Shown in pieces: positions 1-64,000 of a stretch of DNA of 64,000 nt (positions within the stretch are counted from its first letter, which is position 1; each line of letters starts with the position of its first letter). Location of the stretch: positions 9,743,501 through 9,807,500 of the forward strand of contig NZ_CP012670.1 in NCBI RefSeq assembly GCF_004135735.1, given 5' to 3'. The notes under the pieces were generated by a model. That model was not told the origin of the DNA and did no database searches. It was given only the letters and a program-made list of their open reading frames with translations. The DNA is from Sorangium cellulosum. Its GTDB lineage: Bacteria; Myxococcota_A; Polyangia; Polyangiales; Polyangiaceae. The translations under genes were made by a program, and so were the position numbers.

Positions 1-2
1 CC

Positions 3-200
3 GTCATCTTCCCGCCGCAGGTGGCCATCGTCGGGTTCGGCAAGATCGCCGAGCGGCCGTGGGTCGTCGACGGCCGCGTGGCGCCGCGGCCGCTCGTGAG
101 CGCCACGCTCGCCGCGGATCACCGCGTGACGGACGGCCACCGGGCGGCCGCCTACCTCGCGTCGATCGACGCGCTCCTGCAACGACCGGAGGGGCTGTGA
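3..200 (+). CDS. 2-oxoacid dehydrogenase E2 acyltransferase, C-terminal end (partial)
   Basis: Only the last 65 codons lie in the window. They carry the acyltransferase active-site signature DHRVTDGHRAAAYL near the C-terminus, with the His and Asp that catalyse acyl transfer in E2 subunits of pyruvate, branched-chain or acetoin dehydrogenase complexes. The preceding ATLAADHR stretch also fits the catalytic domain. The lipoyl and E1/E3-binding domains would lie upstream, outside the window, so the substrate class cannot be told. The stop is 3 bp from the next gene (an acyl carrier protein), so the two are probably co-transcribed; an E2 next to a stand-alone carrier protein suggests an acyl unit passed to a carrier, which is inference. 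Confidence 0.85.
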   Translation, partial: VIFPPQVAIVGFGKIAERPWVVDGRVAPRPLVSATLAADHRVTDGHRAAAYLASIDALLQRPEGL

Positions 201-203
201 CCC

Positions 204-461
204 ATGGACAGGGGTGAGATCGAGGCCGTCGTGCGCCGGGAGCTCCAGCGCATCGCGCCGGAGGCGGACATCGAGGCGCTCGACGCGGGCGGCGACGTCC
301 GCGAGGAGCTCGACATCGACTCGATGGATCTCCTGCGCTTCGTGACGGCCCTGGACGCGCAGCTCGGCGTGAGCGTGCCCGAGTCGGACTACCGGCGGAT
401 CACCACGGTCCGCGGGTGCACCGACTACGTCGCGGAGAAGCTCGGGCGGCGAGGGGCGTGA
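204..461 (+). CDS. acyl carrier protein
   Basis: This 85-residue protein has the compact four-helix carrier-protein pattern. The predicted phosphopantetheine attachment site is Ser40 in LDIDSMDLLRF, followed by an acidic helix and the usual C-terminal helix ending YVAEKLG. It would carry acyl groups as thioesters in the cytoplasm after activation by a phosphopantetheinyl transferase. It starts 3 bp after the E2 acyltransferase and ends 10 bp before the PRPP synthetase, so it is the middle gene of a tight three-gene unit. The motif is DSMD rather than the DSLD of housekeeping AcpP, so it is probably a specialised carrier rather than the fatty-acid one. Confidence 0.8.
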   Translation: MDRGEIEAVVRRELQRIAPEADIEALDAGGDVREELDIDSMDLLRFVTALDAQLGVSVPESDYRRITTVRGCTDYVAEKLGRRGA

Positions 462-471
462 CGGCCAGGCC

Positions 472-1425
472 ATGGATCTCTGCCTCTTCGCCGGCACCGC
501 CAACCCCCCGCTCGCGCAGGCGGTGGCGGCGCGCCTCGGCGTCGGCCTGGGCGACGCCCTGGTGCGCCGCTTCGCGGACGGCGAGCTCCACGTGCAGCTC
601 CGGCAGAGCGTGCGCGGGCAGGACGTGTACCTCCTCCAGCCGACGAGCCCGCCGGTCGACGAGCACCTCCTCGAGCTGCTGTTCCTCGCGGACGCGTGTC
701 GCCGCGCGGGGGCCGCTCGCGTGACGGCGGTCGTGCCGTATTTCGGCTATGCCCGCCACGACCGCCGCGCCTCGGGGAGGGAGCCGGTGGGGGCCCGGCT
801 CGTCGCGGACCTCCTCGGCTCGGCGGGGCTCGCGCGCGTGGTGGCCGTCGACCTCCACAGCGCGGCGCTCGAGGGGTTCTTCTCGATCCCGCTCGAGCAC
901 CTGAGCGCCGCGTCGCTCCTCTCGGACGCGGCGAGGCCCTGGACCTCCGACCGCACCGTCGTGGTGGCGCCGGACCTCGGGGCCGCGAAGCTCGCCGATC
1001 GCTATGCGCGGCTCCTCCACGCGCCAGCCGCCGTCGTGCACAAGACACGCCTCAGCGGCGAGGACGTCAGCGTCCACGCGATCACGGGCGATGTCCGGGG
1101 GCGGTCGCCCCTCCTGGTCGACGACATGATCAGCACCGGAGGGACGATCGAGGCCGCGGTGAAGGCGTTGCTCGCGGCGGGCTGCGCGCCGGACATCGTC
1201 GTCCTCGCGACGCACGCCCTGCTCGTCGGCCCGGCGGCGGCCCGGCTCTCCGCGCTCCCGGTGCGCCGCTTCCTCGCGACCGACAGCGTCGTCGCCGCCG
1301 CCTGTCCGGCCATCCCTGCGGAGATCGTGCGCCTGGACGGGCTGCTGGCCGAGGCGATCCGGCTCCTCCATGACGGCGGGTCGCTGGAGGGGCTGCTCGC
1401 GCACGGAGGGGGCGCGTCGCACTAG
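472..1425 (+). CDS. prs: ribose-phosphate diphosphokinase (PRPP synthetase)
   Basis: A protein of 317 residues, the usual length for class I PRPP synthetases, which make 5-phosphoribosyl diphosphate from ribose 5-phosphate and ATP. Visible family marks are RFADGELHVQL near the N-terminus, YFGYARHDRR in the ATP region, the flexible catalytic loop HKTRLSGEDV, and the PRPP-binding loop LLVDDMISTGGT. It follows the carrier protein by 10 bp. The conserved Asn of the canonical PxNE segment is replaced (PVDEHLLELL), so it may be a divergent paralogue rather than the housekeeping enzyme. The ATG at 472 is the only start that keeps the N-terminal beta strand. Confidence 0.88.
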   Translation: MDLCLFAGTANPPLAQAVAARLGVGLGDALVRRFADGELHVQLRQSVRGQDVYLLQPTSPPVDEHLLELLFLADACRRAGAARVTAVVPYFGYARHDRRASGREPVGARLVADLLGSAGLARVVAVDLHSAALEGFFSIPLEHLSAASLLSDAARPWTSDRTVVVAPDLGAAKLADRYARLLHAPAAVVHKTRLSGEDVSVHAITGDVRGRSPLLVDDMISTGGTIEAAVKALLAAGCAPDIVVLATHALLVGPAAARLSALPVRRFLATDSVVAAACPAIPAEIVRLDGLLAEAIRLLHDGGSLEGLLAHGGGASH

Positions 1426-2117
1426 AGACGTCGGGGAAAAAAAAGCCCGCCGCGCCCGGGGAGAGCGACGGTCCGCCGACGGTGGCGCCCTGGAGCATTC
1501 CCGAAGTCTGTCGCCTGACCTTGCGCCGGGCCTACGGCTGCTTGTCGAGAGAGTAGGTTGTTTGGGCTTCGAGCTCCGAGACCGAGGGATCCCCTCATTC
1601 TCCGCGACGAAACTCGTTGAATTCGATGGTCGCAGAGGGCTGCCCACCGTTGCCAGCTGCAGGCCCACTGGCCACAGCAATCGTCGAGACCTTCATCGAA
1701 GCGAAGAACCGTGTCATGCGAGTGAGACACCGCCGACCGGAATGCACATTGAAAGGAGGCGACCACCGAGCTTAGCGCATATGCCGCTGGTCCGAGCGAC
1801 ACATGACGACCCTCGCGAAGAACGTCGGCATCTGAAGGTCGATACGGTCAAGCGCCGGACGCAATCGCCCTGTCACCAGGGGCTCTCCTGGTACGACCGC
1901 ATTCCCACTCTGCGCGAGGGCCGGCTTCGGTCCCTCATGATTGCCTTCGATTGCATCGTCCGGGAGCACGCCGTCTCCCTCGAGATCCTCCCCATTATCC
2001 GAGAGAATTTCCCACCCTCGCGGGCGAACACGGCGGTGACGCAGCCGAGCGGTCCAGCTCGTGCACCGCGACCAGGGCAGCGGCGCGCGGGGCGCGGCGC
2101 GACGCGAGGTCCTGGAC
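1426..2117. other. 692-bp intergenic region with possible decayed coding segment
   Basis: No intact gene is recognised. From about 1846 to 2024 the + strand stays open with strongly GC-biased third codon positions (residues such as WYDRIPTLREGRLRS), which looks like a decayed coding fragment, but no family could be named. An AAGGAGGCG string at about 1752 has no convincing start after it. The segment separates the PRPP synthetase from the cysteine synthase and presumably holds the promoter of the latter. Confidence 0.35.
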
Positions 2118-3026
2118 ATGAAGACGGTACTCGACGCGATTGGCAACACTCCCCTGCTGGTACTCGACGGCATTCACGTGAAGTGCGAGCAGCTCAACCC
2201 CTCGGGCTCCGTCAAGGACAGGCTCGCCAGGTACATCATCGAGAAGGCGGAGAAGACAGGGCTCCTGAAGAAGGGCGCCACGATCGTCGAGGCGTCGACC
2301 GGGAACACGGGGACGGCCGTCTCCATGGTCGGCGCCGTGAAGGGATACGAGGTGACGATCTTCATCCCCGAGGGCCTCTCCAGCGAGCGCTACAAGATGA
2401 TGCGGGCCTTCGGCGCCGACGTGCGGACCGTCGCGCCGAACCGGACGGATCTCGCCGTGCAAGGCGCGGTCGCCCTGGCCAGGGAGCGCGATCACTTCCA
2501 CGTGAACCAGTTCGCGAACCCCTGGAATGTCGAAGATCACGAGGAGCACCTCGGCCGGGAGATCCTGCGCGCCTTCGGGCGCCGCCGGATCGACGCCGTC
2601 GTCGCGGCGCTCGGCTCCGGAGGCACCCTGCTCGGCCTCGCGAGGGCCTTCAGGCGGGTCAACCCGGCGGTCAAGGTGCTCGGCGTCGAGCCCGCCCGGT
2701 GCGCCCTCGTCCACGGGCGCCTGCACAGGCTGCCCGAGGTGTGCCAGCCCCACCGGATCGAGGGCATCGCCGAAGGGTTCGTGCCCCCGCTCGTCGAGGA
2801 CAACCTCGCGCTCCTCGACGACGTCCTCCTGGTCGACGACGAAGACGCCATCGAGGAGGCGAGGCGGATCGCGGAGGTCCACGGCTGCTTCGTCGGGGTC
2901 TCCTCCGGGGCCAACCTGCTGGCCGCGAGGCGGCTCAAGGAGGCGCGCCCCGAGCTCCGGAACATCGTCACGCTGTTCCCGGACGAGGGGGAGAAGTACC
3001 TGAGCGAGCCCTGGTTCTCGCGCTGA
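2118..3026 (+). CDS. cysteine synthase family PLP enzyme
   Basis: A fold-type II PLP enzyme of 302 residues, close to the usual CysK/CysM length, expected to form cysteine from O-acetyl- or O-phosphoserine and a sulfur donor. The Schiff-base lysine lies in LNPSGSVKDRL, the substrate-binding loop is EASTGNTGTAVS, and the phosphate-binding loop is ALGSGGT. The start at 2118 is chosen because MKTVLDAIGNTPLL aligns with the family N-terminus and a GAGGT sequence sits just upstream; an earlier in-frame ATG at 2061 adds only an unconserved extension. Downstream and convergent lies a broken copy of the 15.8-kb radical SAM gene, and a scrap of a homologous cysteine synthase lies beside the intact radical SAM copy. 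Whether it prefers the A or B type substrate cannot be told. Confidence 0.85.
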   Translation: MKTVLDAIGNTPLLVLDGIHVKCEQLNPSGSVKDRLARYIIEKAEKTGLLKKGATIVEASTGNTGTAVSMVGAVKGYEVTIFIPEGLSSERYKMMRAFGADVRTVAPNRTDLAVQGAVALARERDHFHVNQFANPWNVEDHEEHLGREILRAFGRRRIDAVVAALGSGGTLLGLARAFRRVNPAVKVLGVEPARCALVHGRLHRLPEVCQPHRIEGIAEGFVPPLVEDNLALLDDVLLVDDEDAIEEARRIAEVHGCFVGVSSGANLLAARRLKEARPELRNIVTLFPDEGEKYLSEPWFSR

Positions 3027-3054
3027 GCGCGACCCCCGCGGGCGCGCCGCGAGG

Positions 3055-3391
3055 GGCCATTCGTCTCTACCCCCTCCGGCGTCCGGGAACGAGGCCCAGA
3101 GTCGCGCGCGGTCGGCGCTCGGGGGGCGGGCGGCGGAGAGCACGTCGAACGCCCCGTCCACCGTCCACTCGCTCCCCGCGTCCCGGTCCCGCGAGCAGAA
3201 CGAGCACGCGAGGTTGCACCGGTTGGTGATGCCGAACAGCGCGACGCGCGGGGCCCGCCTCGTCAGGCGGCGCGTCTCGGCCCGTCCCAGCGCACGTTCG
3301 TCCCGGTTCGCGGGTGGAACCAGAGGAGCGCCCCGTCGAGCGCGTGGGGCCGGAACGCATCGCGGGACGGCAGCGGGATCGCGTCTTCCAT
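3055..3391 (-). pseudogene. radical SAM gene remnant (collapsed copy of 15800-17905)
   Basis: Bases 3071-3135 match 16255-16319, and 3136-3391 match 17649-17905, almost letter for letter, so the two ends of the 15.8-kb radical SAM gene have been joined and 1329 bp between them lost. The retained N-terminal part still contains the CxxxCxxC cluster region. One base is missing in the run near 3290 (GGCCCG here, GGCCCCG near 17793), which shifts the frame. The 3' end of the gene is absent, replaced by sequence following the cysteine synthase. It is therefore a non-functional remnant of a fairly recent duplication. Homology continues slightly past the start codon to about 3417. Confidence 0.85.
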
Positions 3392-3453
3392 GGCGCGGCG
3401 AGGCTACTCCTGCAGGTGTCGTGGGGCACGGGCTCGCGCGTGAGTTTGTCGCT

Positions 3454-9444
<5,991 letters not shown>

Positions 9445-9450
9445 CCCGCG

Positions 9451-10494
9451 TCATCCCCCCTTCGGTCCCGGCGGCGATGCCGGGCGAGCGGCAGCCTCAT
9501 CCGCCCCTCCCATCTGGCCCCTGTGCTGCCCGCGGCCGCGCGTCCGCAGCGCGTGCTCCACGCCCGCCTGCAGGGTGGCCCTCGTCACGATGCCATCGAG
9601 GTGCAGGTCGAGCCCCACGAGCGTCTGCGCCACCTCGGCGCGGACGCCGGTGACGATCGCGCGGGTCCCGAGCAGGGAGAGCCCCTTCGCCGCCCGCAGC
9701 AGCATGCTCGCGACGGTCGCGTCGACCGCCTTGACGCCGGTGATGTCGATGATGAGATGGTCCGCCCCGCGCTCGGCCGCCTCGTGCAGCGCCGTCTCGA
9801 CCGCTTGCCTCGCGCGCTCGACATCCAGCGTGCCGACGAGGGGCATCACGAGGATGCCGTCGAGGATCGGGAGGATCGGCGCGGCGAGCTCGAGGAGCCT
9901 CGCCCGCTGGACCGCGATGATCTGGTCCTGCAGCGCCCCCCTCGCGGCCTCGGCGCGCTCGCGCTGCGTCAGCTCCTGCGAGAGCTGCGCGTTCGCCTCG
10001 CGCAGGCGCTGCACGGCCTCCGCGAGCGCCCCCTCGGCCCTCTCGCGCTCCCGGATCTCCTCCGAGAGCCGCCAGTTCTTCTCCTCGAGGGTCCGCGTCG
10101 CGCGCCGGAGCGAGAGCTGGGTGTGAACCCGCGCGAGCAGCTCGGTCTGCTCGAACGGCTTGATCACGTAGTCCACCGCGCCCACGTGAAAGCCCCGGAT
10201 CCTGAACTTCGCCTCGGCGAGCGCCGTCATGAACATGACGGGGATGCTCTGCGTCGCCGGATTGGCCTTGATCTGCCGGCACGCCTCGAACCCGCTGACG
10301 CCAGGCATCAGCGCGTCGAGCAAGATGAGGTCTGGCTGCGCCTTGCCGGCCAGCTCGATGGCCTCCTCGCCGTCGCACGCGACAGCCACGTCCAGTCCAT
10401 CCGAGCTGAGCGCGCTCGAGAGCACCTCCAGGTTGTCGGAGCTGTCATCTGCGATGAGGACGAGCCCGGGACGCGGCGTTTCTTGCTCTTGCAT
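9451..10494 (-). CDS. response regulator with coiled coil and C-terminal STAS domain
   Basis: A 347-residue protein. The N-terminal receiver (about 10-130) has the acidic pair ADDSSDN, phospho-acceptor Asp60 in LILLDALMPG, the Thr of FMTALAE and the Lys of VIKPFEQ. A predicted coiled coil (about 130-200, rich in E, R, A) leads to a STAS domain (about 205-325) with the ITGVKAVDATVASMLL region typical of anti-anti-sigma/RsbR-like stressosome proteins. It lies 6 bp upstream of the giant hybrid kinase in the same direction, so the kinase is a likely phosphodonor and the STAS domain a likely output, which is inference. About 20 Pro/Gly-rich residues at the C-terminus look disordered. Confidence 0.88.
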   Translation of the reverse strand: MQEQETPRPGLVLIADDSSDNLEVLSSALSSDGLDVAVACDGEEAIELAGKAQPDLILLDALMPGVSGFEACRQIKANPATQSIPVMFMTALAEAKFRIRGFHVGAVDYVIKPFEQTELLARVHTQLSLRRATRTLEEKNWRLSEEIRERERAEGALAEAVQRLREANAQLSQELTQRERAEAARGALQDQIIAVQRARLLELAAPILPILDGILVMPLVGTLDVERARQAVETALHEAAERGADHLIIDITGVKAVDATVASMLLRAAKGLSLLGTRAIVTGVRAEVAQTLVGLDLHLDGIVTRATLQAGVEHALRTRGRGQHRGQMGGADEAAARPASPPGPKGG

Positions 10495-10680
10495 GGATGA
10501 TGGCTATCCGGCACCCCCCAGCGACCCGCCTCGGCGCGATCGGCACACCCGACCGACGGCGAGCGCGCAGACGTGCACACGGCGAGAGGACGGCGCTGCA
10601 GGAGAAGACGCTCCCCCTGCCTCCTTGCCCCTGATATCACAGAGGGGTCGGAAATTGACAGCCCGGCGGGTCTCCTCGTG

Positions 10681-10734
10681 GAGCGGGCCAGCTCGACGGC
10701 CAGGAGGGCGCCGTGCCTCTGCGCGATCGCCTCG
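10681..10734. repeat. 54-bp fragment of the radical SAM gene
   Basis: This stretch matches 16349-16403 inside the 15.8-kb radical SAM gene with one indel and one substitution by eye. On the minus strand it still reads EAIAQRHGALL, as in the intact protein. It is a third, tiny dispersed copy and supplies the start codon and first residues of the neighbouring chimeric frame. Confidence 0.75.
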
Positions 10735-11129
10735 TGGCGTTCCTGGCGGCGGCCGCCGGGCTCGATGAGGAGCGCCGCGCCGTCTACGGGGACCTGGCGC
10801 CATCCTCGCTGAACGCAGCGGCGAGGCGGACGTTGGAGGCGATGATGAAGGCGGGATACGAGTTTCAGAGCGAATTCGCGCGCAGCTACGTCGCGAAGGG
10901 CGTGGAGAAGGGCATGGAGAAGGGCCGGGAGGAGGGGCGGCAGGCAGGGCTCCTCGAGGGCAAGGCGCAGGCCGTGCTCGCTGTCCTGGAGGCCCGCGGG
11001 CTCGAGGTCCCTCCCGAGGTCCGGGAGCGCGTCGTCGCGAGCACGGACCTCGCCGAGTTGGACCGGTGGATCCGCCGCGCGGCCTCCGTCGGCGACGCCA
11101 GGGAGCTGCTCGCGACGACCGGCTCCTGA
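10713..11129 (+). pseudogene. Rpn-family nuclease/transposase C-terminal remnant, chimeric 5' end
   Basis: The open frame of 138 residues matches the C-terminal tail style of Rpn-family (PD-(D/E)XK recombination-promoting nuclease) proteins: the SEFARSYVAKGVEKGMEKGR linker, a charged E/G/K/R helix, the LEARGLEVPPEVRERV segment and a final WIRRAA helix. The nuclease domain itself is missing. Its first 7 codons lie on the 54-bp radical SAM fragment read antisense, so the GTG start is accidental and the gene is truncated at its 5' end. Family assignment rests on pattern recognition only. Expression is doubtful. Confidence 0.6.
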
Positions 11130-11168
11130 GCGCGCATCGCCCTTGGCGCCGAGGCCTCTGCTCGCGCC

Positions 11169-12182
11169 ATGATGGAGAGCCTCGGCGACATCCGTCGCGA
11201 CGCTGGTCCGGACCGCAACAGGCGCCAAGGGACGGCGCCCGACGATCCCGCTCGCGCCCGAGCTGACCCCAGAACGGCGCCGCGCTGCGCGGATCTTCGA
11301 GCGGTGATCTTCCTGGGGGTCAACCCTGGCGGAAATGCCCACGCATATCCGCCGGACAGCGAGGGGATCCTGGACCCTCGCCCCGGGCAGGCCCTGCCGA
11401 CGGACAATGTCAAGTACCTTGCCTACTACAATCGGTCAGGCAACGTCGCCCCGAATGCCAACATTTCGACGTTCCCGCACGAGCTCGGGCACTACCTGGG
11501 CCTGTTCCACACGTTTCCGAGCTGGGGTAGCCTGAGCGTGGCTCAGGCCACGGCGGCCGTTGAGACCTACGGCGCGAGCGGAGTGGACGGAGACTTGCTT
11601 TCGGATACTCCAGCCGATCCCAGCACGGCGACCACGGATTCGGTCTACGGCGGCCCCCCTGCCCGATGCGCGAACGACGGGGATGTGGTGGTCGCCGGTG
11701 TGACGCTCAGCCCGGACAGGCACAACATCATGAGTTATTACGGGTGTCCTCCGTATCACCTGTCCAACGATCAGATCGACGCGATCAAGGCCACGCTGGC
11801 CGGCCCGGACAGGGACCACCCGATCTCCGGCGCCTTCTTCGGCGAAGACTTCGCCCTGGCGGACCGGCAGTTCTGCTCCGCGTCGGGCGACAAGCTGTAC
11901 GCGGGCGACTTCAACGGCGACGGTCGTGAAGATCTCCTCTGCAACAGCGCCAATGGCGACATGTCCGTGGATCTCTCCAACACCAATGGCCAGTTCTGGA
12001 CGGCGGAGTGGACCTTCCCTGGCCGGAACCTCTGCGACGTCGCGGGGGGCCAGATTGCCGTCGGGGACTTCGATAATGGCGGAGGCGCCGATCTCGCCTG
12101 CACCAGCACCACCGGCTCACTCGGCGTAGATCTCGTCGAGCTCCAGGCGCCGCAGTCGGTGGACTGCATCACGAGCCCGTGA
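11169..12182 (+). CDS. M43 (pappalysin-like) zinc metalloprotease, N-terminally truncated, with FG-GAP-like tail
   Basis: The 337-residue frame contains the extended zincin site HELGHYLGLFH (about residue 104) and a Met-turn in NIMSYYGC, the signature of M43 pappalysin-like secreted proteases. The C-terminal third has DFNGDGREDLLC and DFDNGGGADLAC, two FG-GAP/VCBS-type calcium-binding repeats. The first 45 residues are low-complexity, with no signal peptide and no normal pro-region, and similarity to the family seems to begin around 11304. I therefore think the gene lost its 5' end and is probably not secreted or functional. It sits among other remnants (Rpn tail upstream, IS91-like tail downstream). 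Confidence 0.6.
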   Translation: MMESLGDIRRDAGPDRNRRQGTAPDDPARARADPRTAPRCADLRAVIFLGVNPGGNAHAYPPDSEGILDPRPGQALPTDNVKYLAYYNRSGNVAPNANISTFPHELGHYLGLFHTFPSWGSLSVAQATAAVETYGASGVDGDLLSDTPADPSTATTDSVYGGPPARCANDGDVVVAGVTLSPDRHNIMSYYGCPPYHLSNDQIDAIKATLAGPDRDHPISGAFFGEDFALADRQFCSASGDKLYAGDFNGDGREDLLCNSANGDMSVDLSNTNGQFWTAEWTFPGRNLCDVAGGQIAVGDFDNGGGADLACTSTTGSLGVDLVELQAPQSVDCITSP

Positions 12183-12362
12183 CGGATCCACCAGGACGGG
12201 GTGGCGGAGGGGCTCGCGCGCTCCCCGAGCCCCGCCCGACGTGCGGCTCTCTCTGAGCGCCGGGGCAGGGAGGACACGGGCGGGAGCCTGCTGGGCGATA
12301 GGGATCGCGTTTCGGCCAACGCGACCCCTTATTGCCGCCCACGCCCACGGCATGTCGCCGCG

Positions 12363-12720
12363 ATGGGCCGGCTACAGATCGGGATCGGCGCTCGCATCCT
12401 CCTCGAGAAGTGCCGCCGCGTCGCCCGGACGGGCAAGCCGCTCGACGAGGAGCTCCGCCTGCCGGCCCAGGGGCTGCGCTCGAACGCGTGGGTGCACCAC
12501 CGGATCGTGCCGACGGCCGCGGGGCGCTGCATCCCGGCCTGCAAGGGCAGGATGAAGCTCGTCGCCCTGCTCACCGAGCCGAGCAGCATCGCCCGCTTCC
12601 TCACCGCGCTCGGCGAGCCGACCGACGTTCCAGGCGGCTCCCCCGACCGGGGCCGCCGTACTGGAAGAGCACCGTCCTGCGCCGCAAGGCGCTCGGGGAC
12701 GCCGCGTCGCCGCAAGAGCA
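12363..12720 (+). pseudogene. IS91-like transposase C-terminal remnant, frameshifted
   Basis: The translated stretch VHHRIVPTAAGRCIPACKGR followed by MKLVALLTEPSSIARFL and GEPTDVP resembles the C-terminus of IS91/Y2-type transposases, where a CxxC-containing segment precedes a conserved helix. Near 12640 the similarity continues in another frame (GPPYWKSTVLRRKALGD), showing a frameshift. The catalytic tyrosines and most of the protein are absent. This is a relic of a mobile element rather than an active one. Assignment is from pattern recognition and is moderate. Confidence 0.45.
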
Positions 12721-13055
12721 TCCCGGGCCAGACCAACGCCCGGAGCGCGACGTGTGCCCGCGGCACGCCGATGCGCCCCCCTCGGCACGCTCTGCGCGCT
12801 CTGCGCCGCGCTCGACCCACTCCTTCGACCCATGAACGCGACATCGCGACGCTCGCGGTCCCGCCACTTCGGTTCGCCGCACCACGCTTCTTCGCGCAGC
12901 GCTCCGGCTTCTTTTCCCTACGCGCTCAGCAGCAACATCGGCCTCGTCGCCGCCGCCGCGCTCGCCTGTGGCTCGCCCCGGGCCGGACGCTGTCCCGCTC
13001 GCAGGACAGCGCGGATTGTTGGCCCCGTCCTGGGCAGGCCTGTAGACGGCGCCCG
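12721..13055. other. 335-bp region without recognisable gene
   Basis: Low-complexity GC-rich sequence lies between the transposase remnant and the repeat protein. Frames are open on both strands by GC bias only, and no family pattern or strong promoter is seen. It may contain the promoter of the following gene. Confidence 0.4.
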
Positions 13056-14003
13056 ATGGGCTCGACCCGGACGGCGTGGCACGTGCTGCTCGTCGCGCTG
13101 CTCAGCCAGCGCGGCCCGCGGCGGTTCCAGGTGCGCAGCGAGGTGCCGCTGTCGACCGAGCCGCTCCGCGCAGACTACCTGCTGCTGCGCGGCAGCGCGG
13201 GCCCGAGCGAGCCGGCCGGCACGCTGAGGCGACTTTGGGACCTGCTGCCCAGCGACACGATCGTCGAGTTCAAGAGCATCGGCCGGCCCTACCGCCGCCG
13301 TAACCTCGACCGGCTGTGCAGCTACCTGCACCTGTACTGCGCCGACGAGCCGGCCCGGATCGAGCAGCGGAGCGACCTGTGCGGCGTGCTGCTCGTCCCG
13401 TCGCGCACCAGGTCGCTCGACGCGGACGTGGCCGACCTCGGCCTGGCATGGGGCGACCTCGGCGGCGGCTACTGGCGGCTCCACGGCGGGGCCTTCGCGC
13501 TGCTGGTCGTGGAGATCGACGCCGCGGCAGAGGCCGAGGACGACGATCTGCTACGCTTGTTCGGGCACGGCGAGGCGCGCACCATCGAGGCTCGCCGGTG
13601 GCTCTCGCAGCAGCTTGGAGCCGAGGAGATCGCCATGGAAATCCATGATTTGGAGGGTTTTGACGAGGTCGTCCGGAAGCTCGTAGCCACCCTCCCGCCC
13701 GAGCGGGTGCTGTCGGCCTACCCTCCCGAGCAGCGCCTGGCGGGGCTGCCGCCCGAGCAGCGCCTGGCGGGGCTGCCGCCCGAGCAGCGCCTGGCGGGGC
13801 TGCCGCCCGAGCAGCGCCTGGCGGGGCTGCCGCCCGAGCAGCGCCTGGCGGGGCTGCCGCCCGAGCAGCGCCTGGCGGGGCTGCCGCCCGAGCAGGTGCT
13901 GCTCGCCTTGCCCGACGAGGTGCTCCAGGCCCTCTCCGACTCCTACCTCGGCACGCTCTCCGCAGAGACGCGCGCCGCCATCCGCGCGCGCATCGGACGG
14001 TAG
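13056..14003 (+). CDS. uncharacterised protein with perfect nonapeptide repeats
   Basis: A 315-residue protein of unknown function. The first 150 residues (TAWHVLLVALLSQRGPRRF, VEFKSIGRPYRRRNLDRL, then a YLHLYC segment) resemble the short restriction-like (PD-(D/E)XK type) proteins often found near Rpn genes: an Asp in RADYLLL and the E-x-K of VEFKS could form a nuclease core, but this is tentative. Residues about 223-276 are six identical PPEQRLAGL units, flanked by degenerate copies (PPERVLSAY, PPEQVLLAL). A C-terminal helix ends AIRARIGR. The start at 13056 is chosen because homologous-looking sequence begins there; the same frame is open further upstream through non-conserved sequence. 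Confidence 0.6.
   Translation: MGSTRTAWHVLLVALLSQRGPRRFQVRSEVPLSTEPLRADYLLLRGSAGPSEPAGTLRRLWDLLPSDTIVEFKSIGRPYRRRNLDRLCSYLHLYCADEPARIEQRSDLCGVLLVPSRTRSLDADVADLGLAWGDLGGGYWRLHGGAFALLVVEIDAAAEAEDDDLLRLFGHGEARTIEARRWLSQQLGAEEIAMEIHDLEGFDEVVRKLVATLPPERVLSAYPPEQRLAGLPPEQRLAGLPPEQRLAGLPPEQRLAGLPPEQRLAGLPPEQRLAGLPPEQVLLALPDEVLQALSDSYLGTLSAETRAAIRARIGR
13722..13883. repeat. six perfect 27-bp tandem repeats
   Basis: Six in-frame copies of a 27-bp unit encode PPEQRLAGL. Copies 2-6 are identical and the first differs at one silent base. Near-perfect identity implies recent expansion by slippage or unequal crossing over, and copy number probably varies among strains. There are no spacers, so this is not a CRISPR array. 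Confidence 0.9.
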
Positions 14004-14160
14004 GGACGGCAGCACCCGCGACACGAGCGGCAGCACCCGTTCACCCGGAAGCGCCAGTCACCCGGAAGCGCCAGGGAGAACGCGCACGCGGGGCGAGGTC
14101 CCCGCTCCGTGACCCCTCTGGCAACACGATCTCCGCCGAGCCCGCCCAGACGCCAGGCCG

Positions 14161-14955
14161 ATGCTCCTCCCCCCGAAAGCGACCGGCCTCGCCGCGCCCG
14201 CGGGCGTGTTGCGGCCGTGGCCGTCCGTGCTGGCGACGTGGGGCCCTGGAGAGCGGAGCACGCTGCACGCCCACCACTGCTGGCACCTCGTCCTGGCGCT
14301 CGACGGCGAGCTCCAGGTGCGCACGGCCGACGAGAGCCCGCTCCAGCCGGCAGGCGCCGTCCTCACCGCCCCCGACGTCGCCCACGCGATCGACGCGTCG
14401 GGCAGGCGCGTGCTCCTCGTGTTCGTCGAGCCGGAGAGCGACACCGGCGACGGGCTGGCCCAGGCGCTCGGGGCCGCGAAGCTCGAGATCGTGGGCAGCG
14501 AGGCGGCGGACCGGCTGCGGTCGTGCGTCGCCGCGGTCGGCGACGGCGAGCTCGCGGCGGCGCTGCCCGGCGTGCTCCAGGCGCTGGGGGTGGCGCTCCC
14601 GCCGCCCTCGACGAGGCCGAGACACCCGGGGATCCAGCGGGTGCTACGCCACCTGCGGGCGGACGACGGGCGCGCGGACACGTCGCTCGAGGCCCTGGCG
14701 CGCGTGGCGCGCCTCTCGCCCGGGCGGTTCATGCACGCCTTCACGGAGAGCGTCGGCGTGCCGCTACGCCCGTACCTCCTGTGGCTCAAGCTGGAGCGCG
14801 CCGGGGCGGCGATCGCCGGCGGCGCGACGCTCGCGGAGGCCGCCGCCGCGGCCGGCTTCGCGGACGCGGCGCACATGACCCGGACCTTCCGCCGGATGTT
14901 CGGCGTGAGCCCGTCCGACCTGAGGCGTCGTAGCCAGCTCGTTCAAGACAGGTGA
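14161..14955 (+). CDS. AraC-family transcriptional regulator
   Basis: A 264-residue regulator. The N-terminal half is a cupin-like sensor (HAHHCWHLVLALDGELQV, then GAVLTAPDVAHAI). The C-terminal 100 residues hold the two helix-turn-helix motifs of the AraC family (LEALARVARLSPGRFMHAF and LAEAAAAAGFADAAHMTRTF, ending FGVSPSDLRRR). It lies 24 bp upstream of the DoxX gene in the same direction and may control it. The ligand is unknown. Confidence 0.88.
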   Translation: MLLPPKATGLAAPAGVLRPWPSVLATWGPGERSTLHAHHCWHLVLALDGELQVRTADESPLQPAGAVLTAPDVAHAIDASGRRVLLVFVEPESDTGDGLAQALGAAKLEIVGSEAADRLRSCVAAVGDGELAAALPGVLQALGVALPPPSTRPRHPGIQRVLRHLRADDGRADTSLEALARVARLSPGRFMHAFTESVGVPLRPYLLWLKLERAGAAIAGGATLAEAAAAAGFADAAHMTRTFRRMFGVSPSDLRRRSQLVQDR

Positions 14956-14979
14956 AGGGCGGATTGCCACCTTGCGCGC

Positions 14980-15453
14980 ATGGCACCTCTCCTCGTCCTC
15001 ACGGCCTCGTTCGCGTTGTTCCTCGTGCTCGGGCGCCTGGGCATCAAGCACCTGTCGAGCTGGGTAACGTGCTTGAGGTACGCCCTCGCGGCCATGTTCC
15101 TGCTGACCGCGTCGGCGCACTGGGGGAGCCGGCGCGCCGAGCTCGTCGCCATGGTGCCGCCGGCGCTGCCGTCCCCCGAGCTCCTCGTGACCGCCACGGG
15201 CGTCCTGGAGATCGCGGGCGCGGCGGCGCTCCTCGTCCCGAGGCGCGCGCCCTGGGCCGCCGCCGGGCTGACGCTCCTGCTCGTGGCGATGTTCCCCGCG
15301 AACGTGTATGCCGCGCGCGCGGGGCTCACCCTGGGCGGCAGCCCTGTGACGCCGCTCGTGCCGCGGACGCTGATCCAGATCGTGTTCATCGCCGCGACGG
15401 TCGCCGTGGCGATCGGCGGCCTCCGCGAGACGCGGCACCGGAATCGGGAGTAA
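14980..15453 (+). CDS. DoxX-family integral membrane protein
   Basis: A 157-residue protein with four predicted transmembrane helices (about 3-20, 30-48, 65-88 and 105-145 in part) in the DoxX-like arrangement. Marks are RYALAAMFLLTASAHWG in the first conserved region, LEIAGAAALLVP in the second, and AMFPANVYAA in the third. Members are associated with redox or detoxification functions, but no specific activity follows from the sequence. It follows the AraC regulator closely and is likely co-expressed. The next 346 bp hold only a cysteine synthase scrap. Confidence 0.82.
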   Translation: MAPLLVLTASFALFLVLGRLGIKHLSSWVTCLRYALAAMFLLTASAHWGSRRAELVAMVPPALPSPELLVTATGVLEIAGAAALLVPRRAPWAAAGLTLLLVAMFPANVYAARAGLTLGGSPVTPLVPRTLIQIVFIAATVAVAIGGLRETRHRNRE

Positions 15454-15731
15454 ATCGCGGCGCTCCGCTCGGGGTCCCTCTCTACCGTCAGGGTCAACAC
15501 GCGTTCATGTCCCGAATAGGCTCCTCCCGCCGAACCCCATCGAAACCCCGCCGGTTGGACCGACCCCCCCGCCCCTCAGCGGCTCGGCGCGCCGAGCTGC
15601 GATGGGGAGATCTCCACGGCTCGTCGCCGCGTGATCGGCTCCCGACATCGCCTCTCGACGACCGCTCTCGACGTTGCGCCGTCCTCTCACGAGGTGGTTG
15701 ACGAACCGCGACGACGAAAGGTGACCGTCTC

Positions 15732-15772
15732 GAATCCAACCCCTCTGGCCCCGTCAAGGACAGGCTCGCATC
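15732..15772 (+). pseudogene. cysteine synthase remnant (active-site segment)
   Basis: The segment reads NPSGPVKDRLA in one frame and shares a 19-base exact run plus near-identical flanks with 2195-2228 of the intact cysteine synthase, spanning the PLP-lysine motif. Nothing else of the gene is recognisable. It is oriented toward the intact radical SAM gene, as the intact cysteine synthase is toward the broken radical SAM copy. The piece is short, so chance or an independent paralogue remains possible. Confidence 0.55.
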
Positions 15773-15799
15773 GCCTCGCCCCCGTCACGGGCGAGCCGG

Positions 15800-17905
15800 C
15801 TACTTCGCCCGCGCAGCCCGCTGCGCCCGGGCGAGGTCGTCCTCCAGGCGCGCGATCACGGACACGATGCGGTCACGCGGCGCGGCGTCGAGCCACATCT
15901 CCAGCCCGTGGCCGCGCGCGAAGTCGACGAGCGCGGGCAACACGCGACCCGGCTCGCCGGTGATCACCGTGGCGCGGGGGCGGATCCACGCCTGGTCGGT
16001 CGCGAGCTCGTCTTCCGCGGTGAGATAAGGCCGCAACGCCACCTTGAGCGCGGCGGGCTCCAGGTTCGTCGTCTCGTCCCGGGAGCGCCAGAACACGGCG
16101 GAGAGCCGGATCGGGCCGCCGTCCATCCACTCCGCGGTCCCGCCGGCGCGCTGGATCTGGAAGCCGTAGCGCGCCGGGATCCGCGTCGACGTCATGGTGA
16201 GATAGCGGCCCGCGATCACCGCCCTGCCGTCGAGCGAATCGGCCATGGAAGCGGCCCCTCCGGCGTCCGGGAACGAGGCCCAGAGTCGCGCGCGGTCGGC
16301 GCTCGGGGGGCGGGCGGCGAGCACGTGAGGCCAGTGGACCTCACCGAGGAGCGGGGCCAGCTCGGCGGCCAGGAGGGCGCCGTGCCTCTGCGCGATCGCC
16401 TCGAGCTGCGCGATGGTGCCGTGGAGCGCCCCCAGGTCCGGTGTTCCGGCGGAGGGCGACGCGCCGCGGATCGAGACGGGGCCGTACAGGTCGAGACCGC
16501 GCCTCTCGAGGACGGCGAGGTCGTCCACCATCAGCGCGACATGCGCCGCCTCCAGCGACGCCGCGTCCTCGAACCGCAGGCCCGCCACGATCTCCACCGG
16601 ATCGTGCTCGTGGACGCCGGAATAGGCCGCTCGCCCGCCCCGCTTCCACAGGAGCGCGCGCAGCGAAGGGAAGTCGTCGTCCACGGCCATGTCGGTGTGC
16701 ACCATCACGCTCCGCCCGACGCGCGCGATCGAGTCCGGCGCCACCTCCCCGTCGTCCAGGCGGATCCCCTCGCGCTCCAGGAGCGATTGCCACTCTTTCC
16801 CGTACGGCGCGCCCGGCGTCCATCCCGGCAAGAGATCGTCGATGTAGCGACGGGCGTCGTCGAGCTCCTCGAAGCGCCCGACGAGCACGCAATCTCCGCT
16901 GTTGTTGCCGGAGAACCCCTGCCAGATACGGATGCCGTCGGAGAGCCGTGCCTTGCGCCGCGCGGGCCGGGCGCAGCCCGGGAGCGGCGCGGGCCCGAGG
17001 AGCCGCGCTCGCTCGGCAGCCCAGGCGGCGAGCACGTCGTCCGCCGACCGGACGGGCACTCCCCCCTTCTGGAACGAGCACGCCTTGAGCGTGCGATCCG
17101 AGGTGATCGTCACGAAGTCCAGGCCGGCCCCGCAATCGCCGTCCACCCCCTCGAACAGGCGCGGCACGGGCTCCAGCCTGTCCCCGAAGCAGACCGACAG
17201 CCGCGCCCGAACAGGGCTGTCCGCGAGGATCTCGGCGAGGCGGCGCTCGTCGTCCCGGCGAAGGTGGTTGTGCGGGTCGAGCCCCACATACCGCAGCAGC
17301 GCCACGTCGCGGCACCCGAGCTGGGCGAGCCGCGCGAGGAGCGCGGGCAGCGAGGGGAGCAGCGCGGGCGTCGCGAGCACGTTCACGCCGAACGTCACGC
17401 CCGCGGCCGCGAGCAGCTCCAGCCGGTCCTCCCAGGGCGTGTCTCGATACACCGAGACGCGGATCTCTCCGACGTGCGGCGCGAGCGCGCGGAGCCTCCG
17501 CTCCGTGAGCAACGTGCCGTTCGTGGTGACGTGGAGCGCGAGCCCGGTCCGCTCGGCGAGGCGCGCCAGGAGCTCGTCGAAGCCGGCGAAGGCGAGCGGC
17601 TCTCCTCCGCCGAACGCCACCTCCAGGAGGCCGCGGCGCGCGAGGCCCGAGAGCACGTCGAACGCCCCGTCCACCGTCCACTCGCTCCCCGCGTCCCGGT
17701 CCCGCGAGCAAAACGAGCACGTGAGGTTGCACCGGTTGGTGATGCCGAACAGCGCGACGCGCGGGGCCCGCCTCGTCAGGCGGCGCGTCTCGGCCCCGTC
17801 CCAGCGCACGTTCGTCCCGGTTCGCGGGTGGAACCAGAGGAGCGCCCCGTCGAGCGCGTGGGGCCGGAACGCATCGCGGGACGGCAGCGGGATCGCGTCT
17901 TCCAT
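15800..17905 (-). CDS. radical SAM protein with large uncharacterised C-terminal region
   Basis: A 701-residue protein. The N-terminal 330 residues form a radical SAM domain: the [4Fe-4S] cysteines are C59, C63 and C66 (TNRCNLTCSFCS), followed by the GGGEPL SAM-binding motif and later cysteines (VCFGD, DCGAG, KACSF) that may bind an auxiliary cluster as in SPASM-like maturases. Residues from about 340 on (WQGFSGNNSGDCVL onward) match no family I know. The start at 17905 has an AGGAG sequence about 10 bp upstream; an upstream extension to 18025 is possible but unconserved. A collapsed copy lies at 3055-3391 and a 54-bp scrap at 10681. Substrate unknown; peptide modification is possible but no precursor gene is seen. 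Confidence 0.85.
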   Translation of the reverse strand: MEDAIPLPSRDAFRPHALDGALLWFHPRTGTNVRWDGAETRRLTRRAPRVALFGITNRCNLTCSFCSRDRDAGSEWTVDGAFDVLSGLARRGLLEVAFGGGEPLAFAGFDELLARLAERTGLALHVTTNGTLLTERRLRALAPHVGEIRVSVYRDTPWEDRLELLAAAGVTFGVNVLATPALLPSLPALLARLAQLGCRDVALLRYVGLDPHNHLRRDDERRLAEILADSPVRARLSVCFGDRLEPVPRLFEGVDGDCGAGLDFVTITSDRTLKACSFQKGGVPVRSADDVLAAWAAERARLLGPAPLPGCARPARRKARLSDGIRIWQGFSGNNSGDCVLVGRFEELDDARRYIDDLLPGWTPGAPYGKEWQSLLEREGIRLDDGEVAPDSIARVGRSVMVHTDMAVDDDFPSLRALLWKRGGRAAYSGVHEHDPVEIVAGLRFEDAASLEAAHVALMVDDLAVLERRGLDLYGPVSIRGASPSAGTPDLGALHGTIAQLEAIAQRHGALLAAELAPLLGEVHWPHVLAARPPSADRARLWASFPDAGGAASMADSLDGRAVIAGRYLTMTSTRIPARYGFQIQRAGGTAEWMDGGPIRLSAVFWRSRDETTNLEPAALKVALRPYLTAEDELATDQAWIRPRATVITGEPGRVLPALVDFARGHGLEMWLDAAPRDRIVSVIARLEDDLARAQRAARAK

Positions 17906-18004
17906 GGCGAAAGCTACTCCTGTTCGCAGGATATTACACGGGCCAGCCCACCTCTCGGGCCTTCGTGGAAGACGCCGGTGCTCTCCTCGGCTTGGGGGAA
18001 ACGG

Positions 18005-18146
18005 CGTGAAGGACGGCCCGTTCACCGTGTACCCCCCGAACGGCCAGCCCGCGCAGCGCGGCCGCTACCGAGAAGCTCCGGAAGGCGAGGGCGCTCGGCG
18101 TCGCCCTGCTGACGGAGGACGAGCTCCGGGGGCTCGCCCGGGCGTG
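18005..18146 (+). pseudogene. two fused scraps: MORN-like and BRCT-like C-termini
   Basis: From 18005 one frame reads KDGPFTVYPPNGQPAQRGRY, the style of a MORN-type repeat. From 18069 to a stop at 18146 another frame reads EKLRKARALGVALLTEDELR, the style of the last helix of a BRCT domain. Neither has a start codon or the rest of its domain. They look like gene tails left by deletions between the radical SAM gene and the aldo/keto-reductase-like gene. Confidence 0.4.
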
Positions 18147-18246
18147 ATGGGGGAGCGCGTGGAAAACGTCGATATCCTCGCATTTTCGAGGAAGTGGCGG
18201 ACCTGTTCGAGAGAGCTCGGCCTCAAACTGGCGTAGACTGCGGCGC

Positions 18247-19047
18247 ATGACAGCCCCGGCAGTGCCGAGCAGCTTCCTCGTACGAGAGGTCAAAGCCTTC
18301 GGGCGCAGCGTCCACCGGGTGGGGGTTTCGGCCAGCTTCGGGCTGGAGGAAGCAGGCATCGAGGCGGCGTTCGAGCGGGGCGTGCAGTACGTGTTCTGGA
18401 ATCCGACCGCGCGCAAGCTCACGGCCGTGCTGCGGCGCCTCGGGCCGAGCCGGCGCGAAGCGCTGGTGGTCGCCACGGGCCCGAGCTTCGGCTTTACCGC
18501 GGGGTCCGTGCGCCGGCGCGTGGAGCGGGCCCTGCGTGTGCTCCGCAGCGACTACCTGGACGTGTTGCAGCTGTACTGGCTGGGACGCATGTCCGCGTAC
18601 CGCCCCGCCGTGCTCGAAGCGATGCTGCGCCTGAAAGAAGAGGGCAAAGTGCGCGTGCTGGGCACCTCGATCCACGATCGGGTCCGCGCCGGTGAGCTCG
18701 CTCGCTCCGGGCCCCTCGATTTGCTGATGATCCGTTACAACGCCGCCCACCCCGGCGCCGAGCAGGACATTTTTCCGCACCTCGCGCCGCGCCAGCCCGC
18801 CGTGGTGGCCTACACGGCCACCTCCTGGCGGCGGCTGTTGCGCAAGCCCCGCGACTGGTCGGGCGCGGTGCCGAGCGCCGGCGACTGCTACCGCTTCTGT
18901 CTGTCGAACCCGCACGTCGATATCGTGCTGATGGGAGCGCGCAATGAGGGGGAGCTGGACGAGAACCTGCGCGCGCTGGAGCGGGGGCCGTTGAGCGAGC
19001 CGGAGATGCAGGAGATGCGGGCGTTCGGGCGGGCGGTGCACGGGTGA
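18247..19047 (+). CDS. aldo/keto-reductase-fold protein lacking the catalytic tetrad
   Basis: A 266-residue protein with the overall AKR pattern: SVRRRVERALRVLRSDYLDV, KEEGKVRVLGTS, MIRYNAAHPGAEQDIFPHL and VDIVLMGARNEGELDENL. However, the usual catalytic D-Y-K-H residues are not where expected: the DTA-Y region reads VFWNPTARK, the Lys strand reads VATGPS, and the strand that normally ends in His reads LQLYW. It may bind a ligand or nucleotide without normal AKR chemistry, or work by altered residues. The ATG at 18247 gives the family N-terminus. No operon partner is evident. Confidence 0.75.
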   Translation: MTAPAVPSSFLVREVKAFGRSVHRVGVSASFGLEEAGIEAAFERGVQYVFWNPTARKLTAVLRRLGPSRREALVVATGPSFGFTAGSVRRRVERALRVLRSDYLDVLQLYWLGRMSAYRPAVLEAMLRLKEEGKVRVLGTSIHDRVRAGELARSGPLDLLMIRYNAAHPGAEQDIFPHLAPRQPAVVAYTATSWRRLLRKPRDWSGAVPSAGDCYRFCLSNPHVDIVLMGARNEGELDENLRALERGPLSEPEMQEMRAFGRAVHG

Positions 19048-19500
19048 AGGGGGCGCCGCGCTCCGCGCTCCGCGCGGCGTTCGGCGAGCCAGGGCCCCGG
19101 TCAGGCTCGATCGAGCGGCTCGATTCGCTAGATTCTTGAGTGATTTTTCTGGATCCAGGGTTCACTGATCTGGTTTCGTGGGTCGATTTTCTGGATCCTG
19201 CTCGCTATTAGACGGATCATGGCGGTGAATTTCTGGTTGTAGCCTTCATCCACCTCGAAATCAGAACCTATTCTCTAGATCTCGCCGACTTTTGTCTTGT
19301 TCTCTGGCCAGGATGCCTCGATGCCTCGGGTCCCCACGCCCCTGTCGCCCCGCGCGGCCACGGCGCGGTCGAGCTGGCGCGCACCGCCGGCGTGAGCGGC
19401 GGCATCGTGTGGGCTTCGGGGCGCGCGGCCACGGGGGCACGGCGCCCGCGCCCCCCTCGCGCCGGAGACCGCTCAGGCTCCGGAGGCTCGTGAGCCGAGC
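19048..19500. other. 453-bp gene-poor region with an AT-rich patch
   Basis: About 19129-19275 is much less GC-rich than the surroundings. Its minus strand is open for about 48 codons (with GYNQKFTAMIRLIASRIQKI) ending at a TAG near 19129, and it could be the tail of a foreign gene, but no start or family is recognisable. From 19300 to 19500 the sequence is GC-rich without a convincing gene. Confidence 0.4.
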
Positions 19501-19858
19501 ATGGACGGTCCGGAGCCGATCGAGGCCGCTCAGGCTGGCGAGCTCGTCGTTCTGGACATGGCGCGGGTCGCCCGCGCCGCGCACGAGCTCGGCGTGCTGC
19601 TCGAGGTCAACGCGCAGCCCGAGCGCCTGGACCTGAACGACGCCCCCATCCGCCTCGCGCGAGAGGCCGGCGCACGGCTCGTCGTCGTCACCGACGCGCA
19701 CGCCGTCGCGCAGCTCGGCCTCATGCGCCACGGGGTCGATCGAGCGCGGCGGGGCTGGTGCGCCGCGGCCGACATCGCGAACACGGCGGCGCTCGCGGAG
19801 TTCCTGGAGCGCATCGGCAAGCGCCGGCGCGCGGCCAGCGCCGCGCCGGGGGGAGGGC
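19501..19858 (+). pseudogene. PolX-type PHP domain C-terminal remnant
   Basis: The frame contains LEVNAQPERLDLNDAPIRLA, then VVVTDAHAVAQLGLMRHGVD and ARRGWCAAADIANT, which is the C-terminal end of the PHP phosphoesterase domain of bacterial family X DNA polymerases (the DAH contributes a metal ligand). The polymerase domain and most of PHP are missing. The frame runs on, through an Arg-rich unconserved stretch, into the phosphoribosyltransferase, but this looks accidental because that enzyme has its own start at 19996. Gene tail left by deletion. Confidence 0.65.
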
Positions 19859-19995
19859 GCGGGCGCGCGGGCCGCGACGCGCGCCGGGCGCCCCGGCGGC
19901 GAGAGGCCAGGCGCCTGGCGAGACAATTGCACCGCTCCGGCGGACGCCGTCGGGGATCGAGCGACGCCGGATGGAGAAGGGATGGAGATGAGAGC

Positions 19996-20679
19996 ATGCC
20001 GTTCCGAGATCGGGCCGACGCCGGCCGCCAGCTCGCGACGCGGTTGACCGCCTACGCGGGGCGCGAGGACGTGACCCTGCTGGCCCTGCCGCGCGGCGGG
20101 GTGCCGGTCGGCTTCGAGATCGCGAAGATCCTGCGGGTGCCGCTCGACGTGGTGATCGCGCGCCGGCTCGTGGCGCCGATCAACCATCAGATGACGATCG
20201 GCGCCGTCGCGAGCGGCGGCGTCCGGGTCGTGGACGAAGAGCTCTGCCGCGCGCTGGCCGTCTCCGACAGGACCGTGCAGTGGATCGCCGACGCGGAGGC
20301 GAGGGAGGTGGAGCGCCTGGAGCGCGTCTACTACGGCTGCCACAGGGCGCCGCCCGACGTCCGGGACCGCACGGTCCTCCTCGTCGACGACGGCGTGGCG
20401 ACCGGCGCGAGCATGCGCGCCGCCGTGACCGCGGTCGAGCAGGGCCGCCCGGCGGCCATCGTGATCGCGATCCCCGTCGCGTCCTACGCCGCGTGCGCAG
20501 AGCTCTCCCGGCGCGCGCGCGAGTTCGTGTACTGCTACATCCGGGATCCGGTCTACTCGGTCGGGCTCTGGTACGAGAGCTACGCGCCGGTGTCCGAGCA
20601 GGAGGTCTGCCGGCTGCTCCGGGAGGCGCACGAGCTCAGCGCGTCGCCGCGTGAGCCCCCGGCGCCGGGGGCGCCCTGA
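19996..20679 (+). CDS. phosphoribosyltransferase-domain protein
   Basis: A 227-residue type I phosphoribosyltransferase-fold protein. The N-terminus (FRDRADAGRQLATRLTAY, then LLALPRGGVPVGFEIA) and the PRPP loop LLVDDGVATGASMRAA are those of the stand-alone PRTase proteins often found near stress and metal-handling genes. The start at 19996 is supported by the family N-terminus. Its last 57 codons lie in the 200-bp direct repeat that is also present at 54086. At 54 kb that repeat runs into the convergent P-type ATPase gene, so this enzyme and the ATPase were probably neighbours before the island was inserted. Substrate base unknown. Confidence 0.82.
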   Translation: MPFRDRADAGRQLATRLTAYAGREDVTLLALPRGGVPVGFEIAKILRVPLDVVIARRLVAPINHQMTIGAVASGGVRVVDEELCRALAVSDRTVQWIADAEAREVERLERVYYGCHRAPPDVRDRTVLLVDDGVATGASMRAAVTAVEQGRPAAIVIAIPVASYAACAELSRRAREFVYCYIRDPVYSVGLWYESYAPVSEQEVCRLLREAHELSASPREPPAPGAP

Positions 20680-20707
20680 GCGGCGCGCCCGGCGGGCCCG
20701 CGGCCGG
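20508..20707. repeat. left copy of 200-bp direct repeat flanking the island
   Basis: Identical by eye to 54086-54285, in the same orientation, 33,578 bp away. It covers the 3' end of the phosphoribosyltransferase gene and, on the other strand, the last 24 codons of the metal ATPase gene that is intact at 54214-56604. Sequence diverges abruptly at both ends. It may be an integration duplication (att-like or single-crossover). Confidence 0.92.
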
Positions 20708-20708
20708 A

Positions 20709-20869
20709 TAGAGCACCGATCACGTTGAACAAGCGAGAGATCAACCGCCAAGACACAAAGGACGCCAAAAATCGAATCTCTCCTTGGCGTCTTGGCGGTT
20801 CGAATTTCTGCACTTTTCAGGCGGGTTCAACCCGTTTGTCGCCCTAGTACTTAGAGCGCCGATCACGTT
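20709..20869. repeat. small palindromic element bounded by 18-bp direct repeats
   Basis: An 18-bp sequence, TAGAGC(A/G)CCGATCACGTT, occurs at 20709-20726 and 20852-20869. Between them, 20743-20754 and 20789-20800 form a perfect 12-bp inverted repeat built of CGCCAAG-type words, with an inner pair at 20762-20768/20784-20790. It is more AT-rich than its surroundings and resembles a small non-coding palindromic repeat element. It begins one base inside the left end of the island. Confidence 0.6.
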
Positions 20870-21038
20870 CGAATCCCGCTGACTTCGCCGACGGGGGAGA
20901 AAGCCGCAAGGGTCCACGGGACGTAGGGGCGAGGAGACCAGACCTCTCTCCCCATATCCCTTGTATTCCTTGCGTGCCTCTCTTCCTTTCGCATTCATCT
21001 CAGCTCGCTCGCCGGCGAATCCCGTGGGCAACGGATCC

Positions 21039-22163
21039 TCAGGATGGGACGCGAATCTCATCCATCACCCCGCGCTCGGTGTGCTCAAGGCCCCCGGCGG
21101 CAGCTCCGTGGCCCTGGGGGTTGGATTGCACGTCCATCGAGTCGTGGCAACAAGACGTGCAGGCGCCCGGCGGCAGCGGACGCAGCCGTTCCTTCTCCTC
21201 GGCTTCGAACACCTCCTGTGGTCTTCGTGCCGCGTCGCCGTGCTGCCTCGCCCCCGCGCTCTCGGCGATCCACCGACCCAGCGCCGCGCGCACCCCGCCC
21301 GGATCCTGCCCCTCGCGACCCACGAGGCCGCTGCGCCTGACATATCTCAAGCCAGCCTCGATCCGGCCCTTCCATTGCAGTGCTCGCGGCGGCGTCGGGT
21401 CCACGGTGAAACCGTAATGATTGGCGAGCTCGCGGTAGCTACGGCTCAGCCCTGAGTCCTCGCCCACCCCGAACGCTTCCCGCACCACGGCCGTGTTGAG
21501 GTTGTCCGGTAGGATTGTCGCCGGCACCCCACCGAAGGCACGAAACGCCTCCTCGTGCAGACGAAGCCATGTCTCGCCGCTCTCGTCGAACACCACCTGC
21601 GCGAACAGATGCGAGCTGTAACCCAGCAGCATCGCGAACACCCACGCCCGCCGCTGGCGCCTGACCTCCGGATCCCACAGCCGCCCCGCGTACCCGAAAT
21701 CGACCTGCGCGACGCGCCCGGGCTCGGCCGCCGCGGTGGCGGCCACGTCTTGGGGCCTGAGCCCACGCTCTCTCAGGAGCGTCGCGACCATGCGTTTGAT
21801 CGCCGCGCGGCTGCCGTTGAACTCCGGTTCCCTCGCCCGCAGCCCATGGTAGATCGCTCCGGGCTTGAGCCCCTCGCCGACGCGCGCCTCGATGTACACG
21901 CGCCACGGCTCCACCGTCGACTGCTGCTGCGGCGCCTTCTTCGGCGGCATGTATCTCTTCACGGCCGCCTTCAACTCCTCGATGGATGGCATCTCGTCCG
22001 CGCTCCCTTCGAGCAGCCCAGCCTGCGAGAGCACCGCGCGATACCGTCGCTCGGTGTTGGGTCCCATCCCCAAGAGCCGCGCTACCACCCGGACGCGCTC
22101 GCCTTCGCGGTGCAGGCGCACGAGCTTCTGCAGCTTGTGTATCTCAATCCTCCTTGCGGTCAT
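21039..22163 (-). mobile_element. IS21-family transposase (IstA), C-terminally truncated
   Basis: A 374-codon frame. The N-terminus is a helix-turn-helix (KLQKLVRLHREGERVRVVA), and the integrase core has the DDE residues in QVDFGYAG, LPDNLNTAV and KGRIEAGLRYVRR. The frame then leaves the family near 21180 and ends in unrelated residues, so the C-terminal domain is missing and no istB helper gene follows. The start at 22163 has AGGAGG 5 bp upstream. No terminal repeats were identified. It is a truncated, probably immobile IS at the left end of the island. Confidence 0.8.
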
Positions 22164-22356
22164 CCTAGCCTCCTCAAAGCCGGGAATGATGCCCGACTCT
22201 TGGGTTCGGGTGTACATGTCTCGTCGCGATCTTGCGCCAGGGCTCCGGCCGCTCCACCGCAAATCATGCATCTCCCGGGCCAAAAGCGAGCCATCCCGGG
22301 CCTTTGGGCTCCTCTCCTTCAGAGCACCTCCTCGCCGTCCAGCGTCTGGTCGCCCC

Positions 22357-22546
22357 GATCCACTTGGCCGATCCGAACGCGATCCATTTGGACGATCCGG
22401 ACGCGATCCATTACGCCGATCCGGACGTGATCCATTACGCCGATCCGGACGTGATCCATTACGCCGATCCGGACGTGATCCACTTGACCGATCCGGACAT
22501 GATCCACTTGGCCGATCTGGACGTGATCTATAGCGACGATCCGCCG
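22357..22546. repeat. 24-bp tandem repeat, about 7.5 copies
   Basis: Seven full units of 24 bp and a partial eighth. The core three copies (22405-22476) are identical and the outer ones diverge progressively. Read on + the unit encodes DVIHYADP-type octapeptides; read on - it encodes VRIGVMDH-type octapeptides. Units abut without spacers, so it is not CRISPR. It lies between the IS21 remnant and the first gene of the operon and could be a decayed repeat-protein gene or a regulatory array. Confidence 0.85.
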
Positions 22547-22809
22547 GTACCCGCCGATCATTCGCCCGACGGCTCGATATGGGTCGCCTCTAGCGTTGAC
22601 CCTCGATCCAATCAGACGCTCGCTCGACGCGATCCGCTTGGCCGCCCTGGCGCCGATCCGCCGTCCATTTCGCGCTCAAAATCCAGGATCCCCGCGCGTA
22701 TTTCAGTATTCGTATCGCGAGCTGGAGCTTGTCCGGGTGAACGGCGCAGGGCTGAACGCCGCGCCGGACCGCACGCCCGACAAAACGTCCGACGACATAA
22801 ACAGGACTC

Positions 22810-22837
22810 TTGACGACCACACGATGGATGGTATCAA
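22810..22837 (+). promoter_or_regulatory. candidate sigma-70-type promoter for the biosynthetic operon
   Basis: TTGACG at 22810-22815 is followed after 16 bp by TATCAA at 22832-22837, in a locally AT-richer stretch 75 bp before the first gene. The match is partial and unsupported by other evidence. Confidence 0.35.
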
Positions 22838-22912
22838 TCATATTAACCTGCGCTTCACGCGCGCAGACTCGCGCAGCAGAGCGGCGACGAACGCAGAGCG
22901 ATCTGCGCCTGA

Positions 22913-23584
22913 ATGCATATGGATCTCTGGCTTCGGCTGGATTGCAGCGCCGTGCTCGTCGTCGCCCCCCACCCGGACGACGAGGTCATCGGATGCGGCG
23001 GCTTGATAACGAAATGCCACGATCTAGGGGGTAAGGTGGCCATCGCCTATCTGACGTGCTCGAGCGCCGAACGCCGGCGCGAGGCGACCGAAGCGCGACA
23101 CCGGCTCGGGGCGCCCGACGCCTACGAAATGGGCTGGGAGGAAGGACACGTGCGCGTCGACGAGGCCAGTTCTGCGCAGCTCGCCCGGTTGCTGGAAGCG
23201 ATCAATCCGGCGCGGGTGTTCGTGCCCTCGGCGGACGACGTGCATCGGGACCACCGCGCCTCGATCCAGGTGCTCGCGCGTGCCCTGGCAACGGCCTCTC
23301 GCACGCCGGGTGAAATCTTCGAGTACGAGGGCTTTCGACCTCACGCCGAGGCGAACGCCTACCTGGATATCAGCGATGTCTCTTCGAGGAAGTTCAAAGC
23401 GTTGGCCTGCTACGCCACGCAGGAGCGCCTGTACCGCCTCGATGAGCTTGTGCGGCACCTGAACGCGTATCGAGCGCGGACGACGATGCGACGCCACGTG
23501 GCGTTCGCGGAGGCGTTCCTCGCCATGAGCGTGGACTGCTTCCTGGCGCGCGCGCGCTCGCGAGGCGCGCCAAATCCTGCGTGA
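22913..23584 (+). CDS. PIG-L/LmbE-family N-deacetylase
   Basis: A 223-residue zinc amidohydrolase of the PIG-L (LmbE) family, which removes N-acetyl groups from GlcNAc-type sugars. The metal-binding motif is APHPDDEVIGCGG (His20, Asp23), and the third ligand lies in DDVHRDHRA. Mitomycin biosynthesis uses a protein of this family (MitC) to deacetylate the GlcNAc attached to AHBA on its carrier protein, so the same role is a good guess here given the AHBA synthase-like, ligase, ACP and glycosyltransferase genes that follow. It is the first gene of the operon; a second in-frame ATG at 22919 is an alternative start. Confidence 0.82.
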   Translation: MHMDLWLRLDCSAVLVVAPHPDDEVIGCGGLITKCHDLGGKVAIAYLTCSSAERRREATEARHRLGAPDAYEMGWEEGHVRVDEASSAQLARLLEAINPARVFVPSADDVHRDHRASIQVLARALATASRTPGEIFEYEGFRPHAEANAYLDISDVSSRKFKALACYATQERLYRLDELVRHLNAYRARTTMRRHVAFAEAFLAMSVDCFLARARSRGAPNPA

Positions 23585-23615
23585 TCAGAAACGGAACCTG
23601 CCGGGGGACGACGAG

Positions 23616-25145
23616 ATGGGCCTGAACGCTCCGAAGTTGGTCATCTTTGGAATCGATGGCGGCGATTGGGGCCTCGTGGAGAGGATGATTGCGCGCGGGA
23701 GGCTGCCGAACCTCGCTCGATTCATACAAAGAGGCGCGCACGCCGAGATGGAGTGCACGTGGCCGGCCCACACCGCGCCCGGGTGGGCGTCCCTGGTGAC
23801 GGCGCAACCGCCGGGCGAGCACGGCATTTACCAGTTCTTCCATACTCAGGATCCGGAGTACCGCGCCCGCATCGTGCGCTCCGACGACTATCATTGCACG
23901 AGCATGTGGGACTGGCTCGTGGGTGCTGGCATGTCGGTGGGGCTCGTGAACATCCCCATGAGCCACCCGCCCCGCGGCTACCGGGGGTACGAGATATCCT
24001 GGCCCCTGGAGAACACGCTCCGCTTCTCCTCCCCGCCGGGGCTGCTGGCCGAGCTGGCCGCGTGCGGCTGCCAGTTTCAGTCCGACCTCGCATGCATGTA
24101 TCGAGGCGATCTTCAGTACATCCACTCCGCGCTGGCGAACGTGGAGGCCCGGGGACGATCGGTCCGCCATCTGATGAGCAGACGGCCGACCGACGTCGTC
24201 ATGGTGGTGCTCACCGAGATCGACCGCGTATGCCACCACTACTGGCACTTCTCGGATCCTTCGCATCCCTCGCACGTACCCGGCGCACAGGCGGCCTACG
24301 TGACCGCCATCGACGACGTCCACGAAGCGGTGGACAGGGTGCTCGGGGAGATCACGCGCGACCTCCCCGAGCAGACATCCATCGTCATCGTGTCCGACCA
24401 CGGCTCGGGCCCGGGACACGATGCATTCAGCGTGCATCAACTCCTCGAGGAGCACGGGCTGCTCGCCGTCCGCGACGCCTCCGACTCCCCGGCGGCGAGC
24501 TGGTTCACCGACGGCGGGCGCCAGATCGATTTCTCCCGGACTGCCGCGTACATGCCGGTGCCGGGGAGCTACGGGGTGAACCTGAACCTCCGCGGCAGGC
24601 AGAGCCAGGGCGTGGTGCGCCCGGACGAGCGCGAGCGGATGCTCGACCAGATCCGCGATCTCTGCCTCGAGGTCACCTCACCGCGGACGGGGCGCCGGAT
24701 CTTCGCCGACGTCCTCCGCCGGGAGAGCGCTTATGCAGGGCGCGCCTGCGATTTCGCGCCGGATCTGCTGCTCGTACCTGCCGACGAGCGGATCATGGTG
24801 TCCGGCCACCTGTCTGGGCCGCCCTGGAAGCCGAGCTATCAGACGGGACATCATCGCCATCGAGGGATGTGGATCCACGCCTCGGAGCGCCTCCGCCCTG
24901 GGCGCCTGCCGCAGCCCGTCCGGATCGTGGACGTCGCTCCGACCGCCCTGGCGGACATCGGGCTCTCTCTCCCGGACCCGGTGCAGGGGCGGGTTGTCCG
25001 GGAGGCGTTTGCCAGCTCGGCCTGGGCCGCGCGGGCGGCCGGCGCCCCCTGCGCCGAGGAGCGCGCCGGGGGCGCCGCGGACGCAGGGCCCCGCCGTGAG
25101 GAGGAGGTCGTCATCGAGCGGCTGCGCGCCATGGGCTACCTGTGA
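23616..25145 (+). CDS. alkaline-phosphatase-superfamily phosphohydrolase (active-site residues present)
   Basis: A 509-residue member of the type I phosphodiesterase/nucleotide pyrophosphatase branch of the AlkP superfamily. The two-metal site looks intact: Asp14 in FGIDGGDWG, nucleophile Thr53 in AHTAPGWASL, EIDRVCHHYWH, VSDHGSGPGHDAF, and a late GHHRHRGM. PPGEHGIYQF is the usual conserved turn. Such proteins cleave phosphate mono- or diesters. In this cluster a phosphorylated or nucleotide-linked intermediate is a plausible substrate. It lies 31 bp after the deacetylase. A paralogue at 34587 lacks most of these residues. Confidence 0.82.
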   Translation: MGLNAPKLVIFGIDGGDWGLVERMIARGRLPNLARFIQRGAHAEMECTWPAHTAPGWASLVTAQPPGEHGIYQFFHTQDPEYRARIVRSDDYHCTSMWDWLVGAGMSVGLVNIPMSHPPRGYRGYEISWPLENTLRFSSPPGLLAELAACGCQFQSDLACMYRGDLQYIHSALANVEARGRSVRHLMSRRPTDVVMVVLTEIDRVCHHYWHFSDPSHPSHVPGAQAAYVTAIDDVHEAVDRVLGEITRDLPEQTSIVIVSDHGSGPGHDAFSVHQLLEEHGLLAVRDASDSPAASWFTDGGRQIDFSRTAAYMPVPGSYGVNLNLRGRQSQGVVRPDERERMLDQIRDLCLEVTSPRTGRRIFADVLRRESAYAGRACDFAPDLLLVPADERIMVSGHLSGPPWKPSYQTGHHRHRGMWIHASERLRPGRLPQPVRIVDVAPTALADIGLSLPDPVQGRVVREAFASSAWAARAAGAPCAEERAGGAADAGPRREEEVVIERLRAMGYL

Positions 25146-25175
25146 GTCGGCGTCCTACCTGACATGGAGGCGATG

Positions 25176-26303
25176 ATGGGCTTGCTGGCGAACGATTTCG
25201 TCCTGCGTGAGGACAACTGCAATCTATCGTGCGAGTACTGCCTTACGGGCCAGAGCAACTTCAAGGCGCGGCACAGCCTGAAGCTCATCTTCGAGCCGCC
25301 ACAGCGCGACACATACTCCCCCTCCGGCAATCTCGGGATGCGAATGCATGGGGTGGTCGAGGGCATATCGCGCTCCTCGCCGCTGCCGATCATCAAGGTC
25401 ACAGGCGGGGAGATCTTCCTTGTTCGAGGGATCATGCACTTCTTGCGGAAGCTCTCGAAGGAGTACGCCACCGTGGTCATTCAGACCAACGGTGTGCTGG
25501 TGAATGACGAGGTCGCCGCGGAGATCGAGTCGTGGGGCAATGCATGCCTGCAGATTTCTCTCGACGCGGTCTCGTACGAGGGCAACTCCTACCGTTCGAC
25601 CTCGGAGCGCCAGCACAGGATGGTGATCGACAGGATCTTCTCCTCGCTCGAGCGGAGAATACCCACCGAGATCTACCTCGTGCTAACCGACCGTTCGGTG
25701 CCCTGGCTGGCGCACACGCTGGAGTCGCTGCTTCCTTATCATGATCACCTGCAAGTCTGCCCCTTCCCCGTGCGCGGGCCGGAGAAGAGCAAATTCTATT
25801 TCAGGCCGGAGCAGATACCGCTGATGAGGGAGATACTGGACAGGTACGACCGGTACGCGCCGGTGCTCCCGCCGCGGGCGTACTGGCGGAGGCTGGTGCG
25901 CTTCCTGGAGGAGGGCGGCCGCACCTTCCGGTGCCACTTGCCTCGATTCGCCTTCACGTCGTTCGACGACGGCACGGTCACGCCCTGTCCGAACATCTGG
26001 TTCAACACCATCGGCAACGTGCTGACGGAGGACGCCGGCGCGGTGATGGAGCAGATAGGAAAGACGGCGTTCTATCAGCTGCTGCTGGCCGACAAGCCGC
26101 GCGTCGACGCGTGCAAGGGGTGCTTCACCCCGTGGGACACCCTGTCCATGTACATGGACGGCGAGATCACCATCGACGAGCTGTGCTCCAGCCCGATGTA
26201 CTCGGCGCCCGAGTCGCGCGCGGCCATCGAGCGCATTGCCAGAGATTATCGTGAGGGGAGAAGCGAATGCTCAGCATCGTCGTCCCATCCTACCAGCGGG
26301 TAG
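25176..26303 (+). CDS. radical SAM protein with C-terminal cysteine motif
   Basis: A radical SAM enzyme of about 375 residues. The cluster motif is DNCNLSCEYCLTG, followed by the SAM-binding KVTGGEIFL. A C-terminal SPASM-like group of cysteines (FRCHLPRF, VTPCPNIWF, ACKGCFTPWD) suggests an auxiliary iron-sulfur cluster. The start at 25176 is preferred because GGAGG lies 5 bp upstream; in-frame ATGs at 25164 and 25173 are possible. Its 3' end overlaps the glycosyltransferase by 37 bp. It could catalyse a C-C or C-N bond-forming, epimerising or dehydrogenating step; no peptide precursor is apparent, so a small-molecule substrate is more likely. Confidence 0.82.
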   Translation: MGLLANDFVLREDNCNLSCEYCLTGQSNFKARHSLKLIFEPPQRDTYSPSGNLGMRMHGVVEGISRSSPLPIIKVTGGEIFLVRGIMHFLRKLSKEYATVVIQTNGVLVNDEVAAEIESWGNACLQISLDAVSYEGNSYRSTSERQHRMVIDRIFSSLERRIPTEIYLVLTDRSVPWLAHTLESLLPYHDHLQVCPFPVRGPEKSKFYFRPEQIPLMREILDRYDRYAPVLPPRAYWRRLVRFLEEGGRTFRCHLPRFAFTSFDDGTVTPCPNIWFNTIGNVLTEDAGAVMEQIGKTAFYQLLLADKPRVDACKGCFTPWDTLSMYMDGEITIDELCSSPMYSAPESRAAIERIARDYREGRSECSASSSHPTSG

Positions 26304-27145
26304 CCAGGCTGCGGCTCTCTCTCACCACGATCTGCGCCTCGCTGATATCGGAGGTCGACAAGGGGGAGGTCATTGTGGTCGACGACTCGGGCGAGGCGAA
26401 AGCGCGACAGGTCCTCGAAGAGGTGACCGGTCGCTTCCCCGGCGTGAGGGCGCGCCTCGTGGAGCAGGTGAACGGCGGCCGCTCGGCGGCGCGCAACCGA
26501 GGCGCCCGCGAGAGCCGTGGGGATGTCCTCCTGTTCCTGGACGCCGACGTGCTTCTGTTTCGTGGCTCGCTCACCGCGCACCTGGACGCCCACGCGTCAG
26601 GCGTCATGACCAGAGGGTCTATCGTTCACATGCCGCGCGCTGCCATCTTCGAAGATCCAGAGCGCGGCGTGCTCACCGACCGAGCCCGGCGCGTCCTCTC
26701 CGGCGCCGCGCCGACGCCCCCGGTGAGGCTCGAGGCCGACGGCTCGCCATCCGAGCACCTTCTGAGGCTCGGACGCATGACCAGGTTCGAGCGCGATCTC
26801 CACGAGCTCCTCGCGGTCAGCCAAAGGCGCTGGCCGGGGGCCACCGGCGCGCACGTGTCCATCGGTCGCGAGGACTTCATGCGGCTCGGCGGTTACGATG
26901 AGAGGATGGGGCGCCGCTGGGGTGCCGAGGACCTCGAGCTCGGGTATCGCGCCGAGCAGGCGGGGATGACGCTGTGCCACCGCGAGGACGCGGTGGTCCT
27001 TCATATGGATCACGACGTCTGCGGGCGCGAGGGGGATCACGCCCACGCGCTGTCCTACTTCGCGGAGAAGCACCGCGATCCGCGCGTGCTCCGGCTCGAC
27101 GAGTACCTCGCAGGAAAATGCTCATTGCACGAGGTGGTATCATGA
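26267..27145 (+). CDS. family 2 glycosyltransferase
   Basis: A 292-residue GT-A fold glycosyltransferase. The nucleotide-binding start is LSIVVPSYQRVARL with VVDDSGEA, then NGGRSAARNRGA, the metal-binding FLDADVL, and the acceptor-side WGAEDLELGYR motif. It overlaps the radical SAM gene by 37 bp and shares ATGA with the following ligase gene, so it is translationally coupled. In mitomycin biosynthesis a glycosyltransferase (MitB) places GlcNAc on AHBA held by a carrier protein; this gene is positioned to do the same with the neighbouring ligase, ACP and deacetylase, which is inference. The sugar donor is not evident. Confidence 0.85.
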   Translation: MLSIVVPSYQRVARLRLSLTTICASLISEVDKGEVIVVDDSGEAKARQVLEEVTGRFPGVRARLVEQVNGGRSAARNRGARESRGDVLLFLDADVLLFRGSLTAHLDAHASGVMTRGSIVHMPRAAIFEDPERGVLTDRARRVLSGAAPTPPVRLEADGSPSEHLLRLGRMTRFERDLHELLAVSQRRWPGATGAHVSIGREDFMRLGGYDERMGRRWGAEDLELGYRAEQAGMTLCHREDAVVLHMDHDVCGREGDHAHALSYFAEKHRDPRVLRLDEYLAGKCSLHEVVS

Positions 27146-29376
27146 CCCTTCGCGCGCTGTTGACCGCCGCGGCCGAGACCGCCGCCCATCGAGTCTTCCT
27201 CGACGGCCCCGCCGCGCTCACCCGCCGCGAGGCGCTGGCACGTATCGCGGCGCGAGAGGCCGAGCTGCGGCGCGCCGGAGCGGGGCGACCGCTGGTCGTC
27301 CACGGAGAGAACTCGAGTGACCTGCTGCTCTGGGTCCTGGCGGCGCTGACGGCGCGCGTCCCGGTGGTGCTCGTGCCAGCCACCTTCACGGGCGGCGAGC
27401 TGCGAGCCATTGCGCAGCTCGCGTCGGCCTGCGCCGTGGTCTCCGCGTCGGGGCTCGAGTGGCTCACCGCCGCGACGCCGGTGTGGCCGGAGGCGGCGGC
27501 GCTCGCCTTCGCGACCTCTGGCTCCACCGGAGCGCCGCGCCTCGCGCTGCGCAGCGAGAAGAGCTTGTTGGACGAGGGTGAGCGTTACCAGCGGCTGCTC
27601 GCCGCGGGCGCGGACGACGTCTTCATGGCGGCGATGCCCGTGGCGCACGCGTTCGCCTTCGGCGCCGCCGTGATGGGGTCTTTGGTCGCTGGTGGTCGAT
27701 TGATATGCGAGCACTTCACGGCTCCGCGCCAGCTCGCGGCGCGCGTCGCCTCCGGGGTGACGATCCTCCCCATGGTCGCCGCGGTGGCTCGCAGCCTCGC
27801 CTACCTCGACAACGGCGGGCGGGTCGAGTCGCGGCTCCGCGTGGCCATGGTCGGCGCAGGCCCGGTGAACGCGCAGGTGTCGCGCGACTTCGAGGCCAAA
27901 TGGGGAGTCCCGCTCTCCTCGAATTACGGCAGCTCGGAGACGGGGGCAACGCTGGCCCGCCTCTCCGGCGAGGGGACCGGTCGACCCATGCCCGGGGTGG
28001 AGTGCGCCATCGAGGGCGGCCAGCTCTGGGTCAAGCTGGCGTCGCCCCCTCTGGGCCACCTCACCCCTCGAGGCTACGAGCCGGTGCGCCTCGCGCCAGG
28101 GGGATACTACGCGACCGGCGATATCGCGACGCGCGGCGAGGACGGGGTGGTCACCATCGTCGGTCGCCTGGGGGACGAGATCCGCCGGGGCGGCCATACC
28201 ATCGTCCCGTCCGAGATCGCCGCCGTCATCGAGGCATGCCCGGGCGTCGCCGAGGTGGTGGTGCGCGGCGCCTCGGACGCGACCGGCGAGCAAACGGTCG
28301 AGGCGCACGTCGCGCCTCGACCGGGGACGACGCTCGATCGCGCCGAGCTCCTGGCTCACGTAAGGGCGCGTCTAGCGCCGCACAAGCGGCCGACACGATG
28401 GGTGCTCCACGACGCGCTGCCGCGCACCTGGTCGGGCAAGCCCGTGGTGCGCGAGACGACCACCACGCCAGCCTGGATGCGATCGCTCCTCTCGTATCGA
28501 TTGCCCGCGGCCATTTTCGCCGCGGCCGAGCTCGGGATACTGGAGCGGCTGCCCGCCGCAGCCGCCGATCTGGCGGAGGGCTGCGACCCGCGCGCTGTCG
28601 CGATGCTCCTGGAGGTGCTGGAGGTGGCCGGCGTCGTGAGGCGGCGTGCGGATCGTGTGGAGTCGCTCCTTCCGTCCGGCGCCTTCGCGCACAGGATGAT
28701 CGAGCTCGAGCGGCACCTGGCCGGCGGCTGGTTGTCACCCGACGAGATCGCGCGCGCGGCGCGGGGCCAGCGGCGCTTCGAGCACACCGACACGTCCGAC
28801 ACGGCCCGGCTGTACCGCGAGGTGATCTGCGGTCCGGCGCAGGTACAGTGCGCCGCGCAGCTCGGGCGAACGCTGCCGCCGTGGGCGCGCGTGGCCGAGA
28901 TCGGCCGCGGTATCGGCGCGCTGTCGCGGATGCGGTCGGGGCAGCGGTGCCCGCTGGGGCCAGGGCCGGCCATCCTGTGCGACGCCGACGATCTCCCGGC
29001 CCAGACCTGGGATGAGATTTCCCTGCCGCCGCGGTCCTTCGACCTGGTGCTGGTCTTCAACGGCATCCACTGGCTGGAGCCCGCGAAGGCACAGTCCGTG
29101 TTACGCCGGCTCCTCGACGCTCTGACCGAGACGGGCGCGCTGGTGATCGCCGACATCTTCCTTCCCGAGGGGGACGAGGGCGACGACCGCACGCCGCTGC
29201 TGCTCGATTGGCTGACCCACGGGGGAACAAGCTTCCTCCGCCGCTCGTCGCTGGAACAGGCGCTCACCGAGGCGGGCGGTGGTTTTATCCAACGAGAGGC
29301 CATCGTCCATCCATTCGAGTCCATTCGATGCCTGCGAGCTCCCCAGCGCGAAACGACCAACAGCACACTGGCTTGA
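27142..29376 (+). CDS. adenylate-forming ligase fused to SAM-dependent methyltransferase
   Basis: A 744-residue fusion. Residues 1 to about 440 are a compact class I adenylating enzyme: P-loop FATSGSTGAPRLAL, SSNYGSSETGATL, YYATGDIATRGEDG and the catalytic Lys in TWSGKPVVRE. Residues about 450-735 look like an O-methyltransferase: a winged-helix dimerisation part (PAAIFAAAELGILERLP), a SAM loop VAEIGRGIGALSRM in place of the usual DxGxGxG, FDLVLVFNGIHWLE, and VIADIFLPEGD. No carrier domain lies between, and a free ACP follows 11 bp later. The ligase probably loads an aromatic acid such as AHBA onto that ACP (compare MitE and MmcB of mitomycin). The odd SAM loop leaves methyltransferase activity uncertain. 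The start shares ATGA with the glycosyltransferase stop. Confidence 0.85.
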   Translation: MTLRALLTAAAETAAHRVFLDGPAALTRREALARIAAREAELRRAGAGRPLVVHGENSSDLLLWVLAALTARVPVVLVPATFTGGELRAIAQLASACAVVSASGLEWLTAATPVWPEAAALAFATSGSTGAPRLALRSEKSLLDEGERYQRLLAAGADDVFMAAMPVAHAFAFGAAVMGSLVAGGRLICEHFTAPRQLAARVASGVTILPMVAAVARSLAYLDNGGRVESRLRVAMVGAGPVNAQVSRDFEAKWGVPLSSNYGSSETGATLARLSGEGTGRPMPGVECAIEGGQLWVKLASPPLGHLTPRGYEPVRLAPGGYYATGDIATRGEDGVVTIVGRLGDEIRRGGHTIVPSEIAAVIEACPGVAEVVVRGASDATGEQTVEAHVAPRPGTTLDRAELLAHVRARLAPHKRPTRWVLHDALPRTWSGKPVVRETTTTPAWMRSLLSYRLPAAIFAAAELGILERLPAAAADLAEGCDPRAVAMLLEVLEVAGVVRRRADRVESLLPSGAFAHRMIELERHLAGGWLSPDEIARAARGQRRFEHTDTSDTARLYREVICGPAQVQCAAQLGRTLPPWARVAEIGRGIGALSRMRSGQRCPLGPGPAILCDADDLPAQTWDEISLPPRSFDLVLVFNGIHWLEPAKAQSVLRRLLDALTETGALVIADIFLPEGDEGDDRTPLLLDWLTHGGTSFLRRSSLEQALTEAGGGFIQREAIVHPFESIRCLRAPQRETTNSTLA

Positions 29377-29387
29377 GAGGGATCATC

Positions 29388-29654
29388 ATGAACGATGTTA
29401 GATCACGTCTGCGCCGCGTCATCGTGAGGGGGCTGCGCCTGGACCGCAGCCCCGAGTCCATCCCGGAGACCAACCTGACGCAGGAGCTGGGAATCGACTC
29501 CATCAACTCGCTCGAGCTCCTTGTCTGGGTGGAGAACGAGTTCGACATCCAGATCGACGACGCCGACCTGTCGACCGCGCTCGTGGACTCGCTCGACACG
29601 CTGGCGAGCTACGTGAGCGCGCGGCTCGCCGCGAAAGGCACAGCGGCGGCATGA
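29388..29654 (+). CDS. stand-alone acyl carrier protein of the cluster
   Basis: An 88-residue carrier protein with the phosphopantetheine Ser38 in LGIDSINSLELLVWVE and the acidic recognition helix ENEFDIQIDD. Start at 29388 is chosen by alignment; longer frames upstream overlap the ligase. The gene shares ATGA with the ketosynthase gene and follows the ligase by 11 bp, so ligase, ACP and ketosynthase form a natural loading and extension unit. It would carry the aromatic starter and perhaps the growing chain. Confidence 0.88.
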   Translation: MNDVRSRLRRVIVRGLRLDRSPESIPETNLTQELGIDSINSLELLVWVENEFDIQIDDADLSTALVDSLDTLASYVSARLAAKGTAAA

Positions 29655-31909
29655 GGCGCGCGGTCGTCACCGGCATGGGCGCGGTCACCCCGCTGGGCAC
29701 TGGCGTCGCGGCGCTGTTCGCGGGGCTCCGCGAGGGGCGCTCCGGCCTCGGTCGCCTCGAGGGGATCCCCATCGCACGCGGAAAGGCCCTCGCGGGCCAG
29801 GTGCGCGACGCCGCCTTCACCGCGCCTGGACGACTGACCAGGATGGTCGTCTGCGCGATGGACGAGGCGCTGGCGCAGAGCGGGATCGATCGCCGAGAGC
29901 CCGCGGGGCTGTTCGTGGCCACTGTGGCAGCGGACAGCCGCGATCTTGAGGACTTGTACGAGCAATTCCGCGAGGCGATCCCGAGCGACGAGGTGCTCGC
30001 GGCCATGAGGCGCTATCCGAACGGGTTTCTGGCCGATTTCATCGCCGCGCATTATGGCCTTTACGGACCGCGCGACGTCAACACCAACGCCTGCGCCTCG
30101 GGCAACGTGGCGCTGGCGCGCGCGCTCACCGCCATTCGCCTCGGCCAGGTAGAGCGCGCGATCGTGTGCGGCTGCGAGCAGATGAAGCCGACCATGTACT
30201 GGGGGGCGGAGCGCGCCGGTCTCGTGGGGCACGATCTACGCCCCTTTCACAGGGATCGCGAAGGGACCGTCTTCGGCGAAGGAGTCGGCGTGCTCGTCCT
30301 CGAAGAGATGGATTCGGCCCTGGCGCGCGGCGCGGCGCCCCTGGCCGAGCTCGCAGGCTGGGGCGTGGCGTGCGACGAGGACCCGCACGTCATCGTCCCG
30401 CAGCTGGACGGGCGCGCCAACGCGCGGGCGCTGAGCTATGCCCTGCGCGACGCTGGCATCTCCGCAGACGAGGTTGACTATTTCAACGCCCACGGCACGG
30501 GCACCGTCAACATCGACCGAATCGAGGTGCTGGCGGCGAAGCAGCTCTTCGGCGAGCGCGCGTCGAAGGTGCCCATCAGCGCCACGAAGTCGCTGACCGG
30601 GCACATGTCGGGAGCGTCGCCCATCGTGGAGGCGATGGCCTGCATCATGGCCATCCGCGATGGGTTCGTGCATCCCACGGCCAAGCTCGACATGGTCGAT
30701 CCGGACCTGGATCTGGATTTCGTGCCGATCCGGGGGCGCGCGCACGAGACGCGGTGCGCCCTGTCCAACTCCATGGGCGGCGGCGGCACCAACGCCTCGG
30801 TGGTCCTGCGTCGCTTCGAGCGCGGGCGCGATCCGCGGCCCGATCCCTTGAGCGCCGAGGTGGTGATCACCGGGACCTCGGTCCTCATGCCGGACGGCGC
30901 CGGCGTCGAGACGCTCGTCAAGCGCCTCTCCTCGGACGGCGGCCGGACCATCGACTGGCTGGACATCGACGAGGTGCTCAAGCCGCCCTCAACGCTGCGC
31001 TACATGAATCGGTGCGGACAGCTCGTCGCCGCTGCGTCGGCGATCGCCGCGAGGCGCGCCGACCTCCAGGCGGCCGGCTACGACCAGGACCGTGTGGCCG
31101 TGATCATGGGCACGATGTTCGGCGGCACGACGACGTGGAGCGACCTCCTGTGCAGGGTGTTCGCACAGGACCCGCGCCACATCACCCCTTCGATGGCGCT
31201 CGAGCACGGGCACCACCTCGGCGTGACGCTCGCGGCGCGGGCGGTGGGGGCGAGAGGCCCGAACGTCACGCTAACCGGCGGCGTCGTGGCCGGCGCGCAG
31301 GCGGTCGGGTTCGCGTGCGACCTGTTGCGCCTCGAGGTGTGTGACGCGGTGGTGGTCGGCGGCGCGGACATCCTTGACGAGCCGCTGCTCCGCGCGGCCG
31401 AGATCGTCCGCAGGGCGGGCGGCGCGGCGCCGCCCGTGCTGGTCGAGGCGGCCGCCTGCGTGGTTCTGGAGCGACGCGATCGCGCGCACGCGCGCGGCGC
31501 CAGGGTGGAAGCGTGCATCGCGGGGCACGGCTCCTTCGCCGCGCCGGTCGGCGTGCTGGAGGCCGATCGCCAGGCAACATCGCTCACGACGGCGCTCGAG
31601 CAGGCCGCCCGTGGCCTGCGTGGCCGCCTGGGCGTCATCGGGACCGGCGCGAGCGACAGCCTCCGCGCGCTGGAGCGGCGCGGGGCGAGCGATGTTCTCT
31701 CGGATCGCGCCGTGGCGTTCCTGGAGCTCGGCGCGTACCTCGGCGAGACGATGGCGTCGGGAGCGCCGCTCGGCGTCGCGCTCGCAGCCCAGTACGTCGG
31801 GCGCGACGCGGGGTTCTGGAAGGAAGGGACGGTCCGGACCGACGGCATCGTCGTGACCAGCATGGCGGTCGGCGGCAATGCCGCGGCGATCGGCGTGGTG
31901 CAGCCGTGA
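29651..31909 (+). CDS. fused ketosynthase - chain-length-factor-like protein
   Basis: A 752-residue protein made of two thiolase-fold halves. The N-terminal half (about 1-395) is a FabF-type ketosynthase with a full catalytic triad: Cys148 in NTNACASGN, His281 in NAHGTGT and His318 in KSLTGHMSGAS. The C-terminal half (about 405-750) keeps the fold (MGTMFGGTTT, LEHGHHLGVTLAARAVG, DAVVVGGAD) but the Cys position reads LTGGVVAGAQA and the His motifs are absent. That is the relationship of KS-alpha to KS-beta (chain-length factor) in type II polyketide synthases, normally two separate proteins. It would extend an ACP-bound starter iteratively. It is coupled to the ACP (ATGA) and to the ketoreductase (GTGA). 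Confidence 0.88.
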   Translation: MRRAVVTGMGAVTPLGTGVAALFAGLREGRSGLGRLEGIPIARGKALAGQVRDAAFTAPGRLTRMVVCAMDEALAQSGIDRREPAGLFVATVAADSRDLEDLYEQFREAIPSDEVLAAMRRYPNGFLADFIAAHYGLYGPRDVNTNACASGNVALARALTAIRLGQVERAIVCGCEQMKPTMYWGAERAGLVGHDLRPFHRDREGTVFGEGVGVLVLEEMDSALARGAAPLAELAGWGVACDEDPHVIVPQLDGRANARALSYALRDAGISADEVDYFNAHGTGTVNIDRIEVLAAKQLFGERASKVPISATKSLTGHMSGASPIVEAMACIMAIRDGFVHPTAKLDMVDPDLDLDFVPIRGRAHETRCALSNSMGGGGTNASVVLRRFERGRDPRPDPLSAEVVITGTSVLMPDGAGVETLVKRLSSDGGRTIDWLDIDEVLKPPSTLRYMNRCGQLVAAASAIAARRADLQAAGYDQDRVAVIMGTMFGGTTTWSDLLCRVFAQDPRHITPSMALEHGHHLGVTLAARAVGARGPNVTLTGGVVAGAQAVGFACDLLRLEVCDAVVVGGADILDEPLLRAAEIVRRAGGAAPPVLVEAAACVVLERRDRAHARGARVEACIAGHGSFAAPVGVLEADRQATSLTTALEQAARGLRGRLGVIGTGASDSLRALERRGASDVLSDRAVAFLELGAYLGETMASGAPLGVALAAQYVGRDAGFWKEGTVRTDGIVVTSMAVGGNAAAIGVVQP

Positions 31910-32625
31910 GACACGCGTTCGTCACGGGAGCGAGCCGGGGGATCGGGCGCGCAGCGGCGAGCGCGCTGGCTGCCGAGGGCCTCGTCACGTGGCTGGGGTT
32001 CAAGGAGCGCGAGGACGCCGCCAGGGATCTCGCCTCCGAGATCGCGCGCGGCGGCGGGGAGGCGCGTCCGCTGCATGTCGACGTGGCGAGCCCCGAGAGC
32101 TGCAAGGAGGCCATCCGGACCATCGACTCCGTGGGTCCTCTGGTCGCCTTCGTCCACGCAGCCGGGGTGCACGAAGAGCTCTCCATGCTGCGGGGGAACG
32201 AGGCGCACTGGCGGCGCGTCGTGGATACGAACCTCACCAGCTTCTACTCGCTGGGCGTCCACGTGGCGAGATCGATGATGCGAGCCCGGGGCGGGAGCGT
32301 CGTGGCCATCGGGTCGGTCGTCGGACGCTGCGGCCTCGAGCACAGCGCAGCCTACTGCGCGAGCAAGAGCGGGCTCGTGGGGCTCGTGCGCTCCATGTCA
32401 CGCGAGCTCGGGCGCCACGGCATCCGCGTCAACCTGGTGTCCCCCGGCTGGATCGAGACGGACATGACGCGTGGGCGTCCGGTCGAGCGCGTGCTCGCGC
32501 GCATCCCGCTGAGTCGGACGGGCACGCCCGAGGACGTCGCCGCCTGTGTTCGGTTCTTGTGCTCGGAAGGCGCCGCGTACGTCACAGGGGCGGAGATCCC
32601 GGTGGCGGGCGGCCTCGACATGTGA
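31906..32625 (+). CDS. 3-oxoacyl-ACP reductase (SDR ketoreductase)
   Basis: A 239-residue short-chain dehydrogenase of FabG type. The NADP-binding motif is VTGASRGIGRA, the catalytic Ser is in AIGSVVGR, and the YxxxK is AAYCASKSG; the C-terminus ends with the typical TGAEIPVAGGLDM. It starts with GTG overlapping the ketosynthase stop (GTGA). It should reduce beta-keto groups made by the neighbouring ketosynthase. No separate dehydratase or enoyl reductase is seen in the operon, so hydroxyls may be retained or dehydration done elsewhere. Confidence 0.9.
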   Translation: MRHAFVTGASRGIGRAAASALAAEGLVTWLGFKEREDAARDLASEIARGGGEARPLHVDVASPESCKEAIRTIDSVGPLVAFVHAAGVHEELSMLRGNEAHWRRVVDTNLTSFYSLGVHVARSMMRARGGSVVAIGSVVGRCGLEHSAAYCASKSGLVGLVRSMSRELGRHGIRVNLVSPGWIETDMTRGRPVERVLARIPLSRTGTPEDVAACVRFLCSEGAAYVTGAEIPVAGGLDM

Positions 32626-32637
32626 GGGTCAGGGCGG

Positions 32638-33318
32638 ATGCTTCGGGACAAGAACGTCACTGCCTTGGTGTTCGATCTGGACGGGGTGATCGTCGATTCC
32701 GAGCCGGTCATGCGCCTCGCCTACACGATGAGCTGCGCGGAGCACGGCGTGGTCGGCGCCCCGCCCATCGAGCACTTCCTCCGCTACATGGGAATGCCGC
32801 TCGAGGCGATCCTGGCGACGCTGAGGCTACCGGCGGCGATGGCGGAGACGTACCGGAAGATCAGCCGGGAATCCCTCGATCGCGTCACGATGTACCCCGG
32901 CGCGTTCAAGATGGTGGTGGCCGCTCGCGAGCGGCTCCCCGCGCTCGGGCTCATGACGGGCAAGGATCGGCTCCGCACGCTCGAGATCCTGGAGAGGTTC
33001 AAGCTGCGCGAGCTGTTCGACCTGGTGGTGTGCGGCGACGACCCGTTCCCTGGCAAGCCGCACCCCGACGGGTTAGCATGGATGATCCGGCAATTCGGTG
33101 TCTCCCCCGGATCGGTGGTGATGCTCGGGGACTCGTCGCTCGACATCGCCTGTTGCCTCGCGGCCGGTGCGGTCCCCTGCGGCGCGCTCTGGGGCTTCTC
33201 CAGCGCCGCCGATCTGTCACAGGCCACCGCCGTGTTCGGATCGGTGGAGCAGTTTCACGCCTGGATCACCGGAGCCAGCGCCCGGCACGCGGCCGAGAGC
33301 GTCTGGCAGTGGATGTGA
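32638..33318 (+). CDS. HAD phosphatase of the AHBA-synthesis type (RifM-like)
   Basis: A 226-residue HAD-superfamily phosphatase. Nucleophile Asp13 and Asp15 lie in VFDLDGVIVDSEPV, the Thr motif is GLMTGKDRLR, the Lys is in FPGKPHPDG and the acidic motif is LGDSSLDIACCLAAG; the following GALWGFSS is characteristic. The segment RYMGMPLEAILATLRLP together with these motifs resembles the AHBA-synthesis-associated phosphatase subgroup (RifM of rifamycin). In that pathway the protein belongs to the step that delivers kanosamine from a UDP-linked precursor. It precedes the AHBA synthase-like gene by 45 bp. Confidence 0.85.
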   Translation: MLRDKNVTALVFDLDGVIVDSEPVMRLAYTMSCAEHGVVGAPPIEHFLRYMGMPLEAILATLRLPAAMAETYRKISRESLDRVTMYPGAFKMVVAARERLPALGLMTGKDRLRTLEILERFKLRELFDLVVCGDDPFPGKPHPDGLAWMIRQFGVSPGSVVMLGDSSLDIACCLAAGAVPCGALWGFSSAADLSQATAVFGSVEQFHAWITGASARHAAESVWQWM

Positions 33319-33363
33319 GGATCGAAGCGGCTCATACGCACCGAGCCAGCGCAGGAGGATATC

Positions 33364-34581
33364 GTGGAGAAGCTCGCAATCGAAGGCGGTCGGCCCGCCT
33401 GTCCCCCCGGCACCATTCCGCCATGGCCCATTTTCGATCATCGTGAAGAGGAGGGGCTCTCGCGCGTCCTCCGCAGCCGGGTCTGGTGGCGCGTCCCGGG
33501 CAAGGAGGTCGACGCGTTCGAGGCCGAGTTCGCCGCCTTCCATGACGCCAGGCGCGCCCTGGCGGTGACGAACGGAACCCAGGCCATCGAGCTCTCGCTG
33601 GCGGCCCTAGGCGTGGGGCGCGGCGACGAGGTGATCGTGCCTGCCTTCACCTTCGCGTCGACCGCCACCGCCGTGCTGGCAGTGGGTGCGCTCGCGGTCC
33701 CGGTCGACGTAGATCCCGACACCTACTGCATCGATTTGCGGGCCGTGCGGAGGGCCATCACGCCGCGCACACGCGCGATCCTCCCGGTGCACCTCGCCGG
33801 GCACCCCTGCGACATGCAGGCGCTGAGCGAGATCGCCGCGCAGCACGACCTGCATCTCATCGGCGACGCGGCGCACGCGCACGGCGTGCGCTGGGCGGGA
33901 GAGAGCATCACGCGGCTCGCGAAGATCAGCATCTTCAGCTTCCAGTCGGGAAAGCTGATGACCGCGGGCGAGGGCGGCGCTGTGGTTTACGACGACGAGT
34001 CGCTCGCAGAGCGGCTGTGGGTCCTGCACTCCTGCGGGCGGCCGCGCGCTGACAGGAGCTACCGGCACGTTGCCACCGGTACCAACCTGCGCGTGACCGA
34101 GCTCCAGGGAGCTATCCTGCGCGCTCAGCTCGCGCGCCTGCCGGACCAGCTCGCCGAGCGCGAGGAGGCGGCGCCCCGGCTCGACGCGCTGCTCGGATCG
34201 ATCGGCGGGCTGCGCATGGCGAAGCGCGATCCGCGCGTGTCGCGCCACGGCCATTACATGTACATGATCGAGCTCGACGAGCTGCGCAGCGACATCGATC
34301 GCGACGCGCTCGTCGACGCGCTGGTCGCCGAGGGGGTGCCGGCGTTCCGTTCCTACATGGCGATCCCGGACTTCCCGGCCTTCGCCGAGGGCAGCGGCTC
34401 ACCCGAGGTGCGAGAGGCCATGAATCGGCAACCGGTGCCAGTTTCGCGCAGGTTCGCCGCGCGCTCGCTGTGGCTGCACCACGCCGTGCTCCTCGGAGGC
34501 GCTGAGGTCCAGCGCAGCGTTGCCGCTGCGTTCGACAAGGTCCTACGGCGCATGGGCCGCGCGTCGAAAACTGCGAGGTGA
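33364..34581 (+). CDS. AHBA synthase-like PLP aminotransferase (RifK-like)
   Basis: A 405-residue DegT/DnrJ/EryC1-fold PLP enzyme. The PLP lysine is Lys197 in FSFQSGKLMTAGEGGAVV, with Asp168 in LIGDAAHAHG. The segments RVWWRVPGKEVDAFE, PVDVDPDTYCIDL, LHSCGRPRADRSYRH, AILRAQLARLPDQ and LWLHHAVLLGG match the pattern I know for 3-amino-5-hydroxybenzoate synthases more closely than sugar aminotransferases. AHBA synthases aromatise amino-dehydroshikimate and, with RifL, also aminate a UDP-keto-hexose. The GTG start at 33364 follows AGGAGG by 5 bp. With the RifM-, RifL- and RifN-like genes around it, this is the strongest evidence for an AHBA-type pathway. Confidence 0.88.
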   Translation: MEKLAIEGGRPACPPGTIPPWPIFDHREEEGLSRVLRSRVWWRVPGKEVDAFEAEFAAFHDARRALAVTNGTQAIELSLAALGVGRGDEVIVPAFTFASTATAVLAVGALAVPVDVDPDTYCIDLRAVRRAITPRTRAILPVHLAGHPCDMQALSEIAAQHDLHLIGDAAHAHGVRWAGESITRLAKISIFSFQSGKLMTAGEGGAVVYDDESLAERLWVLHSCGRPRADRSYRHVATGTNLRVTELQGAILRAQLARLPDQLAEREEAAPRLDALLGSIGGLRMAKRDPRVSRHGHYMYMIELDELRSDIDRDALVDALVAEGVPAFRSYMAIPDFPAFAEGSGSPEVREAMNRQPVPVSRRFAARSLWLHHAVLLGGAEVQRSVAAAFDKVLRRMGRASKTAR

Positions 34582-34586
34582 GCGCC

Positions 34587-35897
34587 ATGAAGAGGGCCAT
34601 TGTCATCATCACCGAAGGGGCCTCGCGACCGCTGCTCGAACAGTGGGTGGCAGCGGGACTGCTGCCCGGCTTCGCCTCCCTGCTCCAGAGCGGGCGTCAC
34701 GGCCTGATGCGTTCAGACATCGTGCCTTACGAGCCGCCTGGCCTGATATCTGCCTTCACCGGGGCCAGCCCGGGCGAGCACGGCGTGTACTCGTACTGGG
34801 CCGCCCAGAACGCCGATATCCAGCCGAGGGTGCTGCAGCCGGGCGACATCGCGCGTCCGCTGCTGTGGAATCGGCCCGAGTTCGGGCGGCGCAGGGTGGC
34901 GCTGGTGAACCTGTTCGGCACCTGCCCCGTCGAGCCGCTGAACGGATCTTCGATCGCTTACCCGATGCAGCAGACGGTGCACGCGTGTCATCCCAGAGGG
35001 CTCCTGCTCGAGCTCTCGCAGGCCGGCATCCGCATCCATCACGATGTGTCGATCTGGTATGCCGGTCAGGCGCGGGAGACCTTCCTTTCGCGGGTGCTCG
35101 AGGCCGACGTGCAGCGGACTCAGGCCGCCTTTTATCTCTGGAACAAGGAGCGGCCCGATCTCCTCGTGCTCAACCTGACCGGGATCGATCGCGTAGCGCA
35201 CTTCTACTGGCACGAGCTTGAGCCCGGCTCGCCCATCGCCCCGGAGCAGGGCGCCATCTTCCGCGCATTCCAGACGGCGGACCTGACGATCCGGCGCGCG
35301 ACCGAGCTTCTGGACGACGAGACGAGCTTGCTCGTCTTCTCCGAGATCGGCTCCGGGCCGCTCCGCGCCTTCTGCTCCGTCAACGCTGCGCTGGAGAAGG
35401 CGGGCCTCCTCCGGACCGAGGGACAGGAGATCGACTGGGGGAGCACCGCGGCGTTCGAGGCGGTGCAGGGGACCCACGGCGTCAACATCAACCTGCGCGG
35501 CCGCAACCGCGCCGGTATCATCGAGCCCGAGGACTACGATCGAACGCGCCGACAGACGCGCGACGCCCTGATCGCGGCCACGAACCCCTACACCGGGCTG
35601 CCGCTCTTCAAGGCGGTCCGCCTGCGCGAAGAGGTGTATGCCGGGGAGTGCCTGCCCCGCGCGCCGGACCTCGTGGTCGAGCCGCTGGACGAGCGTTACC
35701 TGCCGCTCGGCGACCCGTTCTGGGCGCGCGCGGTGAACCGGACGTTGCAGAGCGGGTGGCACCGCCGCGATTCGTTCTGGGCCGCTGTCGGCACGGCGGT
35801 GGGCGCGGGCGAGGCGGAGGAAGGCCGGCCCGCGGCGGTCTATCCGACGCTCTGCCGCATGCTCGGCATCGACGTCGACGCACGGGGGCTGTGGTGA
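34587..35897 (+). CDS. AlkP-superfamily paralogue lacking most catalytic residues
   Basis: A 436-residue paralogue of the hydrolase at 23616: GASPGEHGVYSYW, TGIDRVAHFYWHE, GTHGVNINLRGRNRAG and the overall order match. But the key positions differ: the first metal Asp (GIDGGD) reads IITEGAS, the nucleophile Thr segment (HTAPGW) reads YEPPGL, and the DHGSGPGHD metal loop reads SEIGSGPLRAF. Only one Asp and one His of the two-metal site survive in the IDRVAH motif. It is probably a pseudoenzyme, perhaps a partner or regulator of the active paralogue. ATG 34587 has a GAGGTGA sequence upstream; a GTG at 34578 overlapping the previous stop is an alternative start. Confidence 0.8.
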   Translation: MKRAIVIITEGASRPLLEQWVAAGLLPGFASLLQSGRHGLMRSDIVPYEPPGLISAFTGASPGEHGVYSYWAAQNADIQPRVLQPGDIARPLLWNRPEFGRRRVALVNLFGTCPVEPLNGSSIAYPMQQTVHACHPRGLLLELSQAGIRIHHDVSIWYAGQARETFLSRVLEADVQRTQAAFYLWNKERPDLLVLNLTGIDRVAHFYWHELEPGSPIAPEQGAIFRAFQTADLTIRRATELLDDETSLLVFSEIGSGPLRAFCSVNAALEKAGLLRTEGQEIDWGSTAAFEAVQGTHGVNINLRGRNRAGIIEPEDYDRTRRQTRDALIAATNPYTGLPLFKAVRLREEVYAGECLPRAPDLVVEPLDERYLPLGDPFWARAVNRTLQSGWHRRDSFWAAVGTAVGAGEAEEGRPAAVYPTLCRMLGIDVDARGLW

Positions 35898-36550
35898 GCT
35901 GCGTCCGCGTCCTGCCGTTTGCCATGACCCAGGTGGACGACCGCCATGCATGCGTCGGGTCGCTCACCGAGGACGGGCGCTGGGTTCGCCCCGAACCCGT
36001 GACGCTCGACATGGTCGACCGGGCGTTCGTGTACCGCACCTGGACCGAGCTCGCGCTCGTCCCTTCGGCGCACCCCGACGCGCGCCCCGAGGATCGTGCG
36101 ATGTTGCAGGCGCCGCGGCCGCTCGGCCGGATCGACGCAGCCGCGTGGAAGGAGCTGGCCGAGAGGCACCTCGACCCGGACGTGCTCACGGCGCTCGGCG
36201 GCGAGAGGAGCCTTGGCCTCGTGAAAGCATCCATCGAGCGCCTGTATCTGAAGCGTTCCACCGGTGGGAGGCGCTTCGTGCGCATGGTCTTCACCGACCG
36301 TGCCTCGCGCACCTACGACTGGATCGTCCCCGAGCTGCGCCTTCGCCGGCTCATCGAGCGTCACGCGCAGGGCGATCGGATCGACCCGCGCGCGGAAGAG
36401 CACGTCCGCCGCGCGCTGAACGACGCAGAGATCTACCTGTGCCTCGGCCTCACCAAGCCCAATCACAGGCTCCCGGGGCAGTTCCGCGGGTGCCATCCGC
36501 TCGTCGTGGGGCTCCACGCCCTCCCCGAGCCCGAGGAGCTCACGTCATGA
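35894..36550 (+). CDS. uncharacterised protein, possible dual OB-type domain
   Basis: A 218-residue protein beginning with GTG that overlaps the preceding stop. The N-terminal FAMTQVDDRHACVGSLTEDG and WVRPEP pattern and the C-terminal CLGLTKPNHRLPGQFRGCHPL resemble the small dual OB-fold proteins sometimes found in defence or nucleic-acid contexts, but the match is weak. No enzyme motif is clear. It is tightly coupled (GTGA upstream, ATGA downstream) between the AlkP paralogue and the RifL-like oxidoreductase, so it is probably part of the pathway or of its control. Confidence 0.6.
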   Translation: MSCVRVLPFAMTQVDDRHACVGSLTEDGRWVRPEPVTLDMVDRAFVYRTWTELALVPSAHPDARPEDRAMLQAPRPLGRIDAAAWKELAERHLDPDVLTALGGERSLGLVKASIERLYLKRSTGGRRFVRMVFTDRASRTYDWIVPELRLRRLIERHAQGDRIDPRAEEHVRRALNDAEIYLCLGLTKPNHRLPGQFRGCHPLVVGLHALPEPEELTS

Positions 36551-37575
36551 GGCTGGGAATCATCGGCGCCGGCTGGGTCGCGATGAACGCTTATATCCCC
36601 GCAGGCGCGAAGGTCACGCACGTGCTCGACATCGACCCCTCGCGCGCCACGGAGCTTGCCGCCCGCTGCGGCGCCGTTGTGGTCTGGGACCTCGACGCGC
36701 TGGTTGCGCAGGTGGACGCCCTCATCGTGTGCACCCCGCCCCACGAGCACCCGGACGCGCTGCTTCTGGCGATGCGCGCGCGCAAGCCCGCGCTGTGCGA
36801 GAAGCCGGTCATCCGAGCACCCGCGGAGGCAGAGCTCGATCCTCGGCTCGTCATGGGGAGCGCCACCACCCGCCTGCGTGACGACGTCCAGCAGCTCCTG
36901 CGCTGGGTCGAGGAAGAGAGGCTCGGCGGCCTTCGCCGGGTCGCCTTGCGCTGGATACGGGGCGCCGGAGTTCCGGCCCCGGGTTCGTGGAGGACCGACC
37001 GCGCCTGCGCGCCGCTAGGTGTGCTCGAGGACCTGGGGCCGCACCTGCTCGACGTGGCCCAGGCCATCGTCCCCGACGACGACCCGCGTGTGGTGGAGAG
37101 CGTGCTCGCCTGTCGTCACGGGGCGTGCCCCAGGAGCGCGGCCTGGTTCGGCGGCGAGGGCAACAGCAGCTACGCTGTGCCCGATTACTGCGCAGCGCGC
37201 CTGGCCACGGCGCCGGGCGTCGAGGTGCAGATCGAGGTGGCGTGGGCCGACGCCGAGCCGCGCGACGTCGCCCAGATCGTGATCGAGGGGGAGCGCGGGC
37301 GCGCAGCGCTCGACGGGCTGTTCGGCTTCTCGACGGAGCGACGCGTGGCCGAGCAGACCTGCCGACTCGCGTCTGGCGGCGCCGTCGAGCTCCTCCACCT
37401 CGATCCCGGCCCCGGGGCTCAACAACGGGCGTTCTCGCGCTCGATCCAGCGCTTCGAGCGGTTCTGTCTCGGGCTGGCCCCTGCCTGCGCCGACGCCCAC
37501 GAGATCCGCCGCGTGGCGCGCTGGATGGAGCTCATCGAGGAGCACCACCGGCTGATGCGGGAGATGCCGCAATGA
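36547..37575 (+). CDS. Gfo/Idh/MocA-family oxidoreductase (RifL-like)
   Basis: A 342-residue NAD(P)-dependent oxidoreductase. The Rossmann start is MRLGIIGAGWVA, followed by VDALIVCTPPHEHPD, the family signature ALCEKPV and the active-site helix LEDLGPHLLDVA. Proteins of this family pair with AHBA synthase (RifL with RifK) to oxidise and then aminate C3 of UDP-glucose on the way to UDP-kanosamine. Its place between the RifK-like and ROK-kinase genes supports that role, which remains inference. It overlaps both neighbours by ATGA. Confidence 0.85.
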   Translation: MRLGIIGAGWVAMNAYIPAGAKVTHVLDIDPSRATELAARCGAVVVWDLDALVAQVDALIVCTPPHEHPDALLLAMRARKPALCEKPVIRAPAEAELDPRLVMGSATTRLRDDVQQLLRWVEEERLGGLRRVALRWIRGAGVPAPGSWRTDRACAPLGVLEDLGPHLLDVAQAIVPDDDPRVVESVLACRHGACPRSAAWFGGEGNSSYAVPDYCAARLATAPGVEVQIEVAWADAEPRDVAQIVIEGERGRAALDGLFGFSTERRVAEQTCRLASGGAVELLHLDPGPGAQQRAFSRSIQRFERFCLGLAPACADAHEIRRVARWMELIEEHHRLMREMPQ

Positions 37576-38399
37576 TGATCGGCATCGACATAGGCGCCAC
37601 GTCCTGCCGCGCGGTCGTCGACGGGCGTCCGCTCGCGGAAGCGTCCACCCCGACCCCTCCGCGCGCGCTGGGCGACGTGCTCCGGTCCTTCCGCCCCCGA
37701 GGCGCGGCCATCGAGGGCGTGGGGATCGGGTTTGCTGCCAGCGTGGGCGCCGACGGCCGAGTAGCGGCGTGGTCGAACCGCCCCGCGTACGTCGGGCTCG
37801 ACGTCGACACCCTGGCGCGATCCATCTTCGATGCGCCGGTGGTCTGGCTCGACGACTGCGCCGCCGCCGCGGTGGCCGAGCACGGTGACGAGGCGACGAC
37901 GAGCACCCTTTACGTCGGCGTGGGCACCGGCATCGGCGCGGGCTTCGTGGATCGTGGCCGCCTCCTCGAAGGGGCCACGCGCTCCGCGATGGCGCTGGGG
38001 CACGTGCGGGTCCCGTCGGCGGGTGACGCGCCGTGCACCTGCGGAGCGCGGGGCTGCGTGCAAGCGGTGGCGAGCGGCCGCGCGCTCGCCAGCAAGGGGG
38101 TCGAGCTCCGGCTCCCGCCCGGAAAGATCGCGGCGAGCGCCGCGCAAGGCGATCCGCAGGCGCGCTCGCTCCTCATGTCGATCGTCGAGCCGCTCGCGGA
38201 AGCCGTGGCGCTCGCCTGCAAGCTCCTCGATCCGACACGCGTCGTGCTCGGCGGAGGCCTGAGCGAGGCGGGCCCGTGGCTCACGGCGGCGCTCGGCGCG
38301 CGCGTGCCGGTGCCCGTTGTCGGGGCTCGCCATGGACGGCTCAGCGCGGCGCTGGGCGCGCTCGCACACGCCCGAGCTCACGTGCGGAGAAACGCATGA
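37572..38399 (+). CDS. ROK-family sugar kinase (RifN/kanosamine-kinase-like)
   Basis: A 275-residue ROK protein. The phosphate-binding start is MIGIDIGATSCRAVVDG, the catalytic Asp lies in VWLDDCAAAAVAEHGD, the glycine loop is LYVGVGTGIGAGF, and the zinc motif is CTCGARGCVQ. Length and motifs fit kanosamine 6-kinases of AHBA pathways (RifN), which phosphorylate kanosamine for entry into aminoshikimate synthesis; glucokinase-like activity is the alternative. The Asn that usually precedes the catalytic Asp is Asp here. ATGA overlaps link it to the oxidoreductase before and the methyltransferase after. Confidence 0.85.
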   Translation: MMIGIDIGATSCRAVVDGRPLAEASTPTPPRALGDVLRSFRPRGAAIEGVGIGFAASVGADGRVAAWSNRPAYVGLDVDTLARSIFDAPVVWLDDCAAAAVAEHGDEATTSTLYVGVGTGIGAGFVDRGRLLEGATRSAMALGHVRVPSAGDAPCTCGARGCVQAVASGRALASKGVELRLPPGKIAASAAQGDPQARSLLMSIVEPLAEAVALACKLLDPTRVVLGGGLSEAGPWLTAALGARVPVPVVGARHGRLSAALGALAHARAHVRRNA

Positions 38400-39193
38400 C
38401 GCACACCAAGACAAGCACCATGAAGGGCGTCTGGGCCGACGCCGAAGCGTACGAGCCGTACATCGGTCGGTGGAGCCGCCCGGTGGCGCGGCAGCTCGTG
38501 GAGTGGGTGGGGGTCCACGGCGAGTGGCTCGACGTCGGCTGCGGCACGGGCGCGGTGAGCGAGGCCATCGTCGAGTGGTCCCCCGGATCGAGGGTAGTCG
38601 CCCTGGATCGATCCGAGGGATACATCGCCTATGCGACGCGCCTGTTGGCTGGCAGGCCGGTGCGCTTCGTCCACGGCGACGCGCTGGAGATCGCGTTCGA
38701 TGACGACCGATTCGACGCGGTGGCCTCTGGCCTCGTGCTGAATTTCCTCTCCGACGCGCCGCGCGCCGTCGCGGGCATGGCGCGCGTGGCTCGACGGGGC
38801 GGCGCCTTGGCGGCCTACGTCTGGGACTACGCCGGGGGCATGGGGTTCTTGCGTGCCTTCTGGGACGTCGCCCACGAGATCGACCCGACGGCGGTGAGCC
38901 TGGACGAAGCACGCAGGTCCCCGCTCTGCGCGCCGCAGCCGCTGGCGGAGCTCTTCCGCAGCGCAGGCCTCCACGAGGTGAGCACGAGGGCCATCGAGGT
39001 GGAGACGCACTTCGCCAGCTTCGATGATCTCTGGAGGCCGTTCCTCGGCGGACAGGGGACGGTCGGCAGCTTCGTGATGAGGCTGCCCGAGGCGCAGCGC
39101 AACGAGATCCGCGATCGCCTCTGGCGCAAGGTGGGCAAGGGACGCATCGAGCTGCGCGCCCGCGCCTGGGCGGTGAAGGGCCTCAAGCCATGA
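38396..39193 (+). CDS. class I SAM-dependent methyltransferase
   Basis: A 265-residue methyltransferase. The SAM loop is WLDVGCGTGAVSEAI, then VVALDRSEGYIAYA, FVHGDALEIAFDDDRFDAV and VASGLVLNFLSD. The VWADAEAYEPYIGRWSR N-terminus is common in small UbiE-like enzymes. It could methylate an oxygen or nitrogen of the product. It is one of three methyltransferase modules in the operon, with the C-terminal half of the ligase and the 39807 gene. Coupled by ATGA to both neighbours. Confidence 0.85.
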   Translation: MTHTKTSTMKGVWADAEAYEPYIGRWSRPVARQLVEWVGVHGEWLDVGCGTGAVSEAIVEWSPGSRVVALDRSEGYIAYATRLLAGRPVRFVHGDALEIAFDDDRFDAVASGLVLNFLSDAPRAVAGMARVARRGGALAAYVWDYAGGMGFLRAFWDVAHEIDPTAVSLDEARRSPLCAPQPLAELFRSAGLHEVSTRAIEVETHFASFDDLWRPFLGGQGTVGSFVMRLPEAQRNEIRDRLWRKVGKGRIELRARAWAVKGLKP

Positions 39194-39810
39194 TGTCCAA
39201 GGTCGCGGTGTCCATCGCGCCGAAGAGTCCCTCGGAGTGCCGCGCCGGCATGGCGGCCGTCGCGGGGCGCGCGGGGTTCGTGGAGGTGCGGCTCGACGCG
39301 ATGGAGCGAATCGATCCCGACGCGCTCCGGCACGCGCCGCTCCCGGTGATCGCCACCTGCCGCCCCATGCGCGAGGGGGGGCGCTTCGGCGGACCGGAGA
39401 GGGAAAGGCTCGACATCCTGAGGTGCGCCTCGCAATGGGCCGCGTACGTCGACATCGAGTGGGACACCGCGGATCGGTTCGAGAGCGCCAGGGCTCGCAC
39501 GCTGGTGTCCCGCCACTGGTTCGATCACATGCCTGACCTGCACCAGGAATACCGGCGCCTGCGCCGGCGCGGCGACGCCGTGAAGCTCGCCGCGCCGGCA
39601 CGCACGGCGGAGGACGCCGCCCACGTGCTCGACGTCCTGGCCGCGGCGACCTCGCCGCTGATCGCGATCGGCATGGGCGACGCGGGCAGGCACGCGCGCC
39701 TCGCTGCGCTGGCGCTCCCGCATTGCCTGGCCACCTACGTCGCCCTGAAACGAGGGCAGGAGACGGCGCCTGGACAGCCCTCGCTCGACGATGTGCTGGA
39801 GCTATCATGA
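39190..39810 (+). CDS. type I 3-dehydroquinate dehydratase-like (amino-DHQ dehydratase)
   Basis: A 206-residue protein, slightly shorter than usual type I dehydroquinases (about 225-250). The Schiff-base and catalytic residues seem present: EVRLDAME, IATCRPMREGGRF, the His in VSRHWFDHMPD, the Lys in DAVKLAAPARTAED, then IAIGMGDAGRHAR and a late APGQPSL. Type I enzymes dehydrate 3-dehydroquinate via a lysine Schiff base. In an AHBA context it would act on 5-amino-5-deoxy-3-dehydroquinate; rifamycin uses a type II enzyme (RifJ), so a type I substitute would be a variation. ATGA overlaps on both sides. Confidence 0.78.
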   Translation: MMSKVAVSIAPKSPSECRAGMAAVAGRAGFVEVRLDAMERIDPDALRHAPLPVIATCRPMREGGRFGGPERERLDILRCASQWAAYVDIEWDTADRFESARARTLVSRHWFDHMPDLHQEYRRLRRRGDAVKLAAPARTAEDAAHVLDVLAAATSPLIAIGMGDAGRHARLAALALPHCLATYVALKRGQETAPGQPSLDDVLELS

Positions 39811-40745
39811 GCACGCGCTCCCTCTGGCACTGGGCCAACGCATACAAGATGAGCGCGGCCATCTTCGCCCTCGAGGAGGTGGGCGCGCTCGCGGCCATGG
39901 CCGCGGCTCCGCGCTCGATCGAAGAGCTCAGTTGGCTCGACGCGGACGCGCTGGCCCCGCTGCTCACCATGCTGCTCCACGCCGGGCTGCTCTCCTGCGA
40001 GGACGGGAGGTACTCGCTCGTGGGCGGCTCGCTGCTTCCGCTGCTCGCGCACGAGAGGCGCGTGCGATCGCGCTTCTCGCAGGAGGTCATCGTGGCCCGT
40101 CTGCGCGGCCAGGGCGGCTCCGATCCGATGGACGCGCCGGGGGCCGAGGCGCGCTGGCCGGAGTACCACGCCGCCATGAGCGTGAGCGCGCGATCGATCG
40201 CGCCGCATGTCGTCCGCGTCACCCGGCTGAGGCGCGGCGAGCACGTGATCGATCTGGGCGGCGCCGACGGCGCCCTCTTCGCAGCGCTCAAGCACCTCGT
40301 CCCCGGGATCCGCGGCACCGTCGTCGACCGCCCCTCGGCCGCGCCGCACTGGCGCGCGGTGGAGGACGCGCGCTTCGTCGGGCTCGATCTGCGCGCGCTC
40401 GACGGCGACCTCCTGGCCGACGCCGACGTGGTGCTCCTCTCCAACGTCCTGCACCTCTTCAACGCTGCCGACCGCGGCGTCATGATGAAGAAGATCCTCG
40501 ATCACGTGCGCCCGGGCGCGCGCGCCGTGGTGTACGACGTCTTCGTGTCACGCGGCGTCGCGGACGCGGGCCTCTTCATGGTCCTCGACTGGATGCTGTG
40601 CGGCCACCGATTCGACCTGACGGCCGAGCAGATGGCGTCAGAGCTCGTCTCGCTCGGCTGGTCGAATCCGGTCACTCACATCGTACCGACCCTGCCGGGC
40701 GCGTTCGTCTCGGCCCTCAAACCCGCGAGCGGAGCCACACCGTGA
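39807..40745 (+). CDS. O-methyltransferase with winged-helix dimerisation domain
   Basis: A 312-residue enzyme of the plant/antibiotic O-methyltransferase family. The N-terminal helix-turn-helix-like dimerisation region (MSAAIFALEEVGALAAMAAA) is followed by the SAM loop HVIDLGGADGALFAAL, VVLLSNVLHLFNAADR and AVVYDVFVSRG. The His that often acts as base in these enzymes could be His455-type in VLHLFN. It resembles the C-terminal half of the ligase fusion at 27142, suggesting common origin. Phenol methylation of the aromatic unit is a plausible job. Coupled by ATGA and GTGA to neighbours. Confidence 0.82.
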   Translation: MSTRSLWHWANAYKMSAAIFALEEVGALAAMAAAPRSIEELSWLDADALAPLLTMLLHAGLLSCEDGRYSLVGGSLLPLLAHERRVRSRFSQEVIVARLRGQGGSDPMDAPGAEARWPEYHAAMSVSARSIAPHVVRVTRLRRGEHVIDLGGADGALFAALKHLVPGIRGTVVDRPSAAPHWRAVEDARFVGLDLRALDGDLLADADVVLLSNVLHLFNAADRGVMMKKILDHVRPGARAVVYDVFVSRGVADAGLFMVLDWMLCGHRFDLTAEQMASELVSLGWSNPVTHIVPTLPGAFVSALKPASGATP

Positions 40746-42943
40746 GACACCTGCGCGACTTCCTCTCCGAGCTCTCGACCGGAGGACCTGTATCCATGCT
40801 CGGCGGACACTATCGCTGGCCTGGGAGCCCCAGCTCGTTCGCGGTGAACTCGATAAAGCACGTCGTGGCGCTGGCGGCTGAGCTTAGCGGCCGCGCCGTG
40901 ACCTCGACCGTGTTCCTGGACGACATCGGCGCCGGGGCCGCCTGCGCGGCCGGACGCTGCGACGTGGGGCTCCATCACACCATCCCGCAGGCGACGATCG
41001 ACGGCCTGGAGCGGTGGGCGGCCGAGGAGCTGCCCGCGCTGGAGACGACCCTGGTCGAGTCCGAGCGTGGCTGGATCGCCCCCGCCAGGCGGCTGCGCGA
41101 CATCCTGCGCAACTGCAGCGCCTTCGTCCCTGGCCACCCCGCCATTGAGGTGCTTCGCGACGGCGTGTCCTCCGATGCCGGGCCCGTCCGCTGGCTCAGG
41201 GCGCTCGAGATGGCGCTCTACATCGGGGCGAGGCCGCTGTTCCGACCGTTGCTCCTGGGGCACGAGTCGCGCCTCGCGCTGCCGCCGGTGCTCCTCGAAC
41301 GAACCATCACCAACGCCGCTTCGCGGAACCTGCACAAGGCGCGGAAGGCCAGGCGCCCGACCGGCCTCAGGGTCGATGACCCGGGTGATGGGTCGGTCCT
41401 CTACTGGGTACCCGGGCTCGATCGGGAGCGCATCGAGCTCCGCCGCGAGGAGAGCCGGGATGGCGTGAGCCGGGCAGCCAACAAGTGCGCCGCGATCCTC
41501 TCGCAGCTCTTCTTCCACATGCTCAAGGGAGCGAAGACTAAGCGCGCGTCGGTCTTCTACCTCGTCCCCTCGTACGACCGCGCGCGCTTGCGCGACGGCA
41601 TGGTCGCGTTCTTCCATATCTATCACGATCTGGCCGCGTGGTTCGGGCTCAAGGAGGCCACCTTGGTGTCCGGCTTCTACACCGACCCGGATCGCTCCGA
41701 GATCATGTGTGACGTCGTGTCACGCCGGCAGGACGACGCGCTCCCCCATCTCGGCGTGCACAGGCTGCGCGTCGGCGGCGCGCCGGCGCGATCCGCGGCC
41801 CCGCGGCGGATCTACGCCGACAACAACGCGACCACCGCGACCGATCCGTCGGTCCTCGAAGCGATGATGCCTTACCTGGGCGGCTCGTTCGGCAACCCCA
41901 GCTCGGCGCACTGGTCCGGCTGGGAGGCGGAGCACGCGGTGGCCGAGGCGCGGCAACGCGTGGCGGAGTCGATCGGCGCCGACCCGGAGGAGGTCTTCTT
42001 CACCTCGGGAGCGACCGAGTCGAACAACTGGTTGCTCCGCGGCTTCCCGCACGGCGTCCTCGTCACCTCGCCGATCGAGCACAAATCGGTGCTCGTGACC
42101 GCCCTGGAGATGCAGCGCGGCGGCCGCGAGGTGCGCATGGCGCCCATCACGCCCCAGGGGGAAGTGGACCTCGCCGCGCTGAAGGAGCTCATCACCCCCG
42201 GCTCGCTCGTCTCGCTGATGGCGGCGAACAACGAGATCCACACGCTGCTCGACCTGGACGCGGTGGGCGAGCTCTGCCAGCAGCGGGGCGCCCTCTTCCA
42301 CACCGACGCGGCGCAGGCGCTGGGCAGGATGCCGCTCGACGTGCGGCGGGCGCGCATCCACGCCATGAGCTTGTCGGCGCACAAGATCCATGGGCCCAAG
42401 GGCATCGGCGCGCTCTACGTCTCACGCGACCTCCACCACCGGCTCGGCGCGCTCCTGAGCGGCGGCGGTCAGGAGAGGAACCTGCGCGCTGGCACCTTGC
42501 CGACCGCGCTCATCGTGGGCTTCGGCGCCGCCTGCAGCCTCGCGCGCCAGTGCTACGCGCTCGAGGTGCAGCGCTTGCAGGCGATATCCCAGCGCTTCCT
42601 GGTGGAGCTCTCCGCGCGCGAGGTCCGCTACGACATCGTTGGACCTCCGGACCTGCGGCGTCGCCGTCCGGGTTCTCTGTGCCTGTTCTTTCCCGATATC
42701 GACACCGTCCGGCTGTCCGAGGTGCTGTCCGAGATCGCGGTCAGCCAGACCTCGGCCTGCAATGGCCAGGGAGTGGGCAGTCACGTCCTCGCGCATCTCG
42801 GGTTCACCGTGGCCGAAGCACAGCGGATGTTGCGGATCGCCTTCGGGCGCTTCAACACGGAGGAGGACGCGCTCGTCATCGCCGGACGCATCGCCGCCGT
42901 GCTGCACGGCGATCCGTGCGAGGAGCGGCGTGCGGCCTCCTGA
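40742..42943 (+). CDS. fusion of unknown 350-residue domain with cysteine desulfurase
   Basis: A 733-residue protein that starts with GTG overlapping the previous stop. Residues about 356-725 form a NifS/IscS-type cysteine desulfurase: IYADNNATTATDP, FFTSGATESNNW, FHTDAAQALG, PLP Lys in SLSAHKIHGPKG, and the persulfide-forming Cys in SQTSACNGQG. Both key residues are present, so it should release sulfur from cysteine. The first 350 residues (LGGHYRWPGSPSSFAVNSIK, CAAILSQLFFHMLKGAK, AWFGLKEATLVSGFYTDPD) match nothing I know and may be the sulfur acceptor-handling or substrate domain. It implies sulfur incorporation into the product. It is the last gene of the coupled operon. Confidence 0.85.
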   Translation: MRHLRDFLSELSTGGPVSMLGGHYRWPGSPSSFAVNSIKHVVALAAELSGRAVTSTVFLDDIGAGAACAAGRCDVGLHHTIPQATIDGLERWAAEELPALETTLVESERGWIAPARRLRDILRNCSAFVPGHPAIEVLRDGVSSDAGPVRWLRALEMALYIGARPLFRPLLLGHESRLALPPVLLERTITNAASRNLHKARKARRPTGLRVDDPGDGSVLYWVPGLDRERIELRREESRDGVSRAANKCAAILSQLFFHMLKGAKTKRASVFYLVPSYDRARLRDGMVAFFHIYHDLAAWFGLKEATLVSGFYTDPDRSEIMCDVVSRRQDDALPHLGVHRLRVGGAPARSAAPRRIYADNNATTATDPSVLEAMMPYLGGSFGNPSSAHWSGWEAEHAVAEARQRVAESIGADPEEVFFTSGATESNNWLLRGFPHGVLVTSPIEHKSVLVTALEMQRGGREVRMAPITPQGEVDLAALKELITPGSLVSLMAANNEIHTLLDLDAVGELCQQRGALFHTDAAQALGRMPLDVRRARIHAMSLSAHKIHGPKGIGALYVSRDLHHRLGALLSGGGQERNLRAGTLPTALIVGFGAACSLARQCYALEVQRLQAISQRFLVELSAREVRYDIVGPPDLRRRRPGSLCLFFPDIDTVRLSEVLSEIAVSQTSACNGQGVGSHVLAHLGFTVAEAQRMLRIAFGRFNTEEDALVIAGRIAAVLHGDPCEERRAAS

Positions 42944-42944
42944 G

Positions 42945-43907
42945 TCATGCGTCGGCCAGGGCCGCCCCGAGATCGGCCCCATGGCCGAGCGCCACCATGG
43001 CGAGGACCCGCGCCTTCACCGAGGTGAGCTCGCCCGCGAGGAGCGTCCCCGCCTCCACCAGGTCCTTCGCGCCGATGCCGCCGGCGTACTTGGGCCGCAT
43101 GCGCCCCATCGGCGATCGTGCGGCGAGGATCACCGCAACGCCTCGCTCGAGCGCGTGCAGCATCCCGAGGCGCGCCCCCGGCGACACGACGCCGAGCCCC
43201 GGGAAGCCCTCCACCACCACGGCGCGCGCTCCGGCGGCGACCGACGCGCGGAAGAACCGGTCATCGCTGCCCAGCACCACCTTGATCAGATCGACATTGA
43301 CCTCGATCCGGGCTGGCGCGTACCGGGGCCGCTGCGGGAGGCGCTTGGTGAACACGATGCGATCCTCGTCGGCGCGCCCGAGGATGCCGAGATCCATCGA
43401 ATCGAAGGTGGCGACGTTGCTCTTGTGCGCCTTCTGCACGTCGCGCGCTGCGTGGATCAGCTCGTTGAAACAGACCATGGCGCCGAGGCCGCGCGCCTCC
43501 GGGCACGCCGCCGTCCGCACGGCATTCACGAGGTTGCGCGGCCCGTCGGTGTCGGCGGCGCCCGCGTCGAGCTGTGCGCCAGTCCAGACGATCGGCTTCT
43601 CGGTGGTGTTCAGGAGATCGCAGAAGTAGCTCCCCTCCTCGATGGCACCGGTGCCCGCGGTCACCACCACGCCGCAGACGTCCGGGCGATCGAGCCAGCT
43701 CAGCGCTTCCCGGGCGATCGCGAAGAGATCGTCCGGGGACAACGCGCCGCCAAGCACGCTGGAGAAGGGGATCACGTGCAATGCCACGGGCGCCTCGATC
43801 GACCCGATGGTGCCTTCAATCGAGCCCGGCGCGGGGGCCACGCCGCCTCTGACCGCGTCATACCGAGAGGCGATCGTCCCCCCGGTGGTGATGATCACGA
43901 CGAGCAT
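42945..43907 (-). CDS. L-asparaginase-fold protein with altered active site
   Basis: A 320-residue protein with the bacterial asparaginase layout: first catalytic Thr in IITTGGTIAS, a second motif VVVTAGTGAIEEGSYF, the Lys region KAHKSNVATFDS, and a C-terminal half with VVVEGFPGLG. In true asparaginases the second motif reads HGTDTMEET; here the Asp after Thr is Gly and the His is Ala, so substrate or chemistry may differ. It is convergent with the desulfurase gene, their stops 1 bp apart, and lies 3 bp downstream of the thioesterase gene on the same strand. It may hydrolyse an amide in the product or act in resistance; this is unproven. Confidence 0.78.
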   Translation of the reverse strand: MLVVIITTGGTIASRYDAVRGGVAPAPGSIEGTIGSIEAPVALHVIPFSSVLGGALSPDDLFAIAREALSWLDRPDVCGVVVTAGTGAIEEGSYFCDLLNTTEKPIVWTGAQLDAGAADTDGPRNLVNAVRTAACPEARGLGAMVCFNELIHAARDVQKAHKSNVATFDSMDLGILGRADEDRIVFTKRLPQRPRYAPARIEVNVDLIKVVLGSDDRFFRASVAAGARAVVVEGFPGLGVVSPGARLGMLHALERGVAVILAARSPMGRMRPKYAGGIGAKDLVEAGTLLAGELTSVKARVLAMVALGHGADLGAALADA

Positions 43908-43910
43908 CGT

Positions 43911-44321
43911 CTATCTCCTTTGCGTCGCGAGGGTGCCGGTCGCGGTGACGGCGATGGTGCCGTCCTCGAGCGCGATGGATCCGGCGCAGCGCCCGAGCCA
44001 CCGGTGATGCTCCACGATGCGCGCTTCGCAGCGGACGCGCTGGCCGACGCGCACAGGGGCGATATAGCGCAACGAGAGCTCGGCGGTCACCATGAATCGG
44101 TTCGGGTCGAGGGACCAGATCACGGCGCCGAACGCCTCGTCCAGCGCCGCGGCGAGCACCCCACCGTGGGCCAGCGTCGGATGCCCCGCGAAGCGCTCCA
44201 GTACGAGCCACACCGCCGCCACGTGCCCCGGCGCGATGGCCTCGAAGGCCAAACCGAGGCCCACTTCTTGCTCTGTGCCGCAGGCGAAGCAGGTCTTGCT
44301 CCGCGGGATCGCCTGTCTCAT
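43911..44321 (-). CDS. hotdog-fold thioesterase (PaaI-like)
   Basis: A 136-residue protein with the single-hotdog thioesterase pattern: an N-terminal CFACG, then HPTLAHGGVLAAALDEAFG (conserved HGG and the catalytic acidic residue), LSLRYIAPVRVGQ and a C-terminal beta strand TIAVTATGTLATQ. The start at 44321 gives the normal family length; the frame runs further on the opposite side of other genes but without similarity. It could release or edit acyl-ACP intermediates. It is divergent from the VOC gene at 44412 across an AT-rich palindrome that may regulate both. Confidence 0.8.
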   Translation of the reverse strand: MRQAIPRSKTCFACGTEQEVGLGLAFEAIAPGHVAAVWLVLERFAGHPTLAHGGVLAAALDEAFGAVIWSLDPNRFMVTAELSLRYIAPVRVGQRVRCEARIVEHHRWLGRCAGSIALEDGTIAVTATGTLATQRR

Positions 44322-44338
44322 GGTCGGACCGCAGAAAC

Positions 44339-44355
44339 TAGTATTGTTTATACTA
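44339..44355. promoter_or_regulatory. 17-bp palindromic operator candidate
   Basis: TAGTAT-TGTTT-ATACTA is a perfect 6-bp inverted repeat with a 5-bp spacer, in the only AT-rich stretch between the divergent thioesterase and VOC genes. A TATA-like -10 sequence can be read on either strand inside it. A close relative (13 of 17 bases) overlaps the promoter at 50551-50567. Probably a repressor site. Confidence 0.6.
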
Positions 44356-44411
44356 TCGCCCCGTGCTATCAGAGTCGAGCGCGTGCTGCGCTGATCGGGA
44401 GCCAGCGTTTC

Positions 44412-44795
44412 ATGAGGGCGAAGCTCGGGTACGTCATCTTGTATGTGGACGACGCGGACGCGGCGTTCGATTTCTATTCCTCGGTCTTCGGGCTCAAGGA
44501 GCGCTCTCGGCACGACGGATACATCGAGCTGGAAACGGGGGCGACCGTCTTTGCCTTGTGCGAGCGGCGGTTCGTCAAGAAGAGGCTCGGCATCAGCTTC
44601 GGCCCGAAGGGGCGTGGCGCCAGCGAGGTCGCTTTCGTGTTGCCGCGTGCGCAGATCGGCGAGGCGTTCGAGCGCGCGGTCGCAGCGGGCGCCGAGCCGC
44701 TCCTCGAGCCTGTCGAGCAGCCCTGGGGGCAGCTCGTCAGCTACGTGAGGGACCCGGACGGCCACCTGGTAGAAATCTGCTCTCCGGACGTCTGA
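44412..44795 (+). CDS. VOC-family (glyoxalase/bleomycin-resistance fold) protein 1
   Basis: A 127-residue vicinal-oxygen-chelate protein: LGYVILYVDDADAAFDFYSS at the start, FGLKERS, ELETGATVFALCE, and the final VRDPDGHLVEICS. Such proteins act as metal-dependent enzymes or as drug-binding resistance proteins. Mitomycin producers carry a VOC-fold protein (Mrd) that sequesters the drug, so a self-resistance role is attractive here. It lies downstream of the palindrome at 44339 and upstream of a drug exporter. Confidence 0.85.
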   Translation: MRAKLGYVILYVDDADAAFDFYSSVFGLKERSRHDGYIELETGATVFALCERRFVKKRLGISFGPKGRGASEVAFVLPRAQIGEAFERAVAAGAEPLLEPVEQPWGQLVSYVRDPDGHLVEICSPDV

Positions 44796-44855
44796 GGCCA
44801 CACGCGATGGATTGAGTTGACATCCGGCCGCTCCGCCGGCCGGCGGAGGTTTGCC

Positions 44856-46283
44856 GTGAGCTCTGCTGCACAGTCGGAGAACAACAAGAAGTGGCTGGTC
44901 CTGGCGACCATCGGCCTGTCCGTCTTCATGGCCATGATCGACAGCAGCATCGTCAACCTCACACTGCCGACGTTCGCGCGGGAGATGGGGGTCAGCTTCG
45001 CAGCGGTCCAGTGGATCGTGCTGTCGTACATGCTGACGGTGACCACCCTCATGTTGAGCGTCGGGCGGCTCGCCGATATCGTCGGGAAGCGGCCGATGTT
45101 CGTGGTCGGCCTGGCCATCTTCACCGTCGCCTCCGGGATGTGCGCCATCGAGGTGTCGCTCGCGTGGCTCATCGGCTGGCGCGTGGTGCAGGGAGTGGGC
45201 GCCTCGGTGGTCATGGCGCTCGGGCCCGCGATCCTCACCGAGGTGTTCCCTCCCGCCGAGCGCGGCAAGGCCCTCGGCATGATCGGCACCACCGTGAGCG
45301 CCGGCATCGTCCTCGGGCCCACGCTGGGTGGCTTCATCCTGGGGTCCCTCGGCTGGGGCTGGATCTTCCTGGTCAACGTCCCGCTCGGGATCATCGGTTG
45401 CATCGTGGGGGCGCGCACGCTGCCGGCGCCGGTGGAGACCAGGGGCCAGAAGTTCGATATCGCCGGTGGGGTGACGATGTTCGGGGCGCTCCTGAGCCTG
45501 CTGCTGGCCCTGACGCTGGGACAGCGGATGGGGTTTGGCGCCCCGCATATTCTCGGGCTGTTCGCCGCGAGCGTGGTCCTCGGCGCGGCGTTCGTGAAGA
45601 TCGAGAACTCCGTGAAGCAGCCGCTCGTGCAGCTCCCCTTGTTCAACAACACGATCTTCAGCGTCAATCTCGTGTCGAGCTTCCTCTCCTTCATCGCCAC
45701 CGCGGGCACGCTGATCCTCATGCCCTTCTTCCTGCAGCAGGTGCTCCACTACGGAGCCGAGCGCACCGGGCTTCTCCTGTCGGTCATGCCGATCGTGATC
45801 GGCGTGGTGGCTCCCATCGCCGGAACGCTCTCGGACAAGTACGGAGTCCGCCCCATCACCGTCGCGGGCCTCGGCGTGCTCCTGCTCGGGTACCTCGCCG
45901 TGAGCGGACTCACCGCGCAAAGCACCACCCTCGATTACATCCTCCGATTTCTGCCCGTCGGGCTGGGGCTGGGGTTGTTTCAGTCACCGAACAACAGCGC
46001 CATCATGGGGAGCGTCCCCCGCGAGCACCTCGGAATCGCCTCCGGTCTGCTCGCCGTATCGCGCACGCTGGGGCAGACCAGCGGGGTGGCGATCATCGGC
46101 GCTCTCTGGTCCGCGCGGGTCGCGACGCACGGAGGCACGGCCGAGGGGAGCGCGGCCCCGGAGGCACAGGTCAGCGGGCTGCACGAGACCGCGCTCGTCC
46201 TGGCCGGGCTGGTGGCGGTGGCGTTGCTCCTCACCCTGCGCGGGACTCGACCTCGGCGCGAAGAGATCGCCGCCACGACGTAA
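44856..46283 (+). CDS. DHA2-family (14-TM) MFS multidrug exporter
   Basis: A membrane transporter of about 475 residues with about 14 predicted helices. N-terminal motif MAMIDSSIVNLTLPTFA, motif A GRLADIVGKRP and motif C GPTLGGFILG place it in the drug:H+ antiporter 2 (EmrB/QacA-like) branch. The GTG start at 44856 follows GGAGG by 6 bp; a TTG further upstream is unlikely. It follows the VOC gene closely and is a natural exporter for the cluster product, comparable in role to Mct of mitomycin producers, although that comparison is functional, not based on alignment. Confidence 0.9.
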   Translation: MSSAAQSENNKKWLVLATIGLSVFMAMIDSSIVNLTLPTFAREMGVSFAAVQWIVLSYMLTVTTLMLSVGRLADIVGKRPMFVVGLAIFTVASGMCAIEVSLAWLIGWRVVQGVGASVVMALGPAILTEVFPPAERGKALGMIGTTVSAGIVLGPTLGGFILGSLGWGWIFLVNVPLGIIGCIVGARTLPAPVETRGQKFDIAGGVTMFGALLSLLLALTLGQRMGFGAPHILGLFAASVVLGAAFVKIENSVKQPLVQLPLFNNTIFSVNLVSSFLSFIATAGTLILMPFFLQQVLHYGAERTGLLLSVMPIVIGVVAPIAGTLSDKYGVRPITVAGLGVLLLGYLAVSGLTAQSTTLDYILRFLPVGLGLGLFQSPNNSAIMGSVPREHLGIASGLLAVSRTLGQTSGVAIIGALWSARVATHGGTAEGSAAPEAQVSGLHETALVLAGLVAVALLLTLRGTRPRREEIAATT

Positions 46284-46319
46284 GGCGGTCATCGAGACCA
46301 GCTCGCCGGGAGGTGCCCC

Positions 46320-48131
46320 ATGGAACTCACTGTTCTCAAGGAAGCGAAGCCCGAGCACGACTACAAGTTCGTCCTCGATCCGCGGGTGACGAGCCCCGAG
46401 AGCTTCCGCGTGATCTTCGTCATCCTGCTCGATGGAGATCTCGTGATGTCGCCGGAGCACCTCGGGGTCGCGTATATGGCGGCGGTGCTCCGGCGCGCCG
46501 GATTCGTGTGCGCGATCGAGGAGGTCGAGCACGGAAATGAGGAAGCGGCGCTCGAGACCATCGCGCGGTTCGATCCACACCTCACGTGCTTCACCCTGAT
46601 GAGCCTCAATACGCTGAGCTGCCTCAGGTTCTCGGACAAACTGCGGAGCCGCCTTCCGCATACGAGGATCGCCTGCGGCGGCCCGGCCGGAACCTACGCC
46701 GGTTTGGACATCCTGCGGCACAATCCTCATGTCGAGATCGTGGCGGTCGGCGAGGGAGAGCCGACCATCTTCGAGCTGGCTCAATGCGTATATCTTGGGG
46801 AGCCGCTGGAGCGGTGCCCTGGGATCTGCTACCGCGACGCGGAGGGGCGCCTGCGCCAGACGCCGCTCCGCGCCCTCATGCACAACCTGGATGATCTGCC
46901 ATTTCCGGCGCGCGACCAGCTCGAGAAGCACGGGGGGAAGCTGGAGTACGTGCGCATCAGCACCAGCCGCGGCTGCGTGGCGCGCTGCGCCTTCTGCAGC
47001 GCTCCGCACGTCGGCAATAAGATCCAGCAGGGCAAAGCCTGGCGCGGTCGCTCCCCCGAGTCGGTGCTGGAGGAGCTGACCCAGCTGGTAGATCGCTACA
47101 AATTCCGCACGTACGACTTCATCGACTCCACCTTCGAGGATCCCGATGGCGGCAAGATAGGCAAGGCGCGGATTCGCAAGATCGCCAGCGGGATCATCGA
47201 ACGGAAGCTCGATATCTACTACAATATCTGCATGCGGGCCGAGAACTGGACCGACGGGGACGGGGAGCTGCTCGAGCTCCTCGTCCGCTCCGGTCTGGAG
47301 AAGGTCAACGTCGGCATCGAGTCGGGCACCCCGGAGGAGCTCGCGTTGTGGGAGAAGCGCGCCACAGTGGACGATAACGTCCGCATCATTCGCCTGCTGC
47401 GGGAGCACGGGATCTATCTGGCGATGGGGTTCATCCAGTTCCACCCGTATTCCACGGTGGACACCCTCAGGCGCAACGCTGAGTTCCTGCGGGCCAACTA
47501 CGGCCACAACCTGCGGCGCCTCACGGAGCGTCTGGAGATCTACCCCGGCACGCCGCTCATCAAGCGGATGGAGCAGGACGGCCTGCTGGCGCCGGACTAC
47601 TGGCAGACGCTCGATCACTACGGCTACGGTTACAAGGATGAAGCGGTAGGCAAGCTCGCTCGCCATTTCGCTTCGCTCTACAACAACGAGGACTACCACA
47701 TGCGCGGCGTGATCACCGACACGTCGGCAGTCTTCGAGTTCGAGACGTTCAACGTGGTCCTCTCGACGTACCTGTTGCGGATCTATCGCAAGTTCAACCA
47801 TCTGCCGGCGGTGCTCGAGCTACTCGAGGATTTCCGCAACGGAACGCACGCGGTCCACCGGCAGACCGCGGACTTCAACTACCAGTTCTTCATGTCGAAC
47901 CTCGAGGACGTGCTCGCGGACAGGTTGGACGATGCCAGGCAGCGCAAGGATCTGGATCTGCTCGAGGCACACTTCCGATCCATCATCGACACCATCAAGA
48001 CGCGGCAGCTCAGGCTGGGCAGGGCTCTCCTGCGCGCCGGCGCCGATCTCACGCTCATCGCCTCCAGCGATGATGTGCGCAGCTTCACGATCGCCAAAAC
48101 GTATACCGGCGGTGGTACGCCATGCTGGTGA
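46320..48131 (+). CDS. B12-binding radical SAM protein
   Basis: A 603-residue enzyme. The N-terminal 160 residues are a cobalamin-binding domain (MSPEHLGVAYMAAVLRRAG, CGGPAGTYAG, VAVGEGEPTIFEL), followed by a radical SAM barrel with the cluster motif SRGCVARCAFCSAPH and GFIQFHPYS. A helical C-terminal part of 170 residues is unassigned. Such BchE-like proteins carry out C-methylation, cyclisation or oxidation. Start has GGGAGGT 5 bp before ATG. It is followed by a sulfotransferase 10 bp later. Chemistry on the aromatic or sugar core is plausible but unproven. Confidence 0.87.
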   Translation: MELTVLKEAKPEHDYKFVLDPRVTSPESFRVIFVILLDGDLVMSPEHLGVAYMAAVLRRAGFVCAIEEVEHGNEEAALETIARFDPHLTCFTLMSLNTLSCLRFSDKLRSRLPHTRIACGGPAGTYAGLDILRHNPHVEIVAVGEGEPTIFELAQCVYLGEPLERCPGICYRDAEGRLRQTPLRALMHNLDDLPFPARDQLEKHGGKLEYVRISTSRGCVARCAFCSAPHVGNKIQQGKAWRGRSPESVLEELTQLVDRYKFRTYDFIDSTFEDPDGGKIGKARIRKIASGIIERKLDIYYNICMRAENWTDGDGELLELLVRSGLEKVNVGIESGTPEELALWEKRATVDDNVRIIRLLREHGIYLAMGFIQFHPYSTVDTLRRNAEFLRANYGHNLRRLTERLEIYPGTPLIKRMEQDGLLAPDYWQTLDHYGYGYKDEAVGKLARHFASLYNNEDYHMRGVITDTSAVFEFETFNVVLSTYLLRIYRKFNHLPAVLELLEDFRNGTHAVHRQTADFNYQFFMSNLEDVLADRLDDARQRKDLDLLEAHFRSIIDTIKTRQLRLGRALLRAGADLTLIASSDDVRSFTIAKTYTGGGTPCW

Positions 48132-48141
48132 GGAGCCGTTC

Positions 48142-48723
48142 ATGAACACCATCACAGTGGTCTCCGGGCTGCCGCGCAGCGGGACATCCATGACCATGCG
48201 CATGCTCGGCGCCGGCGGAGCACCGGTCCTGACCGACGGGCTGCGGGCGCCGGACGAGGACAACCTGCGCGGCTACTTCGAGTTCGAGCCGGTCAAGCAG
48301 AAAGATCGATCGTGGATACCCACGGCGCGCGGCAAGGCCGTCAAGATGGTCTATCGCCTGCTGTACGAGCTGCCGCCGGACGAGCGTTATGATGTCATCT
48401 TCGTGCGGCGTCGCATGAGTGAAATCCTGGCGTCGCAGAAGAAGATGCTGTCCCGAAGCGGAAGCCGCGTGACGCCCCTGTCCGACGAGCAGCTCGCGGC
48501 CATCTACGAGGACGAGGTGAAGAGCGCGCTCATCTGGGCGCGCGCGCAGCCGAACTTCCGGCTCATCGAGGTGAGCTACAACGCCGTCCTCTCGGCTCCG
48601 CTGGAGGAAGCAGCGCGCATTGCGGCGTTTCTGGAGCGTCCGCTGGACGTCGAGGCGATGGCGCGGGCCGTGGACGCGGACCTCTACCGCAACCGACACG
48701 CCCCCGATCCGACGTCTCCGTGA
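48142..48723 (+). CDS. sulfotransferase-family protein
   Basis: A 193-residue P-loop protein of the PAPS-dependent sulfotransferase type. The 5'-phosphosulfate loop is VVSGLPRSGTSMTMRML, and the 3'-phosphate-binding region is around DVIFVRRRMSEILASQKKML. It is short compared with most sulfotransferases (about 250-300), lacking part of the C-terminal cap. It lies between two radical SAM genes in a tight unit. It could sulfate a hydroxyl of the product; loss of activity cannot be excluded given its length. Confidence 0.8.
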   Translation: MNTITVVSGLPRSGTSMTMRMLGAGGAPVLTDGLRAPDEDNLRGYFEFEPVKQKDRSWIPTARGKAVKMVYRLLYELPPDERYDVIFVRRRMSEILASQKKMLSRSGSRVTPLSDEQLAAIYEDEVKSALIWARAQPNFRLIEVSYNAVLSAPLEEAARIAAFLERPLDVEAMARAVDADLYRNRHAPDPTSP

Positions 48724-48736
48724 TCCGGAGGAGGCC

Positions 48737-50449
<1,713 letters not shown>

Positions 50450-50537
50450 AGAGGAAGACGAGCTCGGCGAGGGCGCGGTGAAACGCGCGTGCGCGCTCGT
50501 CCTCGAAGGGAAACGGTGCCGGCGAATATGATCGCCG

Positions 50538-50567
50538 TTGACAGGACATCTAGTCTCATTTATACCA
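50538..50567 (+). promoter_or_regulatory. promoter with overlapping operator for VOC gene 2
   Basis: TTGACA at 50538-50543 is followed after 17 bp by TATACC at 50561-50566, an unusually good sigma-70-type promoter for this genome. The sequence TAGTCTCATTTATACCA (50551-50567) overlaps the -10 region and shares 13 of 17 positions with the palindrome at 44339-44355, so both genes may obey one repressor. Confidence 0.65.
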
Positions 50568-50646
50568 GCCACCACTGCAGCGAACATGGTCCCGTGCGCG
50601 GGGCGAAGTTTCCCGTTGCGCGAGACTTGAGAAGGGAGTTCTCGCC

Positions 50647-51051
50647 GTGGCGGCCATCACCCCGCAGAAGCTCACGCCGATCCTGTTTGTAGAGGACATT
50701 GAGTCCGCGCTTTCGTTCTGGACCGAGACGCTCGGCTTCCAGATCGTGGTCAACATTCGTCACGAGGACAAAATCGGATTCGTCATCATGGTCCTCAATG
50801 GCGTCGAGGTCATGCTCCAGAGTCGCGCCAGCCTTCAGGCCGACGTGCCTGCGGTGGTCCCCGAGCGCTTCTCCCCCGCTGCCGCGCTGTACATCGATGT
50901 ACCCGACGTCCGGCCAGTCGCGGAGCACCTGCAGAAGCAGAAGGCGGAGATCCTCGTCCCCCTTCGCACGACGTTCTACGGATCCCAGGAGATTTGGGTG
51001 CGTGCGCCGGGCGGGCACGTGATCGCCTTCGCGCAGCCGAAGGCTGACTGA
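50647..51051 (+). CDS. VOC-family protein 2
   Basis: A 134-residue vicinal-oxygen-chelate protein with a GTG start: TPILFVEDIESALSFWTETL, then NGVEVMLQSRASLQADVPAV, ALYIDVPDVRPVAEHL and WVRAPGGHVIAFAQP. It is related to the next gene (51139), with which it shares the VMLQSRAS/WMLQTRAS signature, suggesting local duplication. Its promoter carries the operator-like sequence described at 50538. Drug binding or sequestration is a reasonable guess. Confidence 0.85.
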   Translation: MAAITPQKLTPILFVEDIESALSFWTETLGFQIVVNIRHEDKIGFVIMVLNGVEVMLQSRASLQADVPAVVPERFSPAAALYIDVPDVRPVAEHLQKQKAEILVPLRTTFYGSQEIWVRAPGGHVIAFAQPKAD

Positions 51052-51138
51052 CGTGCCGAGTTCCTGAGACTGGCCGGAGGCCGGCAACGGCTTTCGGTCA
51101 TGATGCACACCTGCATCTGCAGTGCGAGGCTGAACGTG

Positions 51139-51528
51139 ATGCTCACGAACCTTACACCCAACCTGATGGTGGACGATCTCCATTCCGCCATAGCCTTCTA
51201 CTGCGACGTGCTCGGCTTCGAGCTGGTAAAGACCACCCCTGAGAGAGGGGAAAAAGAGTTTGCCATTCTCATGAGCGGGGATGTCGAATGGATGCTGCAG
51301 ACCCGCGCGAGCTGGGCCAAGGAGTGCCCGACCATCGCGAAGCTACCGCTCGGCGGCTCGGTGGTCTGCTATGCTGACGTCGACGACGTCCGCGCGCTCC
51401 GGCGTCGGGTCGAGGGCAAGGTCGAAGTGATCAAGGACCTCTTCGAGACCACCTACGGTACGATTGAATTTTTCATCCGCGATCCGAACGGGTACATCCT
51501 GGGCTTCTGCGAGCACTCGGCGCATTGA
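51139..51528 (+). CDS. VOC-family protein 3
   Basis: A VOC protein of about 129 residues: LTPNLMVDDLHSAIAFYCDV, GDVEWMLQTRASWAKECP, VCYADVDDVRALRRRV and FFIRDPNGYILGFCE. The ATG at 51139 gives the family N-terminus; a frame start at 51100 adds 13 unconserved residues. It is a paralogue of the gene at 50647 and the third VOC protein of the island. Together they suggest binding or modification of an aromatic or quinone product. Confidence 0.85.
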   Translation: MLTNLTPNLMVDDLHSAIAFYCDVLGFELVKTTPERGEKEFAILMSGDVEWMLQTRASWAKECPTIAKLPLGGSVVCYADVDDVRALRRRVEGKVEVIKDLFETTYGTIEFFIRDPNGYILGFCEHSAH

Positions 51529-51717
51529 GCGCTGCGGGATGACCGCCGCGGAGCGGAAGTACCTGCCGTGGCGCGACAGGTGCGGCCGAATGTGCGAGAC
51601 CGAACGGCCTGCGTCGAACCAAGCCGAAACCGCCGCGACGAACACGCCATCTAGATTCCGCACGATACTTGTTCGACGAGCCGACGTTTCCAACGATACC
51701 TACAACAGGGACAGGTC

Positions 51718-52506
51718 ATGAACAGCAGCGGAATCACTGCGGTCTCTTTCGACGGGACCAAGATCAGCTATTCATTGAGAGGCAGCGCGGAGAAGGCTGA
51801 CGTCCTCACGGGCGGCGCGTGGCTGCGCGCCCCCGCCGAGATCGCCGATGCGATCGACAAGTCGTCGTTGCGCGCGGTCCTGATGGACCATCGCGGCATG
51901 GGCAAAAGTGACAAACCAAGCGATATCGGGGCGTACTCGATCCCTGCATGGAGCAAGGACATCATCAGCGTCCTCGACGCCGTTGGGGCGGAGCGAGCGC
52001 CGATCGTCGCGTATTCGCATACGGCGATGGCCGCCGTCGAGCTCGCGCGTGCCAATCCCGAGCGCGTCTCCGCGCTCGTCTTCATCGAGCCGGCTTTGTT
52101 CATCGACAAGACGATGCTCAGCGAGCGCGCTCAGCTTGCCTTGAGCGGAAAGTCAGAGGAGGCGGTCCGACACATGCTGCGTTATGCGGCGCCGAGCCTC
52201 CATGGCCAGGATCTGAGCAGAATGGTGCAGCAGATACTCGGCAACTACACGAGCCCAGTTGCGCTCGCCGGCGAGTGGCTGGCGCGCGCCAACTACAATG
52301 TCGATGAGGCTACGCTCAAGGACATCAACGCGCCGGCGCTAATCATAGGCGGCACACGAAGCAACATCCGGGGGGATATCATGCTGGCTGCCAACGCGCT
52401 TCCCAACTGCTCGCTGTGGTGGATTCGCGGCGCGACGCACCTCTGCGTCTACGAACGTCCGTCCGAGGTGGTGAACGTCGTGCAGATGTTCCTCGGATCG
52501 CTCTAG
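51718..52506 (+). CDS. alpha/beta-hydrolase-fold protein, atypical active site
   Basis: A 262-residue protein with alpha/beta hydrolase order: SFDGTKISYSLRG, VLMDHRGMGKSDKP, a nucleophile-elbow position VAYSHTAMAAVELA, and a late His in GATHLCVYERPSEVV. The elbow lacks the flanking glycines of GxSxG, and the acid position that usually reads GxxD reads GGTRSNI, so the triad may be incomplete. It could be a non-hydrolytic or altered member. A GGGACAGG sequence precedes the ATG. Confidence 0.78.
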   Translation: MNSSGITAVSFDGTKISYSLRGSAEKADVLTGGAWLRAPAEIADAIDKSSLRAVLMDHRGMGKSDKPSDIGAYSIPAWSKDIISVLDAVGAERAPIVAYSHTAMAAVELARANPERVSALVFIEPALFIDKTMLSERAQLALSGKSEEAVRHMLRYAAPSLHGQDLSRMVQQILGNYTSPVALAGEWLARANYNVDEATLKDINAPALIIGGTRSNIRGDIMLAANALPNCSLWWIRGATHLCVYERPSEVVNVVQMFLGSL

Positions 52507-52818
52507 TACATTGTCACCCAGGTTCGTCCCGGAGTCGCCGCTCACGGGGCCTGCGCTCCGGCCGCCCCCTTCTGTGGCCCGCCTGCGCTCCGGCCGCCGC
52601 GCGACGACCCCGGGACAAACTGGGGTGACGCAGCGCTGGGCTCTGTTGACATGCGTCGCGAGCGGCCCGAGCCCAGGGCGGGTGATCGAGGAGCACTGCA
52701 GCACATCGGGCGAGCTCGACCGACGGATCGGCTGCGCAGCCGTTCGTCAGACAGAGCTTGACCTCGATCCGGCGCTCTTGGAGCCTCATTCTCGCGGAAC
52801 GCCGTTCCGCACCCGGCG
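52507..52818. other. 312-bp convergent intergenic region
   Basis: GC-rich sequence lies between the hydrolase and the convergent PadR gene. A GCCTGCGCTCCGGCCGCC string occurs twice (about 52549 and 52580). No gene or clear terminator is seen. Confidence 0.4.
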
Positions 52819-53409
52819 TCACCGAGAGCTGCTCGGTGCGCACTCCCTGTCCGAGCGAACGAGCGATCGCCCGAGCAGTCGTTGCTCCACGGTGTCGAGC
52901 CACTGCAGCTCCAGCTTGAAGCGCTGGATTCCAAACTCGACCATGAGGCCGGCCGCGTCCATTACCTGGGCTGGCTCCGCTTGGATCGCGCGCAGCGTCT
53001 CCTCCTCCTTGGCCAGCTCGCGCTGCAAGAATCTCCGGCGAGCGGTGATGACCTTGCGCATCGCCTTGGGGCTCGCGCGGTGGCGTAGCGCCAACCAGGT
53101 CACGAACCTGGGGACCTCGCGCTCGGTGGCCCAGTGCTCCTGATCGAGCGCCTCGGCCAGCGTCCTCTCCCCCGTCTCGGTGACGGCGTACACCTCGCGC
53201 TCGGGCCCCCCAGACTCGTTGTTGTCCTCGGTGCGGGCTATCCACCCGGCGTTGGCCAGCTTGCGCAGCGAATAATAGACTTGTGGCCGAGAGATTTGGG
53301 CCCAGTCGCGGACCTCCCTCAGATCGAGCTCGCGGATGAGCTCGTACCCGTGCATTGGGCGCTCCATGAGCAGCGTGAGGACCACGGCGTCGGGGATGGT
53401 GGCGGACAT
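52819..53409 (-). CDS. PadR-family transcriptional regulator
   Basis: A 196-residue regulator. The winged helix begins DAVVLTLLMERPMHGYELIR and continues RPQVYYSLRKLANAGWI and the wing REVYAVTETGERTL; the C-terminal helices (RHRASPKAMRKVITARRRF, IQRFKLELQWLDTVEQRLL) are of the Vir_act_alpha_C type used for dimerisation. PadR proteins commonly repress efflux or detoxification genes in response to the drug. It lies 41 bp after the helix-hairpin-helix gene. It is a candidate for the repressor acting at 44339 and 50551. An earlier start at 53487 would overlap that gene and is less likely. Confidence 0.85.
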   Translation of the reverse strand: MSATIPDAVVLTLLMERPMHGYELIRELDLREVRDWAQISRPQVYYSLRKLANAGWIARTEDNNESGGPEREVYAVTETGERTLAEALDQEHWATEREVPRFVTWLALRHRASPKAMRKVITARRRFLQRELAKEEETLRAIQAEPAQVMDAAGLMVEFGIQRFKLELQWLDTVEQRLLGRSLVRSDRECAPSSSR

Positions 53410-53450
53410 CGGGGATGCCGCGGAGCCGTCCGTCTTACTCGGGCGAGGCA

Positions 53451-53768
53451 CTAGGAGCCACTCTTGCGCTTGCGCGACCAGTACCACCAGCGGCGCTGCT
53501 CGGCGGGTAGATCGGGATCACGTGCCTGGGCGATGGCGGCGCGGAACACGTCTTCGCAGCAGGGATCGTGACGCGCGCCGGTCACCGCGCAAAGCTCCTC
53601 GTAGAGCTGCTTGGCGTCACGCTTGGCGAGTTCGTCGATCGTTGTGATGCCCAGGACGTGCAGATCGCGAATCGTGGCCGGGCCGACTGAGACCAGACTT
53701 CGCAGCTCCCTCGATTTTCCATCATCAGGAGGGAACGGCGGTCTGCACGAGCTCCTACTCATCGCCAT
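53451..53768 (-). CDS. helix-hairpin-helix protein (Cdd1-like, sometimes annotated as mitomycin resistance McrB)
   Basis: A 105-residue protein with ELRSLVSVGPATIRDLHVLG, a helix-hairpin-helix, followed by LYEELCAVTGARHDPCCEDV and WWYWSRKRK, the pattern of the small Cdd1/pathogenicity-locus family. That family is also found under the name mitomycin resistance protein McrB in some genomes; the functional basis of that name is weak. It lies upstream of the PadR gene in the same orientation at the right edge of the island. A DNA-related protective role is possible. Confidence 0.75.
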   Translation of the reverse strand: MAMSRSSCRPPFPPDDGKSRELRSLVSVGPATIRDLHVLGITTIDELAKRDAKQLYEELCAVTGARHDPCCEDVFRAAIAQARDPDLPAEQRRWWYWSRKRKSGS

Positions 53769-54085
53769 AATATTGCCACGTTCCGGTGCTCCTGTCCAGA
53801 TCCAGGCGCTGGACGAGGCCCGTGGTGGCGGCAGTTATCGACGCGAAGCGCCCTTGCGTCCTGCGAGCATGTCGCCGAGTTCCGGGCGCGATCGGGTCAG
53901 CGCACGAGCGCTCGTGCTCATGTGGCCCCCGGCGTGGCGCGTACGCCACAGGGGTCGAGCGGCTCAGAGATGCGATGGGCCGCGGGGTGAAGCTCTGCTG
54001 CCTAGTCACACAGCGCAGCTCCTTGAGGGGTGGTGCTGCACCTCGGGTGCTCCCATCCGGGCATGCGTTCCGGCGAGCCCCTCCT
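53769..54085. other. 317-bp region before the right repeat, no gene recognised
   Basis: Frames are open on both strands by composition. The minus frame ending in TGTWQYYGDE has no known similarity. No strong promoter was found. It separates the helix-hairpin-helix gene from the right direct repeat, and the island boundary lies at its end. Confidence 0.4.
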
Positions 54086-54285
54086 CCGGCGCGCGCGCGA
54101 GTTCGTGTACTGCTACATCCGGGATCCGGTCTACTCGGTCGGGCTCTGGTACGAGAGCTACGCGCCGGTGTCCGAGCAGGAGGTCTGCCGGCTGCTCCGG
54201 GAGGCGCACGAGCTCAGCGCGTCGCCGCGTGAGCCCCCGGCGCCGGGGGCGCCCTGAGCGGCGCGCCCGGCGGGCCCGCGGCCGG
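54086..54285. repeat. right copy of 200-bp direct repeat flanking the island
   Basis: Identical by eye to 20508-20707 and in the same orientation. It contains the last 57 codons of the phosphoribosyltransferase frame (54087-54257, no intact gene upstream) and the overlapping end of the metal ATPase gene on the other strand. Sequence left of it is island DNA; sequence right of it is ATPase coding sequence. Confidence 0.92.
54087..54257 (+). pseudogene. phosphoribosyltransferase 3'-end copy
   Basis: The frame RRAREFVYCYIRDPVYSVGL continues to the same stop as the intact gene at 20679. The rest of the gene is missing, including the PRPP loop. It is part of the right direct repeat. In-frame open sequence to 54030 upstream is unrelated to the enzyme. 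Confidence 0.88.
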
Positions 54286-56604
54286 CTCGCCGGGGGCCTC
54301 GGCGTGGTAGCGCTCGCTCAGCGACGCATAGAGCTCCTCTTCCTGCGCGAAATGGAGCCGCAGCACCGCGTGGAGCCCGTAGAGGATCCGCTGGAGATCG
54401 TGCACCTCCGCGGCCGTGGGCCCGCGCGGGTCGAGGTCCCCGAGGAGCTGCTCGTACAGCCGGACCTGGCGGAAGATCTCCCGGTGCGTCGCGCTCATGG
54501 GCGCCAGCGGATCGTCGCCGCCGAGGAGCCGGGCGATGACCGGGTAGACCTCGGTGTCGTCCGCGCGCTCGTGCGGGAGGAGCCGCTCGCGGAGGAAGCG
54601 ATCGAGCGCGTCGAGCTCCGCGCGCGCGGCCCCCGGCGCGAGCTGGTCGACGCGCTCGGCGACGATCCGCACCCGCTCGAGCATCGGGATGAGCTCGTCG
54701 TGCTCCACCTCGAGGCTGCGGCTCATGGACTCCTCCAGCGCCGGCCTCCGCGCGCCGAGCCCGCCGTGGTGCGCCCGGAGCGCGCTCAGGATCGCGGCGA
54801 CGTCGATCGCCTCCTGCAGGAGCGCGCCGGCGGCCGGCGCGAGGAGCCCGAACGCCGCCGCGCCCATCGCGACGAGCGACAGCCCCATCCCGAGGAGCGC
54901 GCTCTCCACCGCGACGCCGCGGGCGCGGCGCGCGACGCCGACGGCCTCGGCGAAGCGATCGAGCCGGTCCACGAGGAGCACCACGTCGGCCGCCTCGGCG
55001 GACGAGGTGGCCCCGCGCGCGCCCATCGCGACGCCCACGTCGGCGGCGGCGAGCGCGGGGGCGTCGTTGATGCCGTCGCCGATCATCACGGTGACCCCCT
55101 CGGCGCGGGCCTCGCGCACGGCCGCGACCTTGTCCTCGGGCGAGCGCTGGGCGAGCACGCGATCGACGCCGAGCGTGGCGCCGACCGCCTCGGCGACGAG
55201 GGGGTGGTCGCCGGTCACCATCACGACCCGGCGGACGCCGCCCCGCCGGAGCGCGCGCAGGGTCCGCGGCGCGTCGGGGCGGATCGGGTCGTCGAGCGTC
55301 AGCGCGCCGACGAGGCTCGGGCCGTCGGCCACGAAGACGGCCATGGAGCCGGCGCGGGACGCGCGGCGCCGGAGCGCGCGGGCCTCCTCCGGGAGCGGGG
55401 CCCCGCGCGCCGCCCACTCGGCGCTCCCGACGCGGACGGCGCGCCCATCGACCCAGCCCGCCATCCCGGCGCCTGGGGCCTCGTGGACGTCGCCGGGGAA
55501 CGACAGCGCGAGGCGGCGCTCGCGGGCGGCGCGCACCAGGGCCGCGGCGAGCGGGTGCGCCGAGGTCTGCTCGAGCGACGCCGCCAGCCGGAGCACCTCG
55601 TCGGTGTCGCCGCCGCGCTCCGCCGCGCGGAAGCACGTCACCCCGGTCACGCGCGGGCCGCCGAACGTGAGCGTGCCGGTCTTGTCGAGGAGCAGGATCT
55701 CGGCGCGGGCGAGGGCCTCGAGCGCGGCGCCGCCCTTCACCACGACGCCGCGGCGGGCCGCGCGCGAGATGCCGGACACGATCGCGATCGGCACCGCGAG
55801 GAGCAGCGGGCAGGGCGTCGCGACCACGAGCACGGCGAGCCCGCGGACGGGGTCGCCCGAGGCGCCCCACGCCGCGGCCGCGATGGCGAGCGAGGCCGCC
55901 GCGAACCGGAGGGCGTGGCGGTCGGCCACGCGGGCGAGCGGGGCCTTCGAGGCGGACGCCTGCTGCACGAGGCGGACGATGCCGGCGTACGTGCTCTCGT
56001 CCGCGCGCGCGACCGCGCGGAGCTCGAAGGCGGCGCCGGCGTTCGTGGTCCCGCTGCTCACCCGGTCGCCGGGCGCCCGGTCCACCGGCCGCGGCTCGCC
56101 CGTCAGCGCCGACTCGTCGAGGACCGCCGGCGCGCCGGCGACGACGCCGTCGACGGGCACGATCTCGCCCGGCTTCACCAGCAGGAGGTCGCCGGGCGCG
56201 ACGTCGCCGATCGGGACGGTCGTGACGCCGCCGGCGTCGCGGCGGTGCGCGGCGCGGGGGGCGCGCGCGAGGAGCGCGGAGAGCTCGCGCCGGGCGCGCG
56301 CGGCCGCGTACGCCTCGAGGGCGCCGCCGGTCGCCATCATCACGCCGATGAGCGCGCCCGCCAGGTACTCGCGGAGCAGGAGCGCGCCGGCGAGGGCGAG
56401 GAGCGCGATGACGTCGACCCCGGCCCGCCGCTTCAGCAGGTCGGCGACGATCCGCGCGGCGACGAGGGCGAGGGCGACCGCGGCCGTCGCCGCCCAGAGC
56501 GCGTCACCCAGGCGCGCGCGGCCCTCGAGGTGCGCGAGGGCTCCGCCGAGCAGCCCGGAGAGCGTCGAGGCGACGAGGACACGGCTCGTCAGGGACCGCA
56601 GCAT
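54214..56604 (-). CDS. P1B-type metal-transporting ATPase with C-terminal hemerythrin domain
   Basis: A 796-residue membrane pump. P-type features are the TGEP actuator motif (ALTGEPRPVD), phospho-Asp in LLDKTGTLTF (about residue 305), MVTGDH and GDGINDAPALAAADVG. The metal-selectivity helix reads VVATPCPLLLA (TPC type). There is no N-terminal heavy-metal-associated domain. Residues about 640-770 form a hemerythrin-like HHE domain (VEHDELIPML, LPHERADDTEVYP, HREIF, LRLHFAQEEEL). TPC-type pumps with hemerythrin tails are the P1B-5 group, whose studied member Nia exports nickel and iron. Its last 24 codons lie in the direct repeat, and a copy of this tail is left at 20636-20707. It overlaps the phosphoribosyltransferase remnant convergently. 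Confidence 0.9.
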   Translation of the reverse strand: MLRSLTSRVLVASTLSGLLGGALAHLEGRARLGDALWAATAAVALALVAARIVADLLKRRAGVDVIALLALAGALLLREYLAGALIGVMMATGGALEAYAAARARRELSALLARAPRAAHRRDAGGVTTVPIGDVAPGDLLLVKPGEIVPVDGVVAGAPAVLDESALTGEPRPVDRAPGDRVSSGTTNAGAAFELRAVARADESTYAGIVRLVQQASASKAPLARVADRHALRFAAASLAIAAAAWGASGDPVRGLAVLVVATPCPLLLAVPIAIVSGISRAARRGVVVKGGAALEALARAEILLLDKTGTLTFGGPRVTGVTCFRAAERGGDTDEVLRLAASLEQTSAHPLAAALVRAARERRLALSFPGDVHEAPGAGMAGWVDGRAVRVGSAEWAARGAPLPEEARALRRRASRAGSMAVFVADGPSLVGALTLDDPIRPDAPRTLRALRRGGVRRVVMVTGDHPLVAEAVGATLGVDRVLAQRSPEDKVAAVREARAEGVTVMIGDGINDAPALAAADVGVAMGARGATSSAEAADVVLLVDRLDRFAEAVGVARRARGVAVESALLGMGLSLVAMGAAAFGLLAPAAGALLQEAIDVAAILSALRAHHGGLGARRPALEESMSRSLEVEHDELIPMLERVRIVAERVDQLAPGAARAELDALDRFLRERLLPHERADDTEVYPVIARLLGGDDPLAPMSATHREIFRQVRLYEQLLGDLDPRGPTAAEVHDLQRILYGLHAVLRLHFAQEEELYASLSERYHAEAPGEPAAGPPGAPLRAPPAPGAHAATR

Positions 56605-56637
56605 GGGACTCTAGCGGTGGATCCAGGCCCCGTGGCC

Positions 56638-57063
56638 TCAGGCCTCCTCGAGGAGGCCGCGGAAGACGTCCACGTAGCTGACGATGCCGAGCACCTCGCC
56701 CTCCCCGTCGACGACGGGGAGCGCGCCGATCTTGTTCTCGAGCATGAGCTCCATGAGCTCGGTCACGTCCGCGTCGGGGCCGACGCTCACGACGTTGCCG
56801 CTCATCATCGCGGAGACCGGCAGGCGGGCCTTCTGCTGCGCTCTATCGGCCGCCTCGGCGTCGGGCGAGTGGAGCAGATCGAGCGCGCGCAGGTCGCGGT
56901 CGCTGAGCATCCCGACCAGCTCGCCGTTCTCGTCGACGACCGGCAGGTGGCGAAAGTCCATCGTTTGCAGCACGTCCATCGCCTCGCCCATGAGGTCGTC
57001 GTCCCGGATGGTCCGGGGGTTCTCGGTCATGAGCTCGGCGGCGCTGATCCTGGGTAACGGCAT
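56638..57063 (-). CDS. CBS-pair domain protein
   Basis: A 141-residue protein consisting of two CBS domains: AELMTENPRTIRDDDLMGEA with FRHLPVVDENGELVGMLSDR, then VSAMMSGNVVSVGPDADVTE with IGALPVVDGEGEVLGIVSYV. Such pairs bind adenosine nucleotides and report energy state. The ATG at 57063 is preceded by GAGGAG. It lies 33 bp upstream of the ATPase gene on the same strand and may be co-transcribed with it. Longer frames upstream are open only by GC bias. Confidence 0.87.
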   Translation of the reverse strand: MPLPRISAAELMTENPRTIRDDDLMGEAMDVLQTMDFRHLPVVDENGELVGMLSDRDLRALDLLHSPDAEAADRAQQKARLPVSAMMSGNVVSVGPDADVTELMELMLENKIGALPVVDGEGEVLGIVSYVDVFRGLLEEA

Positions 57064-57198
57064 CCGGCTCCGCTCCTCGTGCCGCTCGTGGGTTGCAACT
57101 CGTGGGCCAGCCGATCCTGCGGAGGACCGACACGTTTCACGTGGCAATCCGCGTCGAGGGGCGCGATCTGGAGCGTCACAGGGAGGGGGACACGCGCC

Positions 57199-58356
57199 AT
57201 GACGCAGGATGCACCGGCGGAGCGGGCCCAGGGCACGGAGGCGGCGGAGGCCGACACGTTCACGGTCTTCCTCTGCGGCGACGTGATGACGGGCCGGGGG
57301 ATCGACCAGATCCTGCCGAATCCGAGCGATCCCGTGCTGTACGAGGCGGCGGTGAAGGACGCGCGGGGTTACGTCGCGCTCGCGGAGCACATGAACGGGC
57401 CGATCCCGAGGCCGGTCGGCTTCTCGTACGTCTGGGGGGACGCGCTCGAGGCGTGGAGCCGGCGGGCGCCCGCCGTCCGGCTGGTGAACCTGGAGACCGC
57501 GATCACGACCAGCGACGAGCCGTATTTCAAGGGCATCAACTACCGCATGCACCCGGCGAACCTCCCGTGCCTCACGGCGGCGGGGATCGACTGCTGCGCG
57601 CTGGCGAACAACCACGTCCTCGACTGGGGATCTGCCGGGCTGCTCGACACGGTCGCCGCGCTGCGGTCGGCGGGCGTGGTGACGGCCGGGGCGGGCCGCG
57701 ATCTCGACGAGGCGGCGGCGCCGGCGATCGTCGAGGTCCGGGGCAAGGGGCGGGTGCTGATCTTCTCGATGGGCTCCGAGACCGCCGGCGCCCCGCGGGG
57801 CTGGGGCGCCTCGGCGGAGCGGCCGGGCATCTTCTGGCTGGACGAGCGCTCCCCCGCGGAGGTCCGTCGCGTGCTGGACACGGTGCGGGCCGCCCGGCGG
57901 GAGGGCGATGTCGTCGTGGCGTCGATCCACTGGGGCCCCAACTGGGGCTACGAGATCCCGGAGGAGCAGATCGCGCTCGCGCACGCCCTCGTCGACGTCG
58001 CGGGCGTCGACGTGGTCCACGGGCACTCCTCGCATCACCCGAAGGCGATCGAGGTCCACGCCGGGCGGCTGATCCTGCACGGCTGCGGCGACTTCTTGAA
58101 CGACTATGAAGGGATCCGCGGGTACGAGGCGTATCGGGACGATCTGACATTGATGTACTTCGTCACGCTGCGCGCGGGGACCGGGGAGCTCGCCGGCCTG
58201 GAGCTCGTGCCGCTGCAGATGCGGAGGTTCCGCCTCCACCGGGCCGCGCGAGCGGACGCGCTCTGGCTCCGGGACGTGCTCGACCGAGAGGGCGCGCGGT
58301 TCGGGACGCGCGTCGCGCTCGGCGAGGACGGCGGCCTGCTGCTGCGCTGGGGCTGA
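57199..58356 (+). CDS. CapA-family metallophosphatase-fold protein
   Basis: A 385-residue protein of the CapA (poly-gamma-glutamate synthesis) family. Metal-site motifs of the calcineurin-like fold are visible: FLCGDVMTGRGIDQ, VNLETAITTSD, ALANNHVLDWG, ASIHWGPNWGYEIP, VVHGHSSHHPKAI and ILHGCGDFLND. No signal peptide or membrane anchor is seen, so it is probably cytoplasmic, unlike capsule-linked CapA. The start at 57199 has a GGGAGGGGGA sequence about 10 bp upstream. It is divergent from the CBS gene. Substrate unknown. Confidence 0.87.
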   Translation: MTQDAPAERAQGTEAAEADTFTVFLCGDVMTGRGIDQILPNPSDPVLYEAAVKDARGYVALAEHMNGPIPRPVGFSYVWGDALEAWSRRAPAVRLVNLETAITTSDEPYFKGINYRMHPANLPCLTAAGIDCCALANNHVLDWGSAGLLDTVAALRSAGVVTAGAGRDLDEAAAPAIVEVRGKGRVLIFSMGSETAGAPRGWGASAERPGIFWLDERSPAEVRRVLDTVRAARREGDVVVASIHWGPNWGYEIPEEQIALAHALVDVAGVDVVHGHSSHHPKAIEVHAGRLILHGCGDFLNDYEGIRGYEAYRDDLTLMYFVTLRAGTGELAGLELVPLQMRRFRLHRAARADALWLRDVLDREGARFGTRVALGEDGGLLLRWG

Positions 58357-58521
58357 TCCGGTATTCCCCCGCGCCCAGGCAGCCATTCACCCCATCACGC
58401 GGCGGGCGACGTCCGGCGCGCCGCGCCCGCTCGAGCAAGCTCCGGCGGGCTCAGCGCGACCAGCGGCCCTCCCGACCACCGCGAACGGTCGCGGCCCGCG
58501 CTCGCGGCGGGGCGCGACGGC

Positions 58522-59385
58522 TCACTGCGCGCGGGCGGGGCTCTGGATCCCCAGCCGGCCAGCGAGCTGACCCAGCGCGACGGCCGCCTCGTCATCGGAG
58601 AGCTGACCGTCGTTGTTGCTGTCCGAGAGGCCGAACGCTACCTGGGCCGACCCCTGGAGCGCATTCTGGAACTCCTGGAGGCTCAAGCCCCCGCTGCGAT
58701 CCGTGTCGGCTGCCTTGAAGGCCGCCTGGCCCAGCGCGCGCGCCCCCTCGCTCGCCGCGGCGCGGGCCTCCGCGACGGAGATGAAGCCGTCCTTGTCGGT
58801 GTCGCTCCACCCGAAGAGATCATCCACCGCGGTCCGCGCGGCCTGGCGCGCCTCGGCGAGGGTGAGCGGCTTGCCATACCCGACGTCGAGCATCCGGGCC
58901 ACGGACTCGAGCGGCTTCTTCCCGGTCGCGCCGCGCACCTCGCGCATCACGCTCGCCATCGCCGGGCGCTGGTTCATGAACTCGACGCGGGCCTCCCGGC
59001 CCTCCTCCGGGGTCACGGTGCCGTCGCCGTTGGCGTCGGCGCGGAAGAAGAAGCCTCCGATGAGGAAGTTCGCCGTGCCGCTGGCCTCCACCTTCGAGAT
59101 CCGCCCATCGCGGTTCGCGTCGGCCATCTCGAGCAGCCGCTCCGCGGACCGCTCGATCTGGGCCGTGGGACGGCAGACGGCCACCCCGCCCATGCTCACC
59201 GCGGCGCTCGTGGCTCCCTGCTGCGCGGGCGGACCTTGCCGTGCCGCCTCGTCCGGCCGCGCCTCTTCGCCCGACTCGGGCGGTGCTTGCACCGGCTGCG
59301 CTTCCCTCTCGGCCCGCTGCTGCTCGCCCTGCTGGCAACCTGCGATGAGCGCGGTGGTCGCCAGCCCCGACAGGAACACTCGCAT
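58522..59385 (-). CDS. EF-hand lipoprotein
   Basis: A 287-residue secreted protein. A lipobox LATTALIAGCQQ predicts a lipid-anchored mature protein after Cys17. A low-complexity E/Q/A region follows, then EF-hand calcium loops: DANRDGRISKVE, DANGDGTVTPEE, DTDKDGFISVAE, DTDRSGGLSLQE and DSNNDGQLSDDE. Five loops would give several Ca2+ sites. It is transcribed leftward, alone as far as visible. Role in the envelope is unknown. Confidence 0.87.
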   Translation of the reverse strand: MRVFLSGLATTALIAGCQQGEQQRAEREAQPVQAPPESGEEARPDEAARQGPPAQQGATSAAVSMGGVAVCRPTAQIERSAERLLEMADANRDGRISKVEASGTANFLIGGFFFRADANGDGTVTPEEGREARVEFMNQRPAMASVMREVRGATGKKPLESVARMLDVGYGKPLTLAEARQAARTAVDDLFGWSDTDKDGFISVAEARAAASEGARALGQAAFKAADTDRSGGLSLQEFQNALQGSAQVAFGLSDSNNDGQLSDDEAAVALGQLAGRLGIQSPARAQ

Positions 59386-59491
59386 TTCAGTGACCTCCTG
59401 CCCGTAGCGCGTTGCGAACTCCGTGCCGGATGGCGGAATGATCCTGCCGGCGCGCCTCGCCGCGGCGGCGCCTCGCTCCCGTGCCGTCGCG

Positions 59492-60736
59492 TCATCGTCC
59501 GGTGATCGCGTCGAGGCGCCGAGCGAGCCAGTCCTCGCCCGGAGAGGGGATCACGTGAGCCTGGCCGCCCGCGATCGAGAGGCCGGCCGAGAGCTGTCCG
59601 GCGGTCACGAGGAAGGCGCCCGCGCGGCCATCGCCGTCCTTCTGGAAGGCGCCCCTGGCCTCGATGTTCCCGCTCTCGAAGCGCACGTCGTCGAGCTCGA
59701 TCCGCACGGGGCTGCGGGCGAGCGCGGCGCTCAGCGCGAAGGGGCGCCCCTCGAGGAACTCGAGCGTCCAGCGCAGCGCGCCGGTCACGCCGAGCAGGTC
59801 GAGGAGAACGCCGGCGTCTTCACCCTCCGCGGCGATCGATCCATGGAAGAACGCGCCGTCGCGGCTCGAGAGGGCGCCGCCGTCGGCCCGGAGCCTCTCC
59901 TGCATCGAGGCGCGCGGGCGGTCCAGGCCACGGCCCGCCTCGAGAGGAGAGACCGCGGCGTCGCCGGCCCCGGTCGGATCGAGCCGGGCGTCGATGCGTC
60001 CGTGGACGGCCCTCGCCAGCAAGCGTCCCTCGCGATGGATCTCTCCATCGACGATGTCCAGCGCGCCGGCGTCCACCTCCAGCGTAGCGTGGCGGGGGGG
60101 GCTGGCGGCGAGCCGCGCGGCGCGCGCCGACATGGCGCCGACGAGGCGAAAGGGCCCCGCGCCGATCGCGCGCGCGCCGACCTCGATGTCCTCGACGAGG
60201 AGCGCTCGCGCGGGCCTGTCGCCGGTCTCCGCCGGCCCCCCGGACGGCGGCAGCGCCGCGCGGGCGAGCGGGGCGGCGGCCCCTGCCAGGACCTCGGGCG
60301 CGCGCGCCAGCTCGTCGGGAGGGCCGCCGAGCGCGACCTCGAGCCCGCCCCCACGCAGCCGCGTGACATGCACCTCGCCTCGGACGAGATCGGCCAGATC
60401 GACGCGGAGATCGGCCTCGGCCAGGCGGACCGTCCACCCCGCGCCGTGGCCCCCCGCGAGCCGGAGCCCCTCGAGGTGGACGTACCCCGGGTATAGCGTG
60501 TGGGCGGAGGCGACCTGCGCTGTCAAGCCCAGGTCGCGCGCGAGCGAGCGCATCCACAGCGTGAGCGAGAGGTTCGCGACGACGAGGTAGATCCCCGCCA
60601 GCGCGACGAGCGCGACGACGATCCGGGCGAGCACGGGGCCGAGCCGGCGGGACCTCGGGCCGGCCCCCCGCGCGCTCGAGTCGCGCGTCCCGCGGTGAGC
60701 TGCGGCCGCCTGGGCTCCGCCGTGCTGTCCCGTCAT
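59492..60736 (-). CDS. AsmA-like membrane-anchored periplasmic protein
   Basis: A 414-residue protein with one N-terminal transmembrane helix (VLARIVVALVALAGIYLVVA, about residues 35-57) followed by a long soluble region of beta-strand character: VHLEGLRLAGGHGAGWTVRL, DLADLVRGEVHVTRLRGGGL, LVEDIEVGARAIGAGPFRLV and GGALSSRDGAFFHGSIAAEG. The repeating pattern is that of AsmA/DUF748-type proteins of the envelope. The start ATG at 60736 overlaps the stop of the upstream VKOR-like gene (ATGA), so the two are coupled. Confidence 0.72.
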   Translation of the reverse strand: MTGQHGGAQAAAAHRGTRDSSARGAGPRSRRLGPVLARIVVALVALAGIYLVVANLSLTLWMRSLARDLGLTAQVASAHTLYPGYVHLEGLRLAGGHGAGWTVRLAEADLRVDLADLVRGEVHVTRLRGGGLEVALGGPPDELARAPEVLAGAAAPLARAALPPSGGPAETGDRPARALLVEDIEVGARAIGAGPFRLVGAMSARAARLAASPPRHATLEVDAGALDIVDGEIHREGRLLARAVHGRIDARLDPTGAGDAAVSPLEAGRGLDRPRASMQERLRADGGALSSRDGAFFHGSIAAEGEDAGVLLDLLGVTGALRWTLEFLEGRPFALSAALARSPVRIELDDVRFESGNIEARGAFQKDGDGRAGAFLVTAGQLSAGLSIAGGQAHVIPSPGEDWLARRLDAITGR

Positions 60737-61293
60737 GAGCGCGCGCGCGCCTTCCCGAGCGCCGACCACCCCTCCGGGAGCGAGAGCGCGAACACCGCGA
60801 AATTGGCCGTGATGGCGACGAGGCAGTACGCGCACCAGGCCCGCTCCCGCCTCCGCATCTGGACGAGGAGCCAGCCGGACAGGGCCGCCTCGGCGGCCGC
60901 CTTGACCGCGACGGCGACGGGGATCCACCGGGCGCGCCTGGCGCGCTCGGCGCCTCCCCAGCCAGCCAGCGCGAGGTTGGAAGCGAAGCTCGTGAACGCG
61001 AGCGGCGCGTCCGGCATCGTGAGCGCGAACGCGATGTCGGAGCTCGTCACCCTGTCCGAGTCGAAGCCTGGAAGCGGAGGGTCGGGCAGGTGCTTTATCA
61101 TCCCGAGCTGCCGCAGCGAGACGGCCGCCATGCTGGCGGCGCCGGCGAGGGACACGGCGGCGATGAGCCGACGCCGGGAGAGCTCGCTCGATCGGCCACG
61201 CTGCAGCGCCGCGCGGAGCGCGCCCGCGCCGGGGAGGCCGCGACGCCCTCCGTCGCTTCGTTTACTGAGCATCCCATGCACCCTGGCCCTCAT
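60733..61293 (-). CDS. VKOR-like membrane protein with a single CxxC
   Basis: A protein of up to 186 residues with about four hydrophobic segments (from about 44, 98, 122 and 157). MIKHLPDPPLPGFDSDRV and RAWCAYCLVAITANFAVF resemble the small vitamin K epoxide reductase family of bacteria, where WCxYC is the redox motif. The second cysteine pair found in many VKORs (in the first loop) is absent. It may thus need a separate thiol partner or have another role. Start may be the ATG at 61272. It is coupled by ATGA to the AsmA-like gene. Confidence 0.68.
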   Translation of the reverse strand: MRARVHGMLSKRSDGGRRGLPGAGALRAALQRGRSSELSRRRLIAAVSLAGAASMAAVSLRQLGMIKHLPDPPLPGFDSDRVTSSDIAFALTMPDAPLAFTSFASNLALAGWGGAERARRARWIPVAVAVKAAAEAALSGWLLVQMRRRERAWCAYCLVAITANFAVFALSLPEGWSALGKARARS

Positions 61294-61468
61294 GACGCCG
61301 CTTCCCGGACGGTTCGCCCGCCGCGCCCTCGTGCCCCCCGGCCCGCCCGGGCTGCTGCGGCGCCGGGCGCGCGATGCGGCCTTGCGAAGCTCATTCTGTA
61401 TACCTCGCGACGAGCGACGCTATCGGCTCGGGTGGCTCGCCAGGCCCGCCCCGCCGGGGGCATGAGCA

Positions 61469-61918
61469 CTAGCTGACAGACGTCGGCCCGATGATGACGG
61501 CGTTCGACGGGGACCGCGGGCTGCTCTGCTCCTCGACGGTGATGAGCAGCTCGAAGTTGACATACGGCACGGTCGTCTCGGCCAGGTCGCCCTCCCGGCT
61601 GCCGGCGCTGTAGTCGAGCACTCCGATCCGCCGCCACGGGGTCGCGGAGCTCGGGCGCTGCCAGACGACGAAGTGCTTGCTGCCGGCGTCGATCCGCTCG
61701 GGCGGCGAGAGGTGGACGACGTGCACCGCCAGTCGCGTGATCGCAGCGTCGGCGTCGACGTCGGCGGTGATGTGCGCATCGGCGCCGGGCGCGAGCTGCG
61801 TGCCCTGGACGCTCTGCTCGCTCGGGCCGCCGCAGCCGGCGAGCGCCATGCTCGCGAGGAGACCGAGCGTGAGCCCCATCCGGCCGCCCACGAGTCGCCT
61901 GGTATCAACGTAACTCAT
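61469..61918 (-). CDS. hypothetical lipoprotein
   Basis: A 149-residue protein with lipobox LASMALAGCGGPS and a mature part of beta-rich character (DAHITADVDADAAITRLAVH, VPYVNFELLITVEEQ). Sequence after the signal matches no family I recognise. The start ATG 61918 follows GAGGTGGCGAG; longer frames upstream lack signal-peptide character. It is probably exported and lipid-anchored. Confidence 0.75.
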   Translation of the reverse strand: MSYVDTRRLVGGRMGLTLGLLASMALAGCGGPSEQSVQGTQLAPGADAHITADVDADAAITRLAVHVVHLSPPERIDAGSKHFVVWQRPSSATPWRRIGVLDYSAGSREGDLAETTVPYVNFELLITVEEQSSPRSPSNAVIIGPTSVS

Positions 61919-62246
61919 CTCGCCACCTCGATCGCCTTTCTGCTTCGCCGCGGCCCCGCCGCCCCTCTCCGGCCCCAGCCCAGGCTGGCCGGCGCCGCGG
62001 CCGCTCCCCCGTGCCGTCGTGGCTCGAACAAACATCGTGCCGAGGTGGGATGTGAATTGAGCGGCGATGTCACGAGGACATGCACGGCCGCGCAGCGTTC
62101 CCCCCGGCCTGCCGCGGCCCCGGTGGGCGTGGCGATGTCACGATCGGGATCAGGCGTGGGTGGTCTCTTCGCGCCGATATCCCGTGCCCGGCCGCGCGCT
62201 CGCAGCGCCGGGGCTCCGGGCTCTGTTGCTGGGGCACGCCGGCTGC
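61919..62246. other. 328-bp intergenic region
   Basis: It contains the ribosome-binding site of the lipoprotein gene (about 61919-61930) and presumably its promoter. No other gene or repeat is recognised. Confidence 0.45.
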
Positions 62247-63404
62247 TCAGAGGACGGGATCGATCCGGTAGACCCGGCTCGACAGCAGGTCGACGAAGTA
62301 GACCTTGCCGTCGGGCCCGAAGGTGAACCCGGCGAGCGAGCCCGCGGGCAGCCCCGTGTCCAGGGTGCGCACCGGCTGCCCGGTCAGGTCGAAGGCGTGA
62401 AACCGGCTGGTCGCGTGGTCGGTGACGTAGACGAGGCCGTCGTGGAGCTCGATCCCGCTCGGCGCCTCGAGCGCCCCCGGCGGGACCAGCTCGACCAGCG
62501 TGGCCCCGTCGACGTGCCTGCGCACCTCGACCGTCTCCTGCCCCGGAAAGCTGCTCCCGGGCGTCCCGCTCGTCGTGTCGAGCTTCAGCAGCCGCCGGTG
62601 ACCGGTATCGGCGATGTAGAGGTGACGGTCCTCGGCGCTGTAGACGAGGTGGCTCGGGGCCTCGTCGGTCCCGAGCACCTCGCCGGGCACATAGCGGTAG
62701 ATCTCGCCGTCGGCGTGGTCGTCGTTCCCGGGGCCGTGATCGTGGGCGAAGTCGTATCGATCGATCGCCCGATCATGGCCGTTGAAGACCCAGTACACGT
62801 TGCCCTGCTCGTGGGCGATGCCCTTGCAGAAAGGGCTCGAGTGGAGCATGTCGAGGTGCGACCCGAGGCCGTCGGGCGTCGCCTCCGCGAAGATCGCGAG
62901 ATCCGAGGAGAAGAGCGACGGACCCATGTAGTCGTTGCCGCCGTTGTCGCTGTCGCCGCACACCCCGAACGTGCCCGCGTGGCCGAAGGCGATCGCCGGC
63001 GGCCGGTCCATGAAATGCGAGGCGGCCGGGTCGCGGAGGCGGCGCGCCGTGCCGTCCGGCGCGCCGGGGCGCGTGATGAGGATCACGCTGTCGTCCCGGC
63101 GATTGACCACCCAGAGCTCCTCGGGGCGCTCCGGGTTGAAGGCGAGATCCGTGGGCTCGCGCTGTCTGTCCGGCTCGAACACGGGGACGAGCACGACCGA
63201 GGACGGACTGCCATCCTTCACGCCGATGGGATGTCCGGGGGGGAGCGCGACGCACGCGCCACGCGGGAGATCGCACAGCGGTGTCTCGGGCGTGGAGGCG
63301 CAGTCCGGCGATGCCTTGCAGGAGGGCTCCGCGGCGGCCGGATCTTCCGCAGAGCAGGCCGACACCAATCCCAGGCTGGACAGGACGAGCACCCTCTGAA
63401 GCAT
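62247..63404 (-). CDS. secreted beta-propeller (NHL-type) lipoprotein
   Basis: A 385-residue protein. The signal peptide ends in lipobox SSLGLVSACSAED. A cysteine-rich stretch (SCKASPDCASTPETPLCDLP) precedes a series of about six propeller blades (REPTDLAFNPERPEELWVVN, APSHLVYSAEDRHLYIADTG, APSGIELHDGLVYVTDHATS, GSLAGFTFGPDGKVYFVDLL). Such proteins are typical myxobacterial surface proteins. The ATG at 63404 is preceded by a perfect GGAGGTGA. Ligand unknown. Confidence 0.85.
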   Translation of the reverse strand: MLQRVLVLSSLGLVSACSAEDPAAAEPSCKASPDCASTPETPLCDLPRGACVALPPGHPIGVKDGSPSSVVLVPVFEPDRQREPTDLAFNPERPEELWVVNRRDDSVILITRPGAPDGTARRLRDPAASHFMDRPPAIAFGHAGTFGVCGDSDNGGNDYMGPSLFSSDLAIFAEATPDGLGSHLDMLHSSPFCKGIAHEQGNVYWVFNGHDRAIDRYDFAHDHGPGNDDHADGEIYRYVPGEVLGTDEAPSHLVYSAEDRHLYIADTGHRRLLKLDTTSGTPGSSFPGQETVEVRRHVDGATLVELVPPGALEAPSGIELHDGLVYVTDHATSRFHAFDLTGQPVRTLDTGLPAGSLAGFTFGPDGKVYFVDLLSSRVYRIDPVL

Positions 63405-63583
63405 TCCTTCACCTCCCGGCGCCGGGGGCATTGTGACCCGGCAGAGCACGCTGGCCATCCCTTTGTGGCCTCGTGGCCCTGCGGCCTCGTGGCCCGAGGC
63501 GCGGCGCGCCGAGGCGCGCTCGGCCGAGGCCGCCACGGCGGCGGCGCGGGACGACCCTGGGCGACCGCGTACTAGAATATCTC

Positions 63584-64000
63584 ATGGCCGCGGCTCGGGC
63601 CCCCGCCCGCATCCCCCCGACGAACGCGCCGCTGCGCGCCGTCGCACAGCAGACCTTCAGCCGCGTCGCGGGCGCGCCGCTCATCGAAGGAAACTCGGTC
63701 GATCTGCTGATCGACGGGCGCGCGAACTTCGACGCCTGGCTCGCCGCGATACGGGCCGCGCGCACCTCGATCCTGCTCGAGAACTACATCTTCGACGACG
63801 ACCCGCTGGCGCGCGAGTTCCGCGGCGCGCTCAGCGAGCGCGCCGCGGCGGGCGTCCACGTCCGCGTGATCCGCGACTGGCTCGGGTGCCTGGGCGTCTC
63901 CACCGACGCCTTCTGGAGCGAGCTGCGCGCCGCGGGCGGCGAGGTCCGCACCTACAACCCGTTCAGCTTCGCCAGCCCGTTCGGCTGGGTGACGCGCGAT
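63584..64000 (+). CDS. phospholipase D / cardiolipin synthase-like protein, N-terminal part (cut by window end)
   Basis: The first 139 codons are in the window. VDLLIDGRANFDAWLAAIRA, ARTSILLENYIFDDDPLARE and GVHVRVIRDWLGCLG are those of the N-terminal half of PLD-superfamily cardiolipin synthases; the first HKD motif would lie just outside the window. It is divergent from the propeller lipoprotein gene. Confidence 0.83.
   Translation, partial: MAAARAPARIPPTNAPLRAVAQQTFSRVAGAPLIEGNSVDLLIDGRANFDAWLAAIRAARTSILLENYIFDDDPLAREFRGALSERAAAGVHVRVIRDWLGCLGVSTDAFWSELRAAGGEVRTYNPFSFASPFGWVTRD

Follow-up and report, generated by a model that had tools for sequence, protein, structure and literature searches.

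The window, a stretch of 64 kb of DNA analysed as a whole, harbours an operon of 18 genes (22913-42943, all on the + strand), followed by further cluster-type genes up to 48131. Judged from its genes, the locus represents a mitomycin-type AHBA-aminosugar line and neither an ansamycin cluster nor a plain type II PKS. This assignment was made because 11 window proteins, two AlkP-superfamily proteins (PDE1 and PDE2), a MitD-type radical SAM enzyme (rSAM), a glycosyltransferase (GT2), an adenylating ligase fused to an O-methyltransferase-like region (LIG-OMT), a free acyl carrier protein (ACP), an SDR, a HAD phosphatase, an AHBA synthase, a GFO/IDH oxidoreductase (OX) and a B12-binding radical SAM enzyme (B12-rSAM), have matches in all five related actinobacterial clusters compared; because one of these clusters (G1113) encodes proteins 82.7 % (MmcR) and 84.9 % (mitomycin-binding protein) identical to those of Streptomyces lavendulae; and because six of the 11 (PDE1, PDE2, rSAM, ACP, B12-rSAM and GT2) were found in none of 41 control loci. 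A mitomycin-type core, leaving extension aside, is considered very probable. Under the preferred reading, held with a confidence just short of even, the locus encodes a divergent mitosane-family pathway in which a fused ketosynthase/chain-length-factor-like protein (KS-CLF) additionally elongates the aryl thioester bound to the ACP.

The 17 operon junctions comprise 4-bp overlaps in 11 cases, one 37-bp overlap and five gaps of 11-45 bp. A 1996-aa ORF elsewhere in the window (3454-9444) encodes a kinase hybrid.

The RifM-, RifK-, RifL- and RifN-like genes and the dehydroquinate dehydratase of the original prediction were all recovered by family models and PDB scores, and the operon holds an AHBA synthase with K/L/M/N-type supply genes. 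The RifK/MitA-type aminotransferase (33364-34581) is 49 % identical to RifK (1B9H), scores 352 bits to the AHBA synthase 1B9H/1B9I, with a 2-DOI aminotransferase next at 205 bits, and has all three AHBA-synthase motifs intact. In a tree of 47 rows, from which locus L046 was left out as too short, it forms a long branch basal to an actinobacterial AHBA clade of 37 rows and adjoins MAG homologues lacking the motifs. The phylogeny proposed earlier as a check thus placed the protein basal to the AHBA clade; by itself the tree is not decisive between an AHBA synthase and a sugar aminotransferase, and its two outgroup rows split apart. A sugar aminotransferase was rejected on score, motifs and context. 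For the RifM-like HAD phosphatase (32638-33318) the best NCBIfam model is 'AHBA synthesis associated protein' (TIGR01454), with a score of 113.6 bits that lies below the cut-off of 246.65. The RifL-like OX (36547-37575; PF01408) shows 28-34 % identity in the five clusters, and the RifN-like ROK kinase (37572-38399; PF00480), a putative kanosamine kinase, has matches in three of them. The dehydroquinate dehydratase (39190-39810; PF01487) is of type I, whereas the relatives carry the type II enzyme RifJ instead. A RifG query found no match in the 64-kb window, nor in the SAC, ACT and G899 regions; in the host genome it matches two DHQ synthases (44 % and 37 %). One of these DHQ synthase genes is adjoined by a gene for a Poly_export (Wza-type) protein, which we take to be a marker of an outer-membrane bacterium; perhaps the host is a myxobacterium, to judge by its size and GC content. 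In the sister clusters, a protein of 466 aa was considered as RifH and rejected, having no Pfam match and no match to the DAHP synthase locus of the genome.

The PIG-L deacetylase, glycosyltransferase, adenylating ligase and free ACP named earlier are likewise present (PIG-L, GT2, AMP-binding and ACP matches), and the accompanying idea of AHBA loading and glycosylation as in mitomycin biosynthesis is backed by the common gene set and by a whole-genome profile test with MitB. In this test GT2 (26267-27145) was the best match in the 11.26-Mb genome with 110.4 bits, the next place scoring 41.4, which points to a MitB-type ACP-dependent glycosyltransferase. LIG-OMT (27142-29376) has an AMP-binding match, 278 bits to the MitE profile and, C-terminal to the ligase, a weak O-methyltransferase dimerisation match below cut-off; tblastn pieces of 641-715 columns were found in 5/5 clusters. 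Identities of GT2 and LIG-OMT to their relatives are low (28-34 %). The ACP (29388-29654) shows a GIDSIN motif in alignment and 47-60 % identity in the five clusters, so that a MitE-type ligase and an MmcB-type free ACP are both present. The PIG-L/LmbE-type de-N-acetylase (22913-23584; PF02585, 68 bits) belongs to the right family for a MitC-like role, yet orthology to MitC is not supported: it appears closer to BshB1 (TIGR04001, 75.6 bits, below cut-off) than to the MitC profile (14.2 bits), and a MitC tblastn query had no match in the window. The biochemistry of MitE, MmcB, MitB and MitF is described in passages of PMC8621148, and the order of the MitC, MitF and MitD steps in a passage of PMC9570651.

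The named genes were real, but the earlier list omitted PDE1, the rSAM enzyme, PDE2, a 218-aa protein, the methyltransferases starting at 38396 and 39807, a desulfurase fusion and the VOC, MFS and B12-rSAM genes extending to 48131. Among these are the decisive parts: the MitD-type rSAM (25164-26303; PF04055, 48-54 % identity in 5/5 clusters), the phosphodiesterase/pyrophosphatase-like PDE1 (23616-25145; 48-51 %) and PDE2 (34578-35897; 50-54 %), both PF01663 and matched in 5/5 clusters, and, downstream on the + strand, the B12-rSAM (46320-48131; 60-62 % over ~600 residues in 5/5 clusters) and a predicted MFS exporter (44817-46283; PF07690). Trees of MitD and B12-rSAM with 8 rows each leave the place of the window proteins unresolved. 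The 218-aa protein (35894-36550) lacks a Pfam match and has a 42.9 % match directly after PDE2 in one of the five clusters, G899. The operon further encodes a SAM methyltransferase (38396-39193; PF08241), an O-methyltransferase (39807-40745; PF00891 on a longer frame) weakly resembling MmcR (28 % to 3GWZ over 169 residues), and an N-domain fused to a NifS/IscS-like cysteine desulfurase (40742-42943; PF00266 on a longer frame; IscS-type model 310 bits, below cut-off). This N-domain had no Pfam match and no significant PDB match; AlphaFold models made without alignments gave mean pLDDT values of 40 for it and 35 for the 218-aa protein. A candidate resistance protein of the VOC/glyoxalase fold (44412-44795, +; PF00903) matches the mitomycin-binding protein MRD weakly (31-35 % over 63-120 residues), and another place in the host genome scores as well with this query. 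Membership of a 4HBT hot-dog thioesterase gene (43911-44321, - strand; PF03061, 53.5 bits) is uncertain.

The control loci are the 41 other loci of the AHBA-synthase scan, with flanks of at most 10 kb; two or all three AHBA motifs occur in 32 of them, 8 have fewer and L046 stood outside the motif check. LIG-OMT, KS-CLF and ketoreductase each say little alone, because 16, 15 and 8 of these loci, respectively, match them. The five related clusters differ from the window in several respects. None of them has a KS-CLF, a desulfurase fusion or a type I dehydroquinase; for the fused KS/CLF this agrees with the earlier statement that mitomycin clusters have no such protein. MtrA-like and transglutaminase-like proteins, RifJ and a third phosphodiesterase (PDE3) occur in all five and have no orthologous match in the window, where the PDE3 query matched PDE1 alone (26 %); that these four define the family is our reading of five clusters rather than an established criterion. 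Queries with carbamoyltransferase, LLM, PhyH, P450, ALDH and MitR also found no match in the window. Among the relatives, an MmcS-type carbamoyltransferase is present in 2/5 (G268 and G1113), LLM, PhyH, P450 and ALDH in 4/5, MmcR in 4/5 with an identity of 55 % or more (for SAC, across 152 residues) and the mitomycin-binding protein in 3/5 with 70 % or more. The absence of four proteins found in all relatives, with MitC and MitF matched by family only, counts against a mitosane reading.

The mitomycin C cluster of S. lavendulae, judged via G1113, G268, PDB MmcR and mitomycin-binding protein, shares with the window the AHBA synthase, MitB, MitD, MitE, MmcB-type ACP, SDR, B12-rSAM and both AlkP-superfamily relatives. 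Its carbamoyltransferase, MitR, MtrA-like, LLM, PhyH, transglutaminase-like and RifJ proteins are unmatched in the window and its mitomycin-binding protein is matched weakly, while the window adds KS-CLF, desulfurase fusion and type I dehydroquinase and has a PIG-L protein of a different subfamily. The G899 cluster, from a genome in the order of G268, shares the eleven core proteins, the pair of PDE2 and the 218-aa protein, and the ROK kinase; unlike the window, it lacks a KS-CLF match and has PDE3, an MtrA-like protein, a PAPS-reductase-family protein with a GTPase (CysD/CysN-like) and nearby nucleotide-sugar-type genes. The rifamycin-type ansamycin AHBA operon (RifK 1B9H) has RifK-, RifL-, RifM- and RifN-type genes in common with the window, which differs by its MitB, MitD, MitE and MmcB relatives and by having no further ketosynthase: a KS query matched only 29651-30826 in the 64-kb window. 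There is therefore no modular PKS here: the AHBA-primed modular type I PKS that marks an ansamycin cluster is absent from the 64-kb window.

The KS-CLF gene (29651-31909) shares 4-bp overlaps with the ACP gene and with the SDR gene (31906-32625), and its overlap with the ACP gene counts for extension of the ACP-bound aryl thioester. The KS half keeps the catalytic Cys and both His residues, which the second half has lost, and matches the FabF model with 321 bits (cut-off 493.75). KS, CLF and ACP, the parts of a type II PKS, are all present, the ACP being MmcB-type. Iterative extension of the AHBA unit, as suggested earlier, is not demonstrated: no dehydratase, cyclase or acyltransferase was found among the operon's 18 proteins. 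The SDR is FabG-like (3-oxoacyl-ACP reductase model 223 bits, below cut-off) and may be a MitF-like reductase or a polyketide ketoreductase, because it ranks third in its own genome with the MitF profile. An SDR relative is present in 5/5 clusters, and in a passage of PMC8621148 MitF, modelled on FabG and shown to bind MmcB, is grouped with ACP-dependent reductases, which casts doubt on the earlier claim that a ketoreductase is lacking from mitomycin clusters.

Could the KS-CLF serve another purpose? It might produce a short acyl chain of its own for attachment to a mitomycin-type core. Single-chain relatives on two Streptomyces plasmids (NZ_CP106799, NZ_CP134610), aligned over 87-95 % of the query with about 33 % identity (33-34 % in the ten fused relatives listed out of 23 records), adjoin genes for FabD, ACP, 3-oxoacyl-ACP reductase, two dehydratases and further KSs, and the 4HBT thioesterase gene lies nearby. 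The operon differs from these loci, however: its 18 proteins include no second ACP, dehydratase or acyltransferase, and the KS-CLF gene overlaps that of the MmcB-type ACP, which makes a separate chain unlikely. Still less probable is an ordinary mitosane-type pathway with a KS-CLF that does not elongate, being a transacylase or a relic. The KS half does match AmcF weakly (201 bits, cut-off 325), named by NCBIfam as an acyltransferase subunit in cispentacin biosynthesis, and for the ACP the highest-scoring model is AmcB (43 bits, cut-off 80), likewise from cispentacin biosynthesis, but the catalytic residues are intact, and a GC3 of 0.90, like that of neighbouring genes, and the gene overlaps speak against decay.

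We regard it as improbable, more so than either alternative above, that the aminotransferase and the RifL-, RifM- and RifN-like proteins make UDP-kanosamine or kanosamine instead of AHBA, the ligase taking another aryl acid. A mediterranei passage in PMC8788734, the absence of RifG from the window and the basal position of the AHBA synthase are consistent with this; the dehydroquinase in the same operon, the intact motifs and the equal lack of RifG matches in the SAC, ACT and G899 regions argue for AHBA.

For the preferred pathway, with extension of the ACP-bound aryl thioester, we infer the reactions in the host and their substrates, above all the KS-CLF step, as follows. RifL- and RifK-type enzymes, the RifM-like phosphatase and the RifN-like kinase would feed the aminoshikimate route, the aminoDAHP and aminoDHQ steps being performed by enzymes presumably encoded elsewhere in the genome, and the type I dehydroquinase and AHBA synthase would complete AHBA. 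The MitE-type ligase would load AHBA onto the MmcB-type ACP, GT2 would attach an N-acetylaminosugar and the PIG-L protein would then deacetylate the sugar. Both AlkP-superfamily proteins, the SDR and the two radical SAM enzymes (MitD-type and B12-type) would build the ring core. In the step that would be new here, the KS-CLF would condense a malonyl unit with the ACP-bound aryl thioester, and the SDR may reduce the product; the methyltransferases and perhaps the desulfurase fusion would tailor it. Such a mitomycin/type II PKS hybrid, with one MmcB-type ACP serving aminosugar attachment, radical C-C bonding and KS-CLF extension, and a mitosane-like core on which a ketide side chain replaces the C1 unit of the AHBA carboxyl, in a probably non-actinobacterial host, is proposed tentatively, at somewhat less than even confidence.

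In occurrence scans that scored the first few candidates per genome, the host genome was the only hit for the AHBA synthase among 144 genomes of its order (E<=1e-80) and, among 377 genomes of its phylum, for both the KS-CLF (E<=1e-75) and the MitD profile (E<=1e-60). At this last threshold the MitD profile was found in 2/394 genomes in the class of G145, G145 included, and in 5/391 in the order to which G268 belongs. Among these are G268 itself as well as two distant ones, G954 and G1187, which lie outside the five related clusters and have no match to PDE1, PDE2 or ACP. Plasmid searches with MitD, the desulfurase N-domain and the 218-aa protein gave no matches, and a literature search of partial coverage found no mitomycin-type cluster outside actinobacteria.

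The mitomycin pathway is called still poorly elucidated in a passage of PMC9570651. The locus, which has most of the core genes for the early steps towards mitomycin-type anticancer compounds, offers a divergent comparator that parts core from late genes, and the two AlkP-superfamily proteins with the MitD-type and B12-type radical SAM enzymes, common to six clusters, are candidate builders of the ring system. The KS-CLF provides a way into the question whether ACP-tethered AHBA can serve as a type II PKS starter; if the extension is true, the product may be a mitomycin-like molecule of new shape.

The operon comprises 18 plus-strand genes (22913-42943), as defined by translation and family scans, with 4-bp overlaps at 11 of its 17 gene junctions. 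As the original prediction of an AHBA-type operon had stated, RifK-, RifL-, RifM- and RifN-like genes occur here together with one for a dehydroquinase, which is of type I. The same strand of the operon also harbours genes beyond those first listed, encoding a radical SAM enzyme (25164), two AlkP-superfamily proteins (PDE1, 23616-25145; PDE2, 34578-35897), an unassigned 218-aa protein (35894), two further methyltransferases (38396 and 39807) and an uncharacterised domain fused to a NifS/IscS-like cysteine desulfurase (40742). Asparaginase and 4HBT thioesterase genes on the opposite strand separate the operon from a downstream group (44412-48131) encoding a VOC protein, an MFS exporter and a B12-radical SAM enzyme. 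The VOC-fold gene (44412-44795) directly precedes the exporter gene and is overlapped by a long frame; its product weakly resembles the mitomycin-binding protein. Tandem glyoxalase/bleomycin-resistance-type genes lie further downstream (50647-51051 and 51100-51528), and their proteins gave no match in the five related clusters discussed below. GC3 is 0.88 for the 21 cluster genes versus 0.94 for ten flanking genes, and an rve-domain transposase gene borders the cluster on its left, just upstream on the minus strand (21039-22283). Both features are consistent with acquisition of the cluster.

A scan of genome contigs with a two-sequence AHBA alignment yielded 43 loci. Two of these, in Saccharopolyspora rosea (SAC; L033) and Actinosynnema sp. 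ALI-1.44 (ACT; L039), also encode relatives of PDE1, PDE2, the radical SAM enzyme, the MitB-type glycosyltransferase (GT2), the ligase, the acyl carrier protein (ACP), the SDR and the RifL-like GFO/IDH protein. Searches with a radical SAM alignment added three clusters (G268, G1113 and G899). Eleven window proteins have matches in all five relatives: PDE1 (48-51 % identity), PDE2 (50-54 %), the radical SAM enzyme (48-54 %), the B12-radical SAM enzyme (60-62 %), GT2 (28-32 %), the MitE-type ligase with its O-methyltransferase-like region (30-34 %), ACP (47-60 %), SDR (31-37 %), the RifM-like HAD protein (32-38 %), AHBA synthase (44-48 %) and the GFO/IDH protein (28-34 %). PDE1, PDE2, the radical SAM enzyme, ACP, the B12-radical SAM enzyme and GT2 found no match in any of the 41 other loci of the AHBA scan, which were taken with flanks of at most 10 kb; eight of the 40 loci examined for AHBA motifs lack at least two of them. 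Matches among these loci were found for the HAD protein (30), the GFO/IDH protein (32), the RifN-like ROK protein (24), the ligase (16), the fused ketosynthase/chain-length factor (KS-CLF; 15) and the SDR (8). The AlkP-superfamily 'phosphodiesterases' (L054-L062, L073-L075) are conserved, with two in the window, four each in SAC, ACT, G268 and G1113, and three in G899; to our knowledge, no role has been assigned to them in these clusters.

The relatives are linked to mitomycin by their matches to two named PDB proteins. MmcR (3GWZ) shares 83 % identity with its match in G1113, 70 % in SAC (152 residues), 56 % in ACT, 55 % in G268 and 28 % in G899, and the mitomycin-binding protein (1KMZ) 85 % in G1113, 75 % in G268 and 70 % in SAC, with no match in the ACT and G899 regions. 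G899 is therefore tied to the group solely by the common core. AHBA synthase, glycosyltransferase, PIG-L, radical SAM, ligase, SDR and GFO/IDH genes are consecutive in ACT, SAC and G1113, and G268 has the same run minus AHBA synthase; this order presumably agrees with that of mitA-G. The G899 region (L076-L078; G899:C1:30001-90000, reverse strand) harbours the common core with adjoining nucleotide-sugar-type genes, and lacks a carbamoyltransferase, a mitomycin-binding protein and a close MmcR. It looks like another relative. The G899 operon itself includes CysD/CysN-like genes for PAPS-reductase-family and GTPase proteins, which also occur in the regions of G268 and ACT; G268 further has an APS kinase gene with relatives in G1113 and ACT, and none of these sulfur-gene queries matched in SAC. 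The window has the desulfurase fusion instead. Two more distant AHBA clusters, G954 and G1187 (L079-L082), encode proteins resembling MitB, MitE and carbamoyltransferase. Their MitD-like (about 32 %) and B12-radical SAM-like (28 %) proteins are distant, and PDE1, PDE2 and ACP found no match there. Their gene content indicates another AHBA-aminosugar branch, possibly, as a guess, FR900482-like.

The aminotransferase at 33364 shares 49 % identity with AHBA synthase (1B9H) over the aligned part, scores 352 bits to AHBA synthase against 205 for the next family, and retains all three AHBA motifs examined. In a 47-row tree it forms a long branch basal to the AHBA synthases of actinobacteria. Elsewhere in the genome, DAHP synthase is represented by a single class II enzyme and DHQ synthase at two sites, one a fusion with shikimate kinase adjoining chorismate synthase and the other stand-alone. 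RifG shares 44 % and 37 % identity with these two DHQ synthases; its relatives in the G268, G1113, G954 and G1187 regions reach 65-71 %, and no match was found in the SAC, ACT and G899 regions (60 kb each). The stand-alone gene (L003; G000:C1 near 1156890) might encode the missing aminoDHQ synthase or a protein of another function. It adjoins a gene for an outer-membrane polysaccharide-export protein, the presence of which suggests a host other than an actinobacterium.

When 33 queries (31 G268 proteins and two PDB proteins) were compared with the window at a cut-off of 1e-3, 14 gave no match: RifG, MitR, an FAD monooxygenase, a carbamoyltransferase, a 466-aa protein, a P450, an ALDH, two luciferase-like proteins, PhyH, an MtrA-like protein, MitC, a transglutaminase-like protein and RifJ. 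Only two of the five relatives carry a carbamoyltransferase, so its absence is no distinguishing mark of the window within the wider group. The absence of the MtrA-like and transglutaminase-like proteins, RifJ and PDE3 is distinguishing, because all five relatives have them; the PDE3 query matched only PDE1 in the window (26 %). The luciferase-like proteins, PhyH, P450, ALDH and the 466-aa protein occur in four of the five. With the carbamoyltransferase and four proteins common to the relatives missing, the product need not be mitomycin itself.

According to PMC8621148, AHBA is activated by MitE and tethered to MmcB in mitomycin biosynthesis, MitB attaches GlcNAc with UDP-GlcNAc as donor, and MitF, which binds MmcB, is classed with ACP-dependent reductases. 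Deacetylation by MitC, followed by MitF and MitD, is described in PMC9570651. All six types (MitE, MmcB, MitB, MitC, MitF and MitD) are present in the window, MitC and MitF by family only. With profiles from three relatives, GT2 gave the best MitB score of the entire 11.26-Mb genome (110.4 bits, against 41.4 for the runner-up), and the SDR ranked third for MitF (134.9 bits; first 182.7); the PIG-L protein scored 14.2 bits with the MitC profile. Judged from its sequence, the cluster is predicted to work like mitomycin-type AHBA-aminosugar assembly lines, and its core groups with them.

KS-CLF (29651-31909), the type I dehydroquinase and the desulfurase fusion were found in none of the five relatives. 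The Cys and both His residues are intact in the KS half and gone from the second half, the usual picture of a KS with its CLF. Fused relatives (~33 % identity) occur in Streptomyces plasmid loci, which have FabD, a reductase, dehydratases and more KSs alongside. Among the five related clusters, ACP is encoded next to PDE1, PDE2 or PDE3 (G268 has two ACPs), whereas in the window its gene lies between the ligase and KS-CLF genes, overlapping the latter. Because of this position and the intact KS, it is proposed that the ACP-bound aryl thioester may also be extended by KS-CLF. The added KS-CLF makes the cluster a new variant of the mitomycin-type assembly line.
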